Origin: an uncultured Bacteroidales bacterium
GTDB taxonomy: Bacteria; Bacteroidota; Bacteroidia; Bacteroidales; Muribaculaceae
Assembly (NCBI GenBank): GCA_902800715.1
Contig: CADCFN010000006.1
Coordinates: forward strand, 1-64,000
Reading direction: 5' to 3'
DNA: 64,000 bases
The translations under genes were made by a program, and so were the position numbers. Positions 1-64,000 of this stretch are shown one piece after another. How positions within the stretch are numbered: position 1 is the first letter of the stretch; each line of letters opens with the position of its first letter. The notes under the pieces are model-generated. The model searched no databases, had not been told where the DNA came from, and saw only the letters and a program-made list of their open reading frames with translations.

Positions 1-1776
1 GGCGCCGCAACCCTTACACTTGGAGGCTTCAATGCTGTAGGTCACAAGGGCCTTGCACTGCTTAGCGCGGCAGGTGTGCTGTTTCACGTGCTCCACATAC
101 TCGTCCCAGAAGTTGTTGATGGTCGATAACACAGGATTGGGAGAGGTCTGACCCAGACCGCACAGGGCGGTGTCCTTGATGATCTCGCCCAGCTCTTTCA
201 GGCGCTCAAGGTCTTCCATGGTGCCCTTGCCCTCGGTGATGCGGGTAAGGATCTCCAGCATACGCTTGTTACCGATACGGCAGGGCGTACACTTACCACA
301 GCTCTCGTCACAGGTGAACTCGAGGTAGAACTTGGCCACGCTGACCATACAGTCGTCCTCGTCCATGACAATCATACCACCAGAGCCCATCATTGAGCCC
401 GAAGCGGCCAGATGCTCATAGTCGATAGGAGTGTCGAGGTGCTTCTGCGTCAAGCAGCCACCCGAGGGGCCACCAGTCTGCACAGCCTTGAACTCCTTAC
501 CGTTCTTCACGCCACCACCGATGTCGTAAATAATCTCACGCAGGGTGGTACCCATGGGAACCTCAATCAGGCCCACATTATTAATCTTACCTGCCAGTGC
601 GAACACCTTGGTACCCTTGCTCTTCTCGGTACCAATCGAGGCAAACCAGTCAGCGCCCTTGGTCAAGATGATGGGCACGTTGGCGAGGGTCTCGACGTTG
701 TTCACGTTGGTGGGCTTCATGTTATAACCGGCCTCAGCGGGGAAGGGAGGCTTCAAGGTGGGCTCACCACGCTTACCTTCCATCGAGTGGATCAGAGCGG
801 TCTCCTCACCGCAGACAAATGCGCCTGCACCGTAGCGGATCTCGATATCAAAGTCAAAGTCAGTGCCCAGAATATTCTTACCGAGCAGACCGTATTCACG
901 AGCCTGTTGGATGGCAATCTTCAAGCGGTTAACAGCGAGAGGATACTCAGCGCGGATGTAGATAAGGCCCTTGTGGGAGTTGATGCAATAACCGCAGACG
1001 GTCATAGCCTCGATTACCGAGTTGGGGTCACCCTCCATGATGGAGCGGTCCATGAATGCACCGGGGTCACCCTCGTCAGCGTTGCAGACCACATACTTCT
1101 CATCAGCGTCATAGCCACGGGCAAAGCCCCACTTCATACCGGTGGGGAAGCCAGCGCCACCACGACCACGCAGACCCGATGCCTTGATGATTTCAATCAC
1201 CTCTTCGGGGGTCTGGTTGAGCAGCGCGTTAGCGATACCCTGGTAACCATCGCGGGCAATGTACTCCTCGATATTCTCGGGATCAATCAGACCGCAGTTA
1301 CGCAGAGCGATACGCATCTGCTTGCGATAGAAGTCCATGTGCTTGCTGTCGCTCACAGTCTTGTTGGTCTTGGGATCAACATAGAGCAGACGCTCAACAC
1401 GACGACCGCCGATGATGTGCTCCTTCACGATTTCGGCAGCATCCTCGGGCTTCACCTGGGTGTAGAAGGTGTTGTCGGGCATAATCTTCACGATGGGGCC
1501 TTTCTCGCAGAAACCAAAGCAACCCGTGGTGATGACATCAACCTTGTCGGCAATGCCATTCTCCTCGATGATAGCTTTCAGGTTATCTACGATCTTGTGG
1601 CTGTAGGATGCCTTACAACCGGTACCGCCGCAGCAGAGTACTTGCAGATGCTCGGCTCCAGTAGCAAGACCACAACACTGCTCTGACGTCATGTCAGAAC
1701 TTTCCTCGCGCAGCGCTAATGCCTGTTGCGCCCGCTTCCTCAAATTATTGAGGTCGTTAATAGAAAGTATTTTCAC
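1..1776 (-). CDS. hydB: NuoF-like subunit of NAD(P)-linked electron-bifurcating [FeFe]-hydrogenase (HydB/HndC type), 3' end outside window
   Basis: Read by translating the reverse strand: 592 codons are open to the window edge. The N-terminus has a thioredoxin-like [2Fe-2S] domain with cysteines near residues 48-54 (CCGGTGC) and 83-90 (GCFGFCE). A NuoF-type FMN/NADH domain follows (GRGGAGFPTG near 190, NADEGDPGAF just after), then an SLBB region and a [4Fe-4S] motif ESCGKCTPCR near 490. The last visible residues, SKCKGCGA, begin a C-terminal ferredoxin domain that complex I NuoF lacks. This architecture is typical of HydB/HndC, which passes electrons between NAD(H), ferredoxin and the hydrogenase catalytic subunit in the cytoplasm. 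I chose the GTG at 1776 because it gives MKILSINDLNNLRK, resembling the family's N-terminus; the first in-frame ATG (1692) would lose a helix. HydA and HydC would lie beyond the left edge. An NADH-dependent ferredoxin reductase-like role is the alternative. Confidence 0.9.
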   Translation of the reverse strand, partial: MKILSINDLNNLRKRAQQALALREESSDMTSEQCCGLATGAEHLQVLCCGGTGCKASYSHKIVDNLKAIIEENGIADKVDVITTGCFGFCEKGPIVKIMPDNTFYTQVKPEDAAEIVKEHIIGGRRVERLLYVDPKTNKTVSDSKHMDFYRKQMRIALRNCGLIDPENIEEYIARDGYQGIANALLNQTPEEVIEIIKASGLRGRGGAGFPTGMKWGFARGYDADEKYVVCNADEGDPGAFMDRSIMEGDPNSVIEAMTVCGYCINSHKGLIYIRAEYPLAVNRLKIAIQQAREYGLLGKNILGTDFDFDIEIRYGAGAFVCGEETALIHSMEGKRGEPTLKPPFPAEAGYNMKPTNVNNVETLANVPIILTKGADWFASIGTEKSKGTKVFALAGKINNVGLIEVPMGTTLREIIYDIGGGVKNGKEFKAVQTGGPSGGCLTQKHLDTPIDYEHLAASGSMMGSGGMIVMDEDDCMVSVAKFYLEFTCDESCGKCTPCRIGNKRMLEILTRITEGKGTMEDLERLKELGEIIKDTALCGLGQTSPNPVLSTINNFWDEYVEHVKQHTCRAKQCKALVTYSIEASKCKGCGA

Positions 1777-1832
1777 GTTGTAGAAATAATTAGTTATTAG
1801 TTGTAGATTGTTTATGTTCGGCTTTCGAGCCC

Positions 1833-1840
1833 CAAAATTA
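1833..1840 (-). promoter_or_regulatory. -7 element for hydB
   Basis: On the minus strand TAATTTTG matches the Bacteroidetes -7 consensus TAnnTTTG exactly, 57 bases before the GTG start. I see no good TTTG at the -33 position, so this is only a half-match. Confidence 0.4.
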
Positions 1841-1921
1841 CTCCTATTTTTTCAATTACAGAAATATTTCACCAAATAATTATGCAAAACGGTGAAAATA
1901 GTAGTAAAATCAGCAATAACA

Positions 1922-1953
1922 ATGCCGGCATCCTCTCGCGGGGACGCCGGCAT
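1922..1953 (-). terminator. Hairpin terminator after rpsA
   Basis: Perfect 8-bp stem ATGCCGGC/GCCGGCAT with extra pairing inside the loop, 26 bases downstream of the rpsA stop on the minus strand. The following bases are T-rich but not a clean T run. Confidence 0.6.
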
Positions 1954-1978
1954 ACAGTTGATTTCGATTAGGATGTGA

Positions 1979-3685
1979 TTACTCCTCAGTCTTGGGAGTT
2001 TCATCGGCCTTAGGAGCCTCCTCAACGGGGGCCTCAGCCTTGGGCTCTTCAACCTTCTCGGCCTTGGGCTCAGCCTTAGCTTCTGCCTTCTCGAGCTTAG
2101 CCTTGAGGGCAGCCAGACCAGTCACGTCGCCCAGGGTAGTCCTCTCTACCTGAGGAGCTGCGGGAGCAGCCTCGGCGGCGGGCTTGTTGGCGGCAGCCTG
2201 ACGACGGGCCTTGCGGGCCTCGTTGCGCTGCTCATCCTCAAAGATGCGGCTGTGAGACAGGATGATGTGCTTGCTCTCCTTGTTGAAGTCGATCACCTTG
2301 AACATCAGGGTCTCACCCTGCTTGGCGGTGGTACCGTCTTCCTTGGTCAGGTGCTTGGGGGTAGCAAAGCCCTCAACGCCGTAGGGATCCAGACGGATCT
2401 GGCCGCCACGCTCGGTGAGCTCGCTGATGGTACCCTCGTGAACGCTGCCACGGGTAAAGATGGTCTCGTAGGTCTCCCAAGGATTCTCCTCGAGCTGCTT
2501 GTGGCCAAGGCTCAAGCGACGGTTCTCCTTGTCGATGTCTAGAACGACAACGTCGATGGGAGCGTCAACCTTAGTGAACTCGCTCGGGTGTTTGATCTTC
2601 TTGGTCCAGGACAGGTCACTGATGTGGATCAGACCCTCAACGCCCTCTTCCATCTCAACGAAGATACCGAAGTTGGTGAAGTTGCGCACCTTGGCGGTGT
2701 GCTTGCTGCCAACGGGATACTTCTCACCGATGGTGTCCCAAGGATCGTTGGTGAGCTGCTTAACACCAAGCGACATCTTGCGGTCCTCGCGGTCCAGAGC
2801 CAGGATAACGGCCTCGACCTCGTCGCCCACCTTCATGAAGTCCTGGGCGGGACGCAGACGCTGTGACCAGCTCATCTCACTCACGTGAATCAGGCCCTCA
2901 ACACCGGGAGCCACCTCAACAAATGCACCGTAGTCGTACATAACGACAACCTTGCCCTTGATGTGGTCGCCCACCTTGAGGTCGGGATCCAGAGCATCCC
3001 AGGGATGCGGCTGGAGCTGCTTCAGACCCAAAGCGATGCGGTTCTTCTCCTCATTGAAGTCGAGAATAACCACGTTGAGCTTCTGCTCGGGTTGAACGAT
3101 GTCAGCGGGATTGTTAACACGACCCCACGACAGGTCGGTGATGTGAATCAGACCGTCCACGCCACCCAGGTCGATGAACACACCGTAGTTGGTGATGTTC
3201 TTGACGGTACCCTCGAGTACCTGACCCTTCTCGACATTGCGGAAGTCCTGGTTGATCTTCACGATCTTGAACTCCATGGTCTTGTCAACGTAGTCATCAT
3301 AGTTGCGGATGGGGCGTACGTCGATCTGCGAACCGGGCAGGAAGGCCTCGATGCCAAATACATCGACAATCATACCACCCTTGGTGCGGCACTTGATGTA
3401 ACCCTTGATGATCTCGTTGTTCTCAAGCGCTTCGTTAACGCGATCCCAGCTCTTGGCCTGACGAGCCTTACGGTGCGACAGCACGAGCTGACCCTTCTTG
3501 TCCTCACGGTTCTCTACATACACTTCAACAGTGTCACCAACCTTGAGGTCGGGGTTGTAACGGAATTCGCTAACGGGAATGATGCCGTCCGACTTAGCAC
3601 CGATGTTAACCACTACCTCGCGCTTGTTGATCGAGATAACAGTACCTTCGGTCACTTCATCAGAATTTTTTAATTCTTCGCTCAT
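1979..3685 (-). CDS. rpsA: 30S ribosomal protein S1, with an internal deletion
   Basis: 568 aa. Six S1 (OB-fold) repeats are recognisable, with repeated motifs such as YGVFIDLGGVDGLIHITDLSW and FGIFVEMEEGVEGLIHISDL, followed by an Ala/Pro/Glu/Lys-rich tail from about residue 490. S1 binds mRNA leaders on the 30S subunit, which matters in Bacteroidetes where Shine-Dalgarno pairing is little used. Two oddities: the reading runs INQDFRNV directly into EKGQVLEG near residue 150, where Bacteroides S1 as I recall it has about 23 further residues (last strand of domain 2 plus linker helix); and the N-terminus is about 35 residues shorter than the Bacteroides protein. An in-frame TAA lies eight codons upstream of the ATG and the promoter is just beyond it, so the start cannot move outward. 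Confidence 0.95.
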   Translation of the reverse strand: MSEELKNSDEVTEGTVISINKREVVVNIGAKSDGIIPVSEFRYNPDLKVGDTVEVYVENREDKKGQLVLSHRKARQAKSWDRVNEALENNEIIKGYIKCRTKGGMIVDVFGIEAFLPGSQIDVRPIRNYDDYVDKTMEFKIVKINQDFRNVEKGQVLEGTVKNITNYGVFIDLGGVDGLIHITDLSWGRVNNPADIVQPEQKLNVVILDFNEEKNRIALGLKQLQPHPWDALDPDLKVGDHIKGKVVVMYDYGAFVEVAPGVEGLIHVSEMSWSQRLRPAQDFMKVGDEVEAVILALDREDRKMSLGVKQLTNDPWDTIGEKYPVGSKHTAKVRNFTNFGIFVEMEEGVEGLIHISDLSWTKKIKHPSEFTKVDAPIDVVVLDIDKENRRLSLGHKQLEENPWETYETIFTRGSVHEGTISELTERGGQIRLDPYGVEGFATPKHLTKEDGTTAKQGETLMFKVIDFNKESKHIILSHSRIFEDEQRNEARKARRQAAANKPAAEAAPAAPQVERTTLGDVTGLAALKAKLEKAEAKAEPKAEKVEEPKAEAPVEEAPKADETPKTEE

Positions 3686-3717
3686 TTAAATTGTTAATAA
3701 TAAGTTAGTTAAACAGC

Positions 3718-3741
3718 CTTTTCGGACTCGTTCCCGAAAAG
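3718..3741 (-). promoter_or_regulatory. Hairpin in the rpsA 5' leader
   Basis: Perfect 8-bp stem CTTTTCGG/CCGAAAAG with an 8-base loop, immediately downstream of the predicted transcription start and 32 bases before the rpsA ATG. It could stabilise the mRNA or serve in S1 autoregulation; no known leader family is recognised. Confidence 0.4.
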
Positions 3742-3749
3742 CGCGACTG

Positions 3750-3780
3750 CAAAGGTACAACAAAATTCCTGATCCACAAG
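3750..3780 (-). promoter_or_regulatory. rpsA promoter
   Basis: Minus strand: -7 box TACCTTTG at 3757-3750, exact match to TAnnTTTG, and CTTG (one mismatch to TTTG) at 3780-3777 with a 19-base spacer. The predicted start is near 3743, about 58 bases before the rpsA ATG. Confidence 0.65.
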
Positions 3781-3825
3781 CAAAAACGCCACAAAAAATC
3801 CACTTAACAACTGAAAAATCTGAAA

Positions 3826-4533
3826 TTCCAGCTCAACCTGCAGCCCCGTCACCTCGCTCGCCGTGTAGGCCGTCGTCGCTCCCAACCTTCTTGCCTCGTC
3901 AGTCAAGCCCGCAATACCAGCCTTCGTCAATCCCAGCACCCCGGCCAACTTGCTGTTCGCCTTCTCAAAGTCAATGATCACATTAACCCCCTCACGGAAC
4001 CCGTTCAGCACCACACTCAGCAACTGATTGCCAATCCCCATAAAGAAACCCTGGATGACATGCTTCATCTTCGAGAAAGACATCAGTGTGCCAAGGAATC
4101 CTCTAGATGCACCAGTCGCTCGCATGTATGCACGTTGGGTTTCGTCAATCTCACGAGACAATTCCTTGTACCGTTTAGGATCAATAGCCTTTGATGTGCT
4201 GTTCAGTTCATTACGCAATTCCTTTAACTGCTTTTTCAGTTGATTCGCCGTTTTTTGGCTTGTATCCAGTCGGCTCTCCAACAGCTTCTATTTCTCGTTG
4301 TTCGCCTTGATCTGTTCGCCGTATTCTTTAACAGACTTGCTCAGGTTCTGCCACTCCCTCGTGCCCTTCTTCCCTTCAGCCTCCAGCTTAACCATCGCCT
4401 GGCGTGCCGCGTTCTGCTGACGCTCAAACTCCTTCGTCTGCTCATTAACCTTGTGAATCTCCCTCAATGCCTGGTTAGCATTCAGGCTCATCACCCACTC
4501 AATATAATCCGGTGTCAACCTCGACTTTGCCAT
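3826..4533 (-). pseudogene. Remnant of a phage tail tape-measure protein gene
   Basis: The reading begins MAKSRLTPDYIEWVMSLN at 4533, runs 81 codons with a coiled-coil Lys/Glu/Gln-rich pattern, meets an in-frame TAG at 4290-4288, and resumes in the same frame with KLLESRLDTSQK. It then shows the TP901-like tape-measure core (FEKANSKLAGVLGLTKAGI, then DEARRLGATTAYTASEVTG). Homology stops near 3826; what follows is the rpsA promoter region. Tape-measure proteins usually exceed 700 residues, so only about the first 240 codons remain, with one nonsense mutation. No capsid, portal, terminase or integrase gene is nearby. This is a degraded prophage fragment abutting a housekeeping promoter. Confidence 0.8.
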
Positions 4534-4595
4534 AATTCTCTTTTTTTATGGCAAAGTTATGGGGTGTGGTTCAATGCAGAAAGGACTAAAATTAA

Positions 4596-4618
4596 CAAGG
4601 TCCTCGTCGAGAACCTTG
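4596..4618 (-). terminator. Hairpin downstream of the 109-aa membrane protein gene
   Basis: CAAGGT(t)CTCG-a-CGAG(g)ACCTTG on the minus strand: near-perfect stem with one mismatch, followed by TTAATTTTAG. It lies between the stop at 4644 and the start of the tape-measure remnant. Confidence 0.5.
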
Positions 4619-4643
4619 CTTGTAATTATTTTTGAATAGTTTA

Positions 4644-4973
4644 TTACATCATGATGCCAGGACAACCAGTGTCTTCGTATTGGTCTTTTGGTACCCTTAA
4701 TAAATCGTCGGGCAGCTCAACACCCTTATATTTCCTGTCCAGTTCCTCATAGAGTTGACGAATGCGTTCCTCCTCCTCGCGCTCGGCCTTGGCCTTCAGC
4801 ACCCTCCACCGCTTCGAGAAGATCATCATCAGTTCAGGAGACAGGTAAACGACCATTCCGGCACACAGCAGCCCAACTTCCCAGTTGACCAGAAACCACA
4901 ACAGCGCCATGACCAGTAAAGCCACGGGAGCCAAGATTAATCGGCTAGTAGTGTTATTTGTGTTCAGTTTCAT
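4644..4973 (-). CDS. Small membrane protein of unknown function (prophage-associated?)
   Basis: 109 aa, not recognised. The N-terminus is polar, followed by two closely spaced hydrophobic segments (about residues 12-28 and 32-50) and a charged cytoplasmic helix rich in Lys/Glu/Arg (KAKAEREEEERIRQLYEEL). It ends in a short tail with one cysteine. It lies directly upstream of the tape-measure remnant in the same orientation and may be a leftover of the same prophage; this rests on position only. Confidence 0.5.
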   Translation of the reverse strand: MKLNTNNTTSRLILAPVALLVMALLWFLVNWEVGLLCAGMVVYLSPELMMIFSKRWRVLKAKAEREEEERIRQLYEELDRKYKGVELPDDLLRVPKDQYEDTGCPGIMM

Positions 4974-5020
4974 CGTTCCGTCTCCTTTCTATCCTTTAGA
5001 CTCACAAAACCCCGTTTCGT

Positions 5021-5158
5021 TTACTTCAACTCCACCGTCACCGGTTTCCCGCAATGAGGACACACCACCGTCGTGCTACCGTCACCCTCATCCTTAATAA
5101 AGTCGCCCACCTCGCAACCGATGATTTCAGCGATATCTTTCAATGTGTTTACTGTCAT
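5021..5158 (-). CDS. Short protein with zinc-ribbon-like tail; probable fragment of an XRE-type regulator
   Basis: 45 codons from ATG 5158 to TAA 5021. The first half (TVNTLKDIAEIIGCEVGDFI) resembles the last helix of XRE/Cro-type helix-turn-helix domains; the second half has a single CPHCGK knuckle. Prevotella-type XRE regulators often end in such a Cys-pair tail, but the DNA-binding helices expected upstream are absent: the upstream in-frame sequence does not look like an HTH and runs into the 250-bp repeat. It may be a truncated relic. Confidence 0.35.
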   Translation of the reverse strand: MTVNTLKDIAEIIGCEVGDFIKDEGDGSTTVVCPHCGKPVTVELK

Positions 5159-5231
5159 TGTTGTCCGGGGAAAAACGCCAAGGTTCCCTTAGCGTCTCAA
5201 TATCAATGCCGTTATGGCGTTTTCGCGTGCA

Positions 5232-5486
5232 GGGGGCTTACCTTGAAGCCCGTTAGGGCTGGTCAGGGTATAGGCAGGGGTGTAGCGCAGCGGAACCCCT
5301 GTAAAAGGAAATCCCAATCATCAATTAACCCCGTTAGGGGTGACAGATTGTGTGTCAATAACTTACTGCCGCCCCGATGGGGCTAATACCAGTGCTGTCT
5401 ACTATTGCAGGGGTTTCACTCGGCTTCGCCTCGTTACACCCCTGCCTATGCCCTGGCCGCTCCTAACGGAGCTTTCTCCGGACATC
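5232..5486 (+). repeat. Structured 250-bp repeat, copy A
   Basis: This segment matches the reverse complement of 55829-56080 along its length. In order it contains hairpins AGCCC/GGGCT, AGGGGT/ACCCCT, ACCCC/GGGGT, GCCCC/GGGGC, CAGGGGT/ACCCCTG and GCTCC/GGAGC. The two sides also form a long near-perfect inverted repeat (GGTCAGGGTATAGGCAGGGG at 5261-5280 against CCCCTGCCTATGCCCTGGCC near 5439-5458). It has no open reading frame of note and sits between decayed genes. It resembles a REP/BIME- or MITE-like element. Confidence 0.75.
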
Positions 5487-5555
5487 AATAGTTTACTGTT
5501 GGATTTCCCGTGATGGCAAGATTAAGGTAAAAAGGGACGGTTCTTGAGAGAGAAA

Positions 5556-5587
5556 TGCCCGGGGGCTCCTAATTGAGTCCTCGGGCA
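5556..5587 (-). terminator. Hairpin downstream of the broken surface-protein gene
   Basis: TGCCCG...CGGGCA stem with inner GAG/CTC pairing; on the minus strand it is followed by a pyrimidine-rich TTTCTCTCTC. It lies about 60 bases beyond the stop at 5645. Confidence 0.5.
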
Positions 5588-5644
5588 CGAAATATTAACT
5601 TTTAAAACACTAACGGCTATCTATAGCTTATAGCCTTCTATTTT

Positions 5645-7035
5645 TTACTTGATAACCTTGGTGGTAGAGCGGGTGCCGTCGGTGTAGGTGGTTACCTGGA
5701 TGGTCAAGCCATTGGGCTGTGCCATCTCCTGACCAGCGATGTTATAGTAGCGCACGTCAGCTACCTGCTTGCCTGCATTGAGTTCATCAACATTACTGGG
5801 GTTGGGATAAACCTCAAGATAAACGATGTCGCTGGCATTCTTTTCACGGCCGATGGTGTAGAACACCTGGATGCCCACTTGATGGGTGAACAACGGTGCC
5901 TCATCGTAATAGAGGTAAGCACCATAGGAAGAGAGATTCCAGCTGTTGTAGAAGACTGACGAGGGAATCTCGGTCACGTCTTCGGTCAACTCGTCGGGGA
6001 AGTCACTTGCCCTAAAGGTGTAAATCTGATCATCGTCGGTGTAAATACTGTAGCTCAGGTAGTACGGGTCAATATAGTTACCATCGATGTCGGTCGTCGG
6101 CAGATTGAAATAGAAGCTGCCATAGTTGTTGCCATACTCGCCGTAATCATACCATGCGGTGGCCTCGGGGTTGGCTGGAATGGCGGGTTGGAGGTCACCG
6201 GCATTGATGTAGACGATGTCACTTGCGTTCTTATCGTTGCCAACGGTGTAATATACCTGAATGCTGATACGGTGCTCAAAGATGGGGTCATCGCTGTGGT
6301 TGGTGCGGTAGAAGGTCACCTGGGTGGCGTGAAACCCCAGTAGTTGGACCACAAGGAGTAAGGCACCTCGGTGATATCCTCATTGATGCTGCCATAGGAC
6401 TCGGCATCAAAGGTGATGATTTGGTCGTCATCGACAAAGATGCTGTAGCTGATGAATTCCTGCTCGATGACTCTGCCATCGACATCGGTAGTGGGCAGCT
6501 CGAAGCCGAAAACGGTCGTACCGTCGGTGAATCCCCTATCCTGCCACGTCAACTTAGTGGGGTTGGCGGGAACGGCAGGCTCGAGGTTCAGCACGGTGCC
6601 GTAGGGCACATTGGAATCAGCATACTCCAAGCAGGTCATGTTGGAGCCATCGCTGAAGTGACCAATCATACCTGTGGCGTTGTAGAGGTCGGGGAATCCA
6701 GCATTGGGATCACCCTCACAACCGAGCAGATAGAGGTTATCACCATCAATCTTGAATTGAATTGCATCGACGTCGTCGAGGAAGTACTCATACATATAAT
6801 AACCATCGGCATCCTGATAAAGGATGCTGTGGCCCCACAGCAACTGAACACCGAGGTCGGCGTCCTCGCTGTACATCAGATACTGGCCAATAGGCACACT
6901 GATGATACCGGTCTCGGGGTCGAAGTCACCCCAAACCCAGGTTTTGTAGGACTCTATTTTGACGTTATTGCTTTTTGTTCTTGCATCGACATTGCAGCAA
7001 TCAGTATTTTTGCAAAAATCGCCAGAAATTAGCCT
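5645..7035 (-). pseudogene. Broken surface or secreted protein gene with internal repeats
   Basis: Two overlapping frames together encode one protein. The upstream frame (7035 to 6316) carries KIESYKTWVWGDFDPETG and a first unit ending EVPYSLWSNYWGF; the downstream frame (6352 to 5645) continues HATQVTFYRTNHSDDPIFEH and contains the next units. The repeat (ENITEVP...SLWSN / DVTEIPSSVFYNSWNLSSYG) shows both parts belong together, with a one-base shift near 6330-6340 next to a GGGG/TTT run. The C-terminus (ADVRYYNIAGQEM...STTKVIK) resembles the short sorting-like tails of Bacteroidales secreted proteins. No start codon or signal peptide is found before the in-frame TAA at 7038, so the 5' end is missing as well. 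The frameshift could be a sequencing error; loss of the 5' end argues for real decay. Confidence 0.65.
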
Positions 7036-7145
7036 TTAACTCATCGTTAACATTCCCGCGACCCCCATCTGCGAGATGGACTCAGTTGTAGTCGTCCATC
7101 TATCAACAAGTTACAAAAAACGCCCTTCAAAGTGCAATATCGCTT

Positions 7146-7176
7146 TTTGTCAACTGAAAACTTTGCACTACCTTTG
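7146..7176 (+). promoter_or_regulatory. Promoter for the 5-formyl-THF cyclo-ligase gene
   Basis: TTTG at 7146-7149, a 19-base spacer and TACCTTTG at 7169-7176: a full match to the Bacteroidetes promoter consensus. The ATG is at 7215, giving a leader of about 30 bases. Confidence 0.8.
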
Positions 7177-7214
7177 CCCGTCACAACACGAATACTAAAA
7201 CAAGACAATAAATA

Positions 7215-7787
7215 ATGACAAAAAAGGAATTAAGGCAACAAATCAAGCAGTTAAAGTCGATGACTCCAGTAGCCGTCAAGGAGGTTGAGGCCGAAATGGT
7301 GTTTAAAACAATCAAAGCGATGCCCGTGTGGCAACAGGCACAACACATCCTGTGCTACTGGTCGCTGCCCGACGAACTGCCCACCCACGAGACTGTAAAC
7401 AAGTGGCTTGCTGACGGCAAAAACATCTATCTGCCCCGCGTCAAGGGTGATGACCTGGAGATTGTGCCCTATCACGGTGCCCAAAGCCTGGACGACAACA
7501 ACAAGTTCCACATCGGTGAGCCTGTGGGCGATGCCGTTGACGCCTCTTGTCTCGAACTCATTATCGTGCCCGCTGTAGCGCTCGATGCGCAACGCAACCG
7601 TCTGGGCCGCGGCAAGGGCTTCTATGACCGCCTGTTGGGAAGCACATCCTGCCCGACCATCGGCGTGGTGTGCGACTTCCAGCTCGTCGATGAGGTGCCC
7701 GTTGAGCCCCACGACCGCCCGTTGGACTGCATCGTCACCAGCGACACGGTCATCTGCGACGACGAGAAAAAGTCGCTGTTCGGCTGA
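7215..7787 (+). CDS. 5-formyltetrahydrofolate cyclo-ligase
   Basis: 190 aa, the usual length. The enzyme converts 5-formyl-THF to 5,10-methenyl-THF using ATP, in the cytoplasm, for one-carbon metabolism. The substrate-loop residues DELPT lie near 53-57 and the family signature LGRGKGFYDRLL near 131-142, preceded by the hydrophobic strand ELIIVPAVALD. The ATG follows a consensus promoter at 7146-7176. The M16 protease gene follows after 74 bases and may be co-transcribed. Confidence 0.93.
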   Translation: MTKKELRQQIKQLKSMTPVAVKEVEAEMVFKTIKAMPVWQQAQHILCYWSLPDELPTHETVNKWLADGKNIYLPRVKGDDLEIVPYHGAQSLDDNNKFHIGEPVGDAVDASCLELIIVPAVALDAQRNRLGRGKGFYDRLLGSTSCPTIGVVCDFQLVDEVPVEPHDRPLDCIVTSDTVICDDEKKSLFG

Positions 7788-7861
7788 TACGTTTTTTTCA
7801 CGCTAAGACGCGAAGGCGCTAAGTTTTTGATGTAGCATCAGTGCAGTTAATTCAAAAAAAC

Positions 7862-10654
7862 ATGAGACAAGCCTTATTACTGGCCACCATCGCCTTGACA
7901 ATGATGGCTGTTGGGGCCAAGGACAAGGAGCTACCCGTTGACCCTGAGTTGAGAATCGGGCGGCTAGAGAACGGCATGACCTATTACATCCGCCACAATG
8001 AGCAACCCAAGGGGCGCGCCGAGTTCTGGCTGGTACAAAATACCGGCTCGATGGTCGAGGAAGACGACGAACGTGGCCTGGCACACTTCATCGAGCATAT
8101 CGCCTTCCAGGGATCGCGCAATTTCCCAGGCATCAAGATGGTTGATATCCTGCAGAATAACGGTGTTTCCTATGGCCGCGACATCAATGCCTCGACTGGA
8201 TTTGACGACACACGCTTCCAGATATCCAACGTCCCGACCGAACGCACCGCCCTGCTCGACACCGTACTGATGATGTTGAAGGACCTGTCCTGCGAACTCA
8301 ACTTCGACGACCGCGCCATTGAGGAGGAACGAGGCGTGATTCAAGAGGAATGGCGCATGCGCGCCGACCAGACAATGCGACTGTATGAAAACACGCTGCC
8401 CATCCTGCTGTCGGGTAGTCGTTATGCCTACCGAATTCCCATCGGCGACATGAGTGTGATACGCAACGTCACCCGTGGAAAACTGTTGTCCTTCTACCAT
8501 CGCTGGTACTGTCCAAAGCGGCAAGCGGTGGTCATCGTGGGAGACGTTGACATAGATAGCATGGAATTTCGTATCAAGCGCATTCTGAGCCAAATTCCCA
8601 AGTGCGACAGTCCCGATGCTGATGCCAAACTCAAGCAAGTGCCTGGCCACAACGGCGTGAATTACGCACTTCACACCGACCCCGAGGCCACAGGTACCAT
8701 GGTGTACCTGATGTTTGAACACGAGCCCGCACCATGGCCGCTGCGCAACACAATGACCCACTTGCACAACAGCGAATTGTTAAGACTTATAGAACTGATG
8801 CTGAATGCCCGCATCGACGAGATGACCCGCACACAAGCCTCACCGATAGATTACGCTGCTGCCGAAGACCGTCAATTCCTGGTGGCCAGCAGCCGCAAGG
8901 CGCTCACCATAGCCGCAATTGTCAAAGAGGGACGAGCGATTGACGGACTAGACTCCCTCATTACCCATGTGGCGCGTGCGATGCAACATGGTTTCACAAC
9001 AGGTGAACTGGAACGAGCCAAACGTAATGAAATTGCAGTATGTCAAGATATTCAATCAGAAGCAGGCAAACACGAGAGCCGCCTCTTTGTCGAGGAATGC
9101 ATCGCTCACTTTGAGGATGGCGGCTATATACCAGGCGTTGCTGCCGAGATGCAACTGTACATCGACGAGGCTCAACACATTACCCTCGACGAGGTAAATG
9201 ACTACCTGCGTTCCATCACGGGAAAGGACAACGTGAGCGTCCTTATTTCAGGCCCACAGACGATGAAAGGCCCTAGCCGCTACCCTACCTCACGCGACGT
9301 GATAGCCCACTTCAACCGCATCATCAACACTCCGCAATCACCCTATATCGACCTGATGGCTAGCGACAATTTGCTATCCAACGAGCCCAAGCGAGGTAGC
9401 ATTATCAATGAGACCTATGAGCAACAATCGGGCATCACCACGATGACCTTGAGCAATGGTGCAACCGTAAGGCTTAAACCCACATCGTTCAAGAACAATG
9501 AGGTGCTGTTCAATGCGTTCAGCCTTGGGGGTGAATGGGCTTATGGCGACACAGCCGATGTGAACGTGCGGCTCATGGACCAGGTAATAGAAAATTGCGC
9601 CCTGGGTGGCCACACCATCAACGAGCTCAACAAGATGATGAGCGGCCGCCAGTTGAGAATCTCTTTTATCCTCAATGACCCCAACGAGCAACTCACCGGC
9701 GCATGCCAGAGCACAGACCTCGAGACGCTGCTGCAACTGTGCTACCTTTATTATACCGATGTGAGCATCGACCAGGAAGCATTCGAGAGTCTCAAGACCC
9801 GCTTGCGCTCACATTTGACCCAAGCGAGCAATAACCCGAAAATGATATACAGCGACTCCATCGGCAGCACCATTTATCAGGGCAACCCCATGTACAGGAG
9901 CATCAGGCCTGAGGAAGTTGATAACCTGGACGGCGAGCGGCTTCTGGAACTCTACCGCCAGCGTGTCGCCAATGCCGGAGACTTCACATTCTCGCTGGTG
10001 GGAGCATTCACCGTTGACGAGGTGAGGCCGCTCATCAGGAAATATCTGGCTTCGCTGCCCGACAACGGCGAGCGCGAGACTTACGGCAGCGGTTATCGTC
10101 CAGCCATGGCGACAGGCGAGGTGGACAACTTCTTTGAAGTCCCCATGCGCAACCCCAAGTCATCCATCTATGTGAGCTACATGGGTGACAGGAAATACAG
10201 CTACGATGACGAGTTCATGATGGACATCGTGGGGGAATCGGTGGGCACTGCGTTGATGACTCATCTGCGCCACGAGAAGCATGGCACCTATGATGTGGCA
10301 GCCGACGGCACCCTGTCTATCTACCACAATCGCTGGATGATCAACTATGAATTCGAGACCAGCACTGCCGACCGCGATAGCATGCTCGTGCATGCCGAAA
10401 ATGCCGTGAATGCCCTTTTCTACAGAGGTGTAAGCTCGGACTTGTTCGGCAAAATCAAGGAACGTGTGAAACGGGAACACGAGAGCGCCCTTGAGACCAA
10501 CGCCTACTGGTTGCGGGCACTGCAGCACCGCGCCCTGGGCATCGACATCATCGGCGGTTTTGACCACATCTACTCCACGCTCACCGAGGACGTCCTTAAC
10601 AACTACATGGCGTCGCTGCGACCACACACGCGCCTGCGCATTGTCATGAACTGA
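7862..10654 (+). CDS. M16-family (pitrilysin-like) zinc protease, exported
   Basis: 930 aa, a two-lobed M16 protein of the kind common in Bacteroidetes. The inverted zinc motif HFIEH is at residues 75-79, followed by the third ligand region EEERGVIQEE near 155. The C-terminal half is a second, non-catalytic M16 domain. The ATG at 7862 gives MRQALLLATIALTMMAVGAKD, a plausible signal peptide; a GTG at 7841 would add seven polar residues before it and is less likely. The expected site of action is the periplasm, on peptides. A hairpin terminator follows at 10674. Confidence 0.92.
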   Translation: MRQALLLATIALTMMAVGAKDKELPVDPELRIGRLENGMTYYIRHNEQPKGRAEFWLVQNTGSMVEEDDERGLAHFIEHIAFQGSRNFPGIKMVDILQNNGVSYGRDINASTGFDDTRFQISNVPTERTALLDTVLMMLKDLSCELNFDDRAIEEERGVIQEEWRMRADQTMRLYENTLPILLSGSRYAYRIPIGDMSVIRNVTRGKLLSFYHRWYCPKRQAVVIVGDVDIDSMEFRIKRILSQIPKCDSPDADAKLKQVPGHNGVNYALHTDPEATGTMVYLMFEHEPAPWPLRNTMTHLHNSELLRLIELMLNARIDEMTRTQASPIDYAAAEDRQFLVASSRKALTIAAIVKEGRAIDGLDSLITHVARAMQHGFTTGELERAKRNEIAVCQDIQSEAGKHESRLFVEECIAHFEDGGYIPGVAAEMQLYIDEAQHITLDEVNDYLRSITGKDNVSVLISGPQTMKGPSRYPTSRDVIAHFNRIINTPQSPYIDLMASDNLLSNEPKRGSIINETYEQQSGITTMTLSNGATVRLKPTSFKNNEVLFNAFSLGGEWAYGDTADVNVRLMDQVIENCALGGHTINELNKMMSGRQLRISFILNDPNEQLTGACQSTDLETLLQLCYLYYTDVSIDQEAFESLKTRLRSHLTQASNNPKMIYSDSIGSTIYQGNPMYRSIRPEEVDNLDGERLLELYRQRVANAGDFTFSLVGAFTVDEVRPLIRKYLASLPDNGERETYGSGYRPAMATGEVDNFFEVPMRNPKSSIYVSYMGDRKYSYDDEFMMDIVGESVGTALMTHLRHEKHGTYDVAADGTLSIYHNRWMINYEFETSTADRDSMLVHAENAVNALFYRGVSSDLFGKIKERVKREHESALETNAYWLRALQHRALGIDIIGGFDHIYSTLTEDVLNNYMASLRPHTRLRIVMN

Positions 10655-10673
10655 CAATCAGAACCATAAAATG

Positions 10674-10710
10674 AATAACGGGAAAACACGCATGTCGTCT
10701 TCCCGTTATT
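10674..10710 (+). terminator. Hairpin terminator between convergent genes
   Basis: Perfect 11-bp stem AATAACGGGAA/TTCCCGTTATT with a 15-base loop, 20 bases after the M16 stop. It is AT-rich on both sides and could act for both convergent genes. Confidence 0.65.
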
Positions 10711-10799
10711 ATAATACATCTAGTTGTACTATAATCACTTTATTATTAATCAAATAACATAATTAACTTAAAGTAATTGTTGAGAATTTTAAAATGTCT

Positions 10800-11774
10800 C
10801 TAGATTCTGAAATTGGCCCACAATGGATAGTGGTCTGAAATCATGAAGGAAAGCTTCTGTTTGCTCAATCCACGGTTATTCAGTGCGGTCTGGACAAAGT
10901 CATAATTGCCTGCTCCCATAAATTCGAGCGACAGTTTAGGACGCTTCTTATCTGCAGTGTTGAACCAGGCAATCTGGTCATAATACTTGGTAGCGTCAAA
11001 GATAGAACGGGACAAAGCCTGCAGTTCTTCGGGCACATACAAACCCTCACTCAAGAACGTCTCGTCCAACAGGTCACCACGAGCATCAATGTTGAAGTCG
11101 CCCAGCACAATGAGGTTCTGGTCATAGGCGTTGATGTCACCCGCCCAATCGTTAAGCCAGCGGGCAATGCCATGAATCTCTTTCAAGCGGTCTTTGGATT
11201 TCTTGCCATAGATAATGTGTACTGTGACCAGGATAAACGTCTTGTCACCGGAACGGAAACTGACGGCATAGGGAGAACGCACAAACTGTTCACGAATGAC
11301 CTTCTCGGGGTCGTTGACCCACTCGTTGGGAATAACGATTTCACCGGCGAGTCCCGACAACTGCACCCTGCGCGTATCAAACAGGTAGGCCATACGCTCA
11401 TCGTTGCCCGATTTGCTGCCGTTAGTATCGGTCAAAATCATCGACCAATTGTCGCCCAACAGTTTGAGGGTATCACGCAGTGCCCTCAAGTTGCCTTTCA
11501 CCTCCTGAACGGCAATCACATCAAAGCGGCTCAAAATTTCAGCAATGCAGAAGATGGAGTGCAAGTCACGTCGCGGAGAGTCCTTCTCATCGCTCATCCA
11601 CTTTCTTGTGAAATTGCCAAAACCTCGTATGTTCCAAGTGGCAATCAGCAGATTACGGTCCAATTCCTTGAACGGTACTTTCTGGTCCAAGTCTTCCCTG
11701 AGTAGGGCTAAATTCTCGGCAACCTCAATAGGTATCGGATCATAAATCGTGTTTTCATCATTCTCTTTTTTCAT
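10800..11774 (-). CDS. Endonuclease/exonuclease/phosphatase (EEP) family protein
   Basis: 324 aa. All EEP fold motifs are visible in order: LIATWNIRGFG (metal-binding Asn, near 43-53), IAVQEVKG (catalytic Glu, near 87), TVHIIYGKK, VLGDFNIDARGD (near 225) and the terminal SDHYPLWANF (catalytic Asp-His). There is no signal peptide, so it is probably cytoplasmic. The family includes DNases, phosphodiesterases and lipid phosphatases, and the substrate cannot be read from sequence. A consensus promoter lies just upstream. Confidence 0.85.
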   Translation of the reverse strand: MKKENDENTIYDPIPIEVAENLALLREDLDQKVPFKELDRNLLIATWNIRGFGNFTRKWMSDEKDSPRRDLHSIFCIAEILSRFDVIAVQEVKGNLRALRDTLKLLGDNWSMILTDTNGSKSGNDERMAYLFDTRRVQLSGLAGEIVIPNEWVNDPEKVIREQFVRSPYAVSFRSGDKTFILVTVHIIYGKKSKDRLKEIHGIARWLNDWAGDINAYDQNLIVLGDFNIDARGDLLDETFLSEGLYVPEELQALSRSIFDATKYYDQIAWFNTADKKRPKLSLEFMGAGNYDFVQTALNNRGLSKQKLSFMISDHYPLWANFRI

Positions 11775-11814
11775 AAGGACAATAGTTTTTTAGTTAATAA
11801 AACAAGTATCGTTA

Positions 11815-11845
11815 CAAAATTAAACATTTTGTTTAATTCCGCAAA
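11815..11845 (-). promoter_or_regulatory. Promoter of the EEP gene with a palindrome over the spacer and -7 box
   Basis: Minus strand: TTTG (11845-11842), a 19-base spacer, TAATTTTG (11822-11815). The spacer holds a perfect inverted repeat, ATTAAACA-TTT-TGTTTAAT (11819-11837, plus strand), which overlaps the -7 box and could be an operator. Confidence 0.75.
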
Positions 11846-11886
11846 GAAATAATGCAATTAATTACCAGATAATTGCAAATTATCTA

Positions 11887-12741
11887 TCAGTAGGTGAGGA
11901 TTTCGGGACCGTCCTCGGTCATGACAAAGGTATGCTCCCATTGAGCACTAGGTTTCAAGTCGCCCGTGATGACCTCCCACCCGAAGGGGTCGTCAGCGTC
12001 GATAAACACCTTCCATGTACCCATGTTAATCATCGGTTCGATAGTGAAAACCATGCCGGGAACAAGAATCATGCCTTTCTTACGTTGAGCGAAATGGCAC
12101 ACCTCGGGGTCCTCGTGGAACTTACATCCCACGCCATGCCCCGTGAGGTCCCTGACCACGCCATAGCCGTGCTGGTGGGCAAAAGGCTCGATGGCGCGCC
12201 CGATATCGTTCACGTCACACCATGGACGTGCCGCTTTGATACCCACCTCAAGGCACTCGCGGGTGACCTTGACAAGGCGTTCCTTGTCGGGCGTCGTCTC
12301 GCCGATGATGAACATGCGCGAGGCGTCGGCAAAATAACCGTCAAGGATGGTCGTGAAATCCACATTGATGATGTCGCCCTCCTTGAGCACATCCTTCTTC
12401 TTGGGGATACCGTGACAGACGACCTCGTTAATGCTCGTGCAGACGCTCATGGGGAAGCCCCCATAACCCAGGCATGCTGGTATAGCCCCATGGTCAGCGC
12501 AGTACTCGCGACAAATCCTGTCAATTTCGAGTGTAGTCATTCCAGCATGGATTTCACGCTCGACGGTATCGAGAACGCCAGTATTGACAACGCCTGCGCG
12601 ACGGATGCCCTCAATCTGTTCGGGCGTCTTGATGAGGTCACGCGAGGGAACGATGGCACCCTTGCGCTCTAGCTCCATGATACGGAGGTCAAATTCAGTA
12701 GGTTTCCCCTTGGGGATATAATGTAATCTGTGTTTTGCCAT
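11887..12741 (-). CDS. map: Methionine aminopeptidase, type I
   Basis: 284 aa; removes the initiator methionine from nascent proteins in the cytoplasm. The five metal ligands are visible: two Asp in VDFTTILDGYFADASR, His in LTGHGVGCKFHEDP, Glu in FTIEPMINMG and Glu in QWEHTFVM. An N-terminal extension of about 37 residues precedes the catalytic core, seen also in other Bacteroidales enzymes. A TAAATTTG -7 box lies upstream near 12772-12779. The DUF3784 gene ends 41 bases upstream on the same strand. Confidence 0.95.
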   Translation of the reverse strand: MAKHRLHYIPKGKPTEFDLRIMELERKGAIVPSRDLIKTPEQIEGIRRAGVVNTGVLDTVEREIHAGMTTLEIDRICREYCADHGAIPACLGYGGFPMSVCTSINEVVCHGIPKKKDVLKEGDIINVDFTTILDGYFADASRMFIIGETTPDKERLVKVTRECLEVGIKAARPWCDVNDIGRAIEPFAHQHGYGVVRDLTGHGVGCKFHEDPEVCHFAQRKKGMILVPGMVFTIEPMINMGTWKVFIDADDPFGWEVITGDLKPSAQWEHTFVMTEDGPEILTY

Positions 12742-12782
12742 AACTCAATGTAATATATGCTTAAACGCGCACAAATTTACTA

Positions 12783-13130
12783 CTATTTTCGGTGTGGAGG
12801 CTGTTTTTTCTCCTTCTTTTTGGCCCAGCAATGAGCGGTCGTGAAAGTGGCAGCAACTAGAACGAATGCAGTCGCCGGGAAAGCCGCCAACACCAATTCC
12901 CTGAAACCTAGCGCCAATAGAATGCCAAAGGCCGGCAACGACAAGGCAACAAACAAGAGCAGCACACCGATGACGATGCGCAACCGCCGCCTGTCATAGG
13001 CATCTTGGGCCTCGCGCGACGCCATATTATAGCCCGCAATGAGAGAGTCGCCCTTACCGATTAAAATCAGGACCGCCATGACAACCAAGATTAGCGCAAC
13101 GACGCTCAGAATGATGAAAGCAGCAAGCAT
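12783..13130 (-). CDS. DUF3784-like small membrane protein
   Basis: 115 aa with an N-terminal transmembrane helix (about 3-24), the characteristic IGKGDSLIAGYN segment of DUF3784 proteins, two further hydrophobic segments (about 50-72 and 76-98) and a basic tail KKKEKKQPPHRK. Function unknown. It lies upstream of map on the same strand and divergent from the mce operon. Confidence 0.7.
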   Translation of the reverse strand: MLAAFIILSVVALILVVMAVLILIGKGDSLIAGYNMASREAQDAYDRRRLRIVIGVLLLFVALSLPAFGILLALGFRELVLAAFPATAFVLVAATFTTAHCWAKKKEKKQPPHRK

Positions 13131-13285
13131 GAGATTTCAATGTTAAAAAAATGTTATTTTCAGCAAAGATACACATTGTTTTCAGCACTTTGCCACATTA
13201 TATAAAATATATTTTTTGTAATTTTGTGCGATATTTTGAAAATCCATTTAATTCTATTAAATAATTGTTTAAAAATCAGAAAGTT

Positions 13286-13702
13286 ATGAACATTTCGCAC
13301 ATCGAACACGTGGGAATCGCTGTTACCTCGCTTGAGGAGGCCATTCCTTTCTACGAGAACATGCTGGGCTTCAAGTGCTTTGCCATTGAAGAAGTTGCTG
13401 ACCAAAAGGTAAGGACCGCCTTTTTCCAGGTAGGCCAGACCAAGATTGAGCTCCTCGAGGCTACCGCCCCCGAGAGCGCTATCGCCAAGTTCATCGAGAA
13501 GAACGGTGGCCGTGGCGGTATCCAGCACGTTGCATTTGCCGTTGAAGACGGTGTACAGAACGCCTTGAACGAAGTACAGGAGAAGGGTGGCCGCGTTGTT
13601 GACGCACAGCCCCGCAAGGGTGCCGAAGGCCTGAACATTGCCTTCCTGCATCCCAAGACCACCTGTGGCGCACTGTTAGAGCTTTGCGAGAAGCCTGAGT
13701 AA
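13286..13702 (+). CDS. mce: Methylmalonyl-CoA epimerase
   Basis: 138 aa; interconverts (R)- and (S)-methylmalonyl-CoA in the succinate-to-propionate route. It is a VOC (glyoxalase-like) fold with paired halves: HIEHVGIAVTSLEEAIPFYE at the N-terminus, TKIELLE in the middle, and GIQHVAFAVED plus a terminal ALLELCE. Metal-ligand His and Glu are present in both halves. I chose the ATG at 13286 over an upstream TTG because it begins at the conserved MNISHIEHVG. First gene of an operon with the Na+-pumping decarboxylase. Confidence 0.95.
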   Translation: MNISHIEHVGIAVTSLEEAIPFYENMLGFKCFAIEEVADQKVRTAFFQVGQTKIELLEATAPESAIAKFIEKNGGRGGIQHVAFAVEDGVQNALNEVQEKGGRVVDAQPRKGAEGLNIAFLHPKTTCGALLELCEKPE

Positions 13703-13730
13703 TTAGCTTTTAGCAGTTAGCTTTTAGCGA
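13703..13730 (+). repeat. Heptanucleotide repeat tract between mce and mmdA
   Basis: Four consecutive 7-base units: TTAGCTT, TTAGCAG, TTAGCTT, TTAGCGA, starting directly after the mce stop codon. One of ten period-7 tracts in the window. Confidence 0.8.
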
Positions 13731-13763
13731 TTTTATACCGACTACAAAATCGAAAATTTAAAA

Positions 13764-15377
13764 ATGGGAAAACAACTTGATAAGATTCAAGAGCTGATCG
13801 AGCGTCGCGAGAAAGCACGCTTGGGCGGTGGCGAGAAGGCTATTGCCAAGCAGCACGAGAAGGGCAAATTCACTGCCCGTGAGCGCATCAATATGCTCCT
13901 TGACGAGGGCAGCTTTGAGGAACTGGACATGTTTGTTCAGCACCGCTGCACCAACTTCGGCATGGAAAAGAAGACCTACGACGGCGACGGCGTTGTAACC
14001 GGTTTCGGTACCGTTGGCGGTCGTCTGGTTTATGTCTTTGCTCAGGATGCTACCGTCATTGGCGGTTCACTGGGTGAGACCATGGCACTGAAGATGTGTA
14101 AGGTGATGGACCTCGCTATGAAGCAGGGTGCTCCCGTGGTTGGTCTGAATGACTCGGGCGGTGCCCGCATCCAGGAGAGCGTTAACGCCTTGGCTGGTTA
14201 TGCCGAGATTTTCCAGCGCAACATCAATGCTTCGGGTGTGATTCCTCAAATCAGCGCCATTCTGGGTCCCTGTGCCGGTGGTGCCGTTTACTCCCCTGCC
14301 CTGACTGACTTCATCATCATGGCCAAGGGTATCTCCTTCATGTTCCTGACCGGTCCCAAGGTCGTTAAGACCGTGACTGGCGAGAACGTGACTCAGGAGC
14401 AGCTGGGTGGCGCAGGCGTACACGCCAGCAAGAGTGGTGTGGCTCACTTTGCCGCCGAGACCGAGGAAGAGGCTATCGCCATCATCCGTCAGCTGTTGAG
14501 CTACATGCCCAGCAACAATATGGAAGAGACTCCCCGTGTGGAGTGCACCGACCCCATCGACCGCGTGGAGGATGCCCTGAACAACATCATCCCCGAGAGC
14601 GCCAACGACCCCTACGACATGTATCAGGTCATCAGCGCCATCGTCGACAATGGTGAGTTCCTCGAGGTTCACAAGGACTTCGCCAAGAACATCATCGTGG
14701 GCTTTGCACGCTTCAACGGCCAGGCTGTCGGCGTTGTCGCCAACCAGCCCAACTGCATGGCAGGTGTGCTCGACGTGAACGCCTCGAAGAAGGGCGGCCG
14801 CTTCGTCCGCTTCTGCGATGCCTTCAACATTCCTCTGGTAACCCTCGTTGACGTTCCCGGCTTCCTGCCAGGTACCGGCCAAGAGTACAATGCCGTCATC
14901 ATGAACGGTGCCAAGTTGCTCTATGCCTACGGCGAGGCTACCGTGCCCAAGGTGACCGTTACCCTGCGCAAGAGCTATGGTGGTTCACACATCGTGATGA
15001 GCTGCAAGCAGCTGCGTGGTGACTTGAACTATGCATGGCCCAGCGCCGAAATCGCTGTGATGGGTGCTGCCGGTGCTGCCGAGATTCTGTATGCCAAGGA
15101 CAGCAAGAACTTCAAGACCCAGGCCGAGGAGGCCAAGGCTGCCGGCGACGAAGCCAAAGCCAAGGAACTGCTCGAGGCTGGCAAGAAGTTCATCCAGGAG
15201 AAGGAAGACGAGTACAACAACCTCTTCTGCACGCCTTACAATGCAGCCCGCTATGGCTACATCGATGACGTGATTGAGCCGAGGAACACCCGCTTCCGCG
15301 TAATCCGCGCTCTGGAGGTTTTGCGCACCAAGAAGTTGACCAACCCTGCCAAGAAGCACGGTAATATCCCCCTGTAA
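13764..15377 (+). CDS. mmdA: Methylmalonyl-CoA decarboxylase alpha (carboxyltransferase) subunit / acyl-CoA carboxylase beta
   Basis: 537 aa crotonase-fold carboxyltransferase. Visible are GEKAIAKQHEKGKFTARERI, the oxyanion regions GLNDSGGARIQE and GPCAGGAVYSPALTD, and the C-terminal ending TNPAKKHGNIPL. It transfers the carboxyl of methylmalonyl-CoA to the biotin of the neighbouring BCCP, yielding propionyl-CoA. Compared with the roughly 517-residue Bacteroides protein as I recall it, there is a Lys/Ala/Glu-rich insertion of about 20 residues near 450-475 (TQAEEAKAAGDEAKAKELLE), predicted helical. The operon with OadG-, BCCP- and OadB-type genes shows it works in a Na+-translocating decarboxylase rather than a biosynthetic carboxylase. 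Confidence 0.95.
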   Translation: MGKQLDKIQELIERREKARLGGGEKAIAKQHEKGKFTARERINMLLDEGSFEELDMFVQHRCTNFGMEKKTYDGDGVVTGFGTVGGRLVYVFAQDATVIGGSLGETMALKMCKVMDLAMKQGAPVVGLNDSGGARIQESVNALAGYAEIFQRNINASGVIPQISAILGPCAGGAVYSPALTDFIIMAKGISFMFLTGPKVVKTVTGENVTQEQLGGAGVHASKSGVAHFAAETEEEAIAIIRQLLSYMPSNNMEETPRVECTDPIDRVEDALNNIIPESANDPYDMYQVISAIVDNGEFLEVHKDFAKNIIVGFARFNGQAVGVVANQPNCMAGVLDVNASKKGGRFVRFCDAFNIPLVTLVDVPGFLPGTGQEYNAVIMNGAKLLYAYGEATVPKVTVTLRKSYGGSHIVMSCKQLRGDLNYAWPSAEIAVMGAAGAAEILYAKDSKNFKTQAEEAKAAGDEAKAKELLEAGKKFIQEKEDEYNNLFCTPYNAARYGYIDDVIEPRNTRFRVIRALEVLRTKKLTNPAKKHGNIPL

Positions 15378-15380
15378 ATT

Positions 15381-15463
15381 AGTTTAAAGTTTAATGTTTA
15401 AAGTTTAGAGTTGCTATATCCAACCCAAAACTGACAACTGAAAACTAAGAAACTGGAAACTCA
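15381..15463 (+). repeat. Mirrored heptanucleotide tracts between mmdA and OadG
   Basis: Left arm: AGTTTAA, AGTTTAA, TGTTTAA, AGTTTAG (15381-15408). Right arm: AACTGAC, AACTGAA, AACTAAG, AAACTGG, AAACTCA (15429-15463). Both have period 7, and the right arm is roughly complementary to the left, so the transcript could fold back. Confidence 0.8.
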
Positions 15464-15471
15464 AATTTGTT

Positions 15472-16479
15472 ATGAGTAAAAAAGCATTGACATTATTGCT
15501 GCTGTGTGCCATCCTCGCATTGCCCACGCTGGCCCAAGGCCGTAAGAACGTGCGCATCAACGAGGTAATGGTGCAGCAGGATAGCACGGGCGGCAACGGC
15601 TGGGTCGAGTTCTATAACTCGTCCTACAGCTCCACTGCCGTCGAGCAGATGTTCATCACTACGCTGAGCCGTCAGGATATCCAGAACGTCTTTGACAAGA
15701 ACAAGGGCAACAAGAAAAAGCCCAAACAGATTCTTGTCGAGCTCTGTGAGGCCCAGCCTAATGACATCTACGAGATTCCCCGTGGTGACGAGCGCAACAC
15801 CAAAATCGCGCCCCGCACCCACTTTGTCATGGAAGCTGATGGTGATCCCAAGTCGGGCACCTTCCACATGCCTTTCACCTTCACTCTGGGCAAGGACAAT
15901 TACATCGCCCTCTATGACGTGAATGGTGACCTGGTTGATGACGTGACGATTCCCGCTTCGCTTAAACCAGGCGAGACTTATGCCATCAAGGCTGAAGGCA
16001 GTTTGCCCAGCATATTGGGCGACGGCAAGACCGAATGGATTGTCAAGGACGGCAAGAACATCGAGACTGCCGTCACCAAGGGCAACTACAACATCCGCGA
16101 GGTGAACGAGAACATCGAGGCCTTCCATGAGAAGGACCCTCATGGCTACTGGATTGCACTGCTCGCGATGTCTGTTGTGTTCAGTGCCTTGGCACTGCTC
16201 TACATCTGCTTCAAGCTGTTCGGTAAGTTTGCCAGCCGCAACCTGACCGAGAACAAGCAAACAGAGCAAGCCGCTGCTCCCGCTACCGCCCAAGCCGCCT
16301 CGGTTCCCGCTGGTGGCGACCTTGACGGCGAGAAGATGGCAGCCATCTGTTTTGCCTTGTATCAGCACTTGAATGCCCACGACCAGGAGAGCGGTGTGCT
16401 GACACTCACTCCCCGTGACGGCTCAGCCTGGGCTGGCAAGACCAACCTGATGCGCGAATTACCCGTTATCAAGAAATAA
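15472..16479 (+). CDS. OadG-type (gamma/delta) subunit of the Na+-pumping decarboxylase with an extracytoplasmic lamin-tail-like domain
   Basis: 335 aa. Signal peptide MSKKALTLLLLCAILALPTLAQG. Residues about 25-205 look like a beta-sandwich of the lamin-tail type (VRINEVMVQQDSTGGNGWVEFYN; later DNYIALYDVNGDLVDDVTIP). A transmembrane helix (YWIALLAMSVVFSALALLY, near 223-242) follows, then a cytoplasmic Ala/Pro/Gln-rich linker and a conserved C-terminal patch. Classical OadG proteins are about 80-100 residues and only anchor the alpha subunit and BCCP to OadB. Its position in the operon fixes the role; the large periplasmic domain is the unusual part. Confidence 0.85.
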   Translation: MSKKALTLLLLCAILALPTLAQGRKNVRINEVMVQQDSTGGNGWVEFYNSSYSSTAVEQMFITTLSRQDIQNVFDKNKGNKKKPKQILVELCEAQPNDIYEIPRGDERNTKIAPRTHFVMEADGDPKSGTFHMPFTFTLGKDNYIALYDVNGDLVDDVTIPASLKPGETYAIKAEGSLPSILGDGKTEWIVKDGKNIETAVTKGNYNIREVNENIEAFHEKDPHGYWIALLAMSVVFSALALLYICFKLFGKFASRNLTENKQTEQAAAPATAQAASVPAGGDLDGEKMAAICFALYQHLNAHDQESGVLTLTPRDGSAWAGKTNLMRELPVIKK

Positions 16480-16488
16480 TCACCAATT

Positions 16489-16567
16489 CAGTTGCAGGTT
16501 TTCAGTTACCAGTTTCCAGCGGCATCCGCATTCAACCGAGGACTGAAAACCGAGAACAAAAACTTAA
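16489..16567 (+). repeat. Mirrored heptanucleotide tracts around a GCGGCATCCGC core (OadG-BCCP gap)
   Basis: Left arm: CAGTTGC, AGGTTTT, CAGTTAC, CAGTTTC (16489-16516). Core AGCGGCATCCGCA. Right arm: AACCGAG, GACTGAA, AACCGAG, AACAAAA (16534-16561). The arms are approximately complementary in orientation. Confidence 0.8.
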
Positions 16568-16573
16568 AACAAA

Positions 16574-17008
16574 ATGAAGGAATATAAATATAAGATCAAT
16601 GGCAACGAGTACACTGTTGCTGTCGATAACATTGAGGGCAATATCGCCCACATCCAGTTGAACGGTGTGCCCTATGACGTCGAGCTGCCCGAGCAGCCCA
16701 AGGCCGCTCCCGCCGTTAAGCGCGTCGCTGTGAGCGATGCTCCCGCTGCCGCTCCCAAGCCCGCTGCCCGCAAGGCTGCTCCCGCTGCCGGTGGTGGTCA
16801 TGTCATTGAGTCGCCGCTTCCCGGTGTCATCAAGGACATCTTTGTCAAGGTGGGTCAACAGGTGAAGGCCGATGACGTAGTGTGCATCCTCGAAGCCATG
16901 AAGATGGGCAACGAGATTCACGCTGGCGTTGACGGTACAGTCAAGAGCATCGAGGTATCGAAGGAGGATTCGGTACTCGAGGGTAACACAATCATGGTAA
17001 TTGGCTAA
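16574..17008 (+). CDS. Biotin carboxyl carrier protein of the decarboxylase
   Basis: 144 aa. A short N-terminal domain (YKYKINGNEYTVAVDNIEGN) is followed by an Ala/Pro/Lys-rich hinge (residues about 47-75) and a biotinyl domain with the EAMKMGNE motif, whose lysine near residue 114 carries biotin. It shuttles the carboxyl group from the alpha subunit to the membrane subunit. It is sandwiched between the OadG- and OadB-type genes. Confidence 0.95.
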   Translation: MKEYKYKINGNEYTVAVDNIEGNIAHIQLNGVPYDVELPEQPKAAPAVKRVAVSDAPAAAPKPAARKAAPAAGGGHVIESPLPGVIKDIFVKVGQQVKADDVVCILEAMKMGNEIHAGVDGTVKSIEVSKEDSVLEGNTIMVIG

Positions 17009-17016
17009 TTAAAGTC

Positions 17017-17098
17017 TTCAGTTTTTAGTTTTAAGCTTTCAGCGGCATCCGCATTAAGTTGAAAACTGACAACTGAAAACTGACAACTGAAAACTAAA
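17017..17098 (+). repeat. Mirrored heptanucleotide tracts around GCGGCATCCGC (BCCP-OadB gap)
   Basis: Left arm: TTCAGTT, TTTAGTT, TTAAGCT, TTCAGCG; core GCGGCATCCGC near 17042-17052; right arm: AACTGAC, AACTGAA, AACTGAC, AACTGAA, AACTAAA (17064-17098). It fills the gap up to 5 bases before the next ATG. Confidence 0.85.
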
Positions 17099-17103
17099 AA
17101 GCT

Positions 17104-18258
17104 ATGATACTGCTTGACAATTTCCTGTTTACCAAGCTGTTAGACTTCTGGCATTTTACCGGATTCTACAACTTTGATTGGACTAACCTGATCATGATTC
17201 TGGTGGGTTTGTTCTTCATCTATCTCGCCATTAAGCATGATTTTGAGCCTATGCTGCTCGTGCCCATCGGCTTCGGTATCCTGATTGGTAACATACCTTT
17301 CCAGCCCGGCAACGAGATCGGCATCTATGAGGACGGTTCAGTGCTCAACATCCTATACCAAGGTGTGCGCAACGGCTGGTATCCGCCCCTCATCTTCCTG
17401 GGCATCGGTGCGATGACCGACTTCAGCGCGCTGCTTGCCAATCCCAAGCTGATGCTTGTGGGTGCAGCAGCGCAGTTCGGTATCTTCGGTGCCTACATGA
17501 TTGCCCTGTTCCTGGGCTTCATGCCTGACCAGGCCGGTGCCATCGCCATCATTGGCGGCGCCGACGGTCCCACCGCCATCTTCCTGTCGTCTAAACTGGC
17601 ACCTAACCTGATGGGTGCGATTGCCGTGAGTGCCTATAGTTACATGGCGCTCGTGCCGGTAATCCAGCCACCCATCATGCGCCTGTTGACGACCGAGAAA
17701 GAGCGCAAGATGCGCATGAAACCCGCCCGCAAGGTCAGCCAGCTGGAGAAGATTATCTTCCCCATTTTCGGTCTGTTGCTCACCTGCTTTGTCGTTCCCT
17801 CGGCAATTCCTCTGCTGGGTATGCTGTTCTTCGGCAACCTGCTGCGTGAGAGTGGCGTGACCAAGCGCCTGGCCCACACTGCCAGCAACGCGATGACCGA
17901 CATCGTGACCATTCTGTTGGGTATGACCGTGGGTGCATCGACCCAGGCATCGCAGTTCCTGACCAAGGAGACCATCTTTATCTTCTTCCTTGGTTTCTGC
18001 GCCTTTGTCATCGCTACCTGCTCGGGTGTGCTGTTCGTGAAACTGTTCAACCTTATCCTGCCCAAGAGCAAGAGGTTGAACCCGCTGATTGGCAATGCCG
18101 GTGTATCGGCTGTGCCTATGGCTGCACGCATCAGCAACGACCAGGGCTTGAAGGCCGATCCCAGCAACTACCTGCTCATGCACGCCATGGGTCCCAATGT
18201 GGCCGGCGTGATTGGCTCGGCAGTAGCCGCTGGTGTCCTCCTGGGCTTCCTGGGATAA
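17104..18258 (+). CDS. Sodium ion-translocating decarboxylase beta subunit
   Basis: 384 aa, highly hydrophobic with about nine to eleven membrane segments. Signature stretches: [19 protein letters not shown], with the Asp used in Na+ transport, and [18 protein letters not shown] near the C-terminus. It decarboxylates carboxybiotin and exports Na+. Together with the alpha subunit, OadG and BCCP it couples propionate formation to a sodium gradient. The gene ends at a strong hairpin (18279-18331), the operon terminator. Confidence 0.95.
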
Positions 18259-18278
18259 AGACCATCGGTTAATAGTTA

Positions 18279-18331
18279 AAAGAGAATAGTTAATAGTGGG
18301 CCATGTGCCACAACTATTAACTATTCTCTTT
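18279..18331 (+). terminator. Long hairpin between convergent genes, itself built of heptads
   Basis: A perfect 19-bp stem (18279-18297 with 18313-18331) around a 15-base loop. The stem contains AATAGTT/AATAGTG-type 7-base steps like the repeat tracts. It is symmetric and flanked by T/A-rich DNA on both sides, so it probably terminates both the decarboxylase operon and the convergent gene. Confidence 0.8.
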
Positions 18332-18359
18332 ATTTATCAATCACAATTTGTTGAGTGTA

Positions 18360-19655
18360 CTATGCTATTCTTTTATGGTAAACATACACATCTCCAGGTT
18401 GTGAGCAATCAAATAAAAGTTCTTCTGGCCTATTGAACTGTGTAGAGAGAGCTTTCTGCAATTGTGTTATCTCCTGTTGCGTTTCGGAATAATAACAGCC
18501 TTCACTATCAATAAACAGTTTTTTTATCTCAAAAAATCTTTCTTGAGCGGTGTCGGATTTATATTCCGCATCATTAGCATAACCAGCTAGTGTGGAGATA
18601 AAATAATCTTTTAGCTCTTGGTGTATGCCATGATGGATACGGTTTGCTGATTGAGTGTTATAGCCATTGAACGATAATAATATATCATTCAGCTTATCCA
18701 GAGACAACGAGTCAGTTCCAAGCTTGGATAATAATTTCACATAGATTAATTCTCCGATTTGAGATGCAACACTAATCCCTTGAGCCATATCATTTAGATA
18801 GAAAAAATCACTTCTCCTAAGAATAGAAAGCGCACTAAGTAATTCACCAGCATTCGTCCAATTCTCTGCACCGAGCCATTCCTGCTTAACTTTTTCTGCT
18901 GCCTTTCTCATTTGAATGATATAATTGAAATACATGTCTTGTATATCAATCAATCTCATTCTCAGCAAAATCAAATCATCGATGCTATATGAATTCTGTT
19001 TTGCTAGGATTTGAAAAAATGATATTGCAGATTGAAGTTTTCCTTGATAGGAAGCCTCAATCTTATTGATAATCGTATCAATCTTTTCATTCAATGCATT
19101 CAACTGTTTTGTTATTCCATTCATATAGTATTGACCAGTTACCATAGAGAGGACTTGAAAAACAATAATCGGACTGAAAGTAGTTCCACTTGCCTGTACA
19201 AATCCCCTTTGGGCTACTATTCTTCCACTTTCAGATATCTGCATTGAACTAATTCCACCCGAAGACAAGTGCATCAACTGTGATACGGGTGCCGTTGCTT
19301 GATACAACCCATTCAAACCGTTTTGAATAAGCATACCTTGAGTGCCTAGCGCCATTCCTGATGAAACCACATCATATAAACCTCTACGCTCATTTTTAGT
19401 CATCGGGATACACTCATATCCTTCTGGTATGTCGATTGTTTGCAATCTATCAAAAACAAGTGGAGCTGCAGAATTGCTTGCAGGGTTCAGAGTGAATTGG
19501 GTAATTTCAGGAATGGGCAGTTGCGAATTATAAGTTGCGCAACATTCACTTTCATCGCTAACGGATTCTGATTCAATCATATCCTGCTCGATGAATTCTT
19601 CTGATTCTTGCTTGAAAAAGCCAAAATAATTTAAAATCCTTTTTAAAATATTCAT
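18360..19655 (-). CDS. Protein of unknown function with a central hydrophobic segment; AT-rich accessory gene
   Basis: 431 aa, not recognised with certainty. It has an acidic N-terminus (residues about 15-38), a Gly/Ser/Met-rich region with GMALGTQGMLIQNGLNGLY and RIVAQRGFVQA, a hydrophobic stretch (SPIIVFQVLSMVTGQYYMNG, near 162-181), then NGITKQLNALNEKIDTIINK, a coiled-coil-like start to a mostly helical C-terminal half. The order of a pore-like hydrophobic piece plus 'KQLNALNEKID' recalls uncharacterised proteins of Firmicutes and Bacteroidetes accessory regions, from memory only. Base composition is far more AT-rich than in the neighbours, and AT-rich non-coding DNA follows upstream: signs of horizontal origin. 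No signal peptide. Confidence 0.75.
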   Translation of the reverse strand: MNILKRILNYFGFFKQESEEFIEQDMIESESVSDESECCATYNSQLPIPEITQFTLNPASNSAAPLVFDRLQTIDIPEGYECIPMTKNERRGLYDVVSSGMALGTQGMLIQNGLNGLYQATAPVSQLMHLSSGGISSMQISESGRIVAQRGFVQASGTTFSPIIVFQVLSMVTGQYYMNGITKQLNALNEKIDTIINKIEASYQGKLQSAISFFQILAKQNSYSIDDLILLRMRLIDIQDMYFNYIIQMRKAAEKVKQEWLGAENWTNAGELLSALSILRRSDFFYLNDMAQGISVASQIGELIYVKLLSKLGTDSLSLDKLNDILLSFNGYNTQSANRIHHGIHQELKDYFISTLAGYANDAEYKSDTAQERFFEIKKLFIDSEGCYYSETQQEITQLQKALSTQFNRPEELLFDCSQPGDVYVYHKRIA

Positions 19656-19886
19656 ATTAAAAAAATGATAAAAAATTAGTTAAACGTATTCAAACAACAT
19701 AGAGCATAGTTCGCAGCTTTTTCTATCATATCAAATTGTTTTTTTTAATAATAGCAGGGCAACTGGCTGTTATTATGATACTTATGATATCCCTATCTTT
19801 AATAACATTACCAACAGTAAGTTTTTCCAAACAACTTAATAATAGAGTTAGATACCTACGATAACATCAATGAAAGTATTGTTGTG
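19656..19886. other. AT-rich intergenic stretch without recognised genes
   Basis: About 230 bases of AT-rich DNA between the unknown gene and the smpB terminator. No open frame with coding character, tRNA-like fold or clear promoter was found. Confidence 0.5.
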
Positions 19887-19928
19887 GAAAAGGATGGTTC
19901 GCTTACTGAAATTTAAGCGAACCATCCT
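19887..19928 (-). terminator. smpB terminator
   Basis: Perfect 15-bp stem AGGATGGTTCGCTTA/TAAGCGAACCATCCT with an 8-base loop. On the minus strand it is followed by TTTTCC, about 57 bases downstream of the smpB stop. Confidence 0.8.
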
Positions 19929-19984
19929 ATATAATTACTATTGAATTCTATGATCAGAACCTAATAGATATGGTATGGATGAGG

Positions 19985-20449
19985 TTAGTGTTTGAACATG
20001 CGGTCGATGGTGCGCTTGTCCTCGCGCTCCTTGATGGACTGGCGCTTGTCGTACTGACGCTTGCCTCGTGCTGTTGCGATGACCAGCTTGGCAAGGCCAC
20101 GCTCGTTGATGAAGAGGCGCAGAGGGACGATGGCGATACCGGGCTGCTGGGTGTCGCGGGCGATGCGGCGTATTTCCTTGCGGTTGAGCAGCAACTTGCG
20201 GTCGCGATGGGTAGTGTGGTTGTTATAGGAACCGTAACTGTACTCGGCAATGTACATGTTCTTGACCCAAATCTCACCATTGATGACCATACAATAGGTA
20301 TCGGTCAGGCCGCACTTGCCCTGACGGATGGACTTGATTTCGGTGCCCGTGAGCACAATGCCCGTAGTGAACGTCTCGATAATCTCATAGTCGAACGTCG
20401 CCTTGCGGTTCTTGATATTGATTGTATTGTGATTGTTGTTAGCTGCCAT
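19985..20449 (-). CDS. smpB: SsrA-binding protein SmpB
   Basis: 154 aa, usual length. It delivers tmRNA to stalled ribosomes for trans-translation. Visible are [34 protein letters not shown] (tmRNA-binding OB-fold), [15 protein letters not shown] and the basic C-terminal tail ([15 protein letters not shown]...IDRMFKH) that reaches the decoding centre. The tmRNA gene itself was not seen. The Yip1-like gene ends 12 bases upstream, so the two are probably one transcript. Confidence 0.97.
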
Positions 20450-20461
20450 AGGAAGGGAAAA

Positions 20462-21013
20462 TTACTTGATAATAAACAGGTGTTCCATGATGGTCTTCAA
20501 CAGTAAAGGTAAACCCAACAGCAAGAACGATGAGATCAAGACAAACTTGGGAACCTTATCTTTCCTGACATACAGATTATCGGTGCCACGATAGACCATC
20601 CACGGCAAATATGTCATCAGGAACAGGACTGGCGTGAAATCGTCAGGCAACAGGTTTCTCAAGATGAGCAACAGCACCATGAAGATAAGATTATAGAGAA
20701 TGAAATCGTTCATGCGTGCAGTTCCCCATTCGGACTTGACCAACTCGGGGTAAAAGCCACCAAGTAGATACACAATGATAAAATAGGCGACAAAAAAGGA
20801 CGAAACCATCACAATCCCATTCAGCAATGAATAGCCGAACGAGATGGTGCGGTCATAAATCATTGGCACAAAGCAAGATAGAGCCAGCACCACAAGCAGT
20901 GGGACATAGACACTCTTCATCACTTTACCCACAGGAATGTTTGACTCGTTAATGAGTTCCCACCCGTATTTAGGGGCGGTAATCACACAAAATATGTTAT
21001 GCCAAATACTCAT
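20462..21013 (-). CDS. Yip1/DUF1282-like integral membrane protein
   Basis: 183 aa from the ATG at 21013 (MSIWHNIFCVITAPKYGW). Five hydrophobic segments are visible, starting near residues 30, 55, 95, 115 and 160. The IF.VITAPKYGWE start is typical of Yip1-family proteins in Bacteroidetes. A longer reading from 21082 is rejected because the -7 box at 21032-21039 lies inside it. Function unknown; co-transcribed with smpB. Confidence 0.75.
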   Translation of the reverse strand: MSIWHNIFCVITAPKYGWELINESNIPVGKVMKSVYVPLLVVLALSCFVPMIYDRTISFGYSLLNGIVMVSSFFVAYFIIVYLLGGFYPELVKSEWGTARMNDFILYNLIFMVLLLILRNLLPDDFTPVLFLMTYLPWMVYRGTDNLYVRKDKVPKFVLISSFLLLGLPLLLKTIMEHLFIIK

Positions 21014-21031
21014 ACTCTTTTTTAGCGGGTG

Positions 21032-21039
21032 CAAAGATA
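21032..21039 (-). promoter_or_regulatory. -7 element of the Yip1-like/smpB transcript
   Basis: TATCTTTG on the minus strand, exact TAnnTTTG, 18 bases before the ATG; the leader would be about a dozen bases. The -33 region is weak. It decides the start of the downstream gene. Confidence 0.55.
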
Positions 21040-21105
21040 CATAATAAATTAGACATACAGACCTCTTGTCGCAATAATTCATAACTGCAAAAATCGCGCC
21101 ATTTT

Positions 21106-21136
21106 TTTGACTTCAATGAAAAAAACAGTAATTTTG
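21106..21136 (+). promoter_or_regulatory. Promoter of the nitroreductase lipoprotein gene
   Basis: TTTG (21106-21109), 19-base spacer, TAATTTTG (21129-21136): full consensus. The ATG follows at 21182. Confidence 0.8.
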
Positions 21137-21181
21137 CAATCCAAGACAAACTTTTTATTCACTCTTTCAATCAATTACAAA

Positions 21182-21820
21182 ATGAAAAAATCGCTTTTTG
21201 CATTTGCTGTAGTCCTGCTGTCGCTGGGTTCATGTAACGCCCCAAATGGTGAAAACCAAGGCTCCAGCGCAGGCAACGCCGATAATCAGGCCGCCATCGA
21301 GAACATCATGACGCGCTCCAGCATCCGCCATTTCAAGGAGCAGCCCGTTGAACAGGAGAAAATCGACATCATGCTCAAGGCTGCCATGGCAGCGCCCACA
21401 GCAGTGAACCTGCAACCGTGGCACTTTATTGTCATTACTGACAAAGCTATCATGAAAGCATTGTCAGGTCCGAGCCCCGCCAACGCTCCGCTGCTGATTG
21501 CTGTGTGCGGTAATACCGACAAGAACGTCTTGCCCGACGGCAAAACCAAAGTGCCCGACTTCTGGGTTGAAGACGCATCGGCAGCGACCGAGAACCTGCT
21601 GCTCGCCGCCCATGCCCTGGGACTGGGTGCCGTGTGGACCGCTGCCTATCCCGCTATGGACCGCGTCGAGGTGATTGCGAAGGTGCTCGGCTGCCCGAAG
21701 AACATCGTTCCGCTGGCTGTGGTTCGCATCGGCTATCCCGATGAGGAGCCTAAAATCAAGAACAAGTTCAAGGAGGAGAACATCAGCTACAACAGGTACG
21801 GTGGCAAGAAGAAGCAGTAA
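21182..21820 (+). CDS. Nitroreductase-family lipoprotein
   Basis: 212 aa. The ATG at 21182 begins a lipoprotein signal, MKKSLFAFAVVLLSLGSC, with lipobox LGSC; an upstream in-frame start lies before or within the promoter and is not used. The nitroreductase fold follows: RSSIRHFKEQPVEQEKID, MKAAMAAPTAVNLQPWHF (FMN phosphate and ring contacts), a middle ATENLLLAAHALGLGAVW helix and the terminal PLAVVRIGYPDEEP. It probably binds FMN and reduces nitro- or quinone-like compounds with NAD(P)H. A lipid-anchored, extracytoplasmic form is less common than the cytosolic one, and its electron donor there is unclear. Confidence 0.88.
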   Translation: MKKSLFAFAVVLLSLGSCNAPNGENQGSSAGNADNQAAIENIMTRSSIRHFKEQPVEQEKIDIMLKAAMAAPTAVNLQPWHFIVITDKAIMKALSGPSPANAPLLIAVCGNTDKNVLPDGKTKVPDFWVEDASAATENLLLAAHALGLGAVWTAAYPAMDRVEVIAKVLGCPKNIVPLAVVRIGYPDEEPKIKNKFKEENISYNRYGGKKKQ

Positions 21821-21845
21821 CACTTTCCATCAAGTCCAGGAAGAA

Positions 21846-21882
21846 AATAAAGACCGTCTCAAGAGTTGAGATGGTCTTTATT
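21846..21882 (+). terminator. Bidirectional hairpin between convergent genes
   Basis: AATAAAGACC(g)TCTCAA / TTGAGA(t)GGTCTTTATT: 16 base pairs with one mismatch and a 3-base loop, flanked by A/T runs on both sides. Confidence 0.85.
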
Positions 21883-21906
21883 GTGCTTAACACACTCCTA
21901 TCACAG

Positions 21907-23064
21907 TCAGAAGAGGAAGGTGTGATAAAGTTCGGGTGAATAGATGCTCGCCGGATTAAGGAATGCCTTGAGAATCTCGTAATAGACATAATAGAAATTC
22001 AAGAACGCCACTCCTGAAAAGACAAGCCACTTGCGCTCACGCCACAGGTAGCACAATGTATATCCCATCATGACGAGGAAACAAGCCCTCATCAATTCAC
22101 CGGGACGGCTGAGGTATTGCGTCGTGTTGGCAAACAGGTTGATATAGGCCATATAGACCAGGGTGAAACGATACAAGGCCGACAAATACCTGTCCCCAGA
22201 GAACATACGCTTGATGGCAGGATAGTACCACATCATGACCAGACAGGAGAGCAAGGGGAACATCCTTGAGGGTCCCATCACGGGCCGGAAAGCATATTCC
22301 AAGTCATTGGACATGAACAGGCGGTAATAGTGACCGTAACCCAGCACGTCAGCAATGCTGCCAAGCGTGTCAAAAATCCACTTGACCCAAATGGGGAATG
22401 TGCCCAACAGTACACAAACCGCCAGCAGAACAAACGGCACCCAGCGCTTCATGCGGCGCACGGGAATCAATGGCACCAAGTAAAGCGGCAGGAAGAAGAC
22501 GCACATCTTGTGTATCGATATTGCCACCAACGACAACAGCAGATAAAGCCAGAACTTGCGCCGGACAATCAACTCGACCATCACCACAAAGAGGCACTCC
22601 ACTACCGACTGCCTGACAAACCCCATCCAAAAGATAAAATAAGGCCCCATGAAGATGCACAATGCAATCCACGGCAGCAACACCTTGCGGTGCCGCAGTG
22701 CATATGTCAACAGCATAATCTGTATTGCAGCCCAAAAGGCGAAATAGATGGAGAAATGCACTCCAGCCTTAGCCATCGCATGGGTGACGAGCGCAAAGCC
22801 GGGCTCGAAATTCTCACGAGAATATTCACCCAGCGACTGTATGCTCACATAGTAGCTGTAGTACATGTTATAGTCCCAGCTGGTCTGCCAGCGGAGGGCC
22901 GAAACCAGAACATAGAGTGACACACCCACGATGATTTCCCATGACCACCAGGGCAGTTCTACCCCACCCCGTGACAACAACCGTTGTTCCCTGGCGCTGA
23001 CATGATTGCCCAGCCAAGCCATAGCCAAAGCAGCACCAGTGTAAACAATCAAGCTGAGTATCAT
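21907..23064 (-). CDS. EpsG-family membrane protein (polysaccharide polymerase-like)
   Basis: 385 aa with about ten membrane segments. The YVLVSALRWQTSWDYNMYY motif, an Arg-rich GxRxxVGTD-like loop, and the following SYYVSIQSL are typical of EpsG/Wzy-like polymerases. It probably elongates an extracellular or surface polysaccharide. It starts 12 bases after the sprA stop and is the last gene of that cluster; no glycosyltransferases are adjacent, which is unusual for this family. Confidence 0.75.
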   Translation of the reverse strand: MILSLIVYTGAALAMAWLGNHVSAREQRLLSRGGVELPWWSWEIIVGVSLYVLVSALRWQTSWDYNMYYSYYVSIQSLGEYSRENFEPGFALVTHAMAKAGVHFSIYFAFWAAIQIMLLTYALRHRKVLLPWIALCIFMGPYFIFWMGFVRQSVVECLFVVMVELIVRRKFWLYLLLSLVAISIHKMCVFFLPLYLVPLIPVRRMKRWVPFVLLAVCVLLGTFPIWVKWIFDTLGSIADVLGYGHYYRLFMSNDLEYAFRPVMGPSRMFPLLSCLVMMWYYPAIKRMFSGDRYLSALYRFTLVYMAYINLFANTTQYLSRPGELMRACFLVMMGYTLCYLWRERKWLVFSGVAFLNFYYVYYEILKAFLNPASIYSPELYHTFLF

Positions 23065-23076
23065 GCTAGAATGATG

Positions 23077-26000
23077 TTATTTAACCAGATTCATCGTGAT
23101 CTGAATACCATAATTGCTGTTGGTCGTGGGATAGGACGACGTCGAAACAAGCGGTGTATTGGCATTATAGTCAAAGAATGCACCGAAAGTGATGCGCTTG
23201 CTGATAACGTAATTGGCAGCGAAGTTGATGCCCAGGGTGCGAGTGCCACTGGTGGGCTGAGGCTTGTCGGCCACAATAGAGCGCACACCATCTTGATCTA
23301 CAGTTCTCCACTTGCGAATCAGCGACGTATTGCTCAGCAGCTTCACGCCAAAGGTGAGCTGGAGGTCATTGTTCACGTTCTGCTGCTTGGTCTTGAGCCT
23401 GAGCACCTGATTGAAATTGGCAATCTTATAGTTGGCGGTAATCGATAACTCATTGGAGCCCACCTCCGTGAGCTGTCCTGCCGATGACATAAGCGACATG
23501 TTGCGCTTGATATTGTACTTGGCATCGAGCGTGAGGCCGTTATTCAAAGTCGCCGTAATTCCAAAGAAGGGTAAGAACTCCTCGCGCAATGACACTGATG
23601 AGATACTATAGGGCGATGAAGGTATCACTTCTTCGGTCACAACATTTTGGGTGAAACCAAGCCCATTGCCAATGGTTACCCAGTCACTGAAGGAGGTGAA
23701 GTTATCCACCATATAGGTGCATGAGTAATTATGGCTTATTTGGAATGACTTGAACAGTTTCTTGAAGAAGGGGATGCGACCGAGTCCATCATAGGAAATC
23801 CTCCAGTTGGGCAGAATAGCCTTGATACCAGGGAACGGGTTCATGTCAATCTTGGCGGCATTCTTTCCCGAGTAGGCTGCCATGAAGGCCGGAATCAGAA
23901 CATCGCTGCTCGACGGGTTAACAGCACCGTTTTCTATACTATATGGACTGCCAACTATACCTTTAGCCCGCGTGTATGAGGCATCAGGATAGGTAGTGCC
24001 CAGGTAACGCTGCTGTATCCTTTCGGTAACAGTAGGAATGTTGGCGATGAACTGATCGAACGTCGCGCTTTTGTAATCATTGGTAGACTTCACTGTCTTG
24101 AGAGCAGATGCCAGAGCCACATGGGTCTTGGAGAACCTACCACCATAAATAACCCTTGGATTCTCATACATGAACTGAATCTGGTTCGTGCGGTTGTCGG
24201 TGTGGTTACCTTTGAGCGATATTACAAGTCCAGCAATAGGTTCTATCTTAACTTCGATGTCTAACTCCCGGTTGAGCGTATAGATTGCAGGCGTGGTTTG
24301 GGTGCGGTCACCCTTGAGCCAATTGCGTTCAAGAGCCTTCTCGATATAAGAATCGTCAACAAAGCCGAAGGCGAAGTCCATACCAGGAGCCATGACATTA
24401 TAATGGGTAGACTGGCCAAAGATGTCACCGATTTCAGGCATGTACTGAGGAACCGACAATATCTTGGTGCCCTTATAATTAACTTTAATATCGCGCACGC
24501 TCATGAGCAGACGGCAAGTATATTGCGCGGCTTCGGTGAAGAAGTTCTTGGTTTCAGCCTTCTGTACCTCGGTAACGGTGAACTTGAGATTTTCTTCACC
24601 CAAAGTCGTAATTTCAACATTGTCCTTGTCCTTGACCTTAAAATCAATCTTGAAGGGCTTGTCATCGGTAGTGGTTGCCGTCACTTTCACGTTCTTGACA
24701 CCCAACTTGTGGTTGATGACAATAGCCGAGTCAGGACTCAACTTGATGGTGCGGTTAAACTTCTTGGGTTTCTCCCGCTTTGCCGGCTTGTTTCGCTTTG
24801 TATTCTTGCTGGAGAAGCGTTCATCCACCTTCTTGAGATAAGGCACCTTGCCATAGAACTGTTCTAATGCCAAGCGTCCATCTATGGAGTACTGCGTGTT
24901 GCTATTAATGATATTACCCGACGAAATCGATTCGATAATGGCACCACGATCCCAGCGGTATTTTGAATCATACTTCGCATTGGCTGAAATCCAGCTCAGA
25001 ATAGGAATCTGAGAGAACGGCGCAACATAGTTCACAATAAACGACTGTTCATACTTCCAAGGTGTACCCAATTCCTTGATTGACCTCATTACCGAGTCTC
25101 TCCAGTCGCGGTAGGCATCAGGGAAAAGCTTCTTGTTTACCTGTCCCACAGGCTCCATAATGTGAGCCTGGGTATTGCTTTGGAAAGACATCTTCAAGGA
25201 GTTAGTCAATTTCCATGACAACGCAAATTGGCGGTCCCACAGGAAGTCCTTGCTGACCGAAACAGGTAAGTCGATGTCAATACCGGTCTCGTTGCGTGTC
25301 TGCTGCTCAGTGTAATTACGCGTGATGGTGGTACGGAACGAGATATTCTCGGGCAACCAGTTAAGTCCCCAATCACGGAAGAACTTCATGCTCTTGTTCT
25401 TCTCATTAATAAAATAAGAGAACGGCTTGAACGGCTTGACATAGGGCGACCAGCTATACACCATACTGCCATTGTAGTAATTGGTGTTATCGTATTCATT
25501 CTCGGGATCACTGAGATGCCGCTTGTTGGAGACGTAGCTGAACGAGAAGTTATCGGGATCCCAGGGCATGGGATTCTTCGACTTGATGCCAAACTTGAGT
25601 CCATTAATAGAGAAGCTCTTATCAATATGGCGGGTGACAGCATAGTTCATGATACTGTCTTTCTGTGCCTTGGTCTCACAAATATCAACAGCTTCTTTAA
25701 GCCTTACGTCTTGATCCAAAGGATTGTATTTAGGCGTCGTCTTATCGTTGCTGTAAAAATAATAGATGGGCGCTTGGAGTTTAACCTTCTCAGGAACAAA
25801 CCGTCCTAAATCAGAATTAACCGTGATGCTGTACTGATCGAGGTTGTCCTTACGACGCATCGTCAGGCCCTGGTCCACCGAGCCGAATCCCTCGGTCTCC
25901 TTGTGGAAGCCCATCTTCAACTGGGCGATATCGCTCATGCTCAGCTCCATCAAGGCCTCGGCTGCCCAACCACCCTCGGAATCAAAGTCGGTTACACGCA

Positions 26001-29000
26001 ATTCATCAACCCACACGACACAATTCTTGGTAGAAGGTGAGTTGTTGCGCACACCGATGAGGATTACACGCACCTTGCTCAGCGAGGGGTTACCCATTAC
26101 ATAGACTTTGTTATTGGGGTGGTCATCGTCTACGTCCTGATACCTTATCGCATAGCCAACACCCGAGACACCAGCCATCTTTTCGGCATTACGATGCTTC
26201 TTGGCATTGACGAGCACATCCAAATCAATATCGAGCATATTCTCGGATGGCCACACTTTTTCACGATCGACAGTGCTGTTAGTACTATAACGACCAGGCG
26301 ATGTAACCGTCAAGGGAATTTCATACTCGTAGTAGTTATTCTTCACATCCGAACCGATGCGCATAAAGAGCGAAACGTCACCATTACGCAGGTTGGTCTC
26401 GTTACCGATGGCGGCCTCGTTGTGTACGAACATCTGCAAGCGCTTGTAGTTGCGCAGGTCCAAATCAGTATTACGGTACACACCACGGGCATCACCAGCA
26501 GTCAGGTTGTCGACAGTGAGCTGCATGGACTGCTCATTGAGCTGTGTAATCTGGGATTGACCGCTATCGATAATACGTGAAACACCTGGAGGCAGAACAT
26601 AGTTCACCGGTTCACGCGACGCATTCTCCTCGATATTCACCGTGTTGATGCTGATGCTACCGTCGGCAGGATGCTCTCCACGCATGTTCAGGTTATACTT
26701 GTAATTGCGCCATTCGCCACGCACCAGTTCCAGGGTTGCAAAACGCAAGTGGGTAGTTGCCTTGAAACCTGTCATGAACATACGCATGAAACGGATGGTC
26801 GTGAAGTCCTGAATGGCACCCACTTTCTTCTGATAATCATTCAGAGGTATGGTAAACTGGTACCATGTAGCCGTCTGGACTTGACCATTGCGGGTGTGAA
26901 CATTTGCCACTTGCTTGTCGGTGATATAATTCATGCCCGGCTTCAATGAGTCGGGATGAATCGCTATTCGATACTGGAAGAAGCGTTCATACTCGTTCAG
27001 GGTGTTATCCTGGTTGATATCCTCAACATCGGGTGTGGAGCGTGATGTCTGATATTGGCCATCAGCAACATCGGTCTGTGACAGCGAGTTGCCCTCAGTG
27101 CCATTGTAGTGCTTGTAGCGCTCTAAGATAGTATAACGATGCGTGTCGTAATAATTGTTACGGTAGAAAGCATAGTTGTCACTTGCCGGGTCATTAAAGG
27201 GAGAGAACGGATCGTCCTGCATTGCTTCCACAGTGGATTGCGGCAGCTTTTTACGCAACCTTTCCAAGAATGTTCTATAGGTCTCGTGCTTGAACTCATC
27301 AATACCGCTTGCGTCAGTTGTCGGAAGTCCGTCAAGACCCACATCCTGGAGAATACGGGCTCCATTGGAGTTGTCAAAGGCGTAGGTCAACGAAGACTGT
27401 GACGCCACCCTACCCCACACCGTATTGGTAACACTAGTAGAGTCATTTCTGATGGGCAAACCGTTCTCATAACTCTTAAGACCATCCTTGAGGATATCCT
27501 CGCTCACCTCACCCAACTGCAAATAGAGCGAACCACCATCCTCGTTTCCAAGTTCGGGATCCATGAACGGGTCAAGCATCCAAAACTGGATATATTCAAT
27601 GTTGGATTGTTCAAAATTGGTATAGCCATTCTCCATTTTTCGCATGATACCACCCCAACGCGTCTCGGGTAAGGACAAGGAACCGTCTTCATTCACATTG
27701 ATAGTGTCAAGGTTGTAGGGACCACGCTCAGTAGGATAGAACGACAGATTGAGCGTCTGGATTACATTCGATTCACCATAGTTGAGCTCACGTCCCGGGA
27801 ACACCTCGCTGAACGCCACTTCACGGGCATAGGGATAGGACAAAGCCTCCAAATCGTTCTTGATGTAGCTAGGAGCATAGGATGAATTGCGCTGAGTGAA
27901 CAAACGGTCCACCGTATACCACGCGAGCAACGCGCGATTCATACCATAATCCAGTTCACTCGTGTATGTATTCTCAGGGAATGGATAGGAAGCCAAGAAC
28001 CAAGAGAAAGGCGAGCGGATATCATTACCAGACTGAGTCGACTCAAAGTCATCGATATATGAACTACCGGAATTAGAGCCTCGCTTGGCCTGATGCGGCA
28101 ACAACTGAGCGAATTCGCCCTTGAAATTGATAGTTGAAGGAGCAACGGCATTGACCGTCGGAATCTTGTTCAGCAGGTTTGTGAGCCACATGAACTTGCC
28201 GTTGTAGGCCATATTCACGCCCCATATTGTGTTGTTAACCAACTCACTACCGATAGCCACCTTGTCACCAATGGCTTTCTCGCCATAGTGCATAACGGTA
28301 GCACCAACATGGAAATTCTTGTTAAAATCATAGACAAGATCTAGACCTAACAGTGTCTTACGCTGCATGCTGAATGTGGCCTGGTTCTCAAGACTGACGT
28401 TGATAGGGGTACGGGATTCAATGATACTCTGGTTGGTGACGGTCACAGTACCCATGATGTAGTCCACTTGATAGTCAGTGCCCTCGGTCAGTTCGGTAGT
28501 ACCAGCGGTAACACGCACCGAACCACGCGCCACGTTGGTGGCACCGAGTGGAATCACGTTACCCGAGCTTGACTGGTATTCACCAGCGAGGACAAACTTG
28601 TTCTTGTCGCTGAACTGCTGGGCGACTGTGAGGGTCGAGTCATAAAGCTCGGTGTAGATATATTTCTGGGCGACGGCATCGTCCTGGAATTTGGAACGCA
28701 AGTGTTCGCCAAAAGGTTCGGCAACAGGGAAAATAATTTTACCTGTCTGCGGCTGAATGGTATAGCCTTTCAAAAAGTCAAACTTACCGTCGATATTGGG
28801 CTGCTGGTTGGCATCCAAGCGGTCGAGGTTCATGACCTGCAACAGGGGCACACCGTTAATTTTGCCATCAGGGATATAAGTGAGCTCATTACCTGTGGTA
28901 TCACTCAGATACTTGATATTGAGCTTAAAGTTATTCTGCTGAATGTCTAAAGCGTTGAGTGAATAAACATTCTTCATCGCCAGGTCCCACATGGGGTTGG

Positions 29001-30585
29001 GGTCTTCATTAAAAGTAGGAGACGAAGTGGTACCTTTCAACATCTTGACATAAATCGACTGGTCGGTTGAGGTTACGTTACCCGAGAACTCACCCACCTG
29101 ATATGTTTCTCCGCCATAGGTGTACTCATAGGCTACGGCAAGGATTTCATCGCTTGCCAAGGCCGTCTTGAGCATAATGTAACCCAAGGACGAATTCAGC
29201 GAATAATCTTCGGGTGATTTAAGCAGTCGAGCACTCTCGATTTTCTCATAGTCCTTACCTCCTTCAAAACCATATTCCTTTAACGGCAACAGCGCTGTTG
29301 AAGCCTTGCTCATGTATCGAGCTTCAGGATAAGCCTCCTTAATTTCACTCAACAGGTTATTGGAATTGTTTGACGGCATACCGGCACCCGTCCCTTTCCA
29401 GTGACTGTTCAGGATGTGACGAGGATCACCCTCACCGACATCCATAAACGCCATGATGTGGCGGGACTCGTTGTAATTGTTGCGTTTATTGGTAACCCAT
29501 ACCTCGATGCGAGTAATTTGCAAGCCCGATGAGGTCAGCGGGAGCATGGAGCACCAGTTGTCATAATTGTCACGGAAGAAATGGGAGAGGAAGAAGTTGC
29601 GGTTCTGGTCATACTTGTCGGCAGAGATATAGAACTCGTTGGTTTGCGAACCGCCCTTGGTGCTCACCGACTGGGTTTTGCTGTTCTGCTGCGAAACAAG
29701 CGCTGTCGCCGTCAGTTTACCGAACTGTAATTTGGTTTTCACACCGAACAAGGCGGCACTACCACGAATCAACGACGAACCCGTAGTCATGCTCACGTTA
29801 CCTGCCTCGATGCTCTTGATAATTTCGTCCTCCTTGCCCTCGTAGGCGAGTTTCAGATTCTTGCTGTCGAAGTCAAAGGTAGCACCCGTGTTGTAAGTCA
29901 TGTTGAAACGCATCTTATCACCCACGGTAGCATTGATATTGGCTTGGATTTTCTGTTCGAAGTCAAAGTAGGTCTTTCGTCTTTGGGAAACCGACAAAGC
30001 AGGGTTGTCGGTAGAATTGCTCTTCACGCCCATCTTGATGACAATCGAACCCGTCGTCTTCAACTGAACGCCACCAGGACCGAAGACCGACTCGGCAGCA
30101 CCCAAGCCAAATTGCATATCCATGAAGTTGAAGGGGTCTTTTTCCTTATCCTGTGCGCTCTCGGCATTCTTCTGTCGATAATACTCCATCATTGAGCGCC
30201 TGAAATCCATGTTACTGAACTCATCAGGCGACATGATGTAAGGGGTGACAATATCCCTGTCCCCCAAACGTGTATGAATCACAAAGCAACCAGTCTCGGG
30301 GTCGTACTCGACCTCTGAGCTGATGTTGGAAGGTGTTTTCAAGTCGGCGGCATATTCTCCCACGTCACTCACATCGTCATAACTGACAGGTATGGTGGGC
30401 TTGACATCGAAGTGCAAGTCGATGGGAGGTGTCTTCGGCTGGTTTAATGACGGACGTGTGTCAGGTGGCGGTGGAGGCGGCGGCAATGTGCTGGTCACAT
30501 ATTGCGCCAACAATAAACTATTACCCGCCCACAATCCAATGAGGACGCCAATAATAATTAAAAATATTTTTTTTCTATTCAGCAT
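23077..30585 (-). CDS. sprA: SprA, outer-membrane translocon protein of the type IX secretion system
   Basis: 2502 aa, the expected very large size. It forms the giant 36-stranded outer-membrane barrel through which T9SS cargo passes (established in Flavobacterium). A signal segment MLNRKKIFLIIIGVLIGLWAG is followed by a proline run (PPPPPPP, near 36-42) and the SprA N-terminal part (DPFNFMDMQFGLGAAESVFGPGGVQLKTTG). The remaining sequence consists of alternating amphipathic beta strands and large extracellular inserts, ending YGIQITMNLVK. The other core components (PorK-N, PorV) are not in the window. It lies 53 bases downstream of ruvA, a linkage seen in other Bacteroidetes. Confidence 0.96.
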   Translation of the reverse strand: MLNRKKIFLIIIGVLIGLWAGNSLLLAQYVTSTLPPPPPPPDTRPSLNQPKTPPIDLHFDVKPTIPVSYDDVSDVGEYAADLKTPSNISSEVEYDPETGCFVIHTRLGDRDIVTPYIMSPDEFSNMDFRRSMMEYYRQKNAESAQDKEKDPFNFMDMQFGLGAAESVFGPGGVQLKTTGSIVIKMGVKSNSTDNPALSVSQRRKTYFDFEQKIQANINATVGDKMRFNMTYNTGATFDFDSKNLKLAYEGKEDEIIKSIEAGNVSMTTGSSLIRGSAALFGVKTKLQFGKLTATALVSQQNSKTQSVSTKGGSQTNEFYISADKYDQNRNFFLSHFFRDNYDNWCSMLPLTSSGLQITRIEVWVTNKRNNYNESRHIMAFMDVGEGDPRHILNSHWKGTGAGMPSNNSNNLLSEIKEAYPEARYMSKASTALLPLKEYGFEGGKDYEKIESARLLKSPEDYSLNSSLGYIMLKTALASDEILAVAYEYTYGGETYQVGEFSGNVTSTDQSIYVKMLKGTTSSPTFNEDPNPMWDLAMKNVYSLNALDIQQNNFKLNIKYLSDTTGNELTYIPDGKINGVPLLQVMNLDRLDANQQPNIDGKFDFLKGYTIQPQTGKIIFPVAEPFGEHLRSKFQDDAVAQKYIYTELYDSTLTVAQQFSDKNKFVLAGEYQSSSGNVIPLGATNVARGSVRVTAGTTELTEGTDYQVDYIMGTVTVTNQSIIESRTPINVSLENQATFSMQRKTLLGLDLVYDFNKNFHVGATVMHYGEKAIGDKVAIGSELVNNTIWGVNMAYNGKFMWLTNLLNKIPTVNAVAPSTINFKGEFAQLLPHQAKRGSNSGSSYIDDFESTQSGNDIRSPFSWFLASYPFPENTYTSELDYGMNRALLAWYTVDRLFTQRNSSYAPSYIKNDLEALSYPYAREVAFSEVFPGRELNYGESNVIQTLNLSFYPTERGPYNLDTINVNEDGSLSLPETRWGGIMRKMENGYTNFEQSNIEYIQFWMLDPFMDPELGNEDGGSLYLQLGEVSEDILKDGLKSYENGLPIRNDSTSVTNTVWGRVASQSSLTYAFDNSNGARILQDVGLDGLPTTDASGIDEFKHETYRTFLERLRKKLPQSTVEAMQDDPFSPFNDPASDNYAFYRNNYYDTHRYTILERYKHYNGTEGNSLSQTDVADGQYQTSRSTPDVEDINQDNTLNEYERFFQYRIAIHPDSLKPGMNYITDKQVANVHTRNGQVQTATWYQFTIPLNDYQKKVGAIQDFTTIRFMRMFMTGFKATTHLRFATLELVRGEWRNYKYNLNMRGEHPADGSISINTVNIEENASREPVNYVLPPGVSRIIDSGQSQITQLNEQSMQLTVDNLTAGDARGVYRNTDLDLRNYKRLQMFVHNEAAIGNETNLRNGDVSLFMRIGSDVKNNYYEYEIPLTVTSPGRYSTNSTVDREKVWPSENMLDIDLDVLVNAKKHRNAEKMAGVSGVGYAIRYQDVDDDHPNNKVYVMGNPSLSKVRVILIGVRNNSPSTKNCVVWVDELRVTDFDSEGGWAAEALMELSMSDIAQLKMGFHKETEGFGSVDQGLTMRRKDNLDQYSITVNSDLGRFVPEKVKLQAPIYYFYSNDKTTPKYNPLDQDVRLKEAVDICETKAQKDSIMNYAVTRHIDKSFSINGLKFGIKSKNPMPWDPDNFSFSYVSNKRHLSDPENEYDNTNYYNGSMVYSWSPYVKPFKPFSYFINEKNKSMKFFRDWGLNWLPENISFRTTITRNYTEQQTRNETGIDIDLPVSVSKDFLWDRQFALSWKLTNSLKMSFQSNTQAHIMEPVGQVNKKLFPDAYRDWRDSVMRSIKELGTPWKYEQSFIVNYVAPFSQIPILSWISANAKYDSKYRWDRGAIIESISSGNIINSNTQYSIDGRLALEQFYGKVPYLKKVDERFSSKNTKRNKPAKREKPKKFNRTIKLSPDSAIVINHKLGVKNVKVTATTTDDKPFKIDFKVKDKDNVEITTLGEENLKFTVTEVQKAETKNFFTEAAQYTCRLLMSVRDIKVNYKGTKILSVPQYMPEIGDIFGQSTHYNVMAPGMDFAFGFVDDSYIEKALERNWLKGDRTQTTPAIYTLNRELDIEVKIEPIAGLVISLKGNHTDNRTNQIQFMYENPRVIYGGRFSKTHVALASALKTVKSTNDYKSATFDQFIANIPTVTERIQQRYLGTTYPDASYTRAKGIVGSPYSIENGAVNPSSSDVLIPAFMAAYSGKNAAKIDMNPFPGIKAILPNWRISYDGLGRIPFFKKLFKSFQISHNYSCTYMVDNFTSFSDWVTIGNGLGFTQNVVTEEVIPSSPYSISSVSLREEFLPFFGITATLNNGLTLDAKYNIKRNMSLMSSAGQLTEVGSNELSITANYKIANFNQVLRLKTKQQNVNNDLQLTFGVKLLSNTSLIRKWRTVDQDGVRSIVADKPQPTSGTRTLGINFAANYVISKRITFGAFFDYNANTPLVSTSSYPTTNSNYGIQITMNLVK

Positions 30586-30638
30586 GAACAGTCATTAAAT
30601 CAATAATCTCTGCACACCGGTTTGTCCGTTATTGCTTG

Positions 30639-31229
30639 TCACATCATCTTGAGCGCTTGCTTGATAGCAGCTTCAACGCTCAGTCCAGGATTGCTGGAAA
30701 ACAGCGATTTAAGTGCCTTTTGCGATGCTTGTTGAGAAAAACCCAACATGACAAGAGCAGCGAGTGCTTCGTCAAAGACTTCGCCGGCGGCATGATTTGT
30801 TTCTATTAATAACGTATCACCTGTGGGTTTTATTTTATCTTTGAGGTCAACTATTATTCTTTGTGCTGTTTTTCCACCCACACCCTTCACCGACTTGAAC
30901 AATGCCACATTGTTGCCGGTAATGGCTTGAGAAAATTCTTCAACGGTCATCGCCGAGAGGACCATACGCGCAATATTGGGTCCCACACCAGACACCGAGA
31001 TAAGCAGGAGAAAGGCCTCACGCTCGCGTTTGGTGGCGAAACCGAACAGCGTGTGGGCATCCTCACGAATCACCTCATAGGCATAGAGCATCGCCATGTC
31101 TTGCCCCACCTTGACGAGGGCGTCATAGGTGTTGAGTGATATATTCAACATATAGCCGATGCCGTGGTTATCGAGCACTGCATAAGCAGGATTGAGTTCG
31201 GCAATAGCGCCCTTAATGTAATCTATCAT
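30639..31229 (-). CDS. ruvA: Holliday junction branch-migration protein RuvA
   Basis: 196 aa. An N-terminal OB-fold (MIDYIKGAIAELNPAYAVLD), two helix-hairpin-helix motifs (LLISVSGVGPNIARMVLS and LFKSVKGVGGKTAQRIIV) and a C-terminal three-helix domain (DEALAALVMLGFSQQASQKAL) that contacts RuvB. It binds four-way junctions in the cytoplasm. The gene starts one base after the upstream subtilase stop, so translation is likely coupled. Confidence 0.97.
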   Translation of the reverse strand: MIDYIKGAIAELNPAYAVLDNHGIGYMLNISLNTYDALVKVGQDMAMLYAYEVIREDAHTLFGFATKREREAFLLLISVSGVGPNIARMVLSAMTVEEFSQAITGNNVALFKSVKGVGGKTAQRIIVDLKDKIKPTGDTLLIETNHAAGEVFDEALAALVMLGFSQQASQKALKSLFSSNPGLSVEAAIKQALKMM

Positions 31230-31230
31230 C

Positions 31231-33351
31231 TTACTTATTGATTATCAGATTAATAACAGCATTTAAATCAGATAAAGATATTTCCAAATCTTTATTCACG
31301 TCGGCCCGCACCATCGTGCCTGCATCAAATCTGGTTGAACCAGCCTGAATGACCTCGACAATGCGCATGACGTCAGCCACAGTAACCTCGCCATCATCAT
31401 TCACGTCACCAGGCAACAGCGTTTGACTGGCCACATGATTCACAGCAGCCCAGGCATCCAGTTTCCCGTAGCCCCATCGAGGCGCGTTGGCATCGTTAAT
31501 AAAGTCGTCCCTCATAGAGGTAGCCTGGAGCACTTGCCGCACATCGGCAGCCGTCAAGGTCTTGTTGACCTGGAGCATCAATGCAATAGAACCGGTCACT
31601 ACAGGCGCCGACATAGAGGTACCCATGTTGGCATAATAAGGATACTCCACGCCGTCAACCACAGCAGGAGTGAGCCAATTCTCCCTACTGGATTTCTCAT
31701 CATATCGATTGGCTGAAGACAGCACCACAAATCCCGGTGCACAGACATCGGGACGAAGTTTACCGCATTCATCAGGCCCGAATGAGGAAAAATATGCGAT
31801 TTCTCCAGGATGGCATTTGGGGTACAAGACTATACCTTCATTCCAGTTCTCAAAAGTGTCATGAGAGCAATAAGCCCCAACGGATATAACAGCGTCGGTA
31901 GTGGCCAAGTCACTGATGGAGCCGCTATTGGAGCCCCCCGTCATGCCTTCAAACCCATAGGTATAAAAGTATGCCTTTTTGGTACACCATCCAGCCAGAA
32001 CAACGTGCTCGTCAGCCATATACTGCAGACCCAGCAGATAATCCGTTTCCAACGCCTTGGCATCGAACATCCAGTATGAATGGTACCTGTAACCAACAAT
32101 TTCATCGCCTGACGTTGAGAACTGAGGTTCCTGAGCATTGGCGAACTGGATTTCACCCTCAAAAAAAGTGGCAAAAGCAGGATTGTCATCACTGGACAAT
32201 GTGTACACGCTATCCTCAGGCAACATCCCCATCACTGGAGAGGCATATAGCAGTTCACCTGTATTGCGATTGATGATGATTAGCCGTGAGCGGTGCACCT
32301 GACGGCCGTCACTCCACATGCTCACATAGCCCTGATGCCGGCTACTCGAGCCTCGGCGCAGCAATGTGGTCACCGTGTCGGCGAGTCCACTGATTGAACT
32401 GTGGAAACAGATGGGAGTGTCACCATCATTGCCGGCTGAAACCACACAGATGCGGCCTGGTCCAGAAAGACGTTCAAAAGCTCGGCATTGGAACGATGTG
32501 CCATCATTCGGTCCGCTATTGGTACCAAGGCTCATGTTGATGACGCAAGGCTTCCCCACCCTGCGGGCATAGTCAAAGATGTAGTTGACAGAATTTACAA
32601 CATTGACATCGGTGAGCGAATCACTGGGTATTCCACAAGCCACAATATCGGCCTCGGGCGCCATGCCCGACCAGGCATTGCCCATATAGCTGCCGGCAGC
32701 AGTTCCCGTCGTGTGGGTGCCGTGTGAGGAGAGCGTGTTATCGGTTGTGAGTGTCGCTATCTGCCACGGCGTTTCAAAGCAACTGCCAGGCAAAGTGAAG
32801 CCGTCTATAACGGGACTAGTACCACTATAATCACAAGGGAGATACACCGCTTTGATACGATTCTGCCCATTGTCATCCTTAAAATTGATGTGGTTATAGT
32901 CAATGCCAGTGTCGATGACGCCGACTATCACGCCACGTCCCTTGAGGGGAACCACCTGACCCACGGCCTCATGCACCCAATCGACATGGGACAACTGTGA
33001 TGCCATGTCGTTGCAGAAATGCAGCGGCTGAGCCAGGGAAATCGCCTTCACGCCAGTCAGACGTGAAACCTCATCAAGCATAACAGCCGGCACTGCAGCA
33101 CTTACCATCGTGCCAAAGATACCATTGATTTTAACACCATTTTGCTGCAGCAGGTTAATGACCGACGGGTCATCAACTGATATAAAGGCTTGGAACTGCT
33201 CTGAACCAATATCAGCCGGCATTCGCCTTGAGGATGACTGCAGGAGCTGTGAACGATATATCTTGGAGCTGGCGCTCAATACGCCATCTGCCCGTCCCAC
33301 AGACGAGACGAGCAGGCAAGCTACCAGTATTATCAGGCTATTAAGTCTCAC
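31231..33351 (-). CDS. Secreted S8 (subtilisin-like) serine protease with dockerin-like C-terminus
   Basis: 706 aa, GTG start giving a signal peptide (MRLNSLIILVACLLVSSVGRA). The S8 triad is visible: Asp in GVIDTGIDYNHINF (near 145), His in SSHGTHTTGTAAG (near 210), Ser in MGTSMSAPVV (near 580), with the oxyanion Asn in VSAGNDGDTP. A long insert lies between His and Ser. The C-terminus carries two calcium-loop repeats, GDVNDDGEVTVADVMRIVE and ADVNKDLEISLSDLNAVIN, of dockerin type I form. It probably acts at the cell surface. It is the second of two tandem paralogues, upstream of ruvA-sprA. Confidence 0.93.
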   Translation of the reverse strand: MRLNSLIILVACLLVSSVGRADGVLSASSKIYRSQLLQSSSRRMPADIGSEQFQAFISVDDPSVINLLQQNGVKINGIFGTMVSAAVPAVMLDEVSRLTGVKAISLAQPLHFCNDMASQLSHVDWVHEAVGQVVPLKGRGVIVGVIDTGIDYNHINFKDDNGQNRIKAVYLPCDYSGTSPVIDGFTLPGSCFETPWQIATLTTDNTLSSHGTHTTGTAAGSYMGNAWSGMAPEADIVACGIPSDSLTDVNVVNSVNYIFDYARRVGKPCVINMSLGTNSGPNDGTSFQCRAFERLSGPGRICVVSAGNDGDTPICFHSSISGLADTVTTLLRRGSSSRHQGYVSMWSDGRQVHRSRLIIINRNTGELLYASPVMGMLPEDSVYTLSSDDNPAFATFFEGEIQFANAQEPQFSTSGDEIVGYRYHSYWMFDAKALETDYLLGLQYMADEHVVLAGWCTKKAYFYTYGFEGMTGGSNSGSISDLATTDAVISVGAYCSHDTFENWNEGIVLYPKCHPGEIAYFSSFGPDECGKLRPDVCAPGFVVLSSANRYDEKSSRENWLTPAVVDGVEYPYYANMGTSMSAPVVTGSIALMLQVNKTLTAADVRQVLQATSMRDDFINDANAPRWGYGKLDAWAAVNHVASQTLLPGDVNDDGEVTVADVMRIVEVIQAGSTRFDAGTMVRADVNKDLEISLSDLNAVINLIINK

Positions 33352-33358
33352 CAGATGC

Positions 33359-35386
33359 TTAGGAATGCAATATCAAATCGAGAATAGAATTGACGTCACC
33401 CACGCTGATTTCGCCATCATGGTTCACATCGGCACGTCGCATGGTCGCATCATCAAAATTCCCACCCAATATAATCGAGATGACAATGTTCATGTCATTG
33501 ATGGAGATTTCACCGTCATGGTCCACGTCACCCTTCAGCTCATCGGTGCTGAGCACATAACGCATGCCAGCATAGATGTCGAGTTTACCAAAACCCCAGC
33601 GCTGACGGTCACCATGGATAACGGGTGAATCCTTGTAACTGGAGTATTTGAGCACTTCACGCACATTGGCTGTACTCAGATTGGGGTTAGCCTGCAACCA
33701 CAAGGCTATCGCACCAGTCACTACGGGAGCAGACATTGACGTGCCCAAGTCAGGGCAATAAGGATACTCCACACCGTCGACAAATACCGGAGTTTGCCAA
33801 AAAGCCAAGTTGGGGGCCTCGGTGTCAAAACGGTTTGCCGATGAGATGACGACACTGCCAGGGGCGCATACGTCGGGACGGTTGATACCGTTCTCGTCAG
33901 GGCCAAATGAAGAATAATAGGAAATCTCGGTAGGAGTGCTGAAGTGACGGAAGTAGATGGTACCGTCACGCAGAGGAACCGTCTGGCGCGAATTATAAGA
34001 GCCCACCGAGATGACGCTGTCACATGTCGCCAGGTCACTGATGGAGCCGTGAGGAGAGCCAGCTTCAGCCCATGAGTAGCCATAATTCTTGAAATTGGCA
34101 TATTGCGAAGTCCAAATCACCAAATCGGTGGTCATCGGTGAAAAATACTGGAGTCCCAATACATAGCGGGATGAAAGCGCCCTCATATTCAATTCACACA
34201 AAGAGCTTGGACGACCATTTCCCTCAATCACACCCTGCACCGAAACAGAACCGACGCAATACTCAGCCAAATCGGCATCATCGTTGCTCGTGAACATATC
34301 ATACACACCCGACTGGGTTGCGCCCAAGGGACGCGAGCGGTAAAGAATAGCGCCAGTGTACCTGTTGGCTACGATAAAACGAGTATTAAATGGCTTGTCC
34401 TTGTTGCTCCATGCATTCACATAGCCTGAATATTCCGGACCACCGCCATAACCACTCAACAGGGTAACAACAGTGTCATTCTTGTTCTCGATTCTACGGT
34501 GGACACACACGGGATCGTTGCCGTCGTTGCCTGCCGAGACCACAAATATGCGACCATTGCCGGACATCTGCTTGAAAACACGGCACAGGTAGGAAGAGCC
34601 ATCGTGGGCACCCACATTGCTACCCAGACTGATATTGACGACGCAGGGCTTGCCCTTGCGCTTGGCATAGTCATTGATGTAGCTGAGGCAGTTGGCGACG
34701 CGCACGTCGGTCAGTTCGCCCTCAGGCATGCCACAGAGCACAAGATCGGCACCGGGCGCGATACCATACCACCCGTTGTCACGATAAGCACCCGCTGCAA
34801 TGCCAGCAGTCTGCGTGCCATGAGTGGTATTTCGGTCATCGGTAGTCAGCGACATGATTTGAGTGGGAGTCTCGTAACAGCTACCAGGCAACAGGCGATA
34901 ATTGACGACAGGCTGGGAGCCCGTTTTGTCGAGCGGCATATACACCGCCTTCACGCGGGAATTGCCGTTCTCGTCACACAGGTTGATGTGATTGAAGTCG
35001 AAACCGCAGTCAATGACGCCGACAATGACGCCCTGGCCATTATAAGCCTGGGGCAAGGTTGCTCCAGTGTGCACATTGTCAACACGAGAGAAATACCTGA
35101 CGCTGTCGCTGCAGGTCAAGAGCGTCAATGCCCGTGAAACGTGTTCCACGCCCTGTATGGCCTTAATGGTCTGAATTGATACGTCATTCCTGATTTGAAC
35201 CGTATAGAATCCATCATACTTTGCTGTGATGACGGCACCAGCCGCCTCAAGCATATAGTCCTTGAGGTCACTGTTCACTTCGATGAAGGCCTCATAATAC
35301 CCGCTATCCTCGCTGGGAGCAGCAGAAGACACACTGGAAGAGAGCATCATTGCTAATGCCGTAAACAATAAAAACAATCTTTTCAT
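33359..35386 (-). CDS. Secreted S8 (subtilisin-like) serine protease with dockerin-like C-terminus, paralogue
   Basis: 675 aa from the ATG at 35386 (MKRLFLLFTALAMMLSSSVSSAA, signal peptide). S8 triad: Asp in GVIDCGFDFNHINL (near 124), His in TTHGTQTAGIAAG (near 190), Ser in LGTSMSAPVV (near 550); oxyanion Asn in VSAGNDGNDP. It ends in two dockerin-like repeats (GDVDHDGEISINDMNIVIS and ADVNHDGEISVGDVNSILD). Clearly paralogous to the next gene, 7 bases downstream. First gene of a tightly packed cluster running through ruvA, sprA and the EpsG gene. Confidence 0.93.
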   Translation of the reverse strand: MKRLFLLFTALAMMLSSSVSSAAPSEDSGYYEAFIEVNSDLKDYMLEAAGAVITAKYDGFYTVQIRNDVSIQTIKAIQGVEHVSRALTLLTCSDSVRYFSRVDNVHTGATLPQAYNGQGVIVGVIDCGFDFNHINLCDENGNSRVKAVYMPLDKTGSQPVVNYRLLPGSCYETPTQIMSLTTDDRNTTHGTQTAGIAAGAYRDNGWYGIAPGADLVLCGMPEGELTDVRVANCLSYINDYAKRKGKPCVVNISLGSNVGAHDGSSYLCRVFKQMSGNGRIFVVSAGNDGNDPVCVHRRIENKNDTVVTLLSGYGGGPEYSGYVNAWSNKDKPFNTRFIVANRYTGAILYRSRPLGATQSGVYDMFTSNDDADLAEYCVGSVSVQGVIEGNGRPSSLCELNMRALSSRYVLGLQYFSPMTTDLVIWTSQYANFKNYGYSWAEAGSPHGSISDLATCDSVISVGSYNSRQTVPLRDGTIYFRHFSTPTEISYYSSFGPDENGINRPDVCAPGSVVISSANRFDTEAPNLAFWQTPVFVDGVEYPYCPDLGTSMSAPVVTGAIALWLQANPNLSTANVREVLKYSSYKDSPVIHGDRQRWGFGKLDIYAGMRYVLSTDELKGDVDHDGEISINDMNIVISIILGGNFDDATMRRADVNHDGEISVGDVNSILDLILHS

Positions 35387-35417
35387 TTTATACCACACTT
35401 AATATCTTTTCAAACTA

Positions 35418-35425
35418 CAAAAGTA
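35418..35425 (-). promoter_or_regulatory. -7 element upstream of the subtilase-ruvA-sprA cluster
   Basis: TACTTTTG on the minus strand, exact TAnnTTTG, 31 bases before the ATG. The -33 position does not read TTTG, so confidence is moderate. Confidence 0.45.
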
Positions 35426-35545
35426 ATACTTTTTTCACTGCCATTTACACATTATTCTAAAAAAAATCAGAGCCAAAATTTCTGAGCACCAACGCTATCC
35501 ATCAACTTAACACCTAGTAACATATACAGCAACCACCCAAAAACA

Positions 35546-35575
35546 GGAAGACGAGCCCTTGCAGACCCGTCTTCC
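35546..35575 (-). terminator. Terminator of the TPR-protein gene
   Basis: GGAAGACG/CGTCTTCC stem, followed on the minus strand by TGTTTTTGG, 27 bases beyond the stop at 35602. Confidence 0.75.
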
Positions 35576-35601
35576 CTAATTATTGCGATTGGAATAGTTG
35601 C

Positions 35602-37227
35602 TTATTTCAAGCTATCGACATACTTGCGCAGTGATTCATTATCAGGATCATACTTAAGCCATTTCTGGTAGTAGTCCTTTGCAGTAGCCTTGTCACCCTT
35701 GCTGAAGTAGTATACAGCGAGGTAGTTGTAGGCATACTTGTAGTAGCGTGCATAGTCGGCGGGATTGTCCTTCTTATCCAGGATGGAGAGCAGTTCAGTG
35801 TAGGCAGCCACAGCAGCGCCATTGTTGGTGTCTCCCTCACGGAACTTGGCAATCTTAGCCTTCTGGTTAACAATCTGTACATTTTCGGGAACCAGCTTGT
35901 CAACCTCGTCGATATACTTCTGTGACTTAGCTACAGCATCAGCCTTGGTTGCCTCATCGATGCCCGGAGTGCTGGCAACGCCCAGATAGTAGTTCGACAG
36001 CGTGAAGAGGTCATTCGACTTGTTTTTGCCAGTGTCAACCAGACGCTGATAGTACTCGGCAGCCTTCACAAAGTTCTCGGCATCGGCATAGCTGTCACCC
36101 ATGAAGCGGATCAAGTCAGTATTGTTGGGGTTGAGCTCAATCGCCTTCTCATAGGCAGCGATAGCCTCCTCGGGAAGACCAGCGTTCTGCAGTGCCTGAC
36201 CATAGTCGGTGTAGTCGCGCACCTCGTAGTTGGAACCCTGAGGAACCACATTGTCGAAGAATGCACGTCCTGCTGCCACGGCCTCAGCCCACTTCTCGAG
36301 CTGCACCAGGTTGTACAACTGCATACGCTTCATGTAGAACACCTTGCTATCGGTGGGATTCAGCTTGTTCACCAGGCTGGTGGCAAGGTCAAGAGATTCC
36401 TGATACTTCTCACCGAAGAAGAGCAGCTGTACATAGCGCACCTCATCCTGAGCGAAGTGGTTGGGATTCTTGATGTACTTACCGTACTGCTCAGCAGCCT
36501 TGGCACCAAGGTTGTCGGCATAGTACTTCTCGGCAAGTTCACGCTGAACGAGGGCCGAGTTGGGCACCTTAGCCTGCAACTCCTCGAGACGCTCGATAGC
36601 CATTTCGGGATTCACATTGAAGTAAGTGTTAGCATACTTCACATAGGCCTCGATGTTGTTGGGATCCTTGTCGAATGCCAACTCATAGATACCTGCTGCG
36701 TTACCCCAGTCCTTCTTGTCAGCCTTGGTGTCGGCCTCAAAGATATAGCTGTCGGGATCATCGGGATTCCACTTGCGTGCATTCTTGATGCATTTCTCGA
36801 TATCCTTGGCATAGGCTACAGGATTTGCATCATAGAAAGCGCGTGCAATTTCCATCTCCAGTTTTGAGTCTTTCTTGGTCATCTTGCGTGCCTTCTCAAG
36901 CAGAGCCTTAACGTCACCACCATTCTTGAGTGCGATGGCTGCCTGACCCACATAGTTGTAGGGGTTCATGGCGTTGGCTGCGATACCTTTCTCAAAGTTT
37001 GTGGCTGCCTCGGCAACCTTACCCTGGTGCAGAGCAATCTGACCCAGATAGTAGAAGGCTTCGGCCTTGTCGGTGCTGGCTGAATTCAAGTTACGCTCCA
37101 GCAACTCCTTGGCATTGTCAAGTTTGTCAACCTTGTAGTACTCAATACCGTCTTTGTAACCCTGTGCGTTCGCTACCAGGGAGGCTCCCATCAAGAAGAG
37201 GGATGCAAAAAAGAATTTCCGTTTCAT
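35602..37227 (-). CDS. Exported tetratricopeptide-repeat protein
   Basis: 541 aa. Signal peptide MKRKFFFASLFLMGASLVANAQ. At least eight TPR units can be seen, for example AEAFYYLGQIALHQGKVAEA, EEAIAAYEKAIELNPNNTDL and ATAKDYYQKWLKYDPDNESL near the end. TPR arrays mediate protein contacts, here probably in the periplasm. In Bacteroidetes such a gene commonly follows an ExbB/ExbD set and a PstS-like gene; the last of these is present here, immediately upstream. A perfect sigma-54-type promoter precedes it. Confidence 0.85.
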   Translation of the reverse strand: MKRKFFFASLFLMGASLVANAQGYKDGIEYYKVDKLDNAKELLERNLNSASTDKAEAFYYLGQIALHQGKVAEAATNFEKGIAANAMNPYNYVGQAAIALKNGGDVKALLEKARKMTKKDSKLEMEIARAFYDANPVAYAKDIEKCIKNARKWNPDDPDSYIFEADTKADKKDWGNAAGIYELAFDKDPNNIEAYVKYANTYFNVNPEMAIERLEELQAKVPNSALVQRELAEKYYADNLGAKAAEQYGKYIKNPNHFAQDEVRYVQLLFFGEKYQESLDLATSLVNKLNPTDSKVFYMKRMQLYNLVQLEKWAEAVAAGRAFFDNVVPQGSNYEVRDYTDYGQALQNAGLPEEAIAAYEKAIELNPNNTDLIRFMGDSYADAENFVKAAEYYQRLVDTGKNKSNDLFTLSNYYLGVASTPGIDEATKADAVAKSQKYIDEVDKLVPENVQIVNQKAKIAKFREGDTNNGAAVAAYTELLSILDKKDNPADYARYYKYAYNYLAVYYFSKGDKATAKDYYQKWLKYDPDNESLRKYVDSLK

Positions 37228-37283
37228 TGTAGTAACAATTTAATGTTAATATTTATTAGTTCGTTTTGTTTGATTATTCGTTT

Positions 37284-37300
37284 TGCAAATTCCGTGCCAA
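37284..37300 (-). promoter_or_regulatory. Sigma-54-type promoter of the TPR gene
   Basis: On the minus strand TTGGCACGGAATTTGCA: TGGCAC, five bases, TTGC, matching the -24/-12 consensus at every conserved position. It is 57 bases before the ATG and lies in a true intergenic gap. Confidence 0.7.
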
Positions 37301-37306
37301 TCTTTG

Positions 37307-37334
37307 TTTCCAGTAGCCGGTTTTCTGTTTTCAG
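37307..37334 (+). repeat. Heptanucleotide repeat tract upstream of the TPR gene promoter
   Basis: TTTCCAG, TAGCCGG, TTTTCTG, TTTTCAG: four 7-base steps, directly beyond the sigma-54 -24 element. Confidence 0.6.
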
Positions 37335-37364
37335 CTAAATGGCGTGTCACTCACCAGCAACAAC

Positions 37365-38351
37365 TTATTGGACTACCTCTACGGTCCTGACAGGCTCGGC
37401 TGCCGGGAGGATACCCGTTCGCAGGATTATCTTCTGCCCTATCACGCCGGTCAGGAAGGTAAAGAAACCATGGTCGAGCATACCATTGTAGGATGCATCA
37501 ATAGCCCAAATGGTACGCACCAGAGGATACTCGCCACTGCTGATGTATGCCTGATAGGGTTTCACGCCCTGTATCTGATCCATAGCACGAACTGGCATCA
37601 CCTTGATGCGGTCGGTGAAGTCGATAAGACTCACCTCGTTCTTGGTCTTGAGTTCCTCATATTTATCAGCAATTGGAATCTCGGCCGACTTGAGGTCACT
37701 TGTAATCCAGCTCACGCCAATGAATCCAATCACATTTTTATACTTTTCTACAGCATCAAAGACATCAGAGCTGGAACCACGCGCATAGACATTGGGACCA
37801 AACTTACCGCCCTTGAGGAATTTATCCTTCATGTAGTGTACCACTCCAGTTCCAGAGCCGTCAAACATCACCTTGATGGAATCGTTCTTGAGTTTGGTGG
37901 GATACACCTCTCCCCAGCGTTTCACCTTACCACTGAAAATGTCTTGCAGGTCTTCCATCGACAATTCGTCGATATCGTTCGCCTTGTTGACGATGATAGC
38001 AATGGCATCCACGGCAATCATCTTGGTGCGGTAACCACGGCCAAGCTTCTTCAGGCTCTTCTTCTGCTCGGGAGTCAAGTCATGGGAGATGATAATCAAG
38101 TCCACTTTGTTCTGGAACAGCGAATCGAGGGCATCATGCTCATTGATATACTCGGGCATAATGCTTGCCTCGGGGTACTTGTATTCAAACACAGCAATTT
38201 CCTGCTCGAGTACGCTCTGGAACGACTCGTCACACATAATTCTGGCGATGCCGCGAGTACTGGTGCTCTTGGGCATTTTGTTGCCGCAGGATGTGAGCAT
38301 CAGCACAAAAAGTGCAGCAACTATCGGGAGTATGCTAATTCTTTTTATCAT
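37365..38351 (-). CDS. PstS-like phosphate-binding lipoprotein
   Basis: 328 aa from the ATG at 38351 (MIKRISILPIVAALFVLMLTSC, lipobox LTSC); a start three codons earlier (38360) is possible. PstS fold: GIARIMCDESFQSVLEQEIAVFE, later VDAIAIIVNKANDIDELSMEDLQDI, and the anion-binding loop FDGSGTGVVHYMKD. It is expected to bind phosphate or another oxyanion in the periplasm. No PstCAB permease genes are adjacent; in Bacteroidetes this type is usually tied to a TonB/ExbB-like set and a TPR protein, so a sensor or energy-coupling role is also possible. The start overlaps the upstream gene end by 17 bases. Confidence 0.85.
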   Translation of the reverse strand: MIKRISILPIVAALFVLMLTSCGNKMPKSTSTRGIARIMCDESFQSVLEQEIAVFEYKYPEASIMPEYINEHDALDSLFQNKVDLIIISHDLTPEQKKSLKKLGRGYRTKMIAVDAIAIIVNKANDIDELSMEDLQDIFSGKVKRWGEVYPTKLKNDSIKVMFDGSGTGVVHYMKDKFLKGGKFGPNVYARGSSSDVFDAVEKYKNVIGFIGVSWITSDLKSAEIPIADKYEELKTKNEVSLIDFTDRIKVMPVRAMDQIQGVKPYQAYISSGEYPLVRTIWAIDASYNGMLDHGFFTFLTGVIGQKIILRTGILPAAEPVRTVEVVQ

Positions 38352-38649
38352 CGTTTTCATTCTGCTTGATAAAGTCATTATAGGTGCCATAGCGCTCATC
38401 ATCTTCCTGATCATCATACCGGCGCATTCCGTAGGTATGTTCACCCGTCAGTTCCCTATAGCCACGGAAGATGCCATAGGCGGCAAACACCGCAACAAAG
38501 AACCAGCGCACTGCGGTCCAAACCGGGGCTGAGCTCCAATCAAAGAAATTGAATGCAAAGAGCGCAGCCATTCCAAGATATATCAAAACCATGAAGAAGC
38601 CAAACGCCATCTTCATAATCTTAACAAAGCCTATTTGTTGTTTACTCAT
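38335..38649 (-). CDS. Small conserved membrane protein
   Basis: 104 aa. Two membrane helices (about 12-33 and 44-62: TAVRWFFVAVFAAYGIFRGY), then a charged tail (RRYDDQEDDERYGTYNDF). It overlaps the PstS-like gene start, implying translational coupling. Proteins of this shape sit at this place in other Bacteroidetes genomes, between exbD and the PstS-like gene, from memory. The exb genes are absent here. Confidence 0.7.
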   Translation of the reverse strand: MSKQQIGFVKIMKMAFGFFMVLIYLGMAALFAFNFFDWSSAPVWTAVRWFFVAVFAAYGIFRGYRELTGEHTYGMRRYDDQEDDERYGTYNDFIKQNENDDKKN

Positions 38650-38970
38650 ATTATTACCGTAGAATAGAAATCGATTCTGCCGTTAGACTGATTATTACAG
38701 AATAGGTTTATAACTATCAAACGACAAAATTAACATTTTCTCCCGATTTGTGGTGTTAAATTAATAAAAAAAGTTATGGACAATCTGATTAATGCTCGTT
38801 AAAGAGTGAATTATTTGCAAGTTGCTTCTCATAATCTACCCACAGCATGAATCATCGAGCTAAAAGTAAAGACCTGAACAACAGTCAGCGCCAACGTCGA
38901 TTGAAGAGGCATAAAGTATGCAAGAGAAATGGTGCAACCGATATTATTACTAAAGATTATTCCACAAATA
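38650..38970. other. Gene-free stretch upstream of the PstS-like cluster
   Basis: AT-rich and without a convincing open frame; a 104-codon plus-strand frame starting at 38847 has no coding character and runs through a terminator hairpin. It probably contains the promoter of the 38649 gene, though no clear box pair was found. Confidence 0.4.
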
Positions 38971-39002
38971 GTTGTATGATTAAAAAATTTGGGTTAATTT
39001 TG
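38971..39002 (+). promoter_or_regulatory. Plus-strand promoter of a candidate small RNA
   Basis: GTTG (38971-38974; one mismatch to TTTG), 20-base spacer, TAATTTTG (38995-39002). No coding gene follows on this strand. Confidence 0.5.
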
Positions 39003-39006
39003 CATC

Positions 39007-39078
39007 ACCTTAAATCAAACTTTTATTCATACTATTTTTTCCTAGGGCACCTTCGTTGTGAAACGAAGTGCTTTTTAT
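39007..39078 (+). ncRNA. Candidate small RNA, about 70 nt
   Basis: Defined by the promoter at 38971-39002 and by a Rho-independent terminator at 39047-39082. The 5' part (about 40 nt) is U/A-rich and unstructured. Both flanking genes are on the minus strand, so the plus-strand signals are not theirs. No known RNA family recognised. Confidence 0.45.
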
Positions 39079-39082
39079 TTTT
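39047..39082 (+). terminator. Rho-independent terminator, plus strand
   Basis: GCACCTTCGTT and AACGAAGTGC form a stem with a 4-base loop and one bulge, followed by TTTTTATTTTT. The minus side lacks a T run, so it acts only on the plus strand. Confidence 0.8.
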
Positions 39083-39085
39083 GTC

Positions 39086-39134
39086 TAGTTTCTGGTCCCT
39101 AGTTTCTAGTTTCTGGTCCCTAGTCCCTAGTTTA
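39086..39134 (+). repeat. Heptanucleotide repeat tract, seven units
   Basis: TAGTTTC, TGGTCCC, TAGTTTC, TAGTTTC, TGGTCCC, TAGTCCC, TAGTTTA with no phase breaks: the cleanest period-7 array of the window, between the small-RNA terminator and the proS terminator. Confidence 0.9.
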
Positions 39135-39152
39135 TATATGTGTAAAAGAAAT

Positions 39153-39184
39153 AGGCTTTAGGAGGTATCTGCTTCCTAAAGCCT
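39153..39184 (-). terminator. proS operon terminator
   Basis: Perfect 11-bp stem AGGCTTTAGGA/TCCTAAAGCCT; on the minus strand it is followed by ATTTCTTTT. Confidence 0.75.
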
Positions 39185-39208
39185 AAAACAAAATCTAAAG
39201 CCTAAAAA

Positions 39209-40690
39209 TCAATAGTTGCGGGCGAAGATGACGCGGCGCTTGCTGGGCTTGCCAGTGTAGATGCACTTGCCCTCTTCCTCAACGGAATCCAGGGGGATGC
39301 AACGGATTGTCGCCTTGGTCTCTTCCTTAATCTTTTCTTCGGTCTCGGTGGTACCGTCCCAATGGGCAAGAATGAAGCCGCCCTTCTCGATCTGCTCCTT
39401 GAACTCGTCCCAAGTGTCTACCTTATAGGTCATGCGCTCACGCTGGTTCAAAGCCTTGGTGTAGATATTCTGCTGGATTTCCTCGAGCAGTTCCTTAACG
39501 CGGTTCTCAATGCCTGCAAGCTGCTCGTTGGCTTTCTCGAGAGTATCGCGGCGCATCACCTCGACGGTGCCGTTCTCGATATCGCGGGCACCCAGCACGA
39601 GGCGCACGGGCACGCCCTTGAGCTCGTAATCGGCAAACTTGAAGCCGGGACGCTTGTTGTCGGCATTGTCATACTTCACCGAGATGCCCATGCCGCGCAG
39701 GTTGGCAACGATGGGTTCCACGACCTTGTTGATCTGGTCGAGCTGGTCGTCGGTCTTGTAAACGGGCACGATGACCACCTGGATGGGGGCCAGATGCGGA
39801 GGCAGAACAAGACCATTGTCGTCGCTGTGAGTCATGATGAGGGCACCCATCAGGCGCGTGGAAACGCCCCACGAAGTAGCCCATACATCCTGCAGCTTGT
39901 TCTCCTTGTCGATGAACTTCACGTCAAATGCCTTAGCGAAGTTTTGTCCCAGGAAGTGGCTGGTGCCCGACTGCAGGGCCTTGCCGTCCTGCATCATCGC
40001 CTCGATGGTGTAGGTCTCGAGAGCGCCCGCAAAGCGCTCGTTGGCAGTCTTGATACCCTTGATGACAGGCACTGCCATGTATTTCTCGGCAAACTCGGCA
40101 TACACGTTCAGCATCTCGATGGCCTTGGCCTCGGCTTCCTCCTTGGTGGCATGGGCGGTGTGTCCCTCTTGCCACAGGAACTCGGCGGTGCGCAGGAACA
40201 TACGGGTACGCATCTCCCAACGGAAGACGTTGGCCCACTGGTTGATGAGCAGAGGCAGGTCACGATAGCTGTTAATCCAGTTGCGGTAGGTGTTCCAGAT
40301 GATGGTCTCGCTGGTGGGACGGATAATGAGTTCCTCCTCCAAACGAGCGGCGGGGTCAACGACGACACCCTTGCCATTAGGGTCATTCTTCAGGCGGTAA
40401 TGGGTGACGACGGCGCACTCCTTGGCAAAGCCTTCCACATGGCTGGCCTCACGGCTCAGGAACGACTTGGGGATAAGCAAGGGGAAATAGGCGTTCTGCA
40501 CGCCGGTGGCCTTGAACATATCATCGAGCGAGCGCTGCATTTTCTCCCAGATGGCGTAGCCGTAAGGCTTGATGACCATACAACCGCGCACTGCCGACTG
40601 CTCAGCGAGGTCGGCTTTCACTACCAGTTCATTATACCATTGAGAGTAATTGTCGGCTCTCTTTGTTAAATCTTTAAGCTCTTTTGCCAT
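39209..40690 (-). CDS. proS: Prolyl-tRNA synthetase (archaeal/eukaryote-like type)
   Basis: 493 aa. Class II synthetase: motif 2 around [20 protein letters not shown], motif 3 around [20 protein letters not shown], then the anticodon-binding domain ([15 protein letters not shown]) and the short C-terminal zinc-binding-like domain of the ProS type 3 family, ending [11 protein letters not shown]. It charges tRNA-Pro. The short form without an editing insertion is usual in Bacteroidetes. Last gene of the tsaB-DUF4290-rimM-ompA-proS run. Confidence 0.96.
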
Positions 40691-40731
40691 TGTAATAAAT
40701 GTGCTATATATATAAATTATGTAATTGTTAT

Positions 40732-41373
40732 TTACTTTGCTTTCTGACTCATGTTGATGCGACCTTTCTTGGCCTGCTGCAACATGGTCTGCTCGGGAAC
40801 CAGATAAATCTCCAGGCGGCGGTTTGTCTTGCGGTTCTCAACCGAGTTATTGTCCACAATCGGGTAAGTGTCACCCAGAGCGTAGGGCACCACATAGTCC
40901 ACACTGCCGTTCTCGTCAAACCAATCATAGACGGCATTCACGCGTTGCCGTGTGAGATTGAGGGTGTACTCCTGACTACCCGTATTGTCGCTGTGCATGA
41001 CCAGCAGCATCTTGTAGAAGCCGGGATTGGTGAGCATGCGCAGGAAGGGTTTCAGTTGGGTTTCGCCCAACTTGGTGAGAACGGTATCGTTGGGGTCAAA
41101 CAGCTGACTGGCAGGTATCGTGATAACAATCACCTCGTCATCACGCATGATTTCCACATCATAGTTCGACTTCTTGAATGCTATCGCCATGTCATACTGG
41201 AAATCCCGTACTTTGTCGGCCTGCTTCTCGCTTTTGATTTCAGGCGTTTCAAGATTTTCATCAAGCAACAGCTCATAGATATCGTAGTTGTCCTTTGCCT
41301 GCAGATGCAAGGGAGCAAACACGGTGACTATTGCCATCGCTGTCAGTATGATATATGATAAATGTCGTCGCAT
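40732..41373 (-). CDS. OmpA-family periplasmic/outer-membrane protein
   Basis: 213 aa. Signal peptide [26 protein letters not shown]. The OmpA-like peptidoglycan-binding core is visible: [52 protein letters not shown] and [15 protein letters not shown]. There is no barrel. It probably anchors to peptidoglycan. Its start lies 16 bases after the rimM stop. Confidence 0.88.
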
Positions 41374-41389
41374 ACGCTTATATATGTTT

Positions 41390-41926
41390 TTATCCGTTCA
41401 GGTCCAACAGACCTTTTGGCAGGTCCATGACCATGAGTTTCTTGTCCAAATCAAATTCCACAATCAAGTCATCGCTGGCTGGTACCATGATTTCCTCATC
41501 GTCGCGAGAGATGATAAAAATCGCATTCTCGGTCTGCTCATCGACCTCGGTGATGGTTCCTATCCTAGTGCCGTCACTGTCCTGGAGGTCAAAACCGATG
41601 AAGAAGTCCAGTGGATAGCCGTCGGCATCGGCATCCTCGGTTTCCTGCTGAAATTCACGCTTGAGCGCAAAGATGTCACGGTTGACCAGTCGCGAGACTT
41701 CCTTCTCGCTGTTGAAGCCGTCGATGGTCAACAGAAACGTCTCACTGGATTTTGGGCGGCACGAATTGACGTAGAATGGCACGAAGATGCCGTCCATGTC
41801 GCTCACTAGACAGGACAACTGCTGTAAGACCTCCAAATCCACATCGATAGTTGCCGATATTTCTCCGGCAACGCCGTGTGGCTTGTTGTAGTGCCCTATA
41901 GCTATGAGTTCTTCGCGCTTGATCAT
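41390..41926 (-). CDS. rimM: Ribosome maturation factor RimM
   Basis: 178 aa. N-terminal RimM domain (IAIGHYNKPHGVAGEISATI) and a C-terminal PRC barrel ending HELIVEFDLDKK-like (DLIVEFDLDKKLMVMDLPKG). It assists 16S rRNA processing and 30S head assembly. In Bacteroides, as I recall, murA lies between DUF4290 and rimM; here the DUF4290 gene is only 36 bases away. Confidence 0.93.
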   Translation of the reverse strand: MIKREELIAIGHYNKPHGVAGEISATIDVDLEVLQQLSCLVSDMDGIFVPFYVNSCRPKSSETFLLTIDGFNSEKEVSRLVNRDIFALKREFQQETEDADADGYPLDFFIGFDLQDSDGTRIGTITEVDEQTENAIFIISRDDEEIMVPASDDLIVEFDLDKKLMVMDLPKGLLDLNG

Positions 41927-41960
41927 TTTTAGTTTTCTGTTGTCAGAACTTAGACTAAAG
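41926..41960 (+). repeat. Heptanucleotide tract in the rimM-DUF4290 gap
   Basis: TTTTTAG, TTTTCTG, TTGTCAG then AACTTAG, ACTAAAG: five 7-base steps with mirrored arms, filling almost the whole gap (it touches the rimM start at its first base). Confidence 0.6.
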
Positions 41961-41962
41961 CC

Positions 41963-42559
41963 TTATTTCTTTTTCTTCTTTTTACCCGTGGGTTGTGCGG
42001 GTTTCACAATCTGGTATTCATGCAGACGATGGGTTGCCGGGTCGAGACGGATGGCGCCATGGCTGTAGCGTTCCAGGTCCTTGAAGATTTTGGCATCCTC
42101 CACATCCTCGTTGTTGATTTGGAAGATGAGTTTCTTCATGTGGTTGGCAAGCAGCATTACCAGGGCATCACGTTCCTCGCCTTCAGGATACTCGGCAGCA
42201 CGGGCAATCATGCGCTCGATATTCTTGCCATAGTGGCGATAGATGATTGGTTCCAGCTCATAGCGGATAGGATCGGGCTTGGTGTCCAGATTCTCCTCGC
42301 GGATGATGTCGTCGAAGGGGAAATCCACGTCAAGTTGGAAACCGCTCATAATCATCAAGTGGTCCCACAGTTTGTGCTGATAATCGGTCTCGGCGCGCAA
42401 CTGGGGGAACATGTTTGCCATGTTCTGTACGATGGTGTAAGCGCAACGATTGCGCTCTTCACGGTCCTCAATCGTGAGGCAGTGCTCCACCATCTGCTGC
42501 ACATTGCGGCCATACTCGGGCATCACCAGTTTGCTCAATAGTGAATTATATGTCAGCAT
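41963..42559 (-). CDS. DUF4290 domain protein
   Basis: 198 aa, all-helical, cytoplasmic. The start MLTYNSLLSKLVMPEYGRNV and the later DFPFDDIIREENLDTKPDPI are typical of DUF4290, a Bacteroidetes-specific family of unknown role. It ends in a lysine run. Located between tsaB and rimM. Confidence 0.88.
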   Translation of the reverse strand: MLTYNSLLSKLVMPEYGRNVQQMVEHCLTIEDREERNRCAYTIVQNMANMFPQLRAETDYQHKLWDHLMIMSGFQLDVDFPFDDIIREENLDTKPDPIRYELEPIIYRHYGKNIERMIARAAEYPEGEERDALVMLLANHMKKLIFQINNEDVEDAKIFKDLERYSHGAIRLDPATHRLHEYQIVKPAQPTGKKKKKK

Positions 42560-42597
42560 ATTGTTGTTGTTTTTGTTGTAAGTACTTGTACTGATAC

Positions 42598-43305
42598 CTA
42601 AAGGTTGAGTGCATTCTTGGGCTTTGTCGCCTGGAATTCCTTCAAGTAGAGCGGCGTGCTGTAAGCCACATCAATGAAATTCTTCTCGCGATAGGCTTTC
42701 TCGGCAAGCACCAGCATATCTACCGCCACAGGCTTGATGCCCTCGATGAAACGCACACCGTCGCATGACAGCACCTGGCGCGCCTTGTCACTGCCATTGC
42801 CCATGAGCACCAGCTGATAGCCCTGCTCAAGCAGAGTTTCAAACGAATGCTCATCAAGAATCATCGCTTGAGGCTCCAGGACGGCATTCAGCGCGGGCGT
42901 GTAGGCAGCAGTATAGACCTCCATGCGACGTGCATCAATCATGGGGACATAGAGCAACTTGTCACCATCCACGTCGATGAAGTGGTTGAACATCGTGCTC
43001 ACCGACAGCAACTGCAACGTGTTCACCCCGATGAGCGGCAATTGTAAGCCGAAAGCCAAGCCCTTGGCCTCGCTCAAGCCGATGCGCAGGCCCGTATATG
43101 AGCCAGGGCCAATGCTCACGGCGATAGCATCGAGTTTCAAATCGCGTGAACGGGCATAGTCCAGCATTTCTTTCACATACTGGCTCAACAGCGTGGCATG
43201 TGTCTGTCCCTCGTAGTTCTCACGATGGTCCAGCACCTGGCTCTCGGTGGTCAAAGCCACTGAGCACACGTCAGTAGAAGTCTCTATGTGAAGGATTGTC
43301 GCCAT
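42598..43305 (-). CDS. tsaB: tRNA N6-threonylcarbamoyladenosine biosynthesis protein TsaB
   Basis: 235 aa from the ATG at 43305 (a GTG just before it is in frame). ASKHA fold: ATILHIETSTDVCSVAL, the TsaB signature SIGPGSYTGLRIGLSEAKGLAF, and LIGVNTLQLLS. It acts with TsaD and TsaE in making t6A37 in tRNAs reading ANN codons. First gene of the operon running to proS. Confidence 0.95.
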   Translation of the reverse strand: MATILHIETSTDVCSVALTTESQVLDHRENYEGQTHATLLSQYVKEMLDYARSRDLKLDAIAVSIGPGSYTGLRIGLSEAKGLAFGLQLPLIGVNTLQLLSVSTMFNHFIDVDGDKLLYVPMIDARRMEVYTAAYTPALNAVLEPQAMILDEHSFETLLEQGYQLVLMGNGSDKARQVLSCDGVRFIEGIKPVAVDMLVLAEKAYREKNFIDVAYSTPLYLKEFQATKPKNALNL

Positions 43306-43335
43306 CACCTTTAGGTGTTGTATCTAAAAAACGTG

Positions 43336-43343
43336 CAAAGTTA
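43336..43343 (-). promoter_or_regulatory. -7 element of the tsaB operon
   Basis: TAACTTTG on the minus strand, 30 bases before the ATG, exact TAnnTTTG. A TTTTTG lies upstream with a 22-base spacer, longer than usual. Confidence 0.5.
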
Positions 43344-43453
43344 CTCAAAATTGTTGAATTAGCCTCAAAAAGCGGTCACATGCCATCGTTTTTTCTTTAA
43401 ATGGCTTATCGGTATCAACAGTCTTTACACGAGGATGACACGGACAAGCGCTG

Positions 43454-45451
43454 TTACAAGGCAAGCCTCAGGCCCAAGTGGACTCCCGTCTCATTCAAGG
43501 CGCCATACACGCGGGATGAATTGCGGCACTGGTCAGCCGGAGTGTACCAGCTGCCACTGCGAATCACCTTATCGGTGCCTGTTGCCGGACCTTGCGGGTT
43601 TGTCTGTGCTTCAGCCGAATAATCACCGTAAAAGTCGGCACACCACTCGTAGTTGTTGCCGCACATATCGTAAATGCCCAACTCGTTGGGCAGCTTCTGT
43701 GCCACACGGCGACCATAAGAATAGCAGGCATTATCAAAATACCAGGCGACGGCATCGATATCGTCACTGCCGGCATAGATGTACCCCCGGCTCATGTTTC
43801 CGCCACGGGCGGCAAACTCCCATTCAGCCTCTGTGGGCAAACGGAACGAAAGACCTGTCATAGCATTCAACTTGGTGATGAAGGTCATGCAGTCATTCCA
43901 GCTCACGTTGCTCACAGGCAACTCGACGCCACGCACACTGCTGGGATTGGTGCCCATCACGGCTTTCCAAAGGCCTTGGGTCACTTCGGTCTTGCCGATA
44001 TAATATGAGGACAATGTGACGCGATGCACGGGGAACTCGTTGGAATAGGCTCCATCGGCTTGCTCATCGGTGGCGCCCATGTCAAATGAGCCACCATCCA
44101 CCTTGACCATCCTGAATGTCACGTCGCCCACGGTAAACGTCTCGCCTCCGGTATCCTCTTGCCCGGCACCAGACAGCAGCAGGTCGACCATACTGCTGAC
44201 GTCAGCGATATCTGTCATGCCGTCATTGTTCACGTCACCGATGCGTCCACTGGGAGAGCCCGCGAGCAACAGGTCAATCAGATTGCTGAGATCCGAAATA
44301 TCGATGGCATTGTCGCCATTCACATCAGTGTAGTCACGGTCCAAACCCAGAATCGCATATTGACGCGTCGAGTAATTATTGCCGTTGGGGGTCAACGCCG
44401 ACAATTGCCAATAGGTATCATTACTACCACCCCACCCCCAATTGATATGGAACATGGAGTTACGGTACCCGTCGAGTACAAACGCATGGCCAGCACTGTT
44501 ACCATCAGAGCCCATATAGATGACAGGGCGACCTGCCGCCAGTTCATCATACATCATCTGGTCCCAATCGGCATCATTAGACGTATCGCGCATGTAGGTC
44601 ATCGCCGAATTGCTGTAACCGAAGTAATAGTTCATGGCAAAGGGTATCACCTGGAATGTGGCATTGCTGACCTGTGTGCCGTAGTCCATTTCTACCGATT
44701 GACCGCAATAGCGCATCAGCTGTGCCACGGCATAGGCCTGGTCTGCCGTATAGCTGTAATATCGTGGTAACATCTTGTCCCAATCAAACGTCACAGGAGG
44801 CAAGGCGGGCAGATTGATGCCTTTTTTTGATGTGTAGGCTGGTATGCCTCGGCACTCTTCTTGCGGAAAGCGATGATAATACATCACCTGTGCCATGGCG
44901 GTCGCTACACATCCCGTGAAGGTCGGGTAATTGCCCACCTTGGGACATTGGCCATTGTAGGGCTGCTCCTGATCCCAAGCCGTCGTGAGCATCGGGGTGA
45001 TTTCGCTTAAAGGAGCATCGCGACGGGGCGCTTCAGCAGTGCCTTTGATAGCGGGATTAGCCTGCAGGTATTCAATCTGTGAGCTGTAACCATCGAGCCA
45101 CGAATGCATATTACAAGGCATGGCATTGATGTCAAAGCTGCCGCTCTCGCTGTAACCGAGCACCTGAACGGCGCGGTCATCGGCAGATACCATCACCCAT
45201 CCGCCATGGTTTTCATCAGCGAACACATAATAGACAGGCTTGTCCTGCTGCGCTGACAAGAAACGCGTGTGCGACAACGTCAGGTCGGTAGCAGCACCAT
45301 TATTTATTCTTTTTCCATCGTGACGGTTTGACAGAAATTCACTCGCGATGACACGGGCCTGGTCGGCATCAATGACATCGGCTTGCACGTTTAATGCGCC
45401 GCAGATAGCCAATACAACCACTGCGGACAGAATTATCAGATTTTTCTGCAT
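43454..45451 (-). CDS. Secreted C10 (streptopain-like) cysteine protease fused to dockerin repeats and an FGE/sulfatase-modifying-like domain
   Basis: 665 aa. Signal peptide MQKNLIILSAVVVLAICGALNVQA. Spi-like propeptide (about 25-130: YYVFADENHGGWVMVSADDR). C10 catalytic domain: Cys in FTGCVATAMAQVMYYHRF (near 180), His in SAGHAFVLDGY (near 322) and the Trp loop HINWGWGGSND. Next, two calcium-loop repeats (TDVNGDNAIDISDLSNLI and GDVNNDGMTDIADVSSMV, near 380-430). Finally an FGE/SUMF1-like domain (MVKVDGGSFDMGATDEQAD; LPVSNVSWNDCMTFI; FRLPTEAEWEFAARGG; GSWYTPADQCRNSSR) from about 445 to the end. The FGE-like half probably serves as binding or structural module rather than a sulfatase activator; that is inference. 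Confidence 0.92.
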   Translation of the reverse strand: MQKNLIILSAVVVLAICGALNVQADVIDADQARVIASEFLSNRHDGKRINNGAATDLTLSHTRFLSAQQDKPVYYVFADENHGGWVMVSADDRAVQVLGYSESGSFDINAMPCNMHSWLDGYSSQIEYLQANPAIKGTAEAPRRDAPLSEITPMLTTAWDQEQPYNGQCPKVGNYPTFTGCVATAMAQVMYYHRFPQEECRGIPAYTSKKGINLPALPPVTFDWDKMLPRYYSYTADQAYAVAQLMRYCGQSVEMDYGTQVSNATFQVIPFAMNYYFGYSNSAMTYMRDTSNDADWDQMMYDELAAGRPVIYMGSDGNSAGHAFVLDGYRNSMFHINWGWGGSNDTYWQLSALTPNGNNYSTRQYAILGLDRDYTDVNGDNAIDISDLSNLIDLLLAGSPSGRIGDVNNDGMTDIADVSSMVDLLLSGAGQEDTGGETFTVGDVTFRMVKVDGGSFDMGATDEQADGAYSNEFPVHRVTLSSYYIGKTEVTQGLWKAVMGTNPSSVRGVELPVSNVSWNDCMTFITKLNAMTGLSFRLPTEAEWEFAARGGNMSRGYIYAGSDDIDAVAWYFDNACYSYGRRVAQKLPNELGIYDMCGNNYEWCADFYGDYSAEAQTNPQGPATGTDKVIRSGSWYTPADQCRNSSRVYGALNETGVHLGLRLAL

Positions 45452-45456
45452 GTTTG

Positions 45457-45533
45457 GTTTTAAGTTTATAGTTTTTGGTATTCAGTTTTCAGTTTTCAGC
45501 GGCATCCGCAAACGCTGACAACTGGCAACTCCA
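45457..45533 (+). repeat. Mirrored heptanucleotide tract around GCGGCATCCGC
   Basis: Eleven consecutive 7-base steps in one phase: GTTTTAA, GTTTATA, GTTTTTG, GTATTCA, GTTTTCA, GTTTTCA, GCGGCAT, CCGCAAA, CGCTGAC, AACTGGC, AACTCCA. It fills the gap between the threonine aldolase stop and the C10-protease start. Confidence 0.9.
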
Positions 45534-45536
45534 TTA

Positions 45537-46565
45537 TCATATTGCGGCTATGAGGGCGTCCACGTCCTCGGGGCGTGTAGCCCAGCTGGTGACGAAACGG
45601 CAGTTCATCAAGTCGCCGACGGGGAACCACTGCTCAAAGACGAAGTCCTTTTCCAAGCGTTTAATCGTCTTGGCATCCAAGAGGACAAACTGCTGGTTGG
45701 TGGGCGAGTCGCTATACATTTTGTAACCTTTGGCCACAAAAGCATCACGCAGGCGCATCGCCTGTTCCACCGCATGACGGGCAATCTTGAAATAGAGGCC
45801 GTCCTGCATCAGCGTGTCGAACTGGATACCCAGCAGGCGGCCTTTTGCCAGCAGAGCGCCATGTTGCTTAATGATGGTAAAGAAATGAGCCGGAGCGGGA
45901 GCATTCGGATTGGGGAAGACAACCGCCTCGCCGAAATAGGCTCCGCACTTGGTACCACCCAGGTAGAAGACATCACACAGGTCTGCCAGTTGCTGCAAGG
46001 TGATGTCGCAGCCCTCAGCCATCAGACCGTAACCCAAACGGGCACCGTCGATGAACAGCGGCAGGTTGTAGTGACGGCAGATGTCGCAGATGGCCTGCAG
46101 CTCCTCGAGGGTGTAAATCGTACCCATCTCGGTGGCAAAAGTGATATAGACCATGCCTGGGAATACCATGTGGTCGTAGGTCGGGTCGGCATAAAAGTCA
46201 TGCAAGCAATTGCCCAGTTCGGCGACGTCCATCTTGCCGTCATGGGAAGGCAAGGTGAGCACCTTATGGCCGCCAAACTCTATAGCGCCCGACTCGTGGA
46301 CGTTGATGTGACCCGTCTCGACCGACAGCACGCCCTCATAGGACTGCAGCATCGCATCGATGACCGTGGCATTAGTCTGGGTACCGCCCACCAGGAAGAA
46401 GACGTCGGCATCAGGCTTGCCGCAAGCGGTGCGGATTTTCTCCTTGGCTGCAGTGCAATACTCGTCAAGGCCGTAGCCTGTTGCGCGCTCATCGTTGGTC
46501 TCCAACAAGCGCTTGAGTATCGCCTCGTGGCAGCCATTGTTATAATCGCTCTCAAATGAAATCAT
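45537..46565 (-). CDS. Low-specificity L-threonine aldolase
   Basis: 342 aa from the ATG at 46565 (MISFESDYNNGCHEAIL); an upstream reading runs into the divergent promoter region. PLP fold-type I: FFLVGGTQTNATVIDAML, GHINVHESGAIEFGGHKV, and the PLP-lysine motif DVFYLGGTKCGAYFGEA. It cleaves L-threonine or L-allo-threonine to glycine and acetaldehyde. A -7 box TATCTTTG lies at 46596-46603 on the minus strand. Confidence 0.92.
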   Translation of the reverse strand: MISFESDYNNGCHEAILKRLLETNDERATGYGLDEYCTAAKEKIRTACGKPDADVFFLVGGTQTNATVIDAMLQSYEGVLSVETGHINVHESGAIEFGGHKVLTLPSHDGKMDVAELGNCLHDFYADPTYDHMVFPGMVYITFATEMGTIYTLEELQAICDICRHYNLPLFIDGARLGYGLMAEGCDITLQQLADLCDVFYLGGTKCGAYFGEAVVFPNPNAPAPAHFFTIIKQHGALLAKGRLLGIQFDTLMQDGLYFKIARHAVEQAMRLRDAFVAKGYKMYSDSPTNQQFVLLDAKTIKRLEKDFVFEQWFPVGDLMNCRFVTSWATRPEDVDALIAAI

Positions 46566-46626
46566 TATGTCGGATTTGATGGTTAAATAATGGCGCAAAG
46601 ATAATTCAAAAAACATAAAAAAGCCG

Positions 46627-46634
46627 TACTTTTG
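46627..46634 (+). promoter_or_regulatory. -7 element 4 bases before the GH13 start codon
   Basis: TACTTTTG, exact TAnnTTTG, ends four bases before the ATG at 46639. The start of transcription would fall at or next to the start codon, implying a leaderless or nearly leaderless mRNA. No clear -33 TTTG is present. Confidence 0.4.
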
Positions 46635-46638
46635 TGGC

Positions 46639-48309
46639 ATGAAAGAGAAGAAAAAGGCAATTATCTATCAGTTGATGCCCCGATGGTTCACCAACTGTAA
46701 CGAGAAGTGTGTTCCCAATGGCAGCATCCGCCAGAACGGCTGTGGCAAATTCAACGAGATTGACGAGTCCAAGCTGCGCTCCATCAAGTCACTTGGGGCA
46801 ACCCATGTGTGGTACACCGGCATCATCGAGCATGCCACCGCAACCGATTATTCCCGCCGGGGCATCACACCCTGCAATGCCCATGTGGTGAAGGGAAAGG
46901 CCGGTTCGCCCTATGCCATCCGCGACTATTATGACGTGTGTCCCGACTTCGCTGTTAAGGTCAAGAACCGAATGGCGGAGTTTGAGGCTCTGGTAGAACG
47001 CACCCATCGCGTGGGTCTCAAGGTCATCATCGACTTTGTGCCCAACCACGTAGCGCGCGAATATGAGAGTGATGCCAAGCCCATCGGCATTCAAGACCTG
47101 GGTGAGAATGACAACCCGATGATGTTCTTTGACCCGAAAAACAACTTCTACTATATCACTGGACAGGAATTTGCGCCCGTTGGAGTGGATTTGGGCTCGG
47201 GTGAAAATGCCTACCGCGAATATCCCGCACGCGCCACGGGCAATGACTGCTATACCGCATCACCGAGCCGTGACGACTGGTATGAGACCGTGAAGCTCAA
47301 TTACGGTGTTGACCCGTGGAACGGCAGCACCCACTTCGACCCCGTGCCGCCAACTTGGGAAAAAATGCTTAACATCCTCAAGTTCTGGGCAGCTAAGGGC
47401 GTTGACGGTTTCCGTTGTGACATGGCTCACATGGTGCCTGTCGCCTTCTGGCACTGGGCCATCAAGCAGATAAAGGCCATCAATCAAGATATCGTTTTCA
47501 TTGCCGAAATCTATGATGTAGCACTCTACCGCAGTTACATCAATGAGGGCGGTTTTGACTACCTGTATGACAAGGTGACACTCTATGACACCCTGCGCGG
47601 CATTCTGTGTGACGGGTGGCCCGCCAGCGACCTGACTCGCTGCTGGCAAACGGTGGAGGGCATCGGCGACCACATGCTCAATTTCCTGGAGAACCACGAT
47701 GAACAGCGCATTGCATCAAAGCAGTTCTGCTGTGAACCGTTCAAGGCACTGCCAGCCTTCGTGGTGAGCGCGACGATGTCGAAGTGCCCATTTATGGTGT
47801 ATGCCGGGCAAGAGTTGGGTGAACCTGCCGCCGATGCCGAAGGCTATAGCGGCATGGATGGTCGCACGACGATTTTTGACTACTGGAGCGTCCCTACCCT
47901 GCGCCGCTGGCATCAAGGCAAGCCCACAGCCCCTGAGCGCCAATTGAGGACGATGTATAGGAAAATCCTGAACCTGTGCAACAGCGAGAAAACGCTAGCC
48001 GAAGGTGAATTCTTCGACCTGATGTATGTCAATCAGGACACACTCGAGACCCGACGCCAGTATGCCTACCTGCGCCACTTTGACGGGGCTATGGCACTCG
48101 TGGTCGCCAACTTCGGTGACGAGGCCGCCAACACTGGCGTGCGCATCCCCGGACACGCGCTCGACTGCGCCCGTATGGCATCAGGCGAGTACAGCATCAC
48201 CGAACTGCTCTCGGGTGAAACTTCAACTGGCACGCTGGCAGGTGACAGCGTGATGCCTGTGCAAGTGCCTGCCCATAGCGCGCGAATCTACCGTTTCACG
48301 CGACAATAG
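46639..48309 (+). CDS. GH13 alpha-amylase family enzyme, cytoplasmic
   Basis: 556 aa without signal peptide. GH13 regions in order: VIIDFVPNHV (region I), VDGFRCDMAHMV with the nucleophile Asp near 260 (II), IVFIAEIYDV with the acid Glu near 290 (III) and LNFLENHDEQR with the stabilising Asp near 353 (IV). A small beta domain ends the protein. It probably hydrolyses or transfers alpha-1,4-glucan or maltooligosaccharide in the cytoplasm. It fits with glycogen synthase and phosphorylase further along the window. The first Met is required since IIYQLMPRWF is the conserved first strand. Confidence 0.92.
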   Translation: MKEKKKAIIYQLMPRWFTNCNEKCVPNGSIRQNGCGKFNEIDESKLRSIKSLGATHVWYTGIIEHATATDYSRRGITPCNAHVVKGKAGSPYAIRDYYDVCPDFAVKVKNRMAEFEALVERTHRVGLKVIIDFVPNHVAREYESDAKPIGIQDLGENDNPMMFFDPKNNFYYITGQEFAPVGVDLGSGENAYREYPARATGNDCYTASPSRDDWYETVKLNYGVDPWNGSTHFDPVPPTWEKMLNILKFWAAKGVDGFRCDMAHMVPVAFWHWAIKQIKAINQDIVFIAEIYDVALYRSYINEGGFDYLYDKVTLYDTLRGILCDGWPASDLTRCWQTVEGIGDHMLNFLENHDEQRIASKQFCCEPFKALPAFVVSATMSKCPFMVYAGQELGEPAADAEGYSGMDGRTTIFDYWSVPTLRRWHQGKPTAPERQLRTMYRKILNLCNSEKTLAEGEFFDLMYVNQDTLETRRQYAYLRHFDGAMALVVANFGDEAANTGVRIPGHALDCARMASGEYSITELLSGETSTGTLAGDSVMPVQVPAHSARIYRFTRQ

Positions 48310-48333
48310 CAGTTCAATAAGCTGTAGTGTGAC

Positions 48334-50640
48334 CTAGAAGGGATATCCGATGGCAAGGTGGAATGTCAGGATATCCTTGATTTTAGGAGGAATATTGAAG
48401 TATCCACGTCTTCCTGTATCGTAGGGGGCGTGGATTGCCATACCCAGGTCGGCACGCACGACGAGCATCGTCATGTCAAAGCGCAGACCCACGCCCGTAC
48501 CCAATGCCAACTGGTTAAAGAAGTTTTTCATCTTCAACTGAGCACCAGGGCGATTCTCATCTTTCTTGAGCAGCCATACATTGCCCGCATCCAGGAACAC
48601 AGCACCCTTGAAGTAACCCAAGATGGGGAAACGCCACTCGGCGTTGGCCTCAAACTTGAATGTACCCGTGTGATAATAGTAAGCGTTGTGGACAGTGTCG
48701 GGGAGATGATAGCTACCGGGACCGATTGAGCGAACAGGGAAAGCACGGACAGAGTTGGAACCGCCCGCATAGAACTGCTCCCTATAAGGCAGCTCGTTAC
48801 TGTTCCCATAGGCATGCACAGCTCCCAAGAAAACCCTAGTCGCCAACGTGCTGACACCGCCCAGTCGTCGCGACCACACCACTTGTCCTTGAGCCTTAAC
48901 GAACTGTGAGAACGGTGTTCCCAACAGTTCTTTAGTCCCTTTGGATTTAAAAATGGACCAGATTCCCGACAAGACGTTGCCCGCCTCGGCTGCACTAGCC
49001 GTCAAGGTGATGTGGTCATTATGGGTAAGGTCGCGGTCATAGGTATAAGTGTATTCAATCTTCGGGATGAATACTCTCATGAAACTTTCGGCCAAAGCGG
49101 GATTGTTATCCATCGATTTCTTGAATTCATCGGAGCTGCTGATGACCTTGCTGAAAGTGAGACGGAAAGGCGTGAGCACATGACTGGAATAGCGGTTGGC
49201 ATGCCACTCCCAAGTCAAGGCAGCACTCATCTGCACCATCTTGAACCAATCAGGGCGATTCATCATGTCGGCACTGAGCGAGAAGCGCGTCCAGTTGGTG
49301 TAACGGCGCGAGGGATAGAGGAACTTGGGCGCCAGCAGGCGCGGGAAGTCCAATTTACCTTCGATACCGAACTCGTAGGAGTCCAGGTCACTACCTCTGT
49401 TGGCACGGCGACCCGTCTGCCACTCATAATTGCCATAGATGTCCACTGCAAACTTCTCCCCTGCCCCAAAAGCATTCTTGTGGCTTGCACCGACCTCCAA
49501 ACCAGGACCGATATAACTGTTATCCTTGGACGAGCCATGCATCTCGAAGGTTACCTCCCAAGGCTTGTCCAGCTGGCAATAGATGTTCAGGTCAAGTAAT
49601 CCCTCACCATCGGGGGTGATGGTGTCGAGAGGTACCACTTGAATGTCTACCGTGCTGAAAATGCCCAAGCGAGACAACGCTACTTGAGTGCGGTCAATGC
49701 TGTTGATGCGGAATTGGCGTCCCTTACGGGCACGGATACAATTGGGAATGACATCATCCTTGATGTGTACCGGCTCATACTTGATGAGGGTGCAATTACG
49801 GGAGATGATGGTATCAGGCTCACCCACGCCATCATCATTGACCACCTGGGCGGTGATATCATGCGTCAAATAACGGCGGTTGGCATTATTGGGAATGTCG
49901 TTCGCCTCAATCATCTTCAAGTGAATCACGCCCTTGTCCTGAATACTGTCGGCGAGATACTGGATGTACTCGGGACGGAAGAAATAGTAACCACGGTTGC
50001 GCACGGCATTGGTGATGTCGATGCGCACGGCATTGAGCGAATCCAGGCAATAGCGGCTGCCCGTCTTCAGATAGCGGTTTTCCCGCGCCAGCGAGTCCAC
50101 GAGGCGCAACAGCGGCTCGCTATCACCGATGTACTCCACATTGCCAATAGTGTAAGGCGGCTTGATGTTGACATCGTAAGAAATCTTTGCCTTCTTGGGG
50201 TTACTTGACGGGAGCAACTCATAGCTTGCCGAAGAAGTGAAATAGCCGTTGTTGCGAAGAATCGTGTTAATCATATCGACACGCGCCTGCGGATTAACGC
50301 GCTTGATGAGCACCGGCTTGGAAGCAAAATGCCTGTAAAGCCACCCCTTGAAGCCCGTGGCATCCTCATCGATGTTGTTGTAAATCATCAAGCCGAAGGG
50401 GAACGGCGTGCGGTAATAAGGAGAGTAGAGCGGATTGTTGGGCTTGACGTTGATGGCTGTGAAAATGTCGGTTTTCACACCTTCATCCACCTTGACGCTT
50501 TCCTCATGATACTTGAGGTGCTTCACGCCGTCATACAGCACGTCATTCTCGCCCAACTTCTTGGTTGTCGAGCACGACGACGCCAGCAGTGCCAAGAGCA
50601 CGCCCAGCACAATATATATTCTATGGTTCGCTCTCATCAT
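48334..50640 (-). CDS. TamA-like Omp85-family outer-membrane protein (lipoprotein)
   Basis: 768 aa. A lipoprotein signal (IYIVLGVLLALLASSCSTTKK) precedes POTRA-like segments (about 30-330), e.g. PYTIGNVEYIGDSEPLLRLV. The C-terminal 16-strand barrel includes the lid-loop region with YAGGSNSVRAFPVRSIGPGS and ends in F (HLAIGYPF), the usual barrel signal. It works with TamB to bring proteins or lipids to the outer membrane. The ATG (50640 or 50637) lies inside the 3' end of tamB: 20-base overlap, translational coupling. Confidence 0.9.
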   Translation of the reverse strand: MMRANHRIYIVLGVLLALLASSCSTTKKLGENDVLYDGVKHLKYHEESVKVDEGVKTDIFTAINVKPNNPLYSPYYRTPFPFGLMIYNNIDEDATGFKGWLYRHFASKPVLIKRVNPQARVDMINTILRNNGYFTSSASYELLPSSNPKKAKISYDVNIKPPYTIGNVEYIGDSEPLLRLVDSLARENRYLKTGSRYCLDSLNAVRIDITNAVRNRGYYFFRPEYIQYLADSIQDKGVIHLKMIEANDIPNNANRRYLTHDITAQVVNDDGVGEPDTIISRNCTLIKYEPVHIKDDVIPNCIRARKGRQFRINSIDRTQVALSRLGIFSTVDIQVVPLDTITPDGEGLLDLNIYCQLDKPWEVTFEMHGSSKDNSYIGPGLEVGASHKNAFGAGEKFAVDIYGNYEWQTGRRANRGSDLDSYEFGIEGKLDFPRLLAPKFLYPSRRYTNWTRFSLSADMMNRPDWFKMVQMSAALTWEWHANRYSSHVLTPFRLTFSKVISSSDEFKKSMDNNPALAESFMRVFIPKIEYTYTYDRDLTHNDHITLTASAAEAGNVLSGIWSIFKSKGTKELLGTPFSQFVKAQGQVVWSRRLGGVSTLATRVFLGAVHAYGNSNELPYREQFYAGGSNSVRAFPVRSIGPGSYHLPDTVHNAYYYHTGTFKFEANAEWRFPILGYFKGAVFLDAGNVWLLKKDENRPGAQLKMKNFFNQLALGTGVGLRFDMTMLVVRADLGMAIHAPYDTGRRGYFNIPPKIKDILTFHLAIGYPF

Positions 50641-53600
50641 CTTTCTTACGGTTTACGGTGGGCCGGTCAATAGCATCATCGGGCTTAACGGTTTCTTCGT
50701 TGTCTCGACTTATGGCATCGATGGCCTTCTCCTGCAACTCAAGCTCGGCCTTTCGGTTCTCTTCAATCAGCTTGTATTCCGCTCTGCGTGCTTTCTCGAG
50801 CGAGTCACGCAAGAGGTATTCCTTGGAATGCTTGAACTTGAAGAGGTTCCTCAAGTCAGTGAGTTTGCGCTTGAGCACATAAGCGACACCCGTCTCGGTC
50901 ACTTGATCCTCGAGCATGCTCTCATACTTGACTTGACGGAAGAGCTTGAGGTATCTGTTGCCAGAACTATTCAGATAATACTCCAGCGAGATATCGTTGA
51001 ACAGGTTGCTGGCGATTTTCTCTTCGTTGGCGGCATCGGTGTTGTACTCACCACCGACAACAATCTTGAAGCGGTCGTTGAACAGCGTCTTGGCGAGGCG
51101 GTAGCTGTAGCTGGTTTCGGTGCCTTTAGCCTTACCCTCATACTGGTTGATGCCGAATGAGAGGTCAACGCCCGGCAGCGTCTGTGCCGCCCATGCATTG
51201 AGTTGTGACTGCAGGAAAGAGAACAGGGAGGATGTCGCAGTGACGCGGCTGATGTTGCCTTCGCTCCTGGTTCCCGAATAGGTGTTGTACAACAGCAAGT
51301 TGATGGCAGCCTGTGAACGCTGGTTGTCGCTCATCGCCTGCAGTTCGTTGCGCACCTGCATGTCGCTCTCGCAGTCCAGGTCAAACTTCAGGTCAATGCC
51401 ATTGAGCGTGCCACCCACATGGGCATTGATGACAAACTCGACGGGATGAGTGCCTTTTTCATCAGTGGTGGCGCTGGCCTTGAGTCGCTCGATGCCTTTG
51501 AGGTCCAGCTGCGGGTTGAGCATGTCACCGGTCCATGTCAAGCTGCTGCCGCTGATGATGTCGAAACTCTTCTGAGAGAGGAGCGGCGGCGTGTAGCGCA
51601 GGTTACCACTCTCGATGGTATAAGTACCTATAAGATTGTCCTTACCTGCAAGGTCGAGCGTGTATTTCAAGCGTCCGCTGCCATCAATCGTGGCACGGTT
51701 CTGTCCATCCTCCGATAGATAGGCGTTGATGATTGCACCTTTCTCCACGTTGATGTTGACGAGTATGCTGGTCGCACTGCTACCCTTGCCCGTCACCAGA
51801 ACGGTCTGTCCGCTCTGGTGATGGTTGAAATCGGTGAAGGTCACCATATTCTCGTCCACCTTTGTTGACAGCTGGGAAATGTCATTTTTCATGACATAAG
51901 TGATATTGGAGCCGTTCAACAGGGTCGCATCGGCACGCACATCCATCACGTCGCCATGCCCCTTGACCGTGGCATTAATGTCAGCGACTCCCCTGCCGAA
52001 CAACTGCGTTTCATCGTCCTGCTTGCTGTTCATGAACTGTACCAGGTGTCCCTCGGCCTGCAGGTCGATAATCATATTATCCAGGTCACGCAGGTCAACA
52101 GTACCATTGACGGTGACAGGACTGCGATTGGCACCCGTCAGCTTGTATTTGTTGAAAGTAATTACATTGTCCTCGACTGGGATGGGATCACTTGTCAACT
52201 TCAACGAGCTGCCATAACGCGGCAGATTGACCGTTGCCGAGTCGGCTGTGAGGTAGCCATGGATGTGAGGATTGTCGGTAGAGCCGTCGATGGTCATCGT
52301 GCCAATGGCATAGCCGTCGAGCCAGATGTAATTGCCGGGAATGAAAGCGTTGACACGGGACAGCGGGAAGCGCTTGAAGCTGGCTTCCATGTTGAGCGGT
52401 GTTGCCGCCGTGGCATCATTGAGAGAGCCTTGCAAGTTGATGGCATTCTCGCCATCAAGAATCAGGTCGGCGTCCACGCGTGTTACCGCCGTTGCCGGGT
52501 CAAAGTCAAAGTCGGCATTCAACTTCACATCGCCCTCTTCCTTGCCGTTATACACAAAATCCTTGATATCAATCACACCGTTACCATCAGCGTTGGTGCC
52601 GTCCCAGTTGAGATCGACAATGGCATTGACGGTGCCACTGGTCTTGTCGAGCATGGGCACGATGCGCGTCCATTCCTCTAGTTGCAGATTATTGATATTG
52701 AGCTGGACGTTCTCGGCATTGTCACCTGGCAATCGGTATGTCGCCAGTTCGATGCTGCTGCTGTCGCTGTAGAGCATCAGGTTGGCGTCAATCATGCGTG
52801 AGCGCAAATCAACATTCACAAAATTGTCATCGTTAAATTCCCAGTTACGGTAACCGATGACCGGGTCCTTGCCAAAGAGACGCATAACCAGCTCATCGTC
52901 GGTCAAACGGGCGTTGCAGCCCAAACGATAGCCTGTCTCACCCTTAATGTTCTGCTGATGCAGCATGAAGTCCACCGTCTGCCCCTTGATGCCGCCCTCG
53001 ACATCGACCTTGGCAAACTCGTCCCATGTGCCCGGGCGGTTGCCCATGTGGGCGTTGAAGGCAAGGTACTTGTTGTTCAATTCATTGGCATGGATGGTCA
53101 CGGTGTCGATATTGGTATCGCCGTAGCTGATACCATGTGCCCTGCCGTCGAGGAATAAAGTGGAATCGCGGCTCATCTCACAGCTGAAGTCACGGAAGTC
53201 TATCTCTTTCTGCTGCAGGTAGCGTTGCACGATACCATCGGTACCCATGTGCATATCGAAGTCGAACCAAGGCATGGGTTGTTTCAAGCGTTCAATGTCT
53301 ATCCAGCGCTCATCCATTTGACGTTGTACCTCCTTGGCTGTATTCTGGAAATCCTCAATCAGCTCAGTAATATGGCTGGGAGAATTCAGGTGAGCGTAAT
53401 TGGACTCGTTCTCGACAGTGATGCAGGTCACGTTGGGCGTGCTGTGAACCTGGGCATGGGCATCATCTGCGACAAGCAGAGTGCTGTCCAATTGCCAGTC
53501 GATGTCGTTGAGCGTGAGGTCAGCGTCCCAACGACGTGTGCGCAGGTTGATGTCGCCCTCGGCATGGAAGCGCGTCGAGCCGTTGCATATTCCGTCATAC

Positions 53601-55561
53601 ATGCCCAAACGGTTCAGGTCCACATCGCGCAGGTCACCGTCAGCGGTGAATACGTAATGGTCGTCACAGATGGTGCCATGGGCATCGGCGTCAAAGTCAT
53701 TGCCCTTGCCACGACCTGCAGCATACACATCGGCATAGCCCCCACGCAGTTTTCCTCTAGCCCTGATGTTGCCATAGCGCGTGCCGTTATAGCGCACATT
53801 GCCCAGGTTGACGGTAGCATCGGTCCAAGTCGAACCGCAGTCGGTGAAGTCAAAGCCGTGGCCACGGGCGTTGACGCTTGCCGTGAGGTCATTGACATCA
53901 TAATCGGGCAGGAACGACTTGACGGGGAAGTTGTTGAAAGTGGCATTCACATCGTAGTTCTCGTTGCACACGTCATAGTAACCGTCGCCACGCATCGTAC
54001 CACCGCCTGTCGAGACACGCAAGTTGCGGGCAACCCATCGGCAGCCTTCCTTATTGATTTTTCCGCTCATCTTCATGGGCGGGAGTTTCACGCCATTCAG
54101 TCCGAGCATCTTGTTGAGGGCGCTCGGGTCGCGCAGGTCCACCTCGGTGTCAAGGTCGGCCTTCATGCGGTCCATATCGGTGGGATTGTAGATGGTACCC
54201 TTGCCCTTGATGCGGCCCAGGCCAGGCACGTCGGCATCCAGCGAATGGATGTCGAGGCGCTTGTCGTTGCCGCGGGCTTTTGCCTTGAGGCGCACCAGCT
54301 TGTTGTGCGGGAGGTCCTTGAGTGCCTTGCGGGCATCAGGCACCAGCTTTTCAACCTCGTTGAGGTCGATTTTGCTGTCGGTGTCAATGTTGGCCTTGCC
54401 GTTGGGCTTGCCGTCGAGCATATCCTGGTCCACATGGGCATCCATCTTGATGTCACTGCCCTTGGTCTTGAGTTTCACGTCATCGAGGTCCAGACCGTTC
54501 TTGTTCTTGGAAACAGTGCCGCTGGCGTCCTTGACTTGCAAGCCGCTGCGCTCCTTGCCCGAGAGGTGCTTGACGGGCACCTTGAGGTTGTCGCCATCAT
54601 ACTCAAAATTGTCGACGGCGGCATTCACGTCCTCGACTTCGATATGGTCAGTATCCAACGAGGTGCCGGGTTTGTTGGGTTTCTTCCCTGTCTGGGCGTA
54701 TTTGCCCTTGCTGTTCGTCAGGCGCACCTTGTCGGCCTTGACTTTCCAGGGCTTATCGTCACCCTTGTCCTGGTTGGCATCTTTGGGCATCGGGTGGTCC
54801 TTGCGGTACTGCTTGGCGTCCTTCTCGCTGGGATACTCGTAGTTCACGTCGGCCTTGTCCACGTCGAGGCTGCCCACGTCAACGGTCTGTTTGCCGGTAT
54901 CGACTTTGACATCCTTGGCCTCGGCATGGCCCACCTTGGCATCAAGTTTATCGACAGTGGGCTTCATGTCCATCTTGAAGTCCACATCGTCGGCTGTGAC
55001 TTTCTTGGCATTGACTTTCCAGGGTTTGCTGGGCTCCTTGTTGGGCTCAGGTTTCTTCTTCTCGGGCTTATAGCTCATCTTGGCCTTACCACCCTTGAGT
55101 GAAGCGTTGCCCACATCGACCTTATTGCTGTTCAGGTCAACCGATGCGGCATCGATTTTGGCATCGTCCACATCTACGTCCAGGTCCATCGAGCCGTCTT
55201 CGGTTTTAATCTGGCTCTTGGCACCTTTGAGCGAGGCGTCCTCAACCTCGACTTTCTTGTCAAACAGTGGTTTTGGCTTCACGTTGGCTTTCACCTCATC
55301 GGCCTTGAAAAGGGTGTCTCCGTTTTGGTCGATAACCTGCACGTCGGTAGCCGAAACGTCAAGCGGGAATCCTATCTTCACATCGCCAACGCTGATGTCC
55401 ATGCCGGTCTTCTTGCTGGCATACTCGGCAGCCATGTCGGCAGCTTTGTTTTGGACCCAAGGGATATAGGCGGCGAATGGCAACGCTGCTATAGCACTCA
55501 CGATGCCTGTAGCGAGCCATTTCGTCACTCTGGAGAACATATTTCCCTTTTTGCCAAACAT
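50621..55561 (-). CDS. TamB-like translocation/assembly protein (AsmA/bridge-like family)
   Basis: 1646 aa. One N-terminal membrane anchor (MFSRVTKWLATGIVSAIAA), then a long repetitive beta-groove architecture. The first third is unusually rich in Lys/Asp with alternating patterns (VDVDDAKIDAASVDLNSNKV; PWKVNAKKVTADDVDF and PWKVKADKVRLTNS). The TamB (DUF490) domain occupies about 1200-1540, with PELDLKG-like (LNPQLDLKGIERLKASATTD) and SFGINQYEGKAKGTE. The C-terminus is a charged tail. It spans the periplasm and delivers lipid or substrate to the TamA-like partner, encoded next with overlap. Confidence 0.92.
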   Translation of the reverse strand: MFGKKGNMFSRVTKWLATGIVSAIAALPFAAYIPWVQNKAADMAAEYASKKTGMDISVGDVKIGFPLDVSATDVQVIDQNGDTLFKADEVKANVKPKPLFDKKVEVEDASLKGAKSQIKTEDGSMDLDVDVDDAKIDAASVDLNSNKVDVGNASLKGGKAKMSYKPEKKKPEPNKEPSKPWKVNAKKVTADDVDFKMDMKPTVDKLDAKVGHAEAKDVKVDTGKQTVDVGSLDVDKADVNYEYPSEKDAKQYRKDHPMPKDANQDKGDDKPWKVKADKVRLTNSKGKYAQTGKKPNKPGTSLDTDHIEVEDVNAAVDNFEYDGDNLKVPVKHLSGKERSGLQVKDASGTVSKNKNGLDLDDVKLKTKGSDIKMDAHVDQDMLDGKPNGKANIDTDSKIDLNEVEKLVPDARKALKDLPHNKLVRLKAKARGNDKRLDIHSLDADVPGLGRIKGKGTIYNPTDMDRMKADLDTEVDLRDPSALNKMLGLNGVKLPPMKMSGKINKEGCRWVARNLRVSTGGGTMRGDGYYDVCNENYDVNATFNNFPVKSFLPDYDVNDLTASVNARGHGFDFTDCGSTWTDATVNLGNVRYNGTRYGNIRARGKLRGGYADVYAAGRGKGNDFDADAHGTICDDHYVFTADGDLRDVDLNRLGMYDGICNGSTRFHAEGDINLRTRRWDADLTLNDIDWQLDSTLLVADDAHAQVHSTPNVTCITVENESNYAHLNSPSHITELIEDFQNTAKEVQRQMDERWIDIERLKQPMPWFDFDMHMGTDGIVQRYLQQKEIDFRDFSCEMSRDSTLFLDGRAHGISYGDTNIDTVTIHANELNNKYLAFNAHMGNRPGTWDEFAKVDVEGGIKGQTVDFMLHQQNIKGETGYRLGCNARLTDDELVMRLFGKDPVIGYRNWEFNDDNFVNVDLRSRMIDANLMLYSDSSSIELATYRLPGDNAENVQLNINNLQLEEWTRIVPMLDKTSGTVNAIVDLNWDGTNADGNGVIDIKDFVYNGKEEGDVKLNADFDFDPATAVTRVDADLILDGENAINLQGSLNDATAATPLNMEASFKRFPLSRVNAFIPGNYIWLDGYAIGTMTIDGSTDNPHIHGYLTADSATVNLPRYGSSLKLTSDPIPVEDNVITFNKYKLTGANRSPVTVNGTVDLRDLDNMIIDLQAEGHLVQFMNSKQDDETQLFGRGVADINATVKGHGDVMDVRADATLLNGSNITYVMKNDISQLSTKVDENMVTFTDFNHHQSGQTVLVTGKGSSATSILVNINVEKGAIINAYLSEDGQNRATIDGSGRLKYTLDLAGKDNLIGTYTIESGNLRYTPPLLSQKSFDIISGSSLTWTGDMLNPQLDLKGIERLKASATTDEKGTHPVEFVINAHVGGTLNGIDLKFDLDCESDMQVRNELQAMSDNQRSQAAINLLLYNTYSGTRSEGNISRVTATSSLFSFLQSQLNAWAAQTLPGVDLSFGINQYEGKAKGTETSYSYRLAKTLFNDRFKIVVGGEYNTDAANEEKIASNLFNDISLEYYLNSSGNRYLKLFRQVKYESMLEDQVTETGVAYVLKRKLTDLRNLFKFKHSKEYLLRDSLEKARRAEYKLIEENRKAELELQEKAIDAISRDNEETVKPDDAIDRPTVNRKKDDESEP

Positions 55562-55828
55562 TTAGCTTGTCAGTTTTATCAAACAACCAGGACGACAATG
55601 CACAACATCAACAACCAAAATGGTGTTTTTGTCTTCTGCCCTAATTATTTATATAACTTGCAAAAATACTAAATTATCCGTAAAATCAAGGAAAAAATTA
55701 CCATTTTTACGCAAAAAGACAAAAACAAGATAAAAAGTGATTCTTCACTTTTTTTGAATGATTAGTTGAAACGGCGTTGGCTCATCTGCTATAGGGATGC
55801 GGGGAAATGTTAACAAGATCATTAACTT
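55562..55828. other. Intergenic region upstream of tamB
   Basis: AT-rich; contains a minus-strand -7-like TATTTTTG near 55663-55670 and no convincing gene. A promoter for tamB probably lies here. Confidence 0.35.
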
Positions 55829-56080
55829 GTCCTGTAAATAGCCCCATTAGGGGCGACCAGGTCATAGGCAGGGGTACAGCGAGGCGAAGACGAGCGCAAC
55901 CCCTGCAAGAGGTCACACTCCCATTCAAGCCCCATCGGGGCGGCAGTAAGTCTTTGATGCACAAACTGTCACCCCTAACGGGGTTATTTTTTCTCTTCTT
56001 GTCCTTTCACAGGGGTTCCGCTTTGCTCCACCCCTGCCTATACCCTTGCAGCCCTACGGGCTTAGAAGTAAGCCCCCTTA
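55829..56080 (-). repeat. Structured 250-bp repeat, copy B (inverted relative to copy A)
   Basis: Its reverse complement aligns with 5232-5486: both share GGGGGCTTAC at one end, GTATAGGCAGGGGTG, GCGGAACCCCTGT, ACCCCGTTAGGGGTGACAG, CTTACTGCCGCCCCGATGGG, CTTCGCCTCG and ACCCCTGCCTATG. Hairpin 6 is GCCCC/GGGGC here and GCTCC/GGAGC in copy A, a paired change that keeps the stem. Confidence 0.75.
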
Positions 56081-56149
56081 TGTAAAAATCATCATTACAA
56101 CCTGTTATTCAACTACTTTTAGAGTTTAATCGAGTTTTTACTGGAATTT

Positions 56150-56170
56150 AATTTAACATTTTGTTAAATT
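56150..56170. repeat. Palindrome AATTTAACA-TTT-TGTTAAATT
   Basis: Perfect 9-bp arms around TTT. Its core AACATTTTGTT also occurs in the operator-like palindrome at 11819-11837. It lies between copy B of the repeat and the glgP terminator; no gene starts here. Confidence 0.5.
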
Positions 56171-56202
56171 CCTGATTTTAGACCAATCATGCGACATAAT
56201 TA

Positions 56203-56247
56203 GAGTAAAAAGCTGCCCGAGAGGCTTTGAGGGTCTCTCGGGCAGCT
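56203..56247 (-). terminator. glgP terminator
   Basis: 13-bp stem AGCTGCCCGAGAG/CTCTCGGGCAGCT followed on the minus strand by TTTTTAC, 26 bases after the glgP stop. Confidence 0.9.
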
Positions 56248-56272
56248 GTTGATTCTTGTTGGAGGTTCTAAT

Positions 56273-58825
56273 TTAGAACCACTTGAGATAGGCGAAGTCC
56301 TGACGGTGAGGCAGGTTGTCGTTCCAGGGGAATGCACGGTAGGCATAGCGGAAGATACCATTCTCACGGAAGGGAACTTTGCAGTTGTAAGTCAAGATGT
56401 TGCCGTCCTCGGCGATGACATCGAACAAGGCCTTGCGGTAGAACTTGGTCTGGCCGTCTTCCTCCTTGTAAACCACGAGTTCGAGCTTGATGTCACGTCC
56501 CAAACCGGCAGTGTCAAGACGCATGGTGACATTGATGTCCTCTACACCGAGAGAGATGGCGTCACGGTTGCCCATGATTTCGCCCACGAGGTGTACATCA
56601 TCCCAACGATTAGCGACATTCTCCTTCCAAGCCACGATTTCGCGGGCAAGAGCATAATTCTTGGCCATAAGGCGATGGGCACGCTCAGCCTGGGGACGAT
56701 AGAACTTGACAAAGTAGTCCTTCATCATGCGTGACATGGTGTAGTTGGGAGCGATGTGTACCATCGAGTTCTTGATGTACTGTACCCACTCGGGGGAATA
56801 GCCCTTGCTGTTCTTGGCGAAATACAGGGGGATAATCTCGTTCTCGAGCATCGAGTAGATGGTTGCCGAGTCGAGTTTATCCTGCTGGGACTGCTCGGTG
56901 TAAGTGCGCTTGCTGGTCAGAGCCCAGCCAGCACCCTCGCGGTAACCCTCATACCACCAGCCGTCGAGCACCGAGAAGTTGAGCAGACCGTTCATCTCGG
57001 CCTTCTCTCCCGATGTACCCGAAGCCTCCAGAGGACGCGTGGGGGTATTCAGCCACACGTCAACACCCGTGATGAGGCGCTTGGAAAGCGTCATGTCGTA
57101 GTTCTCGAGGAAGATGATCTTACCCAGGAACTCGGGCATCTTGCTGATTTCGATGATGCGCTTAATCAGGCCCTGACCGGCACCATCGGCGGGATGTGCC
57201 TTACCAGCGAAAATGAACTGAACGGGGAATTTCTCGTTGTTGACAATCTTCTTGAGACGCTCCAGGTCGTTGAAGATGAGGTGGGCACGCTTATAGGTGG
57301 CAAAACGACGGGCAAAACCGATGAGCAGCGCGTCGGGGTTGATTTTGTCCACGATATTGGCAATGCGGGTGGGATCGCCCTGGTTCTTGAGCCAGTTCTC
57401 CTTGAAGTCACGCTTAACGAAGCGGATGAACTTCTGCTTCAAAGTCATGCGCATCTCCCAAATCTTCTCATCAGGCACATTCATCAAGGGCGTCCAAGCC
57501 GATTCCAGTTCCTGGTGCTCCAGGAAATCATCGCCCAGCACCTTGTTGTAGAAGACTTTCCACTCACTGGCAGCCCAAGTGGGCATGTGAACGCCATTGG
57601 TAACAAAGCCCACATGTGACTCCTCGGGGGCATAGCCCTTCCAAATTCCAGCAAACATCTTCTTGGACACCTCGCCATGCAGCCAGCTAACGCCGTTGCT
57701 CTCCTGGGTGGTGTTCAAGGCGAAGGTACTCATGCAGAAGCGCTCATCGCTACCGGGGTTCTCGCGGCCCATGTCCATCAGTTCCTGCCAGGAGATGCCC
57801 AGACGTGAGGGGTATTCGCCCATGTATTTGCCGAAGAGTTCCTCGTCAAAATAGTCGTGGCCAGCAGGCACGGGGGTGTGAACGGTGTAGAGCGAGGTAG
57901 CACGGACAATTTCCATTGCCTCGTTAAACGACAAGCCATCACCCTGCACATAGTCCACGAGACGCTGCAGGTTGAGCAGCGCTGCGTGACCCTCGTTGCA
58001 GTGATAGATGTCGGCCTTGATGCCGAGTCGCTTGAGCAGCAGCACGCCGCCGATACCCAGCAGGTATTCCTGCTTGATACGGTTCTCCCAGTCGCCACCA
58101 TAGAGCTTGTGGGTAATCTCGCGGTCATAGTCGCTGTTCTGGTCGATATCGGTGTCGAGCAGATAGAGTTTGACACGGCCCACGTTGGCCTGCCATACAT
58201 TGACATAAATCGTGCGACCGGGATAAGGCACCTCATGCACCAGCTGATGGCCGTTCTCGTCAAGAACAGGCTCGATAGGCAGCTGGTTGAAGTTCTGGGC
58301 CTCGTAGTTGGCAATCTGCTGACCGTCCATCGAGAGGGTCTGGGTAAAGTATCCGTAACGATAGAGGAAGCCCACGGCGGTCATGTTGACGCAGCGGTCA
58401 CTAGCCTCCTTGACATAGTCGCCGGCGAGGATACCCAAGCCACCCGAATAAATCTTGAGGGCGTTGCACAGGCCATATTCCATACAGAAGTAGGCTACCG
58501 AAGGCAGGTCTTTGCGCAACGGCTTCTTCATGTATTCCTTGTAGAGTTCGTAGGTGCTGTCGATGCGTGCCATCATGGCAGAGTCGGCCTGAATGGCGTC
58601 AATTTTCTCGTTGGAAAGACGCTGCAGCATCTTCACGGGGTTCTCACTGGTAGCGCGCCAGGTGTCACGGTCCAGGTCATGGAAAAGGGTCTTGCCCTCG
58701 GTGTTCCAAGCCCACCACAGGTTGCGTGACAGTTCATTGAGTTTCTGGAGTTTACCAGGTAATTCAGACTTCACAGTGATGTTTCTCCACTGCGGGTCAT
58801 TGCTATTACTTACTTGAAATTTCAT
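56273..58825 (-). CDS. glgP: Alpha-glucan (glycogen) phosphorylase, GT35
   Basis: 850 aa. Phosphorolyses alpha-1,4-glucan to glucose-1-phosphate in the cytoplasm. N-terminal DUF3417-type start ([20 protein letters not shown]), active-site glycine loop [14 protein letters not shown], catalytic-region [12 protein letters not shown], and the PLP-lysine region [17 protein letters not shown] (near 600-610). It belongs to the 'short' DUF3417 group rather than the E. coli GlgP type. It lies 32 bases downstream of the glycogen synthase gene, so synthesis and breakdown enzymes are probably co-transcribed. Confidence 0.94.
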
Positions 58826-58857
58826 AATTGTATTTTGTAGTTATGATGTTTTGTTTG

Positions 58858-60510
58858 TTACTCTTTTTTCATGCGTTGAGCAGCCTTATCGAGGGCATGG
58901 TTGTAAGCCTCGTCATAGCTGGCGATGAAGTTGTCCCACGAAGCGGCCTTGCTGGTCGTGCGGTTGGCATTGCGAATGGCGCGGTTGTCCTTGTCGCTCA
59001 TCACATACAGGTTCATCATGCTCATCGCGATGGCCCTGAAGGTCTCATCGTAGTTGCTATCGGTGCGGTGGAGCACCTTCACGCCGTAACGGTCGGAGTC
59101 ATCACCAAAACGGTCAAGCACCCACTGGCCAAAGCCAGCCAGGTCGGTTGTGATGGTGGGAACGCCAAAAGCGGCACTCTCGAGCGGGGTGTAACCCCAT
59201 GGCTCATAGTAGGACGGGAACACAGCGGCATCGAGGCCTGCCAGCAGGTCATAATAGGACATATTGAAGATGCCGTCGTTTCCGTTCAGGTAGCAAGGCA
59301 CGTCAATGACGGTCACCTTGTCCTGAGGCTCATTGTGGAAGCCCAGCGCATTGATGCGGTTATAGATGGGATCAGTATCCTGATTGTGGAGGTGATGGGT
59401 GATTACCGGGTCGAACAGGCGGTGAGGCTTGTCGGCATGGAGATTCTCCATCAGGTCGGCACGGGGCGACTTCATCCAGGCGGGCACAAGCACCAGTGCA
59501 ACCACCTTGCGGTCCATGCTCGACACAAATCGCAGGGAATTACGCAACGCCGAAACGGCATCCAGATAGACATCGATGCCCTTGTTACGCATCTCCAGTC
59601 GGCCCGAGGTGGCGACAATCAGCGTGTCGTTGTCATAACTTTGTCCTGTGAGGCAGGATGCCACCTGCAACATGCGCTGGCGGGCAGCGTTTCGCTTGGC
59701 GGTGAACTTGGCACCCTTGGGGACGTAGTTCTGTTCAAAGCCGTTGGGCGTTACCATGGGAAAACGCTCCAGCAGCTGGCTGCATTCGCGCGCCGTGACA
59801 TCACTGACGGTGGTGAAGGCATCGGCAGCATGGGCTGCAGCCTTCTCCAGCGAGTGTTTGGATTGCATATTAAGTTCGGCTGCCATCTGGTCGCCGTTAT
59901 AACCCTGCATGAAATCATACAGAGGCTTGCCATTGCCGCAGATGCTGCGACCGATGCTTGTGGCATGGGTAGTGAAAACCGTTGCCACCTGGGGCAGGTG
60001 CGACTTGACATAGAGCAGTCCCATGCCCGTCGTCCACTCGTCAAAATGGGCAACCACCCTCAACTTGGGGTTGTTTTTCCATTTGACGATACTCTCAATG
60101 ACCAGGGCTGCGGCATAGGCGAACATACACGACTCGTCATAATCCCCATAGCCGTGAAGGGAATCCACGCGGTAGCGCTCCCACATCTCGGCATACAGGG
60201 CGTTCTTGTAGGTGTAGAGCGACCCAAAGGTCACAAGCAGCGCAATGGGCTTGCCGGGGATATCCCAGCGCCCTACCCTCACCCGCATTCCTTCGGGCAG
60301 CTTAGCCTTGCGAAGCCATGCGGTAAGCGGGGTACGTGTCTCGACAAAAGTCGGGGACAGATTATCTTCGGTCCAGATATCCGGGCCGATGAAAATCAGA
60401 TTGTCTTTATATCGCTGATGGAGTGTCTTGGCCTTGGTCGACAGCACGGCATAAATGCCACCGACCTTATTGCACACCTCCCAACTGGTTTCAAACAGTA
60501 AGTCCAACAT
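58858..60510 (-). CDS. Glycogen synthase, GT3-like
   Basis: 550 aa. The start LFETSWEVCNKVGGIYAVLS, the region HFDEWTTGMGLLYVKSHLP, and the C-terminal catalytic stretch FPSYYEPWGYTPLESAAFGV (E-x7-E motif) are those of eukaryote-type (GT3) glycogen synthases found in Bacteroidetes. It transfers glucose from UDP- (or ADP-) glucose to the glycogen chain. Followed by glgP. A TACCTTTG -7 box lies at 60543-60550 on the minus strand, 33 bases before the ATG. Confidence 0.92.
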   Translation of the reverse strand: MLDLLFETSWEVCNKVGGIYAVLSTKAKTLHQRYKDNLIFIGPDIWTEDNLSPTFVETRTPLTAWLRKAKLPEGMRVRVGRWDIPGKPIALLVTFGSLYTYKNALYAEMWERYRVDSLHGYGDYDESCMFAYAAALVIESIVKWKNNPKLRVVAHFDEWTTGMGLLYVKSHLPQVATVFTTHATSIGRSICGNGKPLYDFMQGYNGDQMAAELNMQSKHSLEKAAAHAADAFTTVSDVTARECSQLLERFPMVTPNGFEQNYVPKGAKFTAKRNAARQRMLQVASCLTGQSYDNDTLIVATSGRLEMRNKGIDVYLDAVSALRNSLRFVSSMDRKVVALVLVPAWMKSPRADLMENLHADKPHRLFDPVITHHLHNQDTDPIYNRINALGFHNEPQDKVTVIDVPCYLNGNDGIFNMSYYDLLAGLDAAVFPSYYEPWGYTPLESAAFGVPTITTDLAGFGQWVLDRFGDDSDRYGVKVLHRTDSNYDETFRAIAMSMMNLYVMSDKDNRAIRNANRTTSKAASWDNFIASYDEAYNHALDKAAQRMKKE

Positions 60511-60785
60511 TACTTAGCAGTTAAATATTGAAAATTTGGGCACAAAGGTACAAAAAAATCCTCAAAATTACTGACTTTTAATACAATAATCATACTACAC
60601 TCATGAATTACAAAAGATAACATGTTGATAATCAGTAAATTACTTGGAGCGTTGTTTTTGTTTAAAAAATTTCGGTTATCATCTGATTTTCAAGTATATA
60701 TAATTTATGTAATCGTTTTCTTGCAATAATAGCCCCATCAGCACGCTCCAAATGCATGCCGACATAGGAAAAAGGGAAATCCCCA
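60511..60785. other. Gap between the glycogen genes and dnaK
   Basis: Contains the -7 box of the glycogen synthase gene (60543-60550, minus strand) and otherwise AT-rich DNA without a recognisable gene. Confidence 0.45.
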
Positions 60786-60822
60786 AAAAAAGTGGCGCGA
60801 AGCGATGATTGCTTCGCGCCAC
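60786..60822 (-). terminator. dnaK terminator
   Basis: Perfect 12-bp stem GTGGCGCGAAGC/GCTTCGCGCCAC with a 7-base loop, followed on the minus strand by a run of seven T, 35 bases beyond the dnaK stop. Confidence 0.9.
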
Positions 60823-60856
60823 GAGTAATTAACTCTACTATTATGAATACATGTTT

Positions 60857-62782
60857 TTACTTCACTTCCTCGTAGGGGGTGTCCTCGACGTTGTCGCCGC
60901 CTTGGCTCTGGTTGCCGCCCTGCTGGGGACCGCCCTGGAAGCCGCCCATGTTATTGGGGTCGAAACCTGCACCGGGCTGGCCCTGTGCGCCACCAGCCTG
61001 CTGATACATCTTCTCGAAGAGTGAGTTCAGTTCAGCGGTTGCTGTGTCGATGGCAGCGAGGTCTTGGCTCTTGTGGGCATCCTTCAGTTTGCCCAGGGCG
61101 CCTTCAATCTGGCTCTTGATGTCGGCGGGCAACTTGTCGCCACTGTCCTTGAGCACCTTCTCGGTTTGGAAGATGAGGGCGTCGGCACCGTTAATCTTGT
61201 CGATGCGCTGCTTCTCGGCAGCATCGGCGGCAGCGTTGGCCTCGGCCTCGTCCTTCATGCGCTGGATTTCGGCGTCGCTCAAGCCGCTGGAAGCCTCGAT
61301 GCGGATGCTCTGCTCCTTGCCGGTAGCCTTGTCCTTGGCGCTCACGTTCATGATACCGTTGGCATCGACCTCAAAGGTCACCTCAATCTGAGGAATGCCA
61401 CGGGGAGCGGGAGCGATGCCATCCAAGTGGAAGCGACCGAGGGTCTTGCAGTCCTTAGCCATGGGACGCTCACCCTGCAGCACGTGGATTTCCACCTCGG
61501 GCTGGTTGTCGGCAGCGGTCGAGAAGACCTGGCTGCGACGGGCAGGAATCGTGGTGTTGGCCTCGATGAGCTTGGTCATCACGCCACCCAGCGTCTCGAT
61601 GCCCACGCTCAGGGGCACTACGTCGAGCAGCAGCACGTCCTTGACATCACCGGTGAGCACACCGCCCTGGATTGCGGCACCCACAGCGACTACCTCGTCG
61701 GGGTTAACGCCCTTAGACGGAGCCTTGCCGAAGAATTTCTCGACAATCTGCTGTACGGCGGGGATACGGGTCGAGCCGCCCACGAGGATAACCTCGTTGA
61801 TGTCGCTGGTGCTCAGGCCGGCATCGGCAAGCGCCTTGCGGCAGGGCTCGATGGTGCTCTGAATCAGGTCATCGCACAACTGCTCAAACTTGGCACGTGA
61901 CAAGGTCTTTACCAGGTGCTTGGGCATACCGTCAAGCTGGGTGATATAGGGCAGGTTGATTTCGGTGCTGGTCGAGCTGGAGAGCTCAATCTTGGCCTTC
62001 TCGGCAGCCTCTTTCAGGCGCTGCAGAGCCATGGGGTCCTTGCGCAGGTCCATGTTGTTTTCCTGCTGGAATTCGTCGGCAAGCCAGGTAATGATGCGCT
62101 GGTCGAAGTCGTCACCACCCAGATGGGTGTCACCATTGGTGGACTTCACCTCGAACACGCCGTCGCCGAGTTCAAGAATCGAAATATCAAATGTACCGCC
62201 ACCCAGGTCAAACACGGCAATGCGCTTGTCGCTGTTGTCCTTGTCCAGGCCGTATGCCAGAGCGGCAGCGGTGGGCTCGTTGACGATGCGCTGCACCTTG
62301 AGTCCGGCGATTTCACCGGCTTCCTTGGTGGCCTTACGCTGAGCGTCGTTGAAGTAGGCAGGCACGGTGATGACGGCCTCGTCAACGGTGGTGCCCAGGT
62401 AATCCTCGGCGGTCTTCTTCATCTTCTGGAGAATCATTGCCGAAATCTCTTGCGGGGTGTACTGACGGCCTGCAATCTCCACGCGGGGCTGGTTGCTGCC
62501 ATTGTTCACCACCTTGTAGGGCATGCGCTCCACATCCTTCAGGACGTGGTCATACTGCTCGCCCATGAAACGCTTAATAGAAAATACGGTACCCGTGGGG
62601 TTCATGATGGCCTGACGCTTAGCGGGATCGCCCACGATGCGCTCACCACCATCCTTGAATGCAACTACCGAAGGCGTAGTGTTGCGGCCTTCGCTGTTGG
62701 GAATCACAACAGGCTTGGAGCCTTCAAGAACCGAAACACACGAGTTGGTTGTTCCTAAATCGATACCAATAATCTTACCCAT
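60857..62782 (-). CDS. dnaK: Chaperone protein DnaK (Hsp70)
   Basis: 641 aa, full length. Nucleotide-binding domain with [61 protein letters not shown]; linker [19 protein letters not shown]; substrate-binding domain with [16 protein letters not shown]; a Gly/Gln-rich tail ([17 protein letters not shown]) ending EEVK. No grpE or dnaJ lies beside it. Upstream is a sigma-54-type promoter with a palindromic site rather than a CIRCE element. Confidence 0.98.
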
Positions 62783-62843
62783 AATAAAATCTCTCTTTCT
62801 TTTGTTTTTATGTTTTTTATTTGTTAATTATCACTGATTGCGA

Positions 62844-62867
62844 GGCGACCTGAATACACAGGTCACC
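62844..62867 (-). promoter_or_regulatory. Hairpin at the 5' end of the dnaK leader
   Basis: GG(C)GACCTG with CAGGTC(A)CC, a 6-base loop, beginning at the predicted transcription start (near 62868). Possible mRNA stabiliser or temperature-sensitive structure. Confidence 0.4.
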
Positions 62868-62878
62868 GCCCACATTCT

Positions 62879-62895
62879 TGCAAACCATGTGCCAA
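62879..62895 (-). promoter_or_regulatory. Sigma-54-type promoter of dnaK
   Basis: Minus strand TTGGCACATGGTTTGCA: TGGCAC-N5-TTGC, all -24/-12 consensus bases present, 97 bases before the dnaK ATG, in a gene-free region. Confidence 0.7.
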
Positions 62896-62904
62896 AAGCG
62901 ACAG

Positions 62905-62921
62905 GCTGACACATTGTCAGC
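62905..62921. promoter_or_regulatory. Palindromic upstream site of dnaK
   Basis: GCTGACA-CAT-TGTCAGC, perfect 7-bp arms, ten bases upstream of the -24 element; a further half-site CTGACA follows at about 62926-62931 and a weaker GCGACAGG precedes it. It looks like an activator or repressor binding site. Confidence 0.6.
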
Positions 62922-63023
62922 AAAACTGACACTCAAAGGCCCGCAGCGCCCGCAAATCAGACAATATGTTTCCAGTGATTCGCGGGCGGACGGATGAAAC
63001 GGGATTGCACGTGCATATATCAA

Positions 63024-63104
63024 AAAAGGAAAACAATAAATACCATAAGTACAATTATTTGATGCAGATGCCATTGTCTTTATTGTGCTTATTGTTTTCC
63101 TTTT
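63024..63104. repeat. 16-bp inverted repeat with 49-base spacer
   Basis: AAAAGGAAAACAATAA (63024-63039) and its exact complement TTATTGTTTTCCTTTT (63089-63104). It could be a terminator for the minus-strand remnant beside it. The right arm region (63074-63099) is in turn similar, in inverse orientation, to 63368-63394. Confidence 0.6.
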
Positions 63105-63110
63105 AGATAA

Positions 63111-63197
63111 TTACCAACTGCCGTTAAGCAGGTAGTCGATCAGGGCGGTGACGTCGCTGATGCTCATATCGTTGATGACGATTACGTCGCCACACAG
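63111..63197 (-). pseudogene. Decayed copy of the dockerin-like C-terminus
   Basis: Minus strand: CGDV...MSISDVTALIDYLLNGSW followed by TAA. It is nearly identical to the end of the BspA-like gene 350 bases away (SISDVTALIDYLL; VLIDYLLNGSWN). Upstream coding sequence is gone, replaced by an AT-rich inverted-repeat element, so only about 25 codons survive. Confidence 0.65.
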
Positions 63198-63199
63198 GG

Positions 63200-63300
63200 T
63201 GGCCGCAAGCGGCCAAAAATCAAAACAAATCTTTAACAAATCATGACAAATTAAGAAAATGTGATTTGTTTGAATTTGTGAACGATTTGTTATGATTTTT
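63200..63300. repeat. AT-rich imperfect inverted-repeat element
   Basis: GGCCGCAAGCGGCC hairpin followed by two mirrored arms built from ACAAAT units: left 63215-63252 (AAAACAAATC, TAACAAATCA, GACAAAT), right 63261-63299 (GATTTGTTTG, AATTTGTGAA, GATTTGTTATG). The reverse complement of the right arm closely follows the left. Confidence 0.6.
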
Positions 63301-63431
63301 CCGAGCGTAGCGAGGACCCATCCACGACAGGACGTGTACACGAACATCTCCACAACTCTTTCAAAATGAAGACAATAAGGACAATAAAGACAACAGCATC
63401 CGCACTCCAAAAATGACAGGATGCGGATGCC

Positions 63432-63466
63432 AATTCCTAATTCCTAACTTCTAATTCCTAATTCCA
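63432..63466 (+). repeat. Heptanucleotide tract after the BspA-like gene
   Basis: AATTCCT, AATTCCT, AACTTCT, AATTCCT, AATTCCA; the last unit runs into the stop codon of the minus-strand gene. Confidence 0.8.
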
Positions 63467-64000
63467 AGAGCCGTTGAGCAGGTAGTCAATCAGGACGGTG
63501 ACGTCGCTGATGTTGATGCTGCTGTCCTGGTCTGTGTCGGCACCACTCATGTTGATGCCCGAAGCATTGCCGGTCAACAGGTAGTCAATCAGGGCGGTCA
63601 CGTCGCTGATGCTCACGCTGCCGTCGCCGTTCACGTCGCCACGCTGGCCAGCGTTCTTCGCGGTGAAGTAGCCCGGGTTGCTGGGGCCGCCGTCGATGTG
63701 GGCATAGGTCTTGTCCTTCGGGTTCGATGAACTGTAGGTCGTGCCCTGGCCGCCCACCAGGCTGGAGCAGTAAGCGAACATAGACTCGGAATTCGTCACG
63801 GCCGCCGTGCTCCAACTACTGTCCACATAGATGGTCCGCAGATTGGTGCAGTTAGAGAGCATCCAGGATATTGTAGTCACCTTGGACGTATTGAAACTGC
63901 TCAAATCAAGACTCGTCAGGCTCTTGCAGCTAGGGAACATCGCGCCCATGTCGGTTACCTTGGACGTGTTGAAGTGACTCAAGTCAAGACTCGTCAAATT
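63458..64000 (-). CDS. BspA-like leucine-rich-repeat surface protein with dockerin-like C-terminus, 5' end outside window
   Basis: 181 codons visible. LRR units of the BspA/DUF285 type (LTSLDLSHFNTSKVTDMGAM, then LTSLDLSSFNTSKVTTISWM) followed by a GYFTAKN linker and two calcium-loop repeats (GDVNGDGSVSISDVTALIDY and ADTDQDSSINISDVTVLIDY). Such proteins are exported and act in adhesion or matrix binding. The signal peptide and most repeats lie beyond the right edge. Confidence 0.85.
   Translation of the reverse strand, partial: NLTSLDLSHFNTSKVTDMGAMFPSCKSLTSLDLSSFNTSKVTTISWMLSNCTNLRTIYVDSSWSTAAVTNSESMFAYCSSLVGGQGTTYSSSNPKDKTYAHIDGGPSNPGYFTAKNAGQRGDVNGDGSVSISDVTALIDYLLTGNASGINMSGADTDQDSSINISDVTVLIDYLLNGSWN

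Follow-up and report, generated by a model that had tools for sequence, protein, structure and literature searches.

Intergenic heptad arrays of a Bacteroidales genome as probable arms of short dispersed extragenic palindromes

Many of the seven-base tracts found in intergenic gaps of an uncultured Bacteroidales bacterium (Muribaculaceae) follow a common plan: TYAGNNN heptads make up the left arm, their reverse complements the right arm, and a GC-rich core (GCGGCATCCGC) often lies between the two. Within the genus the arms keep a fixed order, a core is common to several sites, the arms change in length by heptad steps and one site changes from family to family between genomes. We consider it probable that the tracts belong to short dispersed extragenic palindromes, either as one of two arms or as the only arm left.

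Results

The first-pass annotation of the window, a stretch of 64,000 nucleotides, had listed ten tracts with a 7-base period, and this observation is partly confirmed. The tracts are real: among lags 4 to 11, lag 7 was the best at 10/10 sites, eight of them strong and two (37307 and 41926) marginal. Against dinucleotide shuffles we obtained p = 0.0005 at 15381, 17017, 39086, 45457 and 63432, 0.0015 at 16489, 0.0035 at 18279, 0.005 at 13703, 0.024 at 37307-37334 and 0.042 at 41926-41960, all as single tests, of which a correction for ten would remove the last two. TRF reported a period-7 row at 8/10 sites, and none at 37307 and 41926. For a wider survey we used 464 kb (the window together with C1:1-200000 and C2:180001-380000) with 261 gaps of at least 20 nt, bordered by our own longest-ORF calls, which missed the plus-strand ORF ending at 13702 upstream of the 13703 array. 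With a period-7 score of at least 14 as threshold, this sample holds 28 segments in 22/261 gaps, and five shuffles gave none; the same search found 1, 0, 0 and 5 segments at lags 5, 6, 8 and 9. The autocorrelation check proposed with the annotation came out mixed over intergenic DNA, as lag 7 (0.2924) stood above lags 5, 6 and 8 (0.2675, 0.2793 and 0.2785) but was matched by lag 9 (0.2923), and plain autocorrelation is a weak signal; in coding sequence the lag-7 peak was absent. The arrays consist of tandem units that are exactly seven bases long, are intergenic and dispersed over the genome, and comprise several families differing in unit sequence, all features of STRR, the heptanucleotide repeats of heterocystous cyanobacteria.

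The tracts had also been described as uninterrupted in phase, but at 15381, 16489, 17017, 18279 and 45457 each tract divides into two arms of opposite orientation around a loop. Where both arms were called, the order was left-right in 20 gaps (11 in the own genome, 9 in relatives, of which some are orthologues of each other; a pair some 600 nt apart is counted too) and right-left in 0. One arm stands alone in 76/99 period-7 gaps; at each lag tested, a single stretch of N (L088) is counted among these gaps, and 2% of the arm composition data is N. In the own genome the median position within the gap is 0.26 for left and 0.74 for right arrays (p = 1e-5), whereas relatives give 0.22 for left and 0.75 for right ones (p = 1e-9), and among single arrays of the own genome left ones lie in the left half in 6/10 gaps and right ones in the right half in 3/4. 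Adjacent units agree in 555/654 comparisons at positions 1-6 and in 62/109 at position 7, with the reservation that the phase anchoring of the position-agreement and unit composition data favours TYAG, and the same types of unit turn up on either arm and at different sites.

The core CAGCGGCATCCGC has 15 exact copies versus 1 for the reversed control, and heptad arms are visible by eye at 14/15. It or a one-off form occurs in 6/25 period-7 gaps versus 1/233 other gaps, and GGCATCCGC is common to the sites 16489, 17017, 45457 and 63432. The 13-base core CAGCGGCATCCGC is amplified to 7-30 copies in 8/81 genomes of the genus, the own one included, and has 0-4 copies in the other 73. The view that each site has its own consensus and is no copy of one element is hence at odds with the common TYAGNNN skeleton and with a shared core at 4/10 sites; likewise, enrichment of the core in period-7 gaps, its amplification in 8/81 genomes and the left-right order speak against the claim that the sites are unrelated and that an element plays no part.

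Seven of eight elements fold with z between -2.6 and -6.1, and 24 period-7 gaps did not fold better than 113 other gaps (p = 0.34). An element-specific pairing of the two arms found no support in the own genome: its ten close two-arm elements gave 0.417 within versus 0.432 between elements (p = 0.56), and all 19 elements showed no significant gain within elements (p = 0.11). Arrays occur in 19/174 co-directional, 4/43 divergent and 2/41 convergent gaps, with no clear excess, and an Rfam search of the window gave no match at the gathering score.

On the plus strand, to which all coordinates refer, a row of genes at 13265..18258 (glyoxalase/epimerase-like, carboxyltransferase, OAD gamma-like, biotin carrier and OAD beta by Pfam), probably one operon, has arrays or elements in all four gaps. 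The glyoxalase/epimerase-like gene (13265-13702) is followed, directly after its stop codon, by the one-armed left-type array TTAGCTT/TTAGCAG at 13703..13730 (TRF, lag test), and congener L045 carries a similar array that is, by eye, one heptad longer. Between the carboxyltransferase and OAD gamma-like genes, the element at 15381-15461 is a mosaic with two arms of different type: a left arm of AGTTTAA units (15381..15412; TRF) and a right arm of AACTGAC/AACTGAA units (15422..15461), whose RNA fold is not notable (z -1.0). Two-arm elements with the core CAGCGGCATCCGC are found at 16489..16567 (core 16517-16529; fold z -4.1, lag test) and, both of family A, at 17013..17100 (core 17040-17052; TRF, fold z -4.5) and 45457..45530 (core 45497-45509; TRF, fold z -2.6), the last having one heptad more in congener G036. 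A heptad palindrome of GTTAATA and AACTATT units with a long stem (18268..18331; TRF, fold z -6.1) separates convergent genes and may serve as a two-way terminator as well. The left array CTAGTTT/CTGGTCC at 39084..39133 (TRF, lag test) has a z of -3.9, which comes mostly from a separate stem-loop 3' of it, followed by right-type CCTAAAG units to about 39207. At 63423..63465 the core GCGGATGCC (63423-63431) precedes a one-armed right-type CTAATTC array (63432-63465; TRF, lag test). The remaining sites are a weak left-type array of four degenerate units at 37307..37334 (p 0.024; no TRF row) and a marginal array at 41926..41960 (p 0.042; no TRF row).

The part of the annotation that proposed a process in heptad steps is supported. 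Orthologous arms of the own genome and its close congener differ mostly by 7, 14 or 21 nt, and among indels of at least 4 nt versus G036, multiples of 7 make up 11/16 inside arms and 11/117 outside (counted in alignments of gap pairs with an identity of at least 75% and a length of up to 450 nt, longer or poorer ones being dropped). Such whole-unit length changes between close relatives are typical of slippage microsatellites, and the 11/16 arm indels point to slippage in heptad steps. An array was called for one or both of the two genomes in 21 gaps and for both in 13; visual inspection of the gaps gave no clear-cut insertion. Comparing filled and empty sites by eye, the native spacer appears mostly replaced and not split, with sequences too diverged to define the ends. 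As regards a MITE, the arms are inverted, the ends are ill-defined and no target-site duplication is recognisable by eye.

Gap S17 was empty in 10 of 28 genomes (window included) and held family A in 6, B in 6, C in 4 and others in 2. These families require 16 changes on the gene tree versus a shuffled mean of 15.8, and this rate, equal to that of shuffled labels, together with the core amplified in 8/81 genomes, argues for dispersal or exchange. Gap S13, scored by length only and with one mis-mapped row (L039), follows the tree with 5 changes versus 9.2.

Across the genus, pattern hits range from 0 to 681 per genome and are zero in 14/81, including the single-contig genome G060; overlapping placements are counted, so that one long array yields several hits, and part of the genomes are incomplete. 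The reversed control pattern finds matches as well in many members of the phylum, which contain other heptads. In metagenomic viral contigs, four successive TCAGTTN units form at least 120 stretches, the number being 18 when the heptad is reversed and 24 when it is permuted. Six two-arm cases, two of them near-identical, were seen in 80 of the at least 120 stretches, a few copies having left-right arms as here around unrelated cores. A 47-base array had no match among plasmid and phage records, where a low-complexity filter may hide such queries. Genus g7 has period-8 arrays in which, under a pattern fixing only TYAG, the preceding C is kept too and three spacer bases vary between units. The arm order is not universal, since a period-7 element of another genome (L205) and the period-8 pairs read in g7 run CTRA first; the loci compared in other genomes were picked from pattern listings, many for showing opposite-strand neighbours.

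Discussion

Based on these data, a full element spans about 60-120 bp, with a small core flanked on the left by TYAGNNN heptads and on the right by reverse-complement heptads, and lies a few bases from the preceding stop codon and the following start codon. The elements may spread by a trans-acting or recombinational process. Once seated, the arms would grow or shrink in whole units by slipped-strand or hairpin replication, which would pass on the period and leave the unit to drift, mostly at its spacer positions. The common word could allow arms to be exchanged between elements, and selection against stop-bearing insertions may keep them out of genes.

Being extragenic, palindromic and present in many copies, the elements resemble REP/REPIN sequences, the small dispersed extragenic palindromes with RAYT transposases that are amplified in some lineages. 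To our knowledge, heptad arms are not a feature of REPs, and the Y1-type gene here is accompanied by different palindromes. The earlier statement that such heptads lack a description in Bacteroidales, the order of the genus Paludibacter, has to be revised. The accessible text of MacGregor 2015 (PMC4679880) reports TAACTGA direct repeats in Beggiatoaceae, Cyanobacteria and five Bacteroidetes, among which Paludibacter propionicigenes has two sets. The unit TCAGTTA of the present arrays reads TAACTGA on the opposite strand, and like our arrays these repeats are intergenic, often near start codons and patchily distributed; in contrast, this text is concerned with direct repeats of a single heptamer, of which one genome has 169 sets plus one indirect repeat, and describes neither a two-arm element nor a core (PMC4679880). 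In Nostoc PCC 7120, the heptanucleotide repeat csR1.1 (ttgtcagttgtcagttgtca; 44 copies) shares the period and the unit TCAGTTG and is likewise intergenic and dispersed, but belongs to another phylum, and Table 3 lists csR1 without a hairpin, while the accessible text mentions neither an inverted second arm nor a core (PMC2408588). Degenerate heptads also pair into a hairpin in the P6b stem-loop of the Nostoc tRNA-Leu intron, whose length differences come mainly from repeat copy number according to the available portion of that study, although this is one locus within an intron and not a dispersed extragenic element (PMC3488679). The GGGNATC heptads of Xanthomonas and Nostoc are, in the available excerpt, intergenic and extensively variable in length with some inverted repeats, as here, but G-rich, quadruplex-forming and of a different unit (PMC4692102). 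The accessible part of the RepRanger paper names two genomes of Flavobacterium in which REP-like palindromes abound (PMC12306157), and that of PMC8040213 does not mention heptads. Our literature search, mostly without subscription journals, found no description of two-armed heptad palindromes in Bacteroidota. Heptads as such are already known, and the palindromic anatomy and its dynamics seem to be new.

Among other explanations, independent ordinary replication slippage at unrelated seeds would agree with the heptad-step indels and with one-armed arrays as the majority; the period would be set by the DNA stretch that the polymerase contacts, as Mrazek 2007 proposed according to the accessible text of PMC4679880 and PMC4692102. 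Heptamers are also, in the part of PMC6344855 available, the commonest intergenic tandem repeats across a wide range of prokaryotes. We nevertheless regard this explanation as improbable, given the common core and skeleton, the left-right order, one core being amplified in part of the genus, and the excess of TCAGTTN over its controls in viral contigs. The g7 arrays keep C and TYAG while their spacers differ from unit to unit, which slippage alone does not produce.

Still less likely, the arrays are binding words of an RNA- or DNA-binding protein with a regulatory or architectural role, the word being selected and the spacing fitting the protein. Such a role was proposed for TAACTGA (MacGregor 2015, PMC4679880, accessible text) and is in line with a conserved word with variable last base, with period-8 arrays that keep the word and free the spacer, and with the closeness of arrays to gene borders. 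However, a range of 0-681 hits with none in 14/81 genomes, single-contig G060 among them, is unlike a conserved regulon, no gap type shows a clear excess, and the RbpB paper, as far as its available text goes, names a 41-nt motif and no heptad (PMC11697453).

That the units are written by a telomerase-like reverse transcriptase or mobilised by a Y1/RAYT transposase is very unlikely in spite of the recurring unit types and of a weak positive rank correlation between arrays and Y1 count (rho 0.33, p 0.003) that could stem from genome completeness alone, since RVT_1 has no match in 19/29 genomes with at least 100 pattern hits (rho -0.12, p 0.29), which largely refutes it as unit writer, and Y1, found in 74/81 genomes of the genus, is absent from 2/29 array-rich and present in 12/14 array-free genomes, several being incomplete. 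The own 338-aa Y1-type gene, the one RAYT gene examined, lies amid its own GC-rich palindromes, with CCGTGGC palindromes and not heptads in its flanks. Y1_Tnp and RVT_1 profile searches tied no transposase or other enzyme to the arrays, and we see no evidence for the protein filament or site-specific polymerase that had been suggested; the earlier interpretation as a whole is partly supported.

A period of seven bases has been observed widely among bacteria with no role known for it, and dispersed palindromes with heptad arms, our preferred reading, put a concrete structure behind it. If many heptad arrays are indeed arms of palindromic elements changing in heptad steps, the question becomes testable, and a genus with zero-hit and several-hundred-hit genomes offers a ready comparison for locating the responsible gene. 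More tentatively, and with considerable doubt, TCAGTTN/NAACTGA palindromes might form one cross-phylum class of minimal mobile element, whose arms would be word-and-spacer arrays read by one common machine, with period-8/9 dialects, some arm-reversed, as variants. TCAGTT with a free seventh base is found in the Bacteroidales genus studied here, in Nostoc (TCAGTTG), in Beggiatoaceae (TCAGTTA) and in viral contigs.

Architecture of the seven-base tracts

The best reading of the intergenic seven-base tracts is that they form the arms of dispersed extragenic palindromes in which the seven-base period is inherited. At all ten tracts reported by the first-pass annotation, each tested singly, lag 7 was the top lag among lags 4-11; against shuffles, p lay between 0.0005 and 0.005 at eight tracts and was 0.024 and 0.042 at those starting at 37307 and 41926. 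The period was confirmed, but the description as uninterrupted runs was not, as many tracts, set out in sevens, are two arrays opposed to each other. Units of the left array include TCAGTTT, TCAGTTG, CTAGTTT, TTAGAGT, ATAGTTA and TTAGCTT, and those of the right array are their reverse complements. Across 464 kb of the genome (the window, C1:1-200000 and C2:180001-380000), strong period-7 segments occurred in 22 of 261 gaps between called genes versus none in five shuffles, and in 32 at a looser score; the corresponding numbers of gaps were 1, 0, 0 and 5 for lags 5, 6, 8 and 9. Plain autocorrelation is a poor test here because lag 9 equals lag 7.

Wherever both arms were called, their order was the same. 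Among the 99 gaps passing the score in the window, 400 kb of the same genome and 80 loci of relatives, 20 carry a left followed by a right arm (11 from this genome and 9 from relatives, orthologous copies included) and none the opposite order, besides 39 left arms alone, 37 right arms alone and three doubled cases. Units in anchored phase read T (68%), Y (78%), A (82%), G (73%) and then three looser bases, although the anchoring itself favours TYAG. Between adjacent units of this genome's arrays, positions 1-6 match in 555 of 654 comparisons and position 7 in 62 of 109, so that variation is uneven across the unit. Several elements combine arms of unlike type (window 15378, C1:62836, C1:101966, C1:119703 and three C2 sites), and arms pair no better with the partner arm of their own element than with arms of other elements. 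At C1:101966 the mosaic element nevertheless folds, despite its unlike arms, into rungs of five bases with a two-by-two loop at each seven-base step. Folded elements reached z values of -2.6 to -6.1 in seven of eight cases and -1.0 in the eighth, while 24 period-7 gaps taken together folded no better than 113 other gaps. We also observed a TGCGAGC...GCGAGCA-like motif after several CTCTAAA-type right arms (C2:267154-267295 and neighbouring gaps).

A short GC-rich core often lies between the arms. Its form GGCATCCGC, or a one-off version, occurs in 6 of 25 period-7 gaps versus 1 of 233 others. The 13-mer CAGCGGCATCCGC has 15 copies in this genome (reversed control, 1), and 14 of them, judged by eye, stand beside or between heptad arms, the remaining one without. 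It is amplified (7-30 copies) in 8 of 81 genus genomes: the present one with 15, G009 (30), G061 (14), G052 (11), G036 (9), G032 (8), G080 (8) and G033 (7). The other 73 hold 0-4 copies, like the reversed control; 24 of 25 contexts read in such low-copy genomes are coding-like and without heptad arms, the exception in G054 having arms.

Length change, turnover and candidate enzymes

The first-pass annotation had proposed a process that makes or maintains heptads rather than simple transposition, an interpretation that the data support in part. The heptad step itself is evident from G036, a close congener that shares collinear stretches with this genome at about 90%. For 137 of our 275 gaps of at least 10 nt, the orthologous gap lay within the G036 stretches fetched; 21 had a period-7 segment in either genome and 13 in both. 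Indels of at least 4 nt were multiples of seven in 11 of 16 cases inside arms (seven of 7, three of 14 and one of 21 nt) versus 11 of 117 outside. Beside this expansion, the palindromes would have dispersed through the genome as elements.

At larger distance the pattern differs. The S17 gap, which precedes the OAD beta gene, was empty in 10 of 28 genomes including the window, and held element family A in 6, B in 6, C in 4 and others in 2. Its 16 state changes on the gene tree equal the number for shuffled labels (15.8). Two further gaps were likewise near shuffled values (S15, 5 versus 5.6; S16, 7 versus 7.8); S13 tracks the gene tree (5 versus 9.2). In each of L019, L028 and L040, family B occurs in two gaps of the one genome.

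A search of Y1 and RVT_1 genes against arrays in the 81 genus genomes identified neither as the engine. With incomplete genomes limiting both tests, RVT_1 is missing in 19 of 29 array-rich genomes, and Y1 is missing in 2 of these 29 and present in 12 of 14 array-free ones; the rank correlation of Y1 with arrays is weakly positive (rho 0.33, p 0.003, some genomes incomplete). The Y1 gene examined in this genome, a 338-aa Y1/HUH-type transposase gene (locus C5:74914-75162), is flanked by CCGTGGC...GCCACGG palindromes, similar ones being clustered at C3:135042; gene and GC-rich palindromes look like a RAYT with its REPs, distinct from the heptads.

Distribution and known heptads

The pattern of three TYAGNNN units plus TYAG matches 263 times in this genome (reversed, 0) and is present in 67 of 81 genus genomes (range 0 to 681); one of the 14 without matches is a single 3.3-Mb contig. 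Phylum-wide it occurs in 166 of 296 genomes, where the reversed control also matches since other heptads exist. In sampled 100-kb stretches, period 7 was found in 7/63 (G302), 8/71 (G250), 5/63 (G282) and 2/52 (G259) gaps versus shuffle values of 1.3, 0, 0 and 0, and period 8 in 3, 3, 2 and 0 gaps versus 1.0, 0.3, 0.7 and 0; G372 had neither in 11 gaps (20 kb). Period-8 arrays of CTYAG plus three free bases occur in another genus, g7, and in G258 (L189-L202), several with an inverted partner within about 150 bases, loci having partly been picked for that. As the CTRA arm comes first in the g7 pairs and in a period-7 element of L205, the left-right order is not universal. Period-9 arrays on the CTAG word lie at C1:62866, C1:82347, L054:10560 and L086:1710, the first between two heptad arms within one gap.

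In metagenomic viral contigs (IMG/VR), a TCAGTTN pattern matched at least 120 stretches. The reversed pattern matched 18, a permuted heptad 24, and the patterns of period 8 and period 6 matched 14 and 53. Of 90 arrays in 80 of these stretches (L229-L308), six are followed downstream by an inverted array, two of these six cases being near-identical, and none is preceded by one.

Nostoc PCC 7120 is reported to carry 44 copies of ttgtcagttgtcagttgtca (PMC2408588), whose heptad unit is identical to one seen here. TAACTGA, the reverse complement of a further unit seen here (TCAGTTA), is listed as a heptad in five Bacteroidetes besides Beggiatoaceae and cyanobacteria (PMC4679880), and heptad repeats forming hairpins are described for the Nostoc tRNA-Leu intron (PMC3488679). 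In the open-access literature, as far as searched, we found no description of a two-arm heptad element with core, nor of the arm order, family turnover or heptad-step length change of such elements.

Position within gaps

Over 19 co-directional gaps, the median distance from the called stop codon to the first heptad is 3 nt, and that from the last heptad to the called start codon is 5 nt. Left arrays lie nearer the left and right arrays nearer the right gap border, clearly so over all arrays and less clearly for single arrays of this genome (6/10 left ones in the left half, 3/4 right ones in the right half). No gap type was clearly enriched in arrays. The richest case in the window is the forward-strand row 13265..18258, where each of the four gaps between genes for a glyoxalase/epimerase-like protein, carboxyltransferase, OAD gamma-like protein, biotin carrier and OAD beta carries an array or element. 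Elsewhere in the window, the ORF at 43454-45451 combines Spi inhibitor, C10 peptidase and formylglycine-generating-enzyme-like domains (Pfam).
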